35,179 nt of DNA, from assembly GCA_001189335.2 (NCBI GenBank), contig LFJH01000008.1, forward strand, positions 1 through 35,179. Direction: 5' to 3'. Position 1 is the stretch's first letter. Every line of letters begins with the position of its first letter. This document shows, piece by piece, positions 1 to 35,179 of this stretch. A program made the position numbers and the translations under genes. The notes under the pieces are model-generated. The model searched no databases. It saw only the letters and a list, made by a program, of their open reading frames with translations, and was not told the origin of the DNA. The stretch comes from Candidatus Paraburkholderia schumanniana (GTDB lineage: Bacteria > Pseudomonadota > Gammaproteobacteria > Burkholderiales > Burkholderiaceae).

Positions 1-123
1 GGGCCGCAGGCCCGTGCGCAACGCCCAGGTGGGCAAGAAATGCAGGCGCAAAGCTTTACTCACGATGACCCCGCCTCTGTTTGCGACCGAATCGATGAAT
101 ACAACGGCTTGTTCAGCGTTGCC
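1..123. mobile_element. Insertion-sequence end (left contig edge), partial
   Basis: These 123 bases reappear in reverse complement at 35056-35179 with two mismatches (positions 28 and 68). The shared block stops abruptly after the bases GCGTTGCC on this side, and beyond it the two copies flank unrelated genes. That is the signature of two copies of one mobile element, each cut off by the contig edge. The flanking bases are TTAA here and CTAA at the other copy. Both fit a YTAR target as used by some IS5-family elements, but this family assignment is a weak inference. No transposase reading frame can be recognised in so short a piece. Confidence 0.75.
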
Positions 124-249
124 TTAACTTCGGTTCAGGCTGCGTGACGTTTCGTCGCCTCGGAGCGCCCGAGGCACGGGAGACGGCGCGCGGCATCCGG
201 CGACATCGGTCAAGCGCCGTCAGCCTGGCCGAACACAACCGCTCGACTC

Positions 250-1241
250 ATGAACGAACCCGCCGACTCACTCGATATCTGGCTCATCCGTGTGCTGCGC
301 ACGCTCCTGCAGGAGCGCAGCGTCACGCAGACCGCTCAGCGGCTAAACCAGACGCAGCCGGCCATCAGCACCGCGTTGCGCCGCCTGCGCGAAATCCTGA
401 ACGATCCGATTCTCGTGCGCGGCAAGCAAGGCATGGTGCCGACCGAGTACGGCGAATCGCTGCTCGCGCCCGCGCAGCGCGCACTGCGCGAAGTCAAATT
501 CGTCGCGACGCCGCATGGCGACTTCGATCCGGCGAGCTCGCGCCGCACCTTTCGCGTCGCAGCGCTGGACTATCTGAACGACTTCTTCATACCGACGCTC
601 GTCGCGGCCTTCCGCGACGCGGCGCCCAACGCGCGCCTGGAAATCGAATCGCTTAATCCGATGCGCGACCACGAGCGCATGCTCGACGACGGCGAAATCG
701 ACCTGATGGTCGCCAACTGGACCAAGCCCGAGCCGCGCTTTACGCGCCAGGACCTGTTCACCGATGTATTCGTCTGCCTGATGCGCGCGAATCATCGGCT
801 CGCGCGCGAGCCGATGACGATCGAACGCTACGCGCTCGCGGCGCATCTCGCGCCGACGCCGTACAGCGGCGGCAGGCGGCATCCGATCGATGTCGGCCTC
901 GCGCGCGCGGGTATCAAGCGGCGCATCGTCACGACGATTCCCTACTTCGGCCTCGTCCCGCAGGTGCTGCTGCAATCCGACCTCATCTTCACCGCGCCGC
1001 GCCGCTTCGCGCAGCATTATGCGACGATGCTGCCGCTCGCTGTGCTCGACTCGCCGGTGCCGTTTCCGCGCATCAAGTGCTATCAGCTTTCGCTGCCGCA
1101 GCCGGACCAGCCCACCGATGTCGCCTGGCTGCGCACGCTGATGTCGAACGTGTCCGATACGCTCACGCGCAGAAAGGCCGTCGCGCTTTCCCCGACCGAC
1201 GCCGCCGACACAGCACCGAACTGGGCGAAGTCTCGAAGTAG
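250..1241 (+). CDS. LysR-family transcriptional regulator, stop codon apparently lost
   Basis: This is a DNA-binding regulator of the LysR family. Residues about 20-55 form the winged helix-turn-helix (SVTQTAQRLNQTQPAIS followed by ALRRLR). Residues about 95-310 form the periplasmic-binding-like effector domain, with the typical phrase FRVAALDYLNDFF at its start. The recognisable protein is about 310 residues, the family's usual length, and ends near LMSNVSDTLTRRK. No in-frame stop follows: the frame stays open to 2061, through the AraC gene. A TAG at 1239-1241 lies in another frame, so an indel near the 3' end is likely; the end given here is that out-of-frame stop. The inducer and target genes are unknown. 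The start at 250 is the first ATG before the helix-turn-helix; no strong ribosome binding site is visible. Confidence 0.8.
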
Positions 1242-1276
1242 CTCGCGGACGGCGGGGCGCCGGTACTTTCGGTACC

Positions 1277-2230
1277 ATGCCGAACGACGCCATCAGCCCG
1301 GCCGCTCACATGGATGCCCTCGACAAACTGATCCAGCTTGCGAACCTGACCGGCGCACTCGATCTGCGCTGCCTCTTGAGCGGGCCGCTGGAGCTCGATC
1401 ACGCGCCGGCGCCGCCGGGCGAAGCGGTGTATCACGTCGTGCTGGATGGCGCCTGCACGGTGTTGCGCCAAGGTCATGCGCCGCTCGAACTGAACGCGGG
1501 CGATATCTTCTTCCTGCCCCGCGGCGATGCGCACGTGCTGAGCATCGAGGCACGCGAACGCAATACGGCAAAGGCGCAGGTGGACAAGCATCACAACGGC
1601 GCGGTGACGATAGAAAGCAATTGCGGCGGACGGCGGCCTGGGGTGGACCTGCTCTGCGGGCGCTTTCTCTACGCGCCGCGCGCGCTGCTGGTCGACGTGC
1701 TGCCCGATGTCGTTCACGTATCGTTCTCGCGCACATCGGCGCCCTATCTCGAACCGCTCGTGCAGACAATGCGACGCGAAGCCGAGGAAGCGCAGCTCGG
1801 CGCGCCGTCGATCGTCACGGCGCTTTCCACCGCCTTCTTCACGATGGTCCTGCGCGCGTGGCTCGCCGAGCAGCCGTCGCTCGCGGGCGTGCTCGGGCTG
1901 CTTGTCGAACCGGCGGCTGGGCGCGTCCATCATCGCGATGCTGGAACGGCCCGCCGAGCCGTGGACGCTCGAGATGCTCGCGAAGGAAGTGGCGATGTCG
2001 TGCACCACGTTCACGCGCGCGTTTTCCGCGCATTCGGACAGCTCGCCGCTGGCGCTCCTGAGTCACGTGCGCATACAGCTCGCGAGCACGATGCTCACGC
2101 AGACGACGAAGAGCATCGCGGATGTCGCGGCGGACGTGGGCACCAGTCCGAGGCGGCTTTCTCGAAGCGGTTCAAGGAGCTTTATGGCGTGGCGCCGGGA
2201 AAATTCCGGCGCGCAAACGGATTGGAATGA
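1277..2230 (+). pseudogene. AraC-family transcriptional regulator, two frameshifts
   Basis: The N-terminal part is a cupin-type AraC sensor domain (AraC_binding_6-like; VYHVVLDGACTVL, LNAGDIFFLPRGDAH), and the C-terminal part is the AraC double helix-turn-helix ending GVAPGKFRRANGLE. The reading frame breaks twice. At 1902-1903 an extra T follows LAGVLGLL and shifts the frame; at 2141-2142 a T is missing where GGC-TAC-CAG (GYQSEAAF) is expected, which restores it. Between the breaks the protein continues in the next frame (ASIIAMLERPAEPWTLEMLAKEV, KSIADVAADV). The shifted stretch includes the first DNA-contact helix, so the product is probably inactive. That helix reads MSCTTFTRAF where the family usually has SRTTF, a further possible lesion. 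ATG at 1310 (MDALDKLIQL) is an alternative and perhaps the better start. Confidence 0.85.
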
Positions 2231-2344
2231 CTGCGGTGCGGTGCATCCGAATCGGAGGATACCGCTGAAACCAGCCGTTGCAGCCTCTCGGATCTGGCCC
2301 AGGCGGCAAGCGGCTCATCCGGACAGTGGCGCTGCAGATGAACT

Positions 2345-2851
2345 TCAGGCGGCCGCGCGGACCGTCCTCAGCGCCGGCAATCCGAACCGCGCCGTCATCT
2401 CCCTCACGCGCAGCAGCTGCGCTGCGACCGCCAGCGCAATCGATCCGGGCGCCTTGTCGACGATGCCTTCCACGCCGATCGGACAGGTAATCTCCGGCAG
2501 ACGATCCGCCGCCATGCCCCGCTCCATCAGACGCCGTTCGAACTTCACGCGCTTGGTCTTCGAGCCGATCAGCCCGAAGTAAGCAAAGTCGTTGCGCCGC
2601 ATGATGCGCTGCGTGAGCGAGAAGTCGAGCGAGTGATCGTGCGTCGTCACGATGAAGTACGCGCCGGCCGGCGCTTCGTCGACGATTGCATCGGGTAGAT
2701 CGGTGACCTCGACCTGCACGTTCGCCGGGACTTCGTCGGGGAACAGCTCGTCGCGCGCATCGACCCATTGCACGACGCACGGCAGCGTGCCCAGCACCTT
2801 TACGAGCGCATGGCCGACGTGGCCCGCGCCGAACAGGACGACGTGCATCAT
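2345..2851 (-). CDS. xdhC: XdhC, C-terminal half only (truncated accessory protein of xanthine dehydrogenase)
   Basis: XdhC binds the molybdenum cofactor and delivers it to xanthine dehydrogenase. The 168 residues here match only the C-terminal Rossmann-type domain: VVLFGAGHVGHALVKVL near the start, then YFIVTTHDHSLDF, FAYFGLIGSKTKR and CPIGVEGIVDKAPGSIALAVAAQLL. Family members are about 300-340 residues and begin with a separate XdhC/CoxI domain, which is absent. Only 13 bases separate this ORF from the xdhB stop, so there is no room for it. A ribosome binding site GGAG at 2861-2864 precedes ATG 2851. The truncated gene therefore seems to have kept its native start region and lost roughly half of its coding sequence by deletion. 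Loss of function is inferred. It is the last gene of the xdh operon. Confidence 0.85.
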   Translation of the reverse strand: MMHVVLFGAGHVGHALVKVLGTLPCVVQWVDARDELFPDEVPANVQVEVTDLPDAIVDEAPAGAYFIVTTHDHSLDFSLTQRIMRRNDFAYFGLIGSKTKRVKFERRLMERGMAADRLPEITCPIGVEGIVDKAPGSIALAVAAQLLRVREMTARFGLPALRTVRAAA

Positions 2852-2864
2852 GACCGTGCGCTCC

Positions 2865-5218
2865 TCACCGCATTGACGCCTTGAGAATCTCTTCCGCCGT
2901 CGCGGGTGCGTTCAAGGGCGGATTCACCTTGTGATCGCCGACCGCCGACACCGCGTCGCGGATCGCGAAAAACACCGAGAACGGCAGGAGCAGCGGGGGC
3001 TCGCCGACTGCCTTCGAGCGATGGATGCTGTCCTCCGCGTTGCGGTTCTTGAAGAGATTCACGCGGAAATCGGCGGGCATATCGTTGGTCGTCGGAATCT
3101 TGTAGGTGGACGGCGCGTGCGTCATCAGCTTGCCGTTGTCGTTCCACCAGAGCTCCTCCGTCGTGAGCCAGCCCATGCCCTGCACGAACGCGCCTTCGAC
3201 CTGACCTTTGTCGAGCGCCGGATTCAACGACGCGCCCACGTCATGCAGCGCATCCGCGCGCAGCACGCGCATCTCACCCGTCAACGTGTCGATCACCACT
3301 TCGGACACCGCCGCGCCATACGAGTAGTAGAAGAACGGCCGGCCCTGCCTCGTCGCCTGATCCCAGTAGAGCTTGGGCGTCGCGTAGAAGCCGTCGGACC
3401 ACAATTGAACGCGCGCGAGATAGGCCTTCTGCACGACTTCCTCGAACGGAATGGCATCGTCGCCGACGATCACGCGGTCGTTCGCGAAACGCACTTCGGA
3501 AGCGGCGACCGTGCCGCCGCCGAACTTCTCCGCCGCGAACGTCGCGAGCCGCTCGCGCAACTGGCGCACGGCGTCCTGCGCGGCCTTGCCGTTCAGGTCG
3601 GTGCCGGTCGATGCCGCCGTCGCCGAAGTATTCGCGACCTTGCTCGTGTCGGTGGCCGTCACGCGCACGCGCTCGAAGTTCACGCCGAGTTCATGCGCCA
3701 CCACCTGCGCGACCTTCGTGTTCAGGCCCTGGCCCATTTCAGTGCCGCCGTGGTTCACGAGCATCGAGCCATCGGTATAGATGTGGACCAGCGCGCCCGC
3801 CTGGTTGAAGTGCGTCACGTTGAACGCGATGCCAACCTTCACCGGTGTCAGCGCGAGACCTTTCTTGAGGATTTCGTTGTTCGCGTTGAACTCGTTGATG
3901 GCCGGCCGTACGTCGGCGACGGTAATCGCTCGTCTCTTCCAGTTCGGCGATCAGTTCATGGATGACGTTGTCTTCGACCGTCTGGCCATAAGGCGTCGTG
4001 TTGTTCTCCGTCTTGCCGTAGAGGTTCGCACGGCGCACGTCGAGCGAGTCGCGGCCGACCGAGCGCGCCACGTTGCCCATGATGTACTCGATCGCGAACG
4101 CGCCCTGCGCCCTGCGGGCCGCCGAAGCCACGAAACGCGGTGTTCGACTGCGTGTTGGTCTTGCCGCAGTAGCCTTCGATCTTCACGTCCGAGAGCCAGT
4201 ACGCGTTGTCGAAGTGGCAGACGGCGCGCGTCATCACGGGCCCCGACAGATCGGCCGAGAAGCCGCAGCGCGAGGTCATGTCGACGGCCACGCCATCGAT
4301 CCTGCCGTCGTCGTAGCCGACTTCGAACTCGTACACGAAGTCGTGGCGCTTGCCGGTGATCATCATGTCGTCGTCGCGGTCCGGGCGCAGCTTCACCGGG
4401 CACGAGAGCTTCCACGCGGCGAGCGACGCACAGCACGCGAAAATCCCCGATTGCGACTCCTTGCCGCCGAAGCTGCCGCCCATGCGCCGGCATTCCACCA
4501 GCACGTTGTGCGAATGCACGTTCAGCACATGGGCGACGAGATGCTGCATTTCCGTCGGGTGCTGCGTCGAGCAGTAGACGTGCATGCCGTCGTCGTCCTT
4601 CGACACCGCGTAGGCGATCTGGCCTTCGAGATAGAACTGCTCCTGGCCGCCGAGCTTCATCGCGCCGCGCTCGCGATGCGCGGCCTTCGTCATGCGTCCT
4701 TCGGCGTCGCCACGCGAGAACTTCAGCGGATTCAACACATACGATTCGGCCTTGCGCGCGTCCTGCGGCGTGAGAACAGGCACGAGGTCTTCGAACTCGA
4801 TGGTCGCGCGGCGCGCGGCGAGCCGGGCCGTATCGTGCGAGGTCGCGACGACGATGAACATCGGCTGACCGACGTACTGCACGATGCCCTGCGCGAGCAC
4901 CGGATCGTCGTGGATGATCGGGCCGCAGTCGTTCACGCCGGGGATGTCGTCGGCGGTGAAGATGGCGACCACGCCGGGCGTCGCGCGCACGGCGTCGAAG
5001 TTCATCGACACGATCTTCGCGTGCGCCTTCGGGCTCGTGCCGAGCGCGGCGTGCAGGGTGCCCGCGACGAGCGGAATGTCGTCGGTGTAGCTAGCGCGCT
5101 CGCTCACGTGCAGATGCGCTGATTCATGCGGACGCGAGACGTGGACCTGCTTGAAATCGTCGATTTCGTTCGCGAGCGACTGGGCTTCGGCGAGGAAGGC
5201 TTCGGCTTGCTGATTCAT
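2865..5218 (-). pseudogene. xdhB: Xanthine dehydrogenase large (molybdopterin-binding) subunit, two frameshifts
   Basis: This subunit carries the molybdenum active site that oxidises hypoxanthine and xanthine to urate. The N-terminal part (5218 down to about 4115) has the aldehyde oxidase/xanthine dehydrogenase a/b-hammerhead domain and continues to SNTAFRGFGGPQG. The middle piece, in another frame (about 4115-3925), reads FAIEYIMGNVARSVGRDSLDVRR. The C-terminal piece, in a third frame, contains VGIAFNVTHFNQAGALVH, GGTEMGQGLNTK and KAVGEPPLLLPFSVFFAI. The first break is an exact 7-bp tandem duplication (GCCCTGC twice, 4102-4115). The second is an insertion of 1 or 4 bases near 3911-3921. Both add one base modulo three. 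Each frame alone lacks a complete cofactor site, so the enzyme is probably dead. It starts 15 bases after xdhA in the same operon. Confidence 0.9.
4102..4115. repeat. 7-bp exact tandem duplication inside xdhB
   Basis: GCCCTGC occurs twice in immediate succession (4102-4108, 4109-4115). Removing one copy restores the continuous protein FRGFGGPQGAFAIEYIMG, which matches the conserved xanthine dehydrogenase sequence. The duplication is therefore the frameshifting lesion. Confidence 0.9.
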
Positions 5219-5233
5219 GTTCGTGTCTTCTTG

Positions 5234-6767
5234 TTACTTCGCTTCGACCAGTTCGATTGCGCGCACATCCAGCTTCGATTTGTCCAGCGGATTCTGCGGA
5301 CGCGTCTCCAGCCAGAAGCGATACAGCAAGCTCTTTGTCGCGTCGAGCCGGTAGTCGCTGCTCGCACGCATGTCGGTGAGCGGCGCGTAGTCGCGGCCCA
5401 GCGCGATCATCGCGGCTTGAACAGTGGCTTCGTGCCAGTGTGCATCGGCGAGATTGGCTTCGGCGTGCGCGGCGCGCTTCGGCGTCGCCGCCATGCCGCC
5501 GTAGGCGAGACGCGGCTCGCGGATCGTGTCGCCATCGGCGATGAAGCTAAAGGCGGCGTACACGGCCGAGATGTCCGAATCGAAACGCTTCGACAGCTTG
5601 TAGGCGCGGAACTGCATTTTGGCGCGCTTGCCTGCGCGCGTTGGCACACGGATGGCGGCGACGAACTCGTTGTCCGCCATGTCCTTCTTCTGATACGCGA
5701 TGTAAAGATCCTCGAGCGGCATCTCGCGCGTGCCGTTGCGTGCCGTTGACACTCTGGAGCACGACGCGCGCGTTCAGCGCGATGAGGCCGGGCATCGAAT
5801 CGCCGATCGGCGAGCCGTTCGCGACGTTGCCGCCGAGCGTGCCCGCATTGCGGATCGGCAGCGACGCGAAGCGCAGGCGCGTCTCTTCCAGCTCCGGATA
5901 CGTCTTCACGATTTCGTCATAGGCACGCTCGACCGTCACGCCCGCGCCGATTTCGATCCACTCCTCCGTCGTCTCGACGTGCCTGAATCCTTCGATCTGC
6001 CCGACATAGACGATGTCGCCGAGATCGCGCAACTGCTTCGTCACCCACAAGCCGACGTCCGTGCTGCCGGCAAGAATGCGCACATTCGGATTACTGCCCT
6101 TCAGCGCGGCGAGCGCTTCGACGGTGCGCGGCGCGTCGAACCGGCGGCCGGCGTGCTCGTAGTGGAAGGTGTCGTCGCGCCTGATGCTTTCGAGCGTGCG
6201 CGCGAGCGCCGGCACGTTGACGGGCGCGAGCGGCGCGTGATCGAACATCTGCTCGGCAGCGTCGATGATCGGCCGATATCCCGTGCAGCGGCACAGATTG
6301 CCCGTGAGCGCGTCGCTGATTTGCTGGCGCGAAGGCCTGGTCTTCTCGCAGGCGTGTGCACAGCCGGTCGTCGCATGACCGTGCTTTTCGTAGAGCGCGA
6401 ACATCGACATCGCAAAACCCGGCGTGCAGAAGTCGCACTGCGAACCGTGGCAATCGATGAGCGCCTGCTGCACCGGATGCAGCGAGCCGTCAGGCTGGCG
6501 CAGATCTTCGACGGTGAAGAGCGCGCGGCCATCGAGCGTCGGCAGGAACTGCACACAGGCGTTGACCGCCTTGAACGCCACGCCGCCGTTTCCGTCCGGC
6601 TCGCCTATGACGACCGTGCACGCGCCGCAGTCACCTTCGGCGCAGCCTTCCTTCGTGCCGGTGCAGCGCGCGTCTTCGCGGAGGTATTGCAGGACGGTGC
6701 GCGTCGTCGACGCGCCGCTCACTTCCTGGATCGCATTGCGGTGATAGAAGCGGATCGGCTGGCTCAT
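5234..6767 (-). pseudogene. xdhA: Xanthine dehydrogenase small subunit (2Fe-2S and FAD domains), frameshifted
   Basis: This subunit passes electrons from the molybdenum subunit through two 2Fe-2S clusters to FAD. From the N terminus it shows a plant-type ferredoxin cluster (CTGTKEGCAEGDCGAC, then AVNACVQF), a second cluster domain (SQCDFCTPGF, NLCRCTGYRPI), the FAD-binding domain (VRILAGSTDVGLWVTKQ, RNAGTLGGNVANGSPIGDS) and the C-terminal CO-dehydrogenase-flavoprotein domain (FRAYKLSKRFDSDIS). The frame is broken between VVLQSVNGT and REMPLEDLYIAY by an exact 10-bp tandem duplication (GCGTGCCGTT at 5728-5737 and 5738-5747). The start is taken at ATG 6767 (MSQPIRFYHRN); the frame is also open to a TTG at 6791. 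It is the first gene of the xdhA-xdhB-xdhC operon. Confidence 0.9.
5728..5747. repeat. 10-bp exact tandem duplication inside xdhA
   Basis: GCGTGCCGTT occurs twice in immediate succession (5728-5737, 5738-5747). Removing one copy rejoins the two frames as SVNGTREMPLEDLY, so this duplication is the frameshifting lesion of the gene. Confidence 0.9.
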
Positions 6768-7108
6768 GTGATCTGTCTCGGGGCTGTTCAATGTTTTTCT
6801 GCTGGTTGCGCGGGATGCGCAGCCGGTGGCATGTCGCGACTTCGAGGGACTTTTCGGATGGGTCCTGTCGCTTCGATGGTTCGAAAGCTATCACCGCCAA
6901 AATCCCCAACCCATAGGCGACGCTACATGAGCGACATATTCGTCCCCCGATATGTCGTTCGAGGCTTGTACAGCAAGGCTTCCGGCGACGCCATCCAACC
7001 GTTCGGACGAGCAATTTGTCCCACTTGGTTACAAAACGGTTGCGACGCTGCGTCGCAACATATGTGACAATCACGCCTTCGCACCGAATTCAAGTCCGCA
7101 ATTTCCCT
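6768..7108. promoter_or_regulatory. Divergent intergenic region with two inverted repeats
   Basis: This is the divergent control region between the xdh operon (minus strand) and the MFS exporter (plus strand). It holds two inverted repeats that could be operators. The first has arms CGACATAT (6932-6939) and ATATGTCG (6950-6957) around a 10-base spacer. The second has arms TTGCGACG (7040-7047) and CGTCGCAA (7051-7058) around CTG, 51 bases before the exporter start. No gene is recognised here and no clear -35/-10 pair was identified. Which regulators bind is unknown. Confidence 0.4.
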
Positions 7109-7799
7109 ATGTCCACCGAGAGCCGCTCCGCCGCCGTGCCGCAAGGCGATTTCGCCGTCACGCTGCGAATCCTGCCGGTCGTGCTGTACACGTTCCTCTG
7201 CTATCTGACCATCGGCATTCCGCTCGCGGTGTTGCCGGGCTTCGTGCACACGGATCTCGGCTACGGTTCGGTGATGGCAGGCGCGGCAATCAGCGTGCAG
7301 TATACTTCGCGACGCTCATGTCGAGGCCGTTCGCGGGCCGCACGGCGGACACGCTCGGTCCCAAGAAAACGGTGCTCTACGGGCTCGCGGCGTGTGCGAC
7401 GAGCGGCGTGCTGCTGCTCGGCTCGGCGCTGGCGGCGCAATGGCATGCGGTGAGTCTCGTGCTGCTCATGGTCGCGCGGCTCGTCCTCGGCTTCGGCGAA
7501 AGCTGGGTCGGCACGGGCTCGATCACGTGGGGCATCGGGCGTGTGGGCGTCGCGAACAATGCGAAGGTGATTTCGTGAAACGGCATCGCCACTTACGGTG
7601 CGCTTGCGGTCGGCGCACCGCTGGGCGTCGCGATCGATCATTCGCTCGGCTTCGCATCGCTTGGGCTGATCGTGATCGCGCTGGGCGGCTTCGGGTTCGC
7701 GCTGGTGTTTCCGGCGCTGGGCGTGGAAGCTGTCGGGCTCGTGCCGCCCCGCACAGGGGCAACGCCAATAGACCGACGCGAATACGGGATCCGGCGATA
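7109..7799 (+). pseudogene. YhhS/YfcJ-type MFS exporter, multiply disrupted
   Basis: The start [15 protein letters not shown] is followed by membrane segments whose wording matches the YhhS/YfcJ group of major facilitator exporters: [69 protein letters not shown]. Three lesions are seen. A 2-bp duplication (TATA, 7301-7304) shifts the frame after AAISVQY. Codon 7576-7578 is TGA where family members have the Trp of ISWNG. The segment LGLIVIALG is joined directly to [21 protein letters not shown], which in YhhS lies roughly 120 residues later. After that motif the frame soon ends at 7799, so the last membrane helices are also missing. Full-length relatives have about 400 residues. The natural substrate of this group is poorly known. 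Confidence 0.85.
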
Positions 7800-7931
7800 G
7801 CTCGATAAAACAAAAAGCCCACCCCGCAAACGTGCGACGTTTCACCAACCTCCTGAGATGAAAAAACGAGCCCGCGCTCCACCTGCACCGTTTGTCTTAA
7901 AATCCCCGCTTGGCCCATTTGCGTCCGCTTT

Positions 7932-8680
7932 ATGAACTCGACCTCGAAAGACCGTTGGCGCGACTTGCGCCCGGACCCGGACAGCGACACACCGCTCTAC
8001 CTCCAACTCGCCCGCAAGCTGGCCAACGCCATCCACGAGAACCGCTGGAACGCAGGCGAAGCGCTGCCCTCTGAGCGCGTGCTGTCCGAGGCGTTAGGTG
8101 TATCGAGAATCATGTCGAGAAAGGCGATCGCGCTGCTCGTCGAGCAAGGGCTGATTCGACGCGAGCAAGGCGCCGGCAGCTTCATCACGCCGCGCTACGA
8201 AGATCCGCTGTCGCGCCTGTCGAGCTTTTCCGAGATGCTGCGCCGCCGCGGCTTCAGGCCCAGCTCCAAGTGGCTCTCACGCACCATCGAGCCCGCCAAT
8301 CGCGATGAAGTCATTCAGCTCGGGCTCTCGCCCGCCGCCACCGTCACGTGCCTGAAGCGCCTGCGTCTCGCGGACGACATCGTGACGGCCGTCGAAAACG
8401 TTCGACCTTCCCCGCGTCGTGCATTCCCGACCCGCAGTCCATTGGCGATTCGCTCTACAGCTATCTGGACTCGCGCGGGCTCTCCATCGTCCGCGCGCTC
8501 CAGCATTTCCGCGCGGTGAACGCAAGTCCGGAAATTGCCCGGCAGATGGGCATCGCGCCGCACGACGCGCTCCTGCTCATCACGCGCGTCGGCTACACCG
8601 CCGATCAGCGCGCGATCGAGCTCACCGACACCTACTGCCGCAACGACTACTACGACTTCGTCGCCGAGCTTCGCAAGTAG
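7932..8680 (+). pseudogene. GntR/HutC-type transcriptional regulator, frameshifted (NagR-like)
   Basis: Residues about 20-90 form the GntR winged helix (TPLYLQLARKLANAIHENRW, LPSERVLSEALGVSR, GLIRREQGAGSFI). The rest is the UTRA effector domain of the HutC subfamily, which usually senses small sugar phosphates or acids. The frame breaks after DDIVTAVEN, where the two bases GT (8400-8401) are inserted. The protein then resumes in the other frame as STFPASCIPDPQSIGDSLYSYL and ends DYYDFVAELRK at 8680. The sequence resembles NagR-type regulators of N-acetylglucosamine genes from Burkholderia, but no nag genes are in the window, so the target is uncertain. It lies 28 bases upstream of the DHA2 exporter and may have been co-transcribed with it. 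Confidence 0.85.
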
Positions 8681-8708
8681 GAACGCCACCAGCCCGCGAC
8701 GCAACAAC

Positions 8709-10142
8709 ATGACCGACACCGCCGCAGCCACGCCGTCCGACCGATCGCTCTCCATCATGCTTTGGCTCGTCGACACCGGCTTCTTCATGCAGACGCTGGA
8801 CGCGACGATCGTCAACACCGCGCTCCCCGCGATGGCCCGCAGCCTCGGCGAAGCGCCGCTGCGCATGCAGGGCGTCGTGATCGCCTACTCGCTCACGATG
8901 GCGATGATGATCCCAGTCTCCGGCTGGCTCGCCGACAGGCTCGGCACGCGGCGGGTATTCCTCAGCGCGATCCTCGTGTTCACCATCGGCTCGCTGCTGT
9001 GCGCCAATGCGCAATCGCTGCCGGCACTGGTCGCGTATCGCGTCGTGCAGGGCGTCGGCGGCGCGATGCTGCTGCCAGTGGAGCGCCTCGCCGTACTGCG
9101 CGTGTTTCCCGCGGAGCGGTACCTCTCGGCGCTGGCCTTCGTCGCGATTCCGGGTCTCATCGGCCCGCTCATCGGTCCGACGCTCGGCGGCTGGCTGGTT
9201 CAGATCGCGTCCTGGCACTGGATCTTCCTGATCAACGTGCCAGTGGGCGTGATCGGCTGTATCGCGACCCATCTGTACATGCCCGATAGCCGCAACCCGG
9301 CGACCGCGCGCTTCGATCTCGCCGGCTATCTGCTGCTCGCCGTCGGCATGGTTGCACTCACGATCTCACTCGACGGCCTGGCCGATCTCGGCCTGCAGCA
9401 CGCCATCGTGATCGTGCTGCTCGTGCTCAGCTTCGGCTGCTTCGTCGCCTATGGCCTGCACGCGACGCGCGCCGCCCAGCCAATCTTCTCGCTCGACCTC
9501 TTCAAGATCCACACCTTCAGCGTGGGGCTGCTCGGCAATCTGTTCGCGCGCATCGGCAGCGGCGCGATGCCGTATCTGATTCCGCTGCTGCTGCAGGTGA
9601 GCCTCGGCTACACGGCGTTCCAAGCGGGCATGATGATGCTGCCGGTCGCCGCCGCCGGCATGCTGTCCAAGCGCCTCGTCACGCGGCTCATCGAGACGCA
9701 TGGGTATCGGCGCGTGCTGGTGGTGAACACGGTGCTCGTCGGCCTGATGATGGCGAGCTTCTCGCTCGCGAGCGAGAATCAGCCGCTGTGGCTGCGGCTC
9801 GTGCAACTCGCGGTCTTCGGCGCCGTCAACTCGATGCAGTTCACCGCGATGAACACGCTCACGCTGAAGGATCTCGGCACCGGCGGCGCGAGCAGCGGCA
9901 ACAGTCTGTTTTCGCTCGTGCAGATGCTGTCGATGAGCCTCGGCGTGACCGTCGCCGGCGCGATTCTCTCGACCTTCACCAACCTGCTTCCGCGCGTCAC
10001 GGTGGCCAACTCGCTGCCAGCCTTCCACGCAACGTTCCTGTGCGTCGGCGCCATCACGGTGGCCACGGCATGGATCTTCGGCCAGCTCGCGCCCGAAGTG
10101 CGCTCGGCGAACAGAAAACCGGATCCGTCGGAATCGAACTGA
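8709..10142 (+). CDS. DHA2-family MFS multidrug transporter (MdtD-like)
   Basis: This is a proton-driven drug exporter of the inner membrane, 477 residues, with the many hydrophobic segments of the 14-helix DHA2 group. Motif C-like and DHA2 signatures are visible: FMQTLDATIVNTALPAMARSL in helix 1, VSGWLADRLGTRRVF in the loop 2-3 motif A, and GPLIGPTLGGWLVQ in helix 5. The wording is closest to the MdtD-like proteins of proteobacteria. ATG 8709 is chosen because it precedes helix 1 at the usual distance; the frame is open further upstream but that part overlaps the GntR gene. The phrase LLPVERLAVLR has Glu where relatives usually have a small residue, possibly a damaging change. The reading frame is otherwise intact, unlike its two upstream neighbours. 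Confidence 0.85.
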   Translation: MTDTAAATPSDRSLSIMLWLVDTGFFMQTLDATIVNTALPAMARSLGEAPLRMQGVVIAYSLTMAMMIPVSGWLADRLGTRRVFLSAILVFTIGSLLCANAQSLPALVAYRVVQGVGGAMLLPVERLAVLRVFPAERYLSALAFVAIPGLIGPLIGPTLGGWLVQIASWHWIFLINVPVGVIGCIATHLYMPDSRNPATARFDLAGYLLLAVGMVALTISLDGLADLGLQHAIVIVLLVLSFGCFVAYGLHATRAAQPIFSLDLFKIHTFSVGLLGNLFARIGSGAMPYLIPLLLQVSLGYTAFQAGMMMLPVAAAGMLSKRLVTRLIETHGYRRVLVVNTVLVGLMMASFSLASENQPLWLRLVQLAVFGAVNSMQFTAMNTLTLKDLGTGGASSGNSLFSLVQMLSMSLGVTVAGAILSTFTNLLPRVTVANSLPAFHATFLCVGAITVATAWIFGQLAPEVRSANRKPDPSESN

Positions 10143-10374
10143 AGCCAGCGCGGACCGGGTCACGCACCACGCCAGTGCCCGGCGCACACTCGCGCGGCGT
10201 GCGTTCCCGCGCGTGCGGCACGGTCGTCCAATCCGCACACCAATGCCCGTCCCATGTCAGCCCGATGCGCGCACCGTGCCGCTTGGATATTGAATTTGCA
10301 CGCTTTTTGCTCAGACGCCTGGGTGGCGATCCTGTAAACTATTTCATTAAGTTCACGCCTGATGCATCGACACC

Positions 10375-11649
10375 ATGAGCATGGTTGATCTCGACCCTCC
10401 CCGCTACCAGCCGCCCCGGCCCGTCGCCGGCGACGACGGATCGCGTCGCACCGTGCTGTACGGCGAGTACACCGTTTTCAGCGTGTTCCAGCCCGTGTTT
10501 TCCGTGTCGCACCGGCGCGCGATCGGTTATCACGCGTCGCTGCGCGCCCGCGACGACTCGCATCGTCACGTGCCGTCGCACGAAGTCTTCACGCAGGCCG
10601 CGCGGCGCGGCGATTTGCTCGAACTCGGCCGGCTCGCGGAATCGCTCCATCTGGGCAACTTCAACGCGTTCGACAGCCACGACGAATGGCTCTTCCTGAG
10701 CCTGCATCCCGCCGCGCTGATAGATATGAGCTACGGCGACGCGCTGCTCGCGTCGCTGAAGGACATCGGCTTGCCGCCGCAGCGCGTGGTGCTCGAAGTG
10801 CCCGAGCAGGCAGGCGGCGAGACGACGCGCTTTAGCGAGATCATCGATTCGCTGCGCAAGTTGGGCTTTCTCATCGCGCTGGACGGCTTCGGCGTGAAGC
10901 ATTCGAACATCGACCGCGTGTGGCAACTGCGGCCCGACATCGTGACGCTCGACCGCTGCATCCTGCAGCAGGCGACGGAGCATTCGCATATCGAGCGCGT
11001 GCTGCCGCGGCTCGTGTCTTTGCTGCACGAATCCGGGCAGCTCGTGCTGATGGGCGGCCTCGCGACCGAGCGCGACGCACTGATCGCGCTCGAATGCAAC
11101 GTCGATTTCGTCCAGGGCGCATATTTCGCGCAGCCGGGCGTCGAAGCCGTGCATCCGCAGGTCGCCGCGAACGCGATGGATGCGCTGCCCGCCGCCTCGC
11201 GCGAACGGATCGCCGCACGCGAGCGCGCGCAGGCGGTGCGTCTGGAGCCCTATGTGAGCGGGCTCGAACGCGCATCGGTCAAGCTGATGGAAGGCGCGAC
11301 ACTCGTCGCCGCGACGAGCGAACTGCTGCAACTCGCCGACACCGCCCGCTGCTTTCTGCTGGACCAGTCCGGACGGCAGATCGGCGACAACGTCGTGCCG
11401 GTCGTGCGCACGTCGCAGCGCGCGAAGCGCTTCAGCCCGCTGCTGCATTCCGAGGGCGCGAGCTGGGAGCGCCGGCCGTATTTCATCGAGGCACTGCGCG
11501 CGCCGGGCCGCGTGCATCTGACGCCGCCTTATCTGTCGATCAACGAGGCGCACCTGTGCGTGACTGCGTCGATCGCAGCGCAGACGCCGTACGGCCTGCA
11601 GGTGCTGTGCGTCGACATCAACTGGGAAGCGGCGCCGAAGCGCCGATGA
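10375..11649 (+). CDS. EAL-domain protein with degenerate active site and YkuI_C-like C terminus
   Basis: This 424-residue protein has an EAL fold at about 35-260 and a sensor-like domain at about 270-420 resembling the YkuI C-terminal PAS-like domain. EAL phosphodiesterases hydrolyse cyclic di-GMP, but the catalytic residues are largely gone. The EAL motif reads ASL at 54-56. The DDFG loop reads DGFG (170-173). The Lys of the K-I-D motif is Thr (TLD, 191-193). The two Glu of the E-G-V-E-T motif are Gly and Ala (MGGLAT, 226-231). The fold-defining VVLEVPE (138-144) and QGAYFAQP (247-254) remain. It is therefore more likely a binding or regulatory protein than an enzyme. No GGDEF domain or membrane segment is seen. 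ATG 10381 is an alternative start. Confidence 0.85.
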   Translation: MSMVDLDPPRYQPPRPVAGDDGSRRTVLYGEYTVFSVFQPVFSVSHRRAIGYHASLRARDDSHRHVPSHEVFTQAARRGDLLELGRLAESLHLGNFNAFDSHDEWLFLSLHPAALIDMSYGDALLASLKDIGLPPQRVVLEVPEQAGGETTRFSEIIDSLRKLGFLIALDGFGVKHSNIDRVWQLRPDIVTLDRCILQQATEHSHIERVLPRLVSLLHESGQLVLMGGLATERDALIALECNVDFVQGAYFAQPGVEAVHPQVAANAMDALPAASRERIAARERAQAVRLEPYVSGLERASVKLMEGATLVAATSELLQLADTARCFLLDQSGRQIGDNVVPVVRTSQRAKRFSPLLHSEGASWERRPYFIEALRAPGRVHLTPPYLSINEAHLCVTASIAAQTPYGLQVLCVDINWEAAPKRR

Positions 11650-11669
11650 GAACGCAAGTCTCTTCGGCG

Positions 11670-11822
11670 CTACGAGCGGCTATCGGACCCGGGGAGTAGA
11701 AGATCGAATCCCGCAAGCGCGAGCACGCCGGATAGCACGATGAGCGCGGCGCTATGGCGTCCGAAATACAGCAGTGCGGCTGCCAACCAGGCCGCAAGGC
11801 AGAGACCTGCAAAGCGTTTCAT
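11670..11822 (-). CDS. Small two-helix membrane protein (50 residues)
   Basis: A short reading frame on the minus strand encodes MKRFAGLCLAAWLAAALLYF, a charged turn GRHS, then a second hydrophobic stretch AALIVLSGVLALAGFDLLL and a polar tail PGSDSRS. Two transmembrane helices separated by a tight turn are likely. It lies between the 3' end of the EAL gene and the sodB terminator, with no overlap of either gene. The function is not recognised. Support is the codon-like composition and the clear amphipathic pattern; it could still be a chance frame. Confidence 0.55.
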   Translation of the reverse strand: MKRFAGLCLAAWLAAALLYFGRHSAALIVLSGVLALAGFDLLLPGSDSRS

Positions 11823-11892
11823 GATGGTGGTGCGGCGATTCAAAGCGGTATTTTAAGTTCGACGGGCCCATCGCGCAGAAGTGACCCCACGC

Positions 11893-11920
11893 AAAAAAAA
11901 CCCTCCGGAGAGGGCTTTTC
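11893..11920 (-). terminator. Rho-independent terminator of sodB
   Basis: On the minus strand a CCCTC-TCCG-GAGGG hairpin (plus-strand 11901-11914) is followed by eight T residues (11900-11893). It sits about 75 bases after the sodB stop. Confidence 0.85.
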
Positions 11921-11987
11921 TTGCGAAACCGGTCTCGTCGCAAAACCGGCCTTCGATCCAGCTCGAATCGCGCGAAGGACTGACGAC

Positions 11988-12569
11988 TTACGCGCCGAAG
12001 TTCTTCGCCGCGAAATCCCAGTTCACGATATTCCAGTAAGCCTCGATGAACTTCGGACGCGCATTGCGATAGTCGATGTAGTACGCATGCTCCCACACGT
12101 CGATGGTCACGAGCGGCTTCGCGTCCGTCGTGAGCGGCGTGGCGGCGTTGCTCGTCGACACGATATCCACCGTGCCGTCGGTCTTCTTCACGAGCCAGGT
12201 CCAGCCCGAGCCGAACGTGCCGGCAGCGACCTTTGCAAATTCTTCCTTGAACTTGTCGAAGGAACCGTACTTGGCGTTGATCGCGTCAGCCAGCGCACCG
12301 GTCGGCGCGCCGCCGCCCCTCGGCGACAGGCTGTTCCAGAAGAACGTGTGATTCCAGACTTGCGCGGCGTTGTTGAACACGCCACCCGACGACTTTTTCA
12401 CGATCTCTTCGAGAGGCATGTTCTCGTAATCGGTGCCCGGGATGAGCTTGTTCAGGTTGGTCACATAGGTCTGGTGGTGCTTGCCATAGTGATACTCGAG
12501 CGTTTCTTCCGACATGTGCGGAGCGAGCGCGTTCTTGTCGAACGGCAGCGGCGGGAGCGTATGTTCCAT
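11988..12569 (-). CDS. sodB: Superoxide dismutase [Fe]
   Basis: Cytoplasmic iron superoxide dismutase converts superoxide to oxygen and hydrogen peroxide. The 193-residue length is typical. The four metal ligands are visible: His in the N-terminal LEYHYGKHH segment, His in VWNHTFFW, and Asp and His in [13 protein letters not shown]. The phrase [13 protein letters not shown], with Gln in that position, is characteristic of the iron rather than the manganese form. The start is ATG 12569 ([10 protein letters not shown]), preceded by a good ribosome binding site (AAGGAAGG). The gene is monocistronic, with its own terminator at 11893-11920. Confidence 0.97.
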
Positions 12570-12769
12570 GATGCGAGCCTTCCTTTCTATGTGGATTGTG
12601 GGACTGGGAGGAGTGAAACAGTAAATTATAGGCGAGTTGGGATAACCTAGCAAACCGTGTGCCCTTTATGAGAAAGATTGCTTTCGAATCACCCCGGACG
12701 GCGTAAAAAGTGCTCCCGCGAGCCTCCGCACACGCGTCAAACGTGCGCCCGCTCGCAAATCGCCCGGGC

Positions 12770-14137
12770 TCAGAAATCGTCTGACAGACGCGGTTGGACA
12801 TCGGCGAGCAGCACGTCCGCGGAACCTTCGGCCAGGCGCACCGTGAGCGGCCGCTTCAGCTTCAGCGCATTCGGCGCACGCAGGGCGCGGCCCGTTTGCG
12901 TGTCGATCAATGCAGCGTAGCCGCGCTCCAGTGTGCGCTGCGGGCTGAGCACCTGCAAGCGCGCCGCCAACTCCGAGACACACGCCTTCTCGCGATCCGC
13001 GCCACGCGCATACGCGCCCCGCAGGCGCTGCGACAGACGCAGCAGATGCTCGCGCCTTGCCGCGACGTCCGGACGCCTGCGCTGCCAGCGAAAATGCACC
13101 AGCGCGAAGTGCGCGCGGGCATCGCGCACGGGACGCGCCCCCGCCGCCACGAGACGGCTCGCCAGCTGCCGCAGATGCGCGCGTTGCCGCGCGAGCCGTT
13201 CGGCGGGACTCACGAGCCGGCGGGCGAGCCAGTCGAGTTGCTGCGCGCGGCGCTCCATCATCCGGCCGAAGCCGCGCGCCAGCGCCGCGTGACGATGATC
13301 GAGATCGCGCAGCAGCAGCACGCGCTGCGGGCTCACGAGCTCGGCTGCGGCGGTGGGCGTCGGCGCGCGCACGCCGGCGGCGAAGTCGGCGATGGTGAAA
13401 TCCGTCTCGTGACCGACGCCGCTCACCACCGGCAACGCGCTCGCCGCGATCGCGCGCGCCAGCACTTCCTCGTTGAACGCCCAGAGATCCTCGATCGATC
13501 CGCCGCCCCGACACACGATCAGCACGTCCACTTCGCGCCTTACGTTGGCGGCTTCGACCATCGCCGCGAGCTTCGCGCCGACGCCCGCGCCCTGCACCGG
13601 CGCCGGATACATGACGATCGGCACATGCGGCGCACGGCGCGCGAGCGTCGTGAGCACGTCGCGCAGCGCGGCCGCCTGCAGCGACGTCACGATGCCGATG
13701 CCGCGCGGATGCGCCGGCAACGCCCGCTTGCGCTCGGCGGCGAAGAGTCCTTCGGCTTCGAGCTGCGCCTTCAGGCGCAGAAACGCTTCGTAGAGGCGCC
13801 CCTGTCCCGTGCGCCGCACGGCTTCCACGTTGAGCTGCAGTTCGCCGCGCGGCTCGTACATCGTGACGAGCGCCCGCACTTCGATCTTGTCGCCCTCGCG
13901 CGGCATGAATTCGGCGTACTGCGCGCGGCCGCGGAACATGACGCAGCGCATCTGCGCGTTCGCGTCCTTGATGGAGAAGTACCAGTGGCCGCTGGCCGCA
14001 CGCGTGAAATTCGACACCTCGCCCGACACCCAGACGAGCGGAAACGACCGTTCGAGCATCGTGCCGATGGCGCGGTTGAGCACGGAAACGGGGATGACGG
14101 CGTCACCGCTTTGCGGCGGCAGGGAATGGGGAGTCAT
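12770..14137 (-). CDS. xseA: Exodeoxyribonuclease VII large subunit
   Basis: The large subunit of exonuclease VII, with XseB, degrades single-stranded DNA in both directions and takes part in mismatch repair and recombination. The protein has 455 residues, as usual. The N-terminal OB fold (about 10-110) shows [21 protein letters not shown] and [20 protein letters not shown]. The catalytic domain has [35 protein letters not shown] and [18 protein letters not shown]. The coiled-coil region (about 290-410) is rich in Arg, Gln and Leu, and the end [14 protein letters not shown] is the family's C-terminal motif. ATG 14137 (MTPHSLPP) is preferred over an upstream start at 14236. No xseB is in the window. 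Confidence 0.96.
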
Positions 14138-14633
14138 GGCTGGATCGTAAGAGATGCTGGGCGCAACGTCCGACAGGCCTGATGGACAAAGGCCGCCGGA
14201 CAAGGTTCGCAAGTGTAACAAGTGTCCACACAGCAATACTTACCGACATGGCCATCGATAGTTCGCCGGAAGCTGCCGAGCTCGCCTTAAGTCGTTGAAT
14301 TTACAGCTGCTTTATTTCTCGAAAGCAACAACGGCCGAAGCAACACTTTCCTGACGCGGATTTGCGAACTCCGGGGCGCAAGTTCTTCACAGAGTTATCC
14401 ACAGACAGACGATGCATTGCGGCGGAAACCGTCTACGAAATGGCGACTGGCGCGCATGGCCTGCGCGTGCTAAAGTGCCGAGTTCCAGTACCGGCCGTCG
14501 CGGACGGGCGACTCGCTCGCGCGCCGCCGTCGCCGGACGATCCGTTCAACGCCGACCGAATCCGAGGAGCTGCCGTTGCACGCCACGCCGTACCCGATTT
14601 GTCTACCGCCAGCGTTCCGCGCGAAGGCGGTCC
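14138..14633. other. Intergenic region of 496 bases with one DnaA-box-like site
   Basis: No gene is recognised between the divergent xseA and lpxK. A perfect DnaA-box sequence TTATCCACA lies at 14395-14403. Isolated boxes occur by chance and no cluster, AT-rich stretch or dnaA/dnaN neighbour is present, so this is not an origin. The lpxK frame is open 74 codons upstream of its start, but that part has no recognisable protein character. In many betaproteobacteria an exbB-exbD pair precedes lpxK; none is present here. Confidence 0.5.
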
Positions 14634-15650
14634 ATGTCTGACTTCAAGCCGCCGATCGAGAACTTTCTCGCCCGGGAATGGCGCCGCCGCGGCCCGGTCG
14701 CGTGGGCACTGACGCCCTTCGCTTGCCTCTTCGGCGCAATCGCCGCAACGCGGCGCGCCTTCTACGAGCTGGGCTGGATCAAGCGCGTCGATCCGGGCGT
14801 GCCGGTCGTCGTCGTGGGCAACGTGATCGTCGGCGGGACGGGCAAGACGCCGACGGTCATCGCGCTGGTCGAGGCGCTGCGCGCCGCCGGTTTCCAGCCG
14901 GGTGTGATCTCCCGCGGCTACGGCGCCAAGGTCGCGAAGCCCACGAGCGTCTCGCCGAGCGCCGCCGCCGCGCAGGTCGGCGACGAGCCGCTGCTAATCG
15001 CGCGCCGTACGCACGCGCCGGTGTTCGTCTGCCCGGACCGCGTGGTGGCGGCGAAGGCGCTGCTCGCGGCGCATCCGAACGTCGACGTGCTCGTCTCCGA
15101 CGACGGTCTGCAGCACTATCGCCTTGCCCGAGCTTTCGAGCTCGTCGTGTTCGACGACCGCCTGGGCGGCAACGGCTTCCTGCTGCCCGCGGGTCCGCTG
15201 CGCGAGCCGATGTCGCGCCACCGGGACGCGACGCTCATCAACAGTCCGTACGACCGCACGCTGCCGCCGTGGCCCAACACGTTCGCGCTCGAGCTCGAAT
15301 CCGGCGACGCATGGCTGCTCGACGATCCCTCGGTGCGCCGCCCGCTCGCCGAGTTCGCGGGAGAGAAAGTGGTCGCGGCGGCGGGCATCGGTTCGCCCGA
15401 GCGGTTCTTCGCGACGCTGCGCGCAGTGGGCATCGCGCCGGCGACGCGGGCCTTTCCCGATCACTATTCGTATCGCGAGAATCCATTCTCTGGCGTGGAC
15501 GCCGACGCGATCCTGATCACCGAAAAGGATGCAGTAAAATTGGGTGCCTGGCGCGACGCACGCATCTGGGTCGTCCCGGTGCAAGCCGTGCTGAGACCGC
15601 GCCTCATCGCTCTTGTTGTGGAGAAACTCCGTGGACACACGTCTGCTTGA
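14634..15650 (+). CDS. lpxK: Tetraacyldisaccharide 4'-kinase
   Basis: LpxK phosphorylates the 4' position of the tetraacyldisaccharide lipid A precursor at the inner face of the inner membrane, the sixth step of lipid A synthesis. The 338 residues begin with an amphipathic/hydrophobic N-terminal helix ([20 protein letters not shown]) that anchors it to the membrane. The Walker A loop is [14 protein letters not shown] (about 62-75). Further family phrases are [44 protein letters not shown] and the C-terminal [14 protein letters not shown] 14634 is chosen by homology. The gene overlaps the next one by 20 bases and heads the operon lpxK-Trm112-kdsB. Confidence 0.96.
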
Positions 15651-15837
15651 AATCCTCGTTTGCCCGATCTGCAAAGGCCCGCTCAGTTACGATCGCGCGG
15701 CGCAGGAACTCGTCTGCAGCACGGACAAGCTCGCCTACCCGATTCGCGACGGCATTCCCGTGATGCTCGTCGACGAAGCGCGCCAGACGGTCGAGGGCAC
15801 GCTCGTCGAGCCGATCAAGCCGGCCGGCGACGCCTGA
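15631..15837 (+). CDS. Trm112 family protein (YcaR-like)
   Basis: This is a small protein of 68 residues with a Trm112p-like fold. It begins [20 protein letters not shown], where the CPIC pair is half of a possible zinc site. The second half is weak: [20 protein letters not shown] has only one Cys. Bacterial Trm112/YcaR proteins are encoded next to lpxK and kdsB in many Proteobacteria, but their role is poorly defined. The start is GTG 15631, inside the lpxK 3' end, which indicates translational coupling. The kdsB start follows 10 bases after the stop. Confidence 0.9.
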
Positions 15838-15847
15838 ACCTGCCGAC

Positions 15848-17588
<1,741 letters not shown>

Positions 17589-17613
17589 AGCGCGCTCCGC
17601 TTCGCGTTCCACG

Positions 17614-17642
17614 AAAACCCGCTCTCGATGAGCGGGTTTTTT
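17614..17642 (+). terminator. Rho-independent terminator after adk
   Basis: A perfect 10-bp stem AAAACCCGCT / AGCGGGTTTT (17614-17623 with 17631-17640) closes a 7-base loop and continues into a T run. Confidence 0.9.
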
Positions 17643-17787
17643 ATGTCCGCGAATTCGCATGAGCGATGTGCGAATTTGCAAACGCCCGCTTCGCTACAAT
17701 CGATGCGTTTCCCAAAAGGACAACCATCGGCGCGAGCGGCATCCACCCCTGCCCTCGCACGCACGAATCACATCAAGGAGAAGATAC

Positions 17788-18566
17788 ATGGAGATGCAAG
17801 GCAACGTCTTTCTGATCACTGGAGGCGCATCGGGCCTCGGCGCCGCGACTGCGCGGCTCGTCGCGGCGCTCGGCGGCAAGGTCGTGCTCGCCGACATGAA
17901 CGACGCGGCAGGCGTTGCGCTCGCGAAAGAACTCTCGGGCGTGTTCGAACTCTCGGGCGTGTTCGTCAAATGCGACGTGAGCCTGGAAAGCGACGGGCAG
18001 CAGGCCGTCGATGCCGCGACGAAGCTCGGCACGCTGCGCGGTCTCGTGAACTGCGCGGGCATCGCGCCGGCGGCGAAAACTGTCGGGCGCGACGGCCCGC
18101 ACGCGCTCGATCTCTTCTCGAAGGTGATTTCGGTGAATCTCATCGGCACCTTTTCAACATGATCCGGCTTGCGGCAAACGTGATGTCGAAGAACGAAGCG
18201 AATGCGGCGGGTGAGCGCGGCGTGATCGTGAACACGGCGTCGGTGGTAGGATACGATGGGCAGATGGGCCAGGCCGCCTATGCGGCGTCGAAGAGCGGCG
18301 TCGCGGGTATGACGCTGCCGATTGCGCGCGATCTGAGCAAGAGCGGCATCCGCGTGATGACGATCGCGCCCGGTCTCTTCGAAACGCCGATGCTGCTCGG
18401 CATGCCGAAGGAAGTGCAGGACGCGCTCGGCGCGATGGTGCCGTTCCCGCCGCGCCTCGGCAAGCCGGACGAATACGCGATGCTCGTCAAGCAGATCTTC
18501 GATAACCCGATGCTCAACGGCGAAGTCATCCGCCTCGACGGCGCCATCCGCATGCAGCCGAAGTGA
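17788..18566 (+). pseudogene. SDR-family 3-hydroxyacyl-CoA dehydrogenase (HSD17B10-like), frameshifted
   Basis: This is a short-chain dehydrogenase of about 250 residues, resembling type II 3-hydroxyacyl-CoA dehydrogenases of fatty-acid or branched-chain degradation. The NAD site [17 protein letters not shown] and the VNCAGIAP motif lie in the first frame. The catalytic Ser ([10 protein letters not shown]) and Tyr-Lys pair ([12 protein letters not shown]) lie in the second. The break is at 18151-18154, where TTTT stands for TT in the family phrase IGTFNMIRLA, giving a 2-base insertion. An in-frame 18-bp tandem duplication (17929-17964) repeats ELSGVF just before VKCDV. ATG 17788 has a ribosome binding site AAGGAG (17775-17780) at good spacing. 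The product would stop soon after the break, before the active site. Confidence 0.9.
17929..17964. repeat. 18-bp exact tandem duplication in the SDR gene
   Basis: The 18 bases at 17929-17946 (GAACTCTCGGGCGTGTTC) are repeated exactly at 17947-17964, adding the six residues of a second ELSGVF. Relatives have a single copy between the NAD-binding helix and the KCDV motif. The frame is kept, so this duplication alone does not inactivate the gene. Confidence 0.9.
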
Positions 18567-18580
18567 TGCTTCCCATCTGA

Positions 18581-18613
18581 AAACGGCGGGCTTCTTCCGA
18601 AGTCCGCCGTTTG
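18581..18613. terminator. Terminator hairpin between convergent SDR and sirB1 genes
   Basis: AAACGGCGG (18581-18589) pairs with CCGCCGTTT (18604-18612), with further pairing of CTTC and GAAG around a short loop. The T run is short on both strands, so its strength is uncertain. Confidence 0.6.
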
Positions 18614-18639
18614 CATTCAGTCGCCGTTTGCGTTCAGTC
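18606..18639. repeat. 17-bp tandem duplication spanning the sirB1 stop codon
   Basis: GCCGTTTGCATTCAGTC (18606-18622) is followed at once by the same 17 bases with one change, A to G (18623-18639), and by the first 7 bases of a third copy. On the minus strand each copy contains GGCGACTGA, the last codons and stop of sirB1. The gene end has therefore been duplicated without changing the protein. Confidence 0.85.
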
Positions 18640-19479
18640 GCCGTTTTGCTGGGTGCGCTGCCGCAACTCGTGCAGCTCGGTCTCGACGACCGTCGCGTCC
18701 TCGGCGTCGGGACGACTCTCGATGTAACGCTGCAGGTCTTCCAGTGCGGGACGCAGGTAATCGAGCCGCGCATACGCGAAGCCGCGATCGCGCACTTCCT
18801 CGATGCTGTTCGGCAGCGCGATCACGAGCCTCTGCTGAACCGCCAGCAGACGCTGCCAGCGCTCCGTCTGCAGGTAGATGCCCTTCAGATTGCGCAGCAT
18901 GCGCGCGACGATCTCGCGGCGCGTCGCGGGCTGCAAGAGCACGCGCAAGGCACTGCCGATCGATTCGCCCACGCGCTGAACGTAAGGCTCCAGCATCTCG
19001 ACCATCTGCCCTTCGGAGAGCGTCTGGCCGGTCGTCGGGTCGAGCATCAGATCCTGGCCGGGCGTCGCGACGCGCAGCAGGAAATGTCCCGGAAATGACA
19101 CGCCTCGCACGGGCAGTCCGAGCTGTTCCGCCATTTCCAGATAGACCACCGCAAGCGAGATGGGAATGCCGCGCCGGCGGCGCAGCACGACGTTCAGATG
19201 GCTGTTGTCGGGGTCATAGTAATCGTTCAGGTTGCTGGAGAAACCCAACTCGCGGAAGAAGTAACGATTGAGCGCATCGACCTTCTGCTTCGCGTCGGCA
19301 TCGTCGGGCATGCGGCGGCGGGCGCGCACGACGAGCTCGTCGATCTCCGCGAGCACCGCCTGCATGTCGAGATCGGGATACGCGTCCTGCGCGAGCGACA
19401 AGGCGGCCTCCGTGAGCGGAAGCGTTTCGTCGTCCGCCATCAGCGAAGAAAAGTAATCGAGGATACGCGTTGTCGTCAT
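18634..19479 (-). CDS. sirB1: SirB1 family protein (transglutaminase-like and tetratricopeptide)
   Basis: The 281-residue protein starts [20 protein letters not shown]. The central transglutaminase-like core shows FFRELGFSSNLNDYYDPDNS, RRRRGIPISLAVVYLEMAEQLGLPV and VSFPGHFLLRV. The C-terminal helices (about 200-275, MLRNLKGIYLQ, RGFAYARLDYLRPALEDL) resemble tetratricopeptide repeats. The Cys of true transglutaminases is replaced by Ser in GIPISLAVVY, as is common in this family. The role is not established; the family name comes from a Salmonella invasion-regulation gene. The start overlaps the murJ stop as TGATG, which indicates translational coupling with murJ. Confidence 0.9.
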   Translation of the reverse strand: MTTTRILDYFSSLMADDETLPLTEAALSLAQDAYPDLDMQAVLAEIDELVVRARRRMPDDADAKQKVDALNRYFFRELGFSSNLNDYYDPDNSHLNVVLRRRRGIPISLAVVYLEMAEQLGLPVRGVSFPGHFLLRVATPGQDLMLDPTTGQTLSEGQMVEMLEPYVQRVGESIGSALRVLLQPATRREIVARMLRNLKGIYLQTERWQRLLAVQQRLVIALPNSIEEVRDRGFAYARLDYLRPALEDLQRYIESRPDAEDATVVETELHELRQRTQQNGD

Positions 19480-21029
19480 CAAAGCGTTCGTCTCTTGAAG
19501 TAGGCGTATTTGAATCCCATCGCGGACAGAATACCGAAATATAACGCTGCAAACACGACGAGGCTCGCGCCCAGGAGCGCGATGCGCAGGAGCGGCGTGG
19601 CGCGCATGCTGATCCAGTCGAAGCTGATCGCGACCCAATGCATCGTGCCCGCGAGAATCAGGCACGCGCCGATCAACTGCACGAAAAAGCGCAGCCAGCC
19701 CGGCGACGGCCGGTAGATCTTGCGGCGGCACAGGCCCGCGAACAGCAGGAGCACATTGGCGAGCGCGCCGAGGCCGATGGAAAGCGTCAGACCCGCATGA
19801 GAAAAGATCGGCACGAAGATGTAGTTGCTCACCTGGGTCATGATCAGCACGAAGACGGCGATCTTCACGGGCGTCTTGATGTCCTGCTTCGCGTAGAAGC
19901 CCGGCGCGAGAATCTTGATGAGGATCAGGCCGATCAGCCCGATGCCGTACGCCGATAGCGCGCGGCCGACCATCACGACGGAATGGTTGTCGAACTTGCC
20001 GTAGTGGAAGAGCGTCGCGGTGAGCGGCTCGGCGAAGAAGAAGAGTGCGATCGCGCTGGGCGCCGCCAGCAGGAACGTGATGCGCAGGCCCCAGTCGAGC
20101 AGCGCGGAATATTCCTCGTTGTCGGCGTCGACATGCGCTTTCGAGAGGCTCGGCAGGAGGATCGTGCCGAGCGCCGCGCCGAGCAGCGCCGTGGGGAATT
20201 CCATCAGCCGGTCGGCGTAATTGATCCACGACACGGCGCCCGGTCCGATGTTCGACGCGATATTCGTATTAATGATGAGGCTCAACTGCCCGACCGACAC
20301 CGCGAATGTCGCGGGCACCATCTTCAGGAGCACGCGCTTCACGCCCGGATGCGCGAGCGCGCGCCGGAAGTTGAGCCCGATGCGCGGCACCATGTCGATC
20401 TTCTTGAGCCCGGGCAATTGCACGAGCAGCTGCAGGATGCCGCCCGCGATCACCGCGTATGCGAGCGCATACACCGGCACCTTCAGATGCGGGGCGACGA
20501 ACACCGCCGCGAAGATGAATGCAACGTTCAGCAGCACCGGTGCGAACGCGGGCAGCGAGAACTGCTTGTAGGTGTTGAGCACGCCGGAGGCGAGGGTCGT
20601 CATCGAGATGAAGACGATGTACGGGAACATGATGCGGGTCATCTGGACCGCGAATCCATACGCGGTGCCTTCATGCTCCAGCCCCGACGCGACCGCGAAC
20701 ACCACCCAGCTCGTCCCCGCCATGCCGGCGAGCGACACCACGACGAGCCCCCAGGTGAGCACGGTCGACATCGCGTCGACCAGCGCCTTGGTCGGATCGT
20801 GGCCCTTGCTGTTCTTGAACTCGGCGAGAATCGGCACGAAGGCCTGCGCAAACGCGCCTTCCGCGGACAGACGCCGCAACAGGTTCGGAATGCGGAACGC
20901 GACGTAGAACGCGTCGGTATAGAGACTGGCGCCGAAGGCTCGGGCGATCAGCGTTTCGCGGATCAGGCCGGTCACGCGCGACAGTAGCGTGAAGCCGCTG
21001 ACCGTCAGGAGGGCTCGGAATAGATTCAT
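19479..21029 (-). CDS. murJ: Lipid II flippase MurJ
   Basis: MurJ moves the peptidoglycan precursor lipid II across the inner membrane and is essential. The 516 residues form the 14-helix MOP-superfamily fold. Recognisable parts are the N terminus [21 protein letters not shown] followed by [14 protein letters not shown], then [49 protein letters not shown], and [20 protein letters not shown]. The conserved Arg residues of the central cavity ([17 protein letters not shown]) are present. On the minus strand a TATAAT (21044-21039) lies only nine bases before the ATG, so a promoter there would give an almost leaderless message; no good -35 was seen. It is followed by sirB1. Confidence 0.97.
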
Positions 21030-21165
21030 GGGGCGCTTATTATACGGGGCGCGTGTGGCGCGCCCACCAGACGCCGCCTATTGCTGGCGGGAAGGCACGC
21101 AAGAATGACCGATCGCGTCATGCCGGCTTGCGTCCGCGCACGCGACGGCGCGCCCCACGTCGCGC

Positions 21166-21195
21166 TTGTCACGTCTCGTATTCCGTTGCTATAAT
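21166..21195 (+). promoter_or_regulatory. Sigma-70 promoter of rpsT
   Basis: TTGTCA (21166-21171) and a perfect TATAAT (21190-21195) are 18 bases apart and point toward rpsT, whose start is about 210 bases downstream. This implies a long leader. Nothing else is recognised in the rest of the 21030-21409 interval. Confidence 0.75.
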
Positions 21196-21409
21196 TGTAC
21201 GTTCCGAAGCTCCGAAAGAGACAAGCCTTCGGCGCGACTTCGCGTCTCTTCCGGCTCCGGCCGGCGAAGTATCAGAGGTTTCCGGGCAATCGCTCCCGGG
21301 AGTTCAGACAAAGGTAGCACGCTCGAATGGCCTGCCGCAGGGCTGTTTCAAGGCCCTCGCCGGCCGCGCGCTCCGACAAGTAACAGCAGAAACAGGACAA
21401 GGAACCGTC

Positions 21410-21688
21410 ATGGCAAATTCCGCACAAGCTCGCAAGCGCGCCCGTCAGGCCGCCAAAGCCAACTCGCACAACTCGGCGCTGCGCTCGAAGTTCCGCACGG
21501 CCATCAAGGCAGTTCGCAAGGCGATCGAAGCCGGCGATCATGCCAAGGCCACTGAAGTGTTCAAGGCGTCGGCCAAGACGCTGGACATCATCGCGGACAA
21601 GAAGATCGTCCACAAGAACAAGGCTGCTCGTCACAAGAGCCGCCTGGCTGCAGCCATCAAGGGCCTGCAAGCCCCCGCTGCCCAGTAA
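21410..21688 (+). CDS. rpsT: 30S ribosomal protein S20
   Basis: S20 binds 16S rRNA early in assembly of the small subunit. The 92-residue product is basic and Ala-rich and starts [21 protein letters not shown]. It also has [17 protein letters not shown] and [24 protein letters not shown], the family's three-helix pattern. ATG 21410 follows an AGGACAAGGAA purine-rich stretch. The gene has its own promoter at 21166-21195 and a terminator at 21777-21802. In E. coli, S20 represses its own translation; whether the long leader here serves this is unknown. Confidence 0.98.
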
Positions 21689-21776
21689 TTCCGGCTCGCT
21701 TCCGGCGAGCGTCACCTGGTCCCTGTGATCGGACGCTCGTCGAAGCAGCTTCCTGTTTCCGCTGCGCAGTAACGAA

Positions 21777-21802
21777 AAAGCCCGCTTCGGCGGGCTTTTT
21801 TG
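21777..21802 (+). terminator. Rho-independent terminator after rpsT
   Basis: AAAAGCCCGC-TTCG-GCGGGCTTTTTT forms a GC-rich stem with a stable UUCG-type loop and a T run. The A run on the other side means it can also serve the convergent DUF3579 gene. Confidence 0.9.
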
Positions 21803-21822
21803 CGTTGGTCATCTCGCGCGCT

Positions 21823-22161
21823 TCAGGTGTTCTGCTGCTGCGTCTGCGTGCCGTGATGCGGCTGCAGCTCGCATGCCTCGGTCACGACCAGATCGTTGTC
21901 CTTCGCGAAGTTCAGCACGAAGTCGAAAGCCATCGGCTCGATGTCGCGCAGGCGTGAATCGACGATCACGACCTTGATGTCGCCGATCATCGTCGGACGA
22001 ACGTAGATGGAGTACTGCAGGCGCGCGTTCGGCCCTTTCGCCTTGGGCCCGAACCCCGACATCACACCGCACAGGCGCTCCGACCAGTCGCTCGGCCGAA
22101 ACTTCCTCCCGCTCTTGGTGATGCCTTGTATGAAGTATTCGGTAGTGAATGATTCAGCCAT
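21823..22161 (-). CDS. DUF3579 domain protein
   Basis: The 112-residue protein matches the betaproteobacterial DUF3579 family: EYFIQGITKSGRKFRPSDW near the start, SERLCGVMSGFG, SIYVRPTMIGDIKVVIVD and the conserved end AFDFVLNFAKDNDLVVTEACEL. No catalytic motif or membrane segment is apparent and the function is unknown. The tail is Gln/Thr-rich (TQTQQQNT). The start ATG 22161 gives the usual family length. It lies convergent to rpsT and divergent from argF, an arrangement often kept in Burkholderia. Confidence 0.9.
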   Translation of the reverse strand: MAESFTTEYFIQGITKSGRKFRPSDWSERLCGVMSGFGPKAKGPNARLQYSIYVRPTMIGDIKVVIVDSRLRDIEPMAFDFVLNFAKDNDLVVTEACELQPHHGTQTQQQNT

Positions 22162-22690
22162 GTAGCAATACCTGTTGACGGCCGGTGGTGCGCACCGGCA
22201 AATGCACACCCCGACGACGGGGAACCGCGGGGGACCAGCGCATCGATGGGCGCCGGGCGGTTCTTCGCGAGCCGGAACTTGATGAAAGAACCGGACGCGC
22301 TCGCGACAGGATGGCGGACACAGCACTGGGTAGTTCACCGCGAAATCGATGCGCGCAAGATACACGCCAACCGGACCCTTACCAATCCTTCGCCGCAGCG
22401 CGCGAAACGGTGCTTGATGTTACAGAACTGTTGAAACGAGCGAGCGAAATTATACAGCAGCGACCTCTTTTCCGCAGCGCACACAAGCATCCGCCGGGTC
22501 CGCCGATGCAGCCGGAAGCCATCGGGCGAACTCGTTCGCGCGCGATCGTCCTGATCGTCCTTTTGGCCAGCCTCGTCAAACATCGCAAAATCCTTTATGC
22601 TCAAATGCGATACCACTCACGACGGCGGCGCCGTCCGGCCCTGACGCCTCCAGGCACAGCGCGCCGGTTCGAAGCCGCCGCTTGCGTTTC
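22162..22690. other. 529-base intergenic region between DUF3579 and argF
   Basis: No gene, RNA or clear promoter pair is recognised. Open frames on both strands lack protein-like composition or known motifs. It must hold the divergent control signals of the DUF3579 gene and argF. The region is longer than needed for that and may contain decayed sequence. Confidence 0.4.
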
Positions 22691-23620
22691 ATGACCTCCA
22701 AGAAAATTCGCCACTATCTTCAGTTCAAGGATTTTTCGCTCGACGACTACGAATACGTGCTCGAACGCGCGCGCATCCTGAAGCGCAAATTCAAGAACTA
22801 CGAGACCTATCATCCGCTGCACGATCGCACGCTCGCGATGATCTTCGAGAAGAGCTCGACGCGCACACGCCTCTCGTTTGAGGCGGGCATCTTCCAGCTG
22901 GGCGGTCACGCAGTATTCATGAACACGCGCGACACGCAACTCGGCCGCGGCGAGCCGATCGAGGATTCGGCGCAGGTCATCTCGCGCATGGTCGACATCG
23001 TCATGATCCGCACGTTCGGGCAGGACATCATCCGGCGTTTCGCCGAAAGCTCGCGCGTGCCGGTCATCAACGGGCTGACGAACGAATATCACCCGTGCCA
23101 GGTGCTGGCGGACATCTTCACCTTCTACGAGCATCGCGGTCCGATTTCCGGCAAGACCGTCGCCTGGGTCGGGGATGCGAACAACATGCTCTATACGTGG
23201 ATCGAGGCGGCGCAGATCCTCGGATTCAAGCTGCACCTCTCCACGCCGCTGGGCTACAAGCTCGACCACGCGCTCGTGTCGGAGCAAAGCGCGCCCTTCT
23301 ATGAGGAATTCGACGATCCGAACGAAGCGTGCGCAGGCGCGGACCTCGTCACCACGGACGTCTGGACCAGCATGGGCTTCGAGGCCGAGAACGAGGTGCG
23401 CATGAAGGCGTTCGCCGACTATTGCGTCGATGCCGAGATGATGGCGCGCGCCAACCCCGACGCGCTCTTCATGCATTGCCTGCCCGCGCATCGCGGCGAG
23501 GAGGTGAGCGCGGAAGTCATCGACGGTCCGCAGAGCGTCGTCTGGGACGAGGCAGAGAATCGCCTGCATATACAGAAGGCGCTGATGGAATATCTGCTGC
23601 TCGGCAAGCTCAATCACTGA
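22691..23620 (+). CDS. argF: Ornithine carbamoyltransferase
   Basis: ArgF makes citrulline from ornithine and carbamoyl phosphate in arginine synthesis. The 309 residues begin MTSKKIRHYLQFKDFSLDDY. The carbamoyl-phosphate loop is EKSSTRTRLSFE (about 54-65). The second phosphate/ornithine motif is NEYHPCQVLADIFTF. The SMG loop appears as TDVWTSMGFE, and the catalytic Cys motif as FMHCLPAHRGEEV. All match active enzymes. ATG 22691 is taken by homology; an ATG nine bases upstream is possible. The gene is followed by a strong bidirectional terminator. Confidence 0.97.
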   Translation: MTSKKIRHYLQFKDFSLDDYEYVLERARILKRKFKNYETYHPLHDRTLAMIFEKSSTRTRLSFEAGIFQLGGHAVFMNTRDTQLGRGEPIEDSAQVISRMVDIVMIRTFGQDIIRRFAESSRVPVINGLTNEYHPCQVLADIFTFYEHRGPISGKTVAWVGDANNMLYTWIEAAQILGFKLHLSTPLGYKLDHALVSEQSAPFYEEFDDPNEACAGADLVTTDVWTSMGFEAENEVRMKAFADYCVDAEMMARANPDALFMHCLPAHRGEEVSAEVIDGPQSVVWDEAENRLHIQKALMEYLLLGKLNH

Positions 23621-23657
23621 GCGGCGCGTGCGACATGATTCGCCGCCTCAGAAGCGA

Positions 23658-23694
23658 AAAACCCGCCGGACTTCGGTTCGGCGGGTTTTGTTTT
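23658..23694. terminator. Bidirectional terminator between argF and murB
   Basis: An 11-bp stem AAAACCCGCCG / CGGCGGGTTTT (23658-23668 with 23679-23689) has T-rich sequence on the plus strand and an A run before the stem that serves the minus strand. The flanking genes converge here. Confidence 0.9.
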
Positions 23695-23715
23695 CTGCAA
23701 CGCGGCTTCGGACGA

Positions 23716-24747
23716 TCAGAGACAGACCGGCTCCATCTCCAGCTCGACATCGAAGCGCGCAAGCACGTCGCGTTTGATGGACTCGGCGAGTTCGAGTACC
23801 TGCGCACCCGTCGCGCCGCCGCGATTCACGAGCACCAGCGCCTGGCGCTCGTGCACCGCCGCGCCGCCGATGTTGCGCCCTTTCCAGCCGCATCGGTCGA
23901 TCAGCCAGCCCGCAGCGAGCTTCACCTGCCCGTCGGCCTGCGGATAGGAGACCACGCCGGCTTCGCGCGCTTTCAAGGTTTCGAACGCCTGCGCGCTCAC
24001 GACCGGATTCTTGAAGAAGCTGCCCGCGTTGCCGAGCACCGTCCAGTCGGGCAGCTTGGCGCGCCGCACGGCCACGACCGCGTCGAAAATGGCCTGTGCA
24101 TCGCATCTCGATGCGCCCTCCAGCGCACGCGCGACGTCCGCATATTCGGTGCGCGGCGTCCACGCCTTGGGCAGGCGGAATACCACCGACGTGATCATGA
24201 AGCGCCCGCGCCCTGCTCGCTTGAAGAAGCTGTCGCGATAGCCGAACGCGCATGCGGCGCGATCGAACTCGACGCGCGCGCCCGTCGCGAGCTCGACCGC
24301 GCTGAGCCGCTCGAAGCGCTCGCCCATTTCGAGCCCGTAAGCGCCGATATTCTGAATCGGCGCGGCGCCGACCGTGCCCGGAATCAGCGCGAGGTTTTCG
24401 AGGCCCGGCATGCCTTGGGCAAGCGTCCACGCGACGAAATCGTGCCAGTTCTCGCCCGCGCCGGCCTTGATGAGCCACGCGCCGTCCTCCTCGCCGATCA
24501 CGCGCTTGCCGGCGATGCCGACGATCAGCGCGACGCCGTCGAAATCGCGCGTCAGCACGATATTGCTGCCGCCGCCAAGCACCAGTTGCGCCATGTTCAT
24601 GATGCGCCGGTCGACGTGGAGCGACGCGGCTGCGTCGACACTGTCGATTTTCATCGCATGGCGCGCGCGCACGTCGAAGCCGAACGTGTTGTGCGTTTGC
24701 AGCGAGTAGTCGGCGAGAAGTTCGGGCGCGAGGAATGCGTGGGACAT
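23716..24747 (-). CDS. murB: UDP-N-acetylenolpyruvoylglucosamine reductase
   Basis: MurB reduces UDP-GlcNAc-enolpyruvate to UDP-MurNAc with NADPH and FAD in cytoplasmic peptidoglycan synthesis. It has 343 residues, typical of the long type I form. FAD-binding phrases are [39 protein letters not shown] and [18 protein letters not shown]. The catalytic-site phrases [19 protein letters not shown] and the C-terminal [13 protein letters not shown] with [17 protein letters not shown] are present. ATG 24747 ([10 protein letters not shown]) is preferred by homology; the frame is open to 24927. It is divergent from yajQ and convergent with argF. Confidence 0.96.
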
Positions 24748-24892
24748 GAATAACCGCGTGGATACGCTGGAGAATCGGCGCGGCCTTGGGGAAACTGGAG
24801 GCACGTCGGTAGAATGATGGGAGATCGAATTATATACACATGCAATTGCGCGAGCCGCGCCCGCGCGCTCGCTTCTACGAAGGAGAATGCAG

Positions 24893-25382
24893 ATGCCATC
24901 GTTTGACGTCGTCAGCGAAGCAAACATGAATGATCGAAGTGAAGAACGCCATCGAGCAGTCGAACAAGGAAATCTCGACGCGCTTCGACTTCAAGGGTTC
25001 GGATTTACGCGTCGAGCAGAAGGAGCGCGAGCTCACGCTCTACGCCGACGACGACTTCAAGCTCGGCCAGGTGAAGGACGTTCTGCTGAACAAGATGGCC
25101 AAGCGCGGCGTCGACGTGCGCTTTCTCGACTACGGCAAGCAGGAGAAGATCGGCGGTGACAAGCTCAAGCAGGTCGTCACGGTGAAGAAAGGTGTGTCGG
25201 GCGATCTGGCGAAGAAGATCGTCAAGATCGTGAAGGACAGCAAGATCAAGGTGCAGGCGAGCATTCAGGGCGACACGGTGCGCGTGCAAGGCACGAAGCG
25301 CGACGACCTGCAAAGCGCGATCGCGCTGCTCAAGAAGGAGGTCACGGATACGCCGCTCGACTTCAACAACTTCCGCGACTGA
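24893..25382 (+). pseudogene. yajQ: YajQ family cyclic-di-GMP/nucleotide-binding protein, frameshifted near the start
   Basis: YajQ-family proteins bind nucleotides or nucleic acids, and some act as cyclic di-GMP effectors. The family start [12 protein letters not shown] is present after a ribosome binding site AGGAG (24881-24885). Then ATGA is duplicated (24926-24929, 24930-24933), which shifts the frame. The second ATG (24930) restores the original frame as [23 protein letters not shown], so a 150-residue protein lacking the first 11 residues could be made by internal initiation. That loses the first beta strand. The rest ([49 protein letters not shown], the end DFNNFRD) is intact. Confidence 0.9.
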
Positions 25383-25401
25383 TCGTTCGCTGCTGGTAAA
25401 C

Positions 25402-25434
25402 AAGCCGTTCCGATTCGCCTCGGAACGGCTTTTC
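25402..25434. terminator. Bidirectional terminator between yajQ and plsY
   Basis: A 12-bp stem AAGCCGTTCCGA / TCGGAACGGCTT (25402-25413 with 25420-25431) closes a six-base loop and is followed by T residues. It separates the convergent yajQ and plsY genes. Confidence 0.9.
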
Positions 25435-25437
25435 GCT

Positions 25438-26073
25438 TTATTCGGCCGCTTCCGCCGCTTTCTTCTTCTCGCTGATGCGGCTTTCCTTGCCTGCCAGCAG
25501 CTTCGAGATATTCGCGCGATGCCGCCAGATGAGCAGCAGGCTCATCGCCAGCACGGCCAGCGAGATGCGGCTCGGCCCGAACAGGAACACCTGAAAGAAC
25601 GGCACGAACACCGCCGTGACGAGCGCGGCCAGCGACGAATAGCGGAAGAAAAACGCAATGATGAGCCAGGTCAGGAGCGTCGCGAGCCCGAGTGCCGGAT
25701 GAATCGCAAGCAGCACGCCGGCCGCGGTTGCCACGCCCTTGCCGCCCTGGAATTTGGAGAAGACCGGGTATAGATGCCCTAGAAATACGGCGATGGCGGC
25801 GAGCGCCTTGGCGGTATTCACGCCGGCAGCATCCCAGCCGAAGCTCGCGCCGAAATGTGCGACGACCCACACCGGCAGCCAGCCCTTGAATGCATCGCCG
25901 ATCAGCGTGAGGATCGCGGCCTTCTTGTTGCCGGTGCGCAGCACGTTGGTGGCGCCGGGATTGCCCGAGCCGTAGGAGCGCGGATCGGCCAGGCCCATCG
26001 CGTGACTCACGACGACGGCGAACGAAATCGAGCCGATTAGATAGGACACGACGGCGACGATCAGAAAAATCAT
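25438..26073 (-). CDS. plsY: Glycerol-3-phosphate acyltransferase PlsY
   Basis: PlsY transfers acyl groups from acyl-phosphate to glycerol-3-phosphate, the first step of phospholipid synthesis, in the inner membrane. The 211 residues have about five hydrophobic helices. The three conserved loops are visible: [22 protein letters not shown], the [18 protein letters not shown] motif, and the region after the fourth helix. The C terminus is a charged, cytoplasmic Lys/Glu/Ala tail ([15 protein letters not shown]). ATG 26073 starts directly at the first helix ([20 protein letters not shown]). It lies 36 bases downstream of ybaK on the same strand, probably co-transcribed. Confidence 0.95.
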
Positions 26074-26109
26074 GGTGTCTTTTCGGTTGTAGCGAGAGCG
26101 GAGTGCATT

Positions 26110-26601
26110 CTAATCGACGCTCACGCACTGGACGGGCTTCGCCTTCAGCAACGTGGTCAGCAGCTTTGGATCGATGCTGACGAGATAGCCGCGCCGCCCG
26201 CCGTTCAGATAGATGAGATCGAGCTCGAGAATACTCGATTCGACGTACACCGGCATGGCCTTCTTCGTGCCGAACGGCGACGTGCCGCCCACCAGAAAGC
26301 CCGAGTGCCGGTTCGCCACTTCCGGCTTGCGCGGCTCGATGCGCTTGGCGCCCGTCTGCCGCGCGAGGTTCTTGGTGGACACGGCGCGGTCGCCGTGCAT
26401 GAGGACGATGAGCGGCTTCGCGGACTCATCCTCCATCACGAGGGTTTTGACGACGACATGCTCGTCCACGCCGAGCTGCCGCGCGGATTCTTCCGTGCCG
26501 CCGTGCTCAACGTAATCGTAGGGATGCTCGCCGAACTCGACCTTGTGGCGGCGCAGGAATTGCGCCGCGGGTGTTTCGGAGACGTGTTTGGATTTCGACA
26601 T
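26110..26601 (-). CDS. ybaK: YbaK/EbsC-type aminoacyl-tRNA deacylase
   Basis: YbaK-type proteins hydrolyse mischarged Cys-tRNA(Pro) in trans. The 163 residues start MSKSKHVSETPAAQFLRRHK. Family phrases are VVKTLVMEDE, LIVLMHGDRAVSTKNLARQ with the catalytic Lys region, and the substrate pocket HSGFLVGGTSPFGTKK, in which the Gly-Gly-X-Ser-Pro-Phe-Gly loop is conserved. The end YLNGGRRGYLVSIDP is also typical. The start is the ATG at 26601. It precedes plsY on the same strand and is divergent from the acyl-CoA dehydrogenase. Confidence 0.93.
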   Translation of the reverse strand: MSKSKHVSETPAAQFLRRHKVEFGEHPYDYVEHGGTEESARQLGVDEHVVVKTLVMEDESAKPLIVLMHGDRAVSTKNLARQTGAKRIEPRKPEVANRHSGFLVGGTSPFGTKKAMPVYVESSILELDLIYLNGGRRGYLVSIDPKLLTTLLKAKPVQCVSVD

Positions 26602-26707
26602 GGACGCATTGTAGCGGCGCGTCATGCCGCTCACCATCGGCCATTCGGCCAATTGTGCGAGCATGAGCGACCGTGGCACGATCGTTCGCCAGCAAAGGAG
26701 ATTTGCC

Positions 26708-27859
26708 ATGATCCGCGACCCCGAAATCCAGACGCTGCTCGAAGACACCATCCGCCGCTTCGTGCGCGAGCGGCTCGTGCCGCGCGAGGCCGAAGTCGAC
26801 GAAACGGACGAAATCCCCGCCGACCTCATCGACGCAATGCGCGAAATCGGCATGTTCGGCCTTACTATTCCGGAAGCCTATGGCGGCCTCGGGCTCACGA
26901 TGGAAGAGGAAGTGCGCGTTGCGTTCGAGCTCGGGCAGACGTCGCCGGCGTTTCGCTCGGTGATCGGCACGAACAATGGCATCGGCTCGATCGGCATTCT
27001 GCTCGACGGCAGCGAGGCGCAAAAGGCGCACTATCTGCCGAAACTGGCGTCGGGCGAATTGATTGGCTCGTTCTGTCTCACGGAGCCGGACGCGGGCTCG
27101 GACGCCGCATCGCTCAAGACCAGCGCGAAGAAGGACGGCGGCTTCTACGTGCTCAACGGCACCAAGCGTTTCATCACGAACGCGCCCGAGGCCGGCGTCT
27201 ATACGGTCATAGCACGCACGAGCGACGCGAAGGGCGCGAGCGGCATCTCGGCGTTCATCGTCGAGCGCGGCACGCCGGGGCTTTCCATCGGCAAGCCGGA
27301 TCGCAAGATGGGCCAGCGCGGCGCGCATACCAGCGACGTGATCTTCGAGGACTGCCGCGTGCCGGCGAGCCAACTGATCGGCGGCGTGGAAGGCCTCGGC
27401 TTCAAGACGGCGATGAAAACGCTCGACAAGGGGCGCATCCACATCGCGGCGATCGCAGTCGGCGCGGCGAAACGCATGTTGCGCGACGCGCTCGCCTACG
27501 CGGTGGAGCGCCGCCAGTTCGGCCAGCCGATCGCCGATTTCCAGCTTGTCCAGGCGATGCTCGCCGACAGCAAAGCCGAACTCTACGCCGCCGAATGCAT
27601 GGTGCTGGATGTGGCGCGCCGCCGCAACGAAGGACGCGACGTATCGGTCAAAGCATCGTGCGCGAAGTACTTCGCCACCGAAATGTGCGGGCGCGTCGCG
27701 GATTGCGCGGTGCAGGTGCACGGCGGCGCGGGCTATATCGCGGAATACGGCATCGAGCGCTTCTATCGCGACGTGCGGCTCTTCAGGCTGTACGAGGGCA
27801 CGTCGCAGATCCAGCAGGTAATCATCGCGCCCGGGCTCATGCGTGGCGCCGAGATCTAG
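26708..27859 (+). CDS. Acyl-CoA dehydrogenase
   Basis: This FAD enzyme introduces the trans-2 double bond into acyl-CoA and passes electrons to electron-transferring flavoprotein. Its 383 residues show the N-terminal helical domain (DTIRRFVRERLVPREAEVD), the beta domain with SFCLTEPDAGSDAASLKT and YVLNGTKRFITNA, and the C-terminal domain with YAVERRQFGQPIADFQLVQ and VQVHGGAGYIAEYGIERFYRD. The catalytic Glu is in LYEGTSQIQ, the short-chain position. The frame is complete. ATG 26708 follows a strong ribosome binding site AAAGGAGA. The substrate chain length cannot be told; it may belong to fatty-acid or branched-chain degradation. Confidence 0.94.
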   Translation: MIRDPEIQTLLEDTIRRFVRERLVPREAEVDETDEIPADLIDAMREIGMFGLTIPEAYGGLGLTMEEEVRVAFELGQTSPAFRSVIGTNNGIGSIGILLDGSEAQKAHYLPKLASGELIGSFCLTEPDAGSDAASLKTSAKKDGGFYVLNGTKRFITNAPEAGVYTVIARTSDAKGASGISAFIVERGTPGLSIGKPDRKMGQRGAHTSDVIFEDCRVPASQLIGGVEGLGFKTAMKTLDKGRIHIAAIAVGAAKRMLRDALAYAVERRQFGQPIADFQLVQAMLADSKAELYAAECMVLDVARRRNEGRDVSVKASCAKYFATEMCGRVADCAVQVHGGAGYIAEYGIERFYRDVRLFRLYEGTSQIQQVIIAPGLMRGAEI

Positions 27860-27870
27860 CCGAAACGGTC

Positions 27871-28800
27871 TCAGCCGCGCGGATGATGCTCCCGATGCAG
27901 CTTGTGCAGGCGCTCGCGCGCGACGTGCGTGTAGATCTGCGTCGTCGAGATGTCCGAGTGGCCGAGCAGAAGTTGTACGACGCGCAAGTCCGCGCCGTGG
28001 TTGAGCAGGTGCGTCGCGAACGCGTGACGCAGCGTGTGTGGCGAGAGCGGCGCGTGCACGCCGCCGTTCAGCGCGTGGCGCTTGATGATGTTCCAGAACT
28101 GCTGGCGCGTCATGCCCTCGCCGCGCGAGGTGACGAAAAGCGCATCGGCGGCGCGTGGCCCGAGCAGCACCGGGCGCGCTTCGCGCAGATAGCGTTCGAG
28201 CCAGTCGTGCGCCGTCTCGCCGAACGGAATCAGGCGCTCTTTCGAGCCCTTGCCCATCACGCGCACGACGCCTTCGTTCAGGCCGAGCTCCACCGTCTTC
28301 AGCGTGACGAGCTCGGTCACGCGCAGGCCGCTCGCGTACATCAGCTCGAGCATCGTGCGGTCGCGCAGGCCGAGCGGCGTCTCGATGTCCGGCGCGTGCA
28401 GCAGCGCCTCGACCTGCGCCTCGTTGAGCGTCGACGGAAAACGTGGCGGCTGCTTAGCCGAGCGCAGCTTCAAGGTCGGATCGGCGGTGACGCGGTGCTC
28501 GCGCAGCGCCCACGCATAGTACCGCCGAAACACCGACAGCCGACGGTTCGCGGAGGTCGCCTTGTCGCCGCGGCGGGCGGCCATGTAGCCGTTCATGTCG
28601 GCTTCGACGGCGGCGTCGATCGATGCGCCGCGCGTCTTGTCGAGCCATTCGGCGAAGAGCTTCAAATCGCGCCTGTACGCTTCGAGTGAATTCTTGGCGA
28701 GCCCGTGCTCGAGCCACAGCGCGTCGCAGAAGAGATCGATGGCGTCCGCGCTCGCGGCGAATCCGGGCGTCCGTATTGCTTCAGTCGTTGTGCTCGTCAT
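27871..28800 (-). CDS. xerD: Site-specific tyrosine recombinase XerD
   Basis: XerD, with XerC, resolves chromosome dimers at dif. The 309 residues have the N-terminal SAM-like domain (LWLEHGLAKNSLEAYRRDL) and the C-terminal catalytic domain. Catalytic residues are visible: Arg160 (ASGLRVTEL), Lys in the beta hairpin VMGKGSKERLIPF, His255 and Arg258 (SPHTLRHAFATH), His281 (LLGHSDISTTQIYTH) and Tyr290. The wording is closer to XerD than XerC. The start ATG 28800 overlaps the ogt stop by four bases (ATGA), so the two are translationally coupled in the order ogt then xerD. Confidence 0.94.
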   Translation of the reverse strand: MTSTTTEAIRTPGFAASADAIDLFCDALWLEHGLAKNSLEAYRRDLKLFAEWLDKTRGASIDAAVEADMNGYMAARRGDKATSANRRLSVFRRYYAWALREHRVTADPTLKLRSAKQPPRFPSTLNEAQVEALLHAPDIETPLGLRDRTMLELMYASGLRVTELVTLKTVELGLNEGVVRVMGKGSKERLIPFGETAHDWLERYLREARPVLLGPRAADALFVTSRGEGMTRQQFWNIIKRHALNGGVHAPLSPHTLRHAFATHLLNHGADLRVVQLLLGHSDISTTQIYTHVARERLHKLHREHHPRG

Positions 28801-29273
28801 GCGATCGATACACCTTCATGCGCCAGCAGCCAGCGCTTCACGTTGCGATAAAAGCCGTCGCCGGGATGATGCGCGAATCTGCCGATCCCGCCCGATGCCA
28901 CGACCCGATGGCACGGTATCACGATCGGCAGCGGATTGGAGCCGCACGCCTGCCCGACCGCGCGCGGCACGCTGCCGATCGCGCGCGCGAGCTGGCCGTA
29001 GGTCCACACCTGCCCCGGCCCGATGCTGCTGATGCCTTGCCACACGCGCCGCTGGAACGCCGTCCCGCCGATCGCGAGCGGCAGGTCGAAGCGCATCGAT
29101 GGCGTGTCGAAGTAACGGCGGATTTGCGCGGCCGTCTCCCGGACGAGCGGCTCTTGCGGCTCCACGCTCTCCACCTCGTCGGTCAAATAGACGATCTCGT
29201 GCACGGACTGCTCGTCGGCGCGAATGCCGACCTTGCCGAACGGCGCGTCGATGACGGCATCGAATGGCTTCAT
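28797..29273 (-). CDS. ogt: Methylated-DNA-[protein]-cysteine S-methyltransferase
   Basis: This suicide enzyme moves the methyl group from O6-methylguanine (or O4-methylthymine) to its own Cys. The 158 residues begin [20 protein letters not shown]. The DNA-binding helix-turn-helix ([24 protein letters not shown], about 89-112) includes the finger Arg, and the active site is IPCHRVV with Cys121. The end [15 protein letters not shown] is typical. The N-terminal domain is short, as in Ogt rather than Ada. ATG 29273 overlaps the queG stop region by four bases, and its own stop overlaps xerD. The genes queG, ogt and xerD therefore form one compact transcription unit. Confidence 0.94.
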
Positions 29274-30513
29274 GTCTGTTCCCCTTGTTCGAGCGCCCAC
29301 TTCACATGCTCGCGCACCAGCGCGGACGGGTCATCCGCGCGCGCTTCCAAAGCCTTGACGATTGCCTTGCGTTCGCCGGCATCGAGACCGCAAGCGCGCA
29401 ACGCATTGCCCATCGCCACCGCGATATTGCGCAGCCAGTGCTCGTGCCCGATGCGCCGGATCGCGCTGCCCTGCATGCGCGTGTCGAAATCCTGCGCGCT
29501 CCACGCAAACAGCTTGACGAGCGTCGCGCGATCCAGCCCGTGGCGCACGTCGAAATCCGCGACGGGCGCGGCCTGCGCGAACTTGTTCCACGGACAGACG
29601 AGCTGGCAGTCGTCGCAACCGTACACGCGATTGCCGATCAGCGGACGCATCTCCTCGGGAATGCTGCCGTGCAGTTCGATCGTCAGATACGAGATGCAGC
29701 GCCGCGCATCGACGCGATACGGCGCGACGATCGCGCCCGTCGGACAGGCGCCGCGCAGCGCGCGCATTGCCCGCAATGCGCGCCGTCCTGTTCGGGATGC
29801 GGATCGACGGGCAGCGGCACATCGACGAAGATTTCGCCGAGAAAGAACAGCGAGCCGGCATCGCGATCGAGCAGCAAGGAGTGCTTGCCGCGCCATCCGT
29901 TGCCGGACTTCTGCGCGAGCGCGACCTCCAGCATCGGCGCGGAATCCGTGAACGCCCGATAGCCGAACTTGCCGATCTCGCCCTCGATGCGCTCCGCCAG
30001 CTGCTGCAGCCGGTTGCGCATGACCTTGTGATAATCGCGGCCGCGCGCGTAGATCGAAACGACGGCTTGCGAAGGCTTCGCGAGGCGCGACCATTCGATC
30101 GCGCGCCAGTCGTTCTTCTGACCATCGGCTGTCACGACACTTTCATCGCCCGTTTTCGCGAGCGTTTCGGCGGGCAGATAGGCCATGCGCGCGGTGATGA
30201 CCCGTCGCGTTCCGGCCACATGCTCGGCCGGTCGCGCGCGTTTCGTCCCATGTTTGGCCATATAATCCATTTCGCCGTGATAGCCTGCATCGAGCCAGTC
30301 AGCGAGGCCTTTCTCGGCATCCGTCAGGTCGATATCGCTGATACCGACCGCACCGAATCCCAGCTCGCGCCCCCACGCCTTGATGCGTTGCGCGAGTTCC
30401 GACAGCGCAGCCTCCTCTTCGCGAGTGATGGCGCGAGACTCTGAGACGGACTCAGCGGCGGCGGCGCTGGACGCGGTCGAGACTTCAACGGAATGTTCCG
30501 GCAATCGGTTCAT
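29270..30513 (-). pseudogene. queG: Epoxyqueuosine reductase, frameshift in the 4Fe-4S motif
   Basis: QueG reduces epoxyqueuosine to queuosine in tRNA, using cobalamin and two 4Fe-4S clusters. The N-terminal domain is clear ([63 protein letters not shown]). The first ferredoxin motif should read C-x2-C-x2-C-x3-[12 protein letters not shown] is followed by only five bases before GCC-TGT-CCG (ACPTG), where six are needed, so one base is missing within 29750-29754. The second part continues in the other frame ([37 protein letters not shown]). The start ATG 30513 (GTG at 30516 possible) lies 18 bases from the divergent tsaE. Confidence 0.9.
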
Positions 30514-30531
30514 CACGACATTTTACGAGCA

Positions 30532-31110
30532 ATGCCCGAAAGTCCCGCACGCACGACGCCCCCTCTTCCTCCCGCGCTCCTCGAACGCCGTTTCGAACTG
30601 CGCGACGAAGCGGCGACGCTCGCGTTCGGCGAACGCTTCGCGCACACCATCGACGCGACGCGCAAAGACGCTTCGTCCGATCGATTCGCGGGGCTGCAGG
30701 TCCAGTTGATCGGGGACCTCGGCGCGGGCAAGACCACGCTCGTGCGCGCCACGTTGCGCGCGCTCGGCCACGAAGGCCGCGTGAAAAGCCCGACCTATAC
30801 GCTCGTCGAGCCGTATTCGCTCGTCGTCCCAAGTGGCTCGCTCGACGTTTACCACTTCGATCTCTATCGCTTCACCGATCCGGCCGAATGGGCCGATGCC
30901 GGCTTTCGCGAGTATTTCGACCGGGGCGCCGTATGCCTCGTCGAGTGGCCGCAGCGAGCCGGTGGCCTGCTCGGCATGCCGGATCTCGCGTTCCAGCTAT
31001 CGCTGCCGAACGAGCAGGGCTCGCCAGGCAATTCGAACGAAGAAGAAGGCCGCGTGCTGACCGCGCGGGCGTTTAGCGAAACAGGAAAGTCATGTCTCGA
31101 AAGATGTTGA
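30532..31110 (+). CDS. tsaE: tRNA threonylcarbamoyladenosine biosynthesis ATPase TsaE
   Basis: TsaE is the ATPase that resets the TsaB-TsaD complex making the t6A modification of ANN-reading tRNAs. The 192 residues contain the P-loop GDLGAGKTTL (about 61-70), KSPTYTLVEPY (substrate loop), YHFDLYRFTDPAEWADAGFREYF and the CLVEWPQRAG motif. The N-terminal segment (MPESPARTTPP) is extra compared with short relatives; ATG 30532 is the best-placed start. The stop lies 19 bases inside the following amiC, which is common in Burkholderia and implies coupling. Confidence 0.95.
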   Translation: MPESPARTTPPLPPALLERRFELRDEAATLAFGERFAHTIDATRKDASSDRFAGLQVQLIGDLGAGKTTLVRATLRALGHEGRVKSPTYTLVEPYSLVVPSGSLDVYHFDLYRFTDPAEWADAGFREYFDRGAVCLVEWPQRAGGLLGMPDLAFQLSLPNEQGSPGNSNEEEGRVLTARAFSETGKSCLERC

Positions 31111-32594
31111 TCAAGCCATTTGCGTCGATCGAAGCGGGCGCCACCGCGCCGCACAACTGGCGCCGCCGCCAGGTGCTGCGCGCTGGCGCTTCGACGCTCG
31201 TGCTCGCGCTCGTCGCGCCGAAGCTCGCGCATGCGAGCAGCGTGCTCGGCGTGCGGGTGTGGCCTGCGCGCGATTACACCCGCGTGACGATCGAATCGGA
31301 CCAGCCGCTGCAGAACACGAACCAGATGCTGCAGGGACCGGACCGGCTCGTCGTCGATCTTTCCGGCATCGATCTCGACCAAGCGCTTCGCGATCTCGTC
31401 TCGAAGATCGCGCCGAACGATCCGCAGATCCAGTCGGTGCGCATCGGGCAGTATCAGCCGCACGTCGTGCGCATGGTGTTCGACCTGAAGGGCTCGGTGA
31501 AGCCGCAGGTGTTCACGCTGGGGCCGATCGGCAGCTACAAGTACCGGCTCGTGTTCGACCTGTACCCGGCCGTCGCGCCTGATCCGCTGATGGAACTGCT
31601 CGCGGAAACCGAGCGCAAGCAGGAAGCGCTCGACCGCGCCAATCCGAATCCGTCCGCGCCGCCGCCCGCGACGCTCTCCGGCCCGACGACCGCCCAGAAG
31701 CCGGGCGCACCGGATTCGACCGACGAGTTCTTCCAGAAGTACGCGCAGAACGAGCCGCCGGCCCAGCGTGCTCCGGCCGCGCCGGCGCCCAGACCGGCCA
31801 CGAAGCCGGCCGCGCCGCCGGTCATCGCGAACAAGGACGAAGACAGCGATCAATGCACCTTCTCGACGCCCAAGCAGAGCACGACGCGCCTGCTCACCGT
31901 CGCGATCGATCCGGGCCACGGCGGCGAGGATCCGGGCGCGATCGGCGGCGCGGGCACGTACGAGAAGCACATCGCGCTCGACATCGCCAAGAAGCTGCGC
32001 GCCAAGATCGACGCCCAGCCCAACATGCGCGCGATGATGACCCGCGACGCCGACTTCTTCGTGCCGCTCAACGTGCGGGTGCAGAAGGCGCAGCGCGTCT
32101 CGGCGGACCTCTTCGTGTCGATCCACGCGGATGCGTTCACTTCGCCGGAAGCGCGCGGCTCGTCGGTGTTCGCGCTGTCGGAGCACGGCGCGTCGAGCGC
32201 GGCGGCGCGCTGGATGGCGAACAAGGAAAATGCGTCGGATCAGATTGGCGGCATCAATGTGGAGTCGCAGGACGCGAGCGTGAGCCGCGCGCTGTTCGAC
32301 ATGTCGACTACGGCGCAGATCCGCGATTCGATGCGCTACGGCAGCTTCGTGCTGAACGAGATTGGCGGCATCAACAAGCTGCACAAGGGCTCGGTCGAGC
32401 AGGCGGGCTTCGCCGTGCTGAAGGCGCCGGACATTCCGTCGATCCTCGTGGAGACCGCATTCATCAGCAACCCGGAAGAGGAAACGCGGCTGAACGACGA
32501 CGCCTATCGCGACAAGATGGTCAACGCGATCATGAAGAGCATCAAGCGCTACTTCGCGGCCAACCCGCCGCTCGCGAAGGGCCGCATGACGTAA
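31092..32594 (+). CDS. amiC: N-acetylmuramoyl-L-alanine amidase AmiC
   Basis: AmiC cleaves the peptide from peptidoglycan in the periplasm to separate daughter cells. The 500 residues begin with a twin-arginine signal: RRRQVLRAG (about 24-32), hydrophobic ASTLVLALVA, and a cleavage site near KLAHASS. An AMIN domain follows (about 50-160; VLGVRVWPARDYTRVTIES, VVDLSG, RMVFDLKG), then a Pro/Ala-rich linker (about 190-250), then the Amidase_3 zinc domain. Zinc and catalytic residues are seen in AIDPGHGGEDPGAIG, the Glu in TYEKHIALDIAKK, SIHADAF, and the catalytic Glu in SILVETAFISNPEE. It overlaps tsaE at the start and the convergent eamA at the end. Confidence 0.96.
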   Translation: MSRKMLIKPFASIEAGATAPHNWRRRQVLRAGASTLVLALVAPKLAHASSVLGVRVWPARDYTRVTIESDQPLQNTNQMLQGPDRLVVDLSGIDLDQALRDLVSKIAPNDPQIQSVRIGQYQPHVVRMVFDLKGSVKPQVFTLGPIGSYKYRLVFDLYPAVAPDPLMELLAETERKQEALDRANPNPSAPPPATLSGPTTAQKPGAPDSTDEFFQKYAQNEPPAQRAPAAPAPRPATKPAAPPVIANKDEDSDQCTFSTPKQSTTRLLTVAIDPGHGGEDPGAIGGAGTYEKHIALDIAKKLRAKIDAQPNMRAMMTRDADFFVPLNVRVQKAQRVSADLFVSIHADAFTSPEARGSSVFALSEHGASSAAARWMANKENASDQIGGINVESQDASVSRALFDMSTTAQIRDSMRYGSFVLNEIGGINKLHKGSVEQAGFAVLKAPDIPSILVETAFISNPEEETRLNDDAYRDKMVNAIMKSIKRYFAANPPLAKGRMT

Positions 32595-33496
32595 GAACTG
32601 CGCGCGGCTCCGTCCAGCGCGGCGACGCCATCACGCGCTGGACGAGCCGCCCGCCGAACACGTTCACCACGAGCCCCGCCATCACGAGCGCCGCGCCGAC
32701 GATCTGGGCGGCGCTCATTCCCTCGCCGAGAAACACGGCTGCCGACACGAGCCCGATCACCGGGACGAGCAGCGAAAACGGCGCGACGCTCCCCGCCGGA
32801 TAGAGCGCGAGCAACTTTCCCCACAGGCTGTAGCCGACGATCGTCGCGACGAACGCGAGATAGAGAATCGCGCAGACCGAGACGAGCGGAATCGCCGCGA
32901 CACTCGATTCGATGCGCGCCGGGCCCTCGAAGATCAGCGAGAGCGCGAGAAACGGCAGCGGCGGAATCAGGCTGCCCCACACGACGAGCGACAGCAGATC
33001 GACCTTGCCCATCGCCTTCGTCACGACATTGCCGAGCGCCCACATCGCGGAGGCCGCGAGCGTGAAGAGAAAGCCGGTGAGGGTCATCGCGTGGCCGCCC
33101 TGCATGCCGATGACCGCGAGCCCCGCCGCGGCGATCACGAGCCCGGCCACGTTCGCGGCGCGGATGCGCTCGCCCAGGAACAGCGCGGCAAAGATGAGCG
33201 TGAAGAACGCCTGCGCCTGCAACACGAGCGAGGCGAGCCCCGCGGGCATGCCGACATACATGCCATAGAACAGCAGCGCGAACTGCCCGAGGGAAATGGT
33301 GAGCCCGTAGGCGAAGAGTCAGTGCAGCGCGATCTGCGGGCCGCTTGACGAAAAACGCGGGCACGGCGGCGAGCGCAAAACGGAACGCGCCGAGGAGCAT
33401 CGGCGGGACACCGTGCAGGCCCAGCTTGATGACGACGAAATTCACGCCCCACGCGAAAATGACCACCGTTACGATCAGCAAATCCCTTGGCGACAT
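32542..33496 (-). pseudogene. eamA: EamA-type (DMT) cysteine/O-acetylserine exporter, frameshift and nonsense codon
   Basis: The product is an inner-membrane transporter of the drug/metabolite superfamily with two EamA repeats, closely worded like E. coli EamA, an exporter of O-acetylserine and cysteine. The N terminus (MSPRDLLIVTVVIFAWGVNF, then VVIKLGLHGVPPMLLGAFRF) is in one frame up to PAFFVKRP. The rest (LFAYGLTISLGQFALLFY, MPAGLASLVLQAQAFFTLIF, LVVWGSLIPPLPFLALSL, LLVPVIGLVSAAVFLGE) is in another. One extra C in a run of three (33338-33340) shifts the frame. A second lesion turns the Trp codon of LHWLF into TGA (33319-33321). An open frame restarts downstream at MYVGMPAGLA (33261), but it lacks the first three helices. 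The 3' end overlaps the convergent amiC. Confidence 0.9.
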
Positions 33497-33611
33497 CGCC
33501 CTTCCCCTCGTTTCGTGCGCTCAGCTACGCGCGTTATTGGCGAGTCGAAGAGTGTAGCGGAGGGCCGGCCGCGCGCGGGGCTTGCATGATCGTGCGCGCG
33601 GCGCCGCACGC

Positions 33612-33651
33612 AAAAAGGCGCCCGCGCCGCCGCAGCAGCGCGAACGCCTTT
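33612..33651 (-). terminator. Possible terminator of the small secreted protein gene
   Basis: On the minus strand AAAGGCG pairs with CGCCTTT (plus-strand 33645-33651 with 33614-33620), with partial GC pairing between, and a short T run follows. It lies 18 bases after the stop at 33669. Confidence 0.6.
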
Positions 33652-33668
33652 ACGGCGCGAACCGACGC

Positions 33669-33932
33669 TTACTTGCTCTGACCGGATTCGGCGGCGGGAT
33701 TGTTCCCCGTTTCCGCGTCCGGCGTCTTCTTGCCCGCCGACGGATGTGCGGTGTGCTTGCGCGGCTTCTTGTGCTTCATCGTGCCGGCCGAATTGTCGGA
33801 AGTGGCGGCGGCCGTGTCGTTGCCCATCGCCCCCGACGAGTTGCCCGACGACGTCTGCGCAAGCGCGCCCGTCCCGGCGGTGGCCGTGAAAAGGCCCGCG
33901 ACTATGGCCATCAACAGCTTGTTCTTGCTCAT
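33669..33932 (-). CDS. Small secreted protein, function unknown
   Basis: The 87-residue product begins with a clear signal peptide (MSKNKLLMAIVAGLFTATAG, then TGALAQ; cleavage likely after ALA). The mature part is small, hydrophilic and rich in Ser, Asn, Gly and Thr, then Lys/His/Pro (MKHKKPRKHTAHPSAGKK), with no Cys. Similar short, low-complexity exported proteins are common in Burkholderia and are usually annotated as hypothetical. It starts at ATG 33932 with an AGGAG-like ribosome binding site just upstream. No function can be assigned. Confidence 0.8.
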   Translation of the reverse strand: MSKNKLLMAIVAGLFTATAGTGALAQTSSGNSSGAMGNDTAAATSDNSAGTMKHKKPRKHTAHPSAGKKTPDAETGNNPAAESGQSK

Positions 33933-34109
33933 TTTTCCAATCTCCTGTCAGAGTGAGAAGGGTTGTGCGGAGCGGTGCGGATGCCGAAAAGCGCGGCGGC
34001 AAAAAAGAAGGCATCTCGCAACACGTCCACGTCCTGCCGAATCGGCCGGTTAGAATCGACGGTTCCACGAGCGCCATTCCGGCGCCCGAACTCCTTCCGG
34101 AATCCGCCC

Positions 34110-35012
<903 letters not shown>

Positions 35013-35055
35013 GGCGCATCGGGGCTTGAGAGTTGCGCGCATCGACCCAATCTAA

Positions 35056-35179
35056 GGCAACGCTGAACAAGCCGTTGTATTCATCGATTCGGTCGCAAAC
35101 AGAGGCGGGGGCATCGTGAGTAAAGCTTTGCGCCTGCATTTCTTGCCCACTTGGGCGTTGCGCACGGGCCTGCGGCCCG
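35056..35179. mobile_element. Insertion-sequence end (right contig edge), partial
   Basis: This is the reverse complement of 1-123 with two mismatches plus one extra terminal base. It begins GGCAACGCTGAACAAGCC directly after the chromosomal bases CTAA. The two mismatches show that this is a second copy, not the same molecule read twice. The element extends beyond the contig. Confidence 0.75.

Follow-up and report, generated by a model that had tools for sequence, protein, structure and literature searches.

Short tandem duplications in Candidatus Paraburkholderia schumanniana probably reflect, for the most part, the ordinary insertion spectrum of its group

Most of the testable short tandem duplications in Candidatus Paraburkholderia schumanniana were new in this genome, recurred in the sample and lay mainly in broken genes and intergenic DNA. 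What stands out as a signature of duplication would for the most part be the insertion spectrum usual in the group, seen through relaxed selection. A probable explanation is that relaxed selection exposes an ordinary insertion process of the group that is independent of homology. The window, the whole analysed stretch of 35,179 bp from contig LFJH01000008.1, would come from a Caballeronia with a reduced genome, many of whose genes are presumably no longer selected. In its DNA, small insertions often copy adjacent bases exactly, in units of up to 27 bp in the sample and without need of pre-existing repeats, with small deletions almost as frequent.

Insertions and deletions in the window

Up to 23 Caballeronia loci were aligned per site. 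Indels were scored by net length, since aligner gap placement for the 10- and 18-bp events varied by relative. The earlier note, a reading of the sequence alone, had described the insertions behind the broken genes of the window as being, in the main, exact duplications of adjacent sequence. All the duplication strings it quoted were found where it had placed them, and the 7-, 10-, 17- and 18-bp units were independently recovered by Tandem Repeats Finder. The insertions at 1902, 4100, 7301, 18151, 24926 and 33341 were absent from all aligned Caballeronia relatives (9/9, 14/14, 15/15, 23/23, 7/7 and 7/7, respectively), and those at 5728 and 17929 were likewise absent by net length (19/19 and 13/13 genomes).

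The genes xdhA and xdhB carried several events. On the minus strand, xdhA contained a 10-bp exact tandem duplication (5728..5748), with 15/15 aligned relatives being 10 bases shorter. In xdhB, a 7-bp exact tandem duplication whose ends share 3 bp was located at 4100..4116 (17/17 genomes), and a net gain of 4 bases at 3900..3908 on the minus strand, absent from the earlier note, fits a 4-bp tandem duplication (18/18 genomes). The exact-gap vote at 3900..3908 instead gave +2 in 12/14. An MFS transporter gene had a 2-bp duplication (7301..7304) and, further along, a second lesion in the form of an internal loss. A GntR/UTRA regulator gene had gained 2 bp (8400..8401, 16/16) that by alignment were no clear copy of the neighbouring bases. 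Two events fell in the same SDR (FabG-like) gene: an 18-bp exact tandem duplication at 17929..17965 and a 2-bp duplication at 18151..18154. The 18-bp event, previously listed among the gene breakers, is real and new, but it is in frame and alone leaves the frame unbroken.

A YajQ-family gene had a 4-bp exact duplication close to its N-terminus (24926..24933, 8/8 genomes), and the ATG at 24930 within it starts a 150-aa frame. Net gains of one base were found at 1902..1903 in an AraC/RclR-like regulator gene (13/13 genomes) and at 33338..33342 in an EamA-family gene remnant on the minus strand (8/8 genomes). The single repeated bases proposed at these two sites are thus clear as net length, whereas the placement and identity of the extra base are ambiguous. 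A 17-bp duplication had also been placed across the sirB1 stop. The repeat is present at 18605..18646, at the 3′ end of a minus-strand ORF whose Transglut_core2/TPR content in Pfam fits sirB1, but it is imperfect, with one mismatch. According to the comparison with relatives this is a variable stretch, aligning well in some relatives only, several of which are single-copy.

Deletions, which only alignment reveals, were present as well. Net losses of one base were detected at 2112..2171 in the AraC/RclR-like gene (13/13 genomes), at 2849..2907 near the 3′ end of xdhB (18/18 genomes) and at 29724..29783 in queG on the minus strand, where the frame is broken (8/8 genomes). Two further net −1 events occurred within 16597..16742, at and past the 3′ terminus of kdsB (20/20 each). 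At 23618..23718, between argF and murB, the window lacks argG, a gene of about 1.2 kb in a relative; the argG protein gave no tblastn match in the window, and both flanking genes are intact.

Uninterrupted frames were retained in the window by adk, murJ, murB, plsY, tsaE and argF, which we take to be among the essential genes. Several other window genes carry frameshifts, the pattern that decay under relaxed selection predicts.

Indel spectrum and duplication ends

Indel segments were retained if they were isolated and had a support of at least 85%; 76 of 151 passed and 75 were dropped, and events of at least 40 bp of either sign were classed as big and left out of the tallies as such. Deletion is usually seen as the driver of pseudogene decay in bacteria. 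In the schumanniana sample, clean small insertions were at least as frequent as deletions (43 versus 33), and the larger ones were often exact copies of their neighbours. At 4 bp and above, the clean events comprised 21 insertions versus 9 deletions, so that the indel spectrum leans towards insertion. Exact copies of adjacent bases made up 11 of these 21 insertions, the other 10 failing the copy test used. All 22 insertions of 1–3 bp passed the test, largely by chance at that size, as illustrated by the insertion at 8400, which passes without a clear copy.

Aligned broken genes contained 21 frameshifting insertions and 21 frameshifting deletions, although the intact and broken classes are partly circular, as frameshifts define the latter. 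Frameshift-sized intergenic events numbered 10 insertions versus 2 deletions. The earlier attribution of gene disruption to duplications therefore applies in part: insertions lead among events of at least 4 bp, but as a cause of gene loss duplication looks ordinary, insertions supplying half of the broken-gene frameshifts and deletions the other half. The suspicion of a recurrent process was borne out, with duplications of the same kind, in units of up to 27 bp, present throughout the sampled genome.

Frameshifts were clustered, hitting 27 of 124 genes compared to 35.5 expected under a uniform distribution (P = 0.0005). This clustering in a subset of genes, together with the reading through of the presumably essential genes named above, argues against sequencing or assembly error as the source of the events. 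The assembly is a draft of 282 contigs, and no unit of 30 bp or more occurred in any sample, which could mirror the k-mer limit of short-read assembly. However, other assemblies carry the same kind of duplication, and to our knowledge exact copies of 10–27 bp are not a known type of base-calling error. We consider such an error highly improbable.

End homology was determined for 27 of the 28 schumanniana duplications with units of at least 10 bp, the omitted one being an array with 18 extra bp; two arrays were set aside in the same way among the other reduced genomes. Shared bases of 0, 1, 2 and 3 bp were found in 13, 8, 5 and 1 cases, the fractions expected for random ends being 0.53, 0.26, 0.12 and 0.05. 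The excess of end homology expected of slippage between direct repeats was not found in these 27 of 28 duplications. Replication slippage was suggested as a possible explanation in the earlier note. In its classic form, between short direct repeats already present, it does agree with the uniform passing of the copy test by 1–3 bp insertions (at that size largely a matter of chance), with the 3 bp common to the ends of the 7-bp event at 4100, and with the omitted array, a true repeat array with an 11-bp unit. Yet among the remaining duplications almost half have no shared end base and none has more than 3, which matches random breakpoints. Slippage was set aside for the longer units, and as a general account it is very unlikely.

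Unit lengths were spread over 10–27 bp without a peak. This spread bears on transposon footprints, that is, target-site duplications remaining after excision. A sequence that recurs at many contig ends is common in the schumanniana genome and probably represents the end of an IS. A single IS family is expected to give a fixed duplication length, but the units showed neither a fixed length nor an excess of inverted ends; this candidate was rejected, and its probability appears minimal. Perfect tandem repeats of 7–9 bp in the aligned stretches (n = 24) included 8 new, 14 ancestral and 2 undecided cases, and these short units are less informative than those of at least 10 bp.

A homology-independent insertion process of the group, exposed by relaxed selection, fits the random ends. 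At the molecular level, a staggered break would probably be filled in, or a displaced flap ligated uncut; both routes could produce a head-to-tail copy of a few bases with no need of homology.

Duplication density and the repair background

Perfect tandem duplications with units of at least 10 bp, the class to which all following densities refer, numbered 28 in 341,137 b of the schumanniana genome, compared with 10 in 659,501 b from large-genome relatives (one-sided P = 7e-7), the relatives’ stretches being partly orthologous to each other and so not fully independent sequence. Densities were compared per unit of sequence length. In the relatives, non-coding DNA contained 9.5 duplications per 100 kb (7 in 73,771 b, a figure dependent on heuristic ORF calling and on stretches that are in part orthologous) and coding DNA 0.5 (3 in 585,730 b). 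The aligned schumanniana stretches contained 5 in 28,005 b of intergenic DNA, 5 in 47,621 b of broken genes and 2 in 78,890 b of intact genes; the broken and intact classes depend on a similar, stricter version of the ORF call, which at times picked the wrong strand (xdh and sirB1 regions). Intergenic and broken DNA of schumanniana together reached 13.2 per 100 kb (10 events) versus 9.5 (7 events) in the relatives’ non-coding DNA, both small numbers. The intergenic density alone, 17.9 per 100 kb (5 events), was above the relatives’ non-coding value.

Total density in Paraburkholderia (66 in 916 kb) was near that of schumanniana because coding and non-coding DNA differ, as seen in the 25 of 45 loci that were split (22 in 83,418 b of non-coding DNA). 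Four other reduced Caballeronia genomes, all of which encode the Pol I 5′ nuclease domain, yielded 16 duplications in 371,653 b when pooled; the row for genome G040 takes in pumila locus L043, assumed to be of the same species. The humilis and verschuerenii loci, with no duplication in 27 kb, were kept out of this pool.

Altered repair is not needed for the duplication density: the relatives’ non-coding DNA shows a comparable one, and duplications of this kind also occur in other reduced Caballeronia that keep the Pol I nuclease domain. The earlier note had proposed aligning the genes to intact relatives and counting indels. For the sampled stretches, such a comparison gave an enrichment of duplications overall, but in intergenic and broken DNA a density roughly like that of the relatives’ non-coding DNA, and deletions were also present.

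The note had further offered altered repair as a possible background, and the duplication rate in the lineage may have risen through loss of Pol I (5′ flap nuclease), loss of mismatch repair or the two together. In the 60% complete assembly, mutS, mutL, polA and Ku gave no match. The Pol I 5′ nuclease domain was found in 57 of the 58 Caballeronia genomes searched, schumanniana being the sole exception. Its duplication density also exceeded that of the pooled reduced genomes (28 vs. 16, P = 0.049), its larger events tilt to insertion, and duplication free of homology is compatible with the ligation of uncut flaps. However, most of the 20 kb around mutS, mutL and polA in a relative was also without a match, so that the genes may be lost or unassembled. 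Mismatch repair handles loops of a few bases, and its loss leaves units of 7–27 bp unexplained. Loss of polA as a necessary cause was set aside in view of G055, another reduced genome, which has the Pol I domain and the same density as schumanniana (6 in 73,060 b). Raised duplication through repair loss appears unlikely, though the missing matches leave some room for a contribution.

A combined reading seems quite doubtful. In it, most multi-base insertions in decaying Caballeronia genomes would stem from copying of 4–27 bp without homology, whether uncut Okazaki flaps are ligated or staggered breaks filled in, and Pol I loss would have raised this copying further here. If it were true, the schumanniana lineage would be a natural counterpart of flap-nuclease mutants. 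The insertion process, and any influence on it of losing Pol I or mismatch repair, could be measured across the reduced and larger genomes of Caballeronia.

Comparison with known systems

Literature searches for flap-nuclease duplications returned none that was bacterial by title; those for short tandem duplications with fill-in found nothing, and those for bacterial pseudogene indels of the tandem-duplication kind found nothing useful.

In the available part of its description, the reduced symbiont Burkholderia sp. Lv-StB has only fragments of polA and is without mutS, ku and ligD (PMC7042692). In schumanniana, polA, mutS and Ku gave no match either, although at 60% completeness this absence may be missing data. 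Unlike in schumanniana, no duplication signature is given in that part of the Lv-StB account (PMC7042692). The early-stage symbiont SOPE is described as having many pseudogenes, frameshifting indels, premature stops and IS expansion (PMC3914690). The likeness to schumanniana lies in these features; the part of the SOPE account consulted gives no short tandem-duplication spectrum, in contrast to schumanniana (PMC3914690).

In the human genome, many recent short insertions copy the adjacent segment, and end joining after a break was proposed as their origin (Messer and Arndt 2007, as summarised in part in PMC2654908). Unlike the human case, schumanniana is a bacterium in genome decay with no Ku match in its assembly; as in the human short tandem-duplication insertions, copies of the adjacent segment occur in it as well (PMC2654908).

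Tandem duplications and gene state in the window

The earlier note traced gene disruption in the window mostly to exact duplications of adjacent sequence. All the strings it quoted with coordinates were found in place, including TATA at 7301-7304, TTTT at 18151-18154, ATGA twice at 24926-24933 and units of 7 bp (4102-4115), 10 bp (5728-5747) and 18 bp (17929-17964), and Tandem Repeats Finder recovered the 7-, 10-, 17- and 18-bp units. Comparison with 23 close loci revealed insertions in the window that were missing in every aligned relative at 1902 (9/9), 4100 (14/14), 7301 (15/15), 18151 (23/23), 24926 (7/7) and 33341 (7/7). The 10- and 18-bp duplications, scored by net length rather than exact gap position, were equally clear. 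At 1902 and 33338-33342 the net gain of one base is real, but the identity of the extra base is ambiguous. The 17-bp repeat falls at the end of a minus-strand Transglut_core2/TPR ORF, which fits the sirB1 of the earlier note. It is imperfect and lies in a variable stretch, with one copy in several relatives and poor alignment of the others.

The same alignments uncovered net one-base deletions near 2138, 2877, 16621, 16713 and 29754, which were not visible to the earlier reader. Frameshifting events in the window were seen, among others, in xdhA, xdhB and queG, in genes of the MFS transporter, GntR regulator, SDR and EamA families, and at the N-terminus of a YajQ gene; adk, murJ, murB, plsY, tsaE and argF read through. 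The argG gene is absent from its usual site between the intact argF and murB (23618-23718). In the genome as sampled, with heuristic gene calls taken as right, frameshifts struck 27 of 124 genes, compared with 35.5 under uniform placement (P = 0.0005). Such clustering is expected if only some genes are shielded by selection, and is not what random error would be expected to give.

Duplication density and indels among relatives

The assembly comprises 2,353,486 bases in 282 contigs at 60% completeness, and the window is the entire contig C46. Its genus-mates are Caballeronia: among named records, the closest protein matches came from Burkholderia (Caballeronia) peredens (96%), from C. cordobensis and C. 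catudaia and from others, 'Candidatus Burkholderia' verschuerenii, humilis and pumila being further matches. These three are plant leaf-nodule symbionts, and this background, together with the small genome and many broken genes, suggests that the genome of the window is probably of the same kind. Close Caballeronia align to most of the window, mostly with 84-90% identity, leaving 0.1-1.2 kb gaps in it. About 1.2 kb at 26690-27870 is missing in the close relatives aligned there and shared with two more distant loci (L109 and L110). At 11830-11990, nine of the 16 close named loci have at least 1 kb of additional sequence that neither the window nor the remaining loci contain, either by insertion in the nine or by loss in the others.

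Twenty-five stretches of the genome, 341,137 bases including the window, contained 28 perfect tandem duplications with units of 10 bp or more (8.2 per 100 kb), compared with 10 in 659,501 bases (1.5 per 100 kb) of free-living relatives (P = 7e-7). Since most of the relatives' stretches are orthologues, a duplication shared among them may be counted repeatedly. Here "free-living" labels relatives with genomes of 5.5-10 Mb, a lifestyle that we infer partly from this size. Units of 15 bp or more numbered 14 and 1, respectively. In aligned stretches of the window's genome, 11 of 12 duplications with units of at least 10 bp were new and one was unclear; for units of 7-9 bp, 8 of 24 were new, 14 ancestral and 2 undecided. 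Samples from four other reduced Caballeronia yielded 16 duplications with units of at least 10 bp in 371,653 bases (3, 3, 6 and 4), more than in free-living relatives (P = 0.007), and one of the four, G055, equalled the window's genome in density. The humilis and verschuerenii loci contained none in 27 kb, a sample too small to tell.

Polarisation over 146,278 aligned bases retained 76 clean events (support of 85% or more, isolated) from 151 segments: 43 insertions and 33 deletions. The exact-copy test was passed by 33 of the 43 insertions, 22 of them 1-3 bp long, a size at which chance largely suffices, and by 11 of the 21 insertions of 4 bp or more. The remaining ten include imperfect copies, among them one of 15 bp with a match run of 14 bp, as well as unexplained insertions. 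Nine deletions were at least 4 bp long; larger events therefore lean to insertion, which favours the earlier view. Six free-living genomes treated identically (714,939 bases) gave 24 insertions and 16 deletions, with one exact copy among nine insertions of at least 4 bp and two deletions of that size. Broken genes had 21 frameshift-sized insertions and as many deletions, intergenic DNA had 10 and 2, and intact genes had one of each. Duplication is thus one of the main sources of multi-base insertions, yet just half of the broken-gene frameshifts are insertions.

Selection and the origin of the duplications

The most informative control is the non-coding DNA of the free-living relatives, where duplications with units of at least 10 bp numbered 7 in 73,771 bases (9.5 per 100 kb), as against 3 in 585,730 coding bases (0.5 per 100 kb). 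The window's genome had 5 in 28,005 intergenic bases, 5 in 47,621 bases of broken genes and 2 in 78,890 bases of intact genes; these counts and the relatives' are small, the heuristic ORF call sometimes takes the wrong strand, and frameshifts partly define "broken". Intergenic DNA and broken genes pooled gave 13.2 per 100 kb (10 events), and a difference between 10 and the 7 of the relatives' non-coding DNA, over near-equal lengths, is not defensible. Paraburkholderia yielded more still, with 22 in 83,418 non-coding bases from 25 of 45 loci. Most simply, these duplications would arise throughout the group and survive in DNA under relaxed selection. Literature searches, with most subscription papers outside their scope, found no bacterial pseudogene counterpart.

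Replication slippage, offered earlier as a possible explanation, predicts bases shared between unit end and start when it falls on an earlier repeat. End homology of 0, 1, 2 and 3 bases occurred in 13, 8, 5 and 1 of 27 duplications with units of at least 10 bp (one further array, with 18 extra bases, was omitted), matching random breakpoints in the same sequence (53, 26, 12 and 5%) and arguing against slippage at these unit lengths. The other reduced genomes showed none in 10 and one base in 4 of 14 cases, two arrays being omitted. Instead, a short stretch would be copied with no need for homology, either by blunt joining of a filled-in staggered break or by ligation of a displaced, uncut flap.

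Target-site duplication by IS elements was also considered; unit lengths spread over 10-27 bp without a peak, and inverted ends were not in excess, both of which are evidence against it. No sample contained a unit as long as 30 bp; this limit may be genuine or an effect of short-read assembly. Parts of a 383-base sequence (contig C270, 1-383; locus L119, 1-383) recur on 12 other contigs at base 1 or the contig end, as expected of an assembly-breaking IS element.

Repair genes

Altered repair, also raised in the earlier note, would possibly add to the duplications. Their density in the window's genome exceeded that of the four other reduced genomes pooled (P = 0.049), but the comparable density in the relatives' non-coding DNA means that a repair effect is not needed. 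Searches found mutS, mutL and polA in 12 of 12 other genomes and Ku in 8 of 8 other Caballeronia, and none of them in the 60%-complete assembly. Of 58 Caballeronia genomes searched, the window's genome alone gave no match to the Pol I 5' nuclease domain, which was present in the other 57, among them eight reduced genomes of 2.8-4.2 Mb (completeness 96-100%). The 20-kb neighbourhoods of mutS and polA from a relative matched the assembly on one side only, the matches stopping close to the ends of contigs, and the mutL neighbourhood gave only a weak match, so the genes may be either lost or unassembled. In another reduced symbiont, Burkholderia sp. Lv-StB, the published description reports polA only as fragments and a genome without mutS, ku and ligD (PMC7042692).
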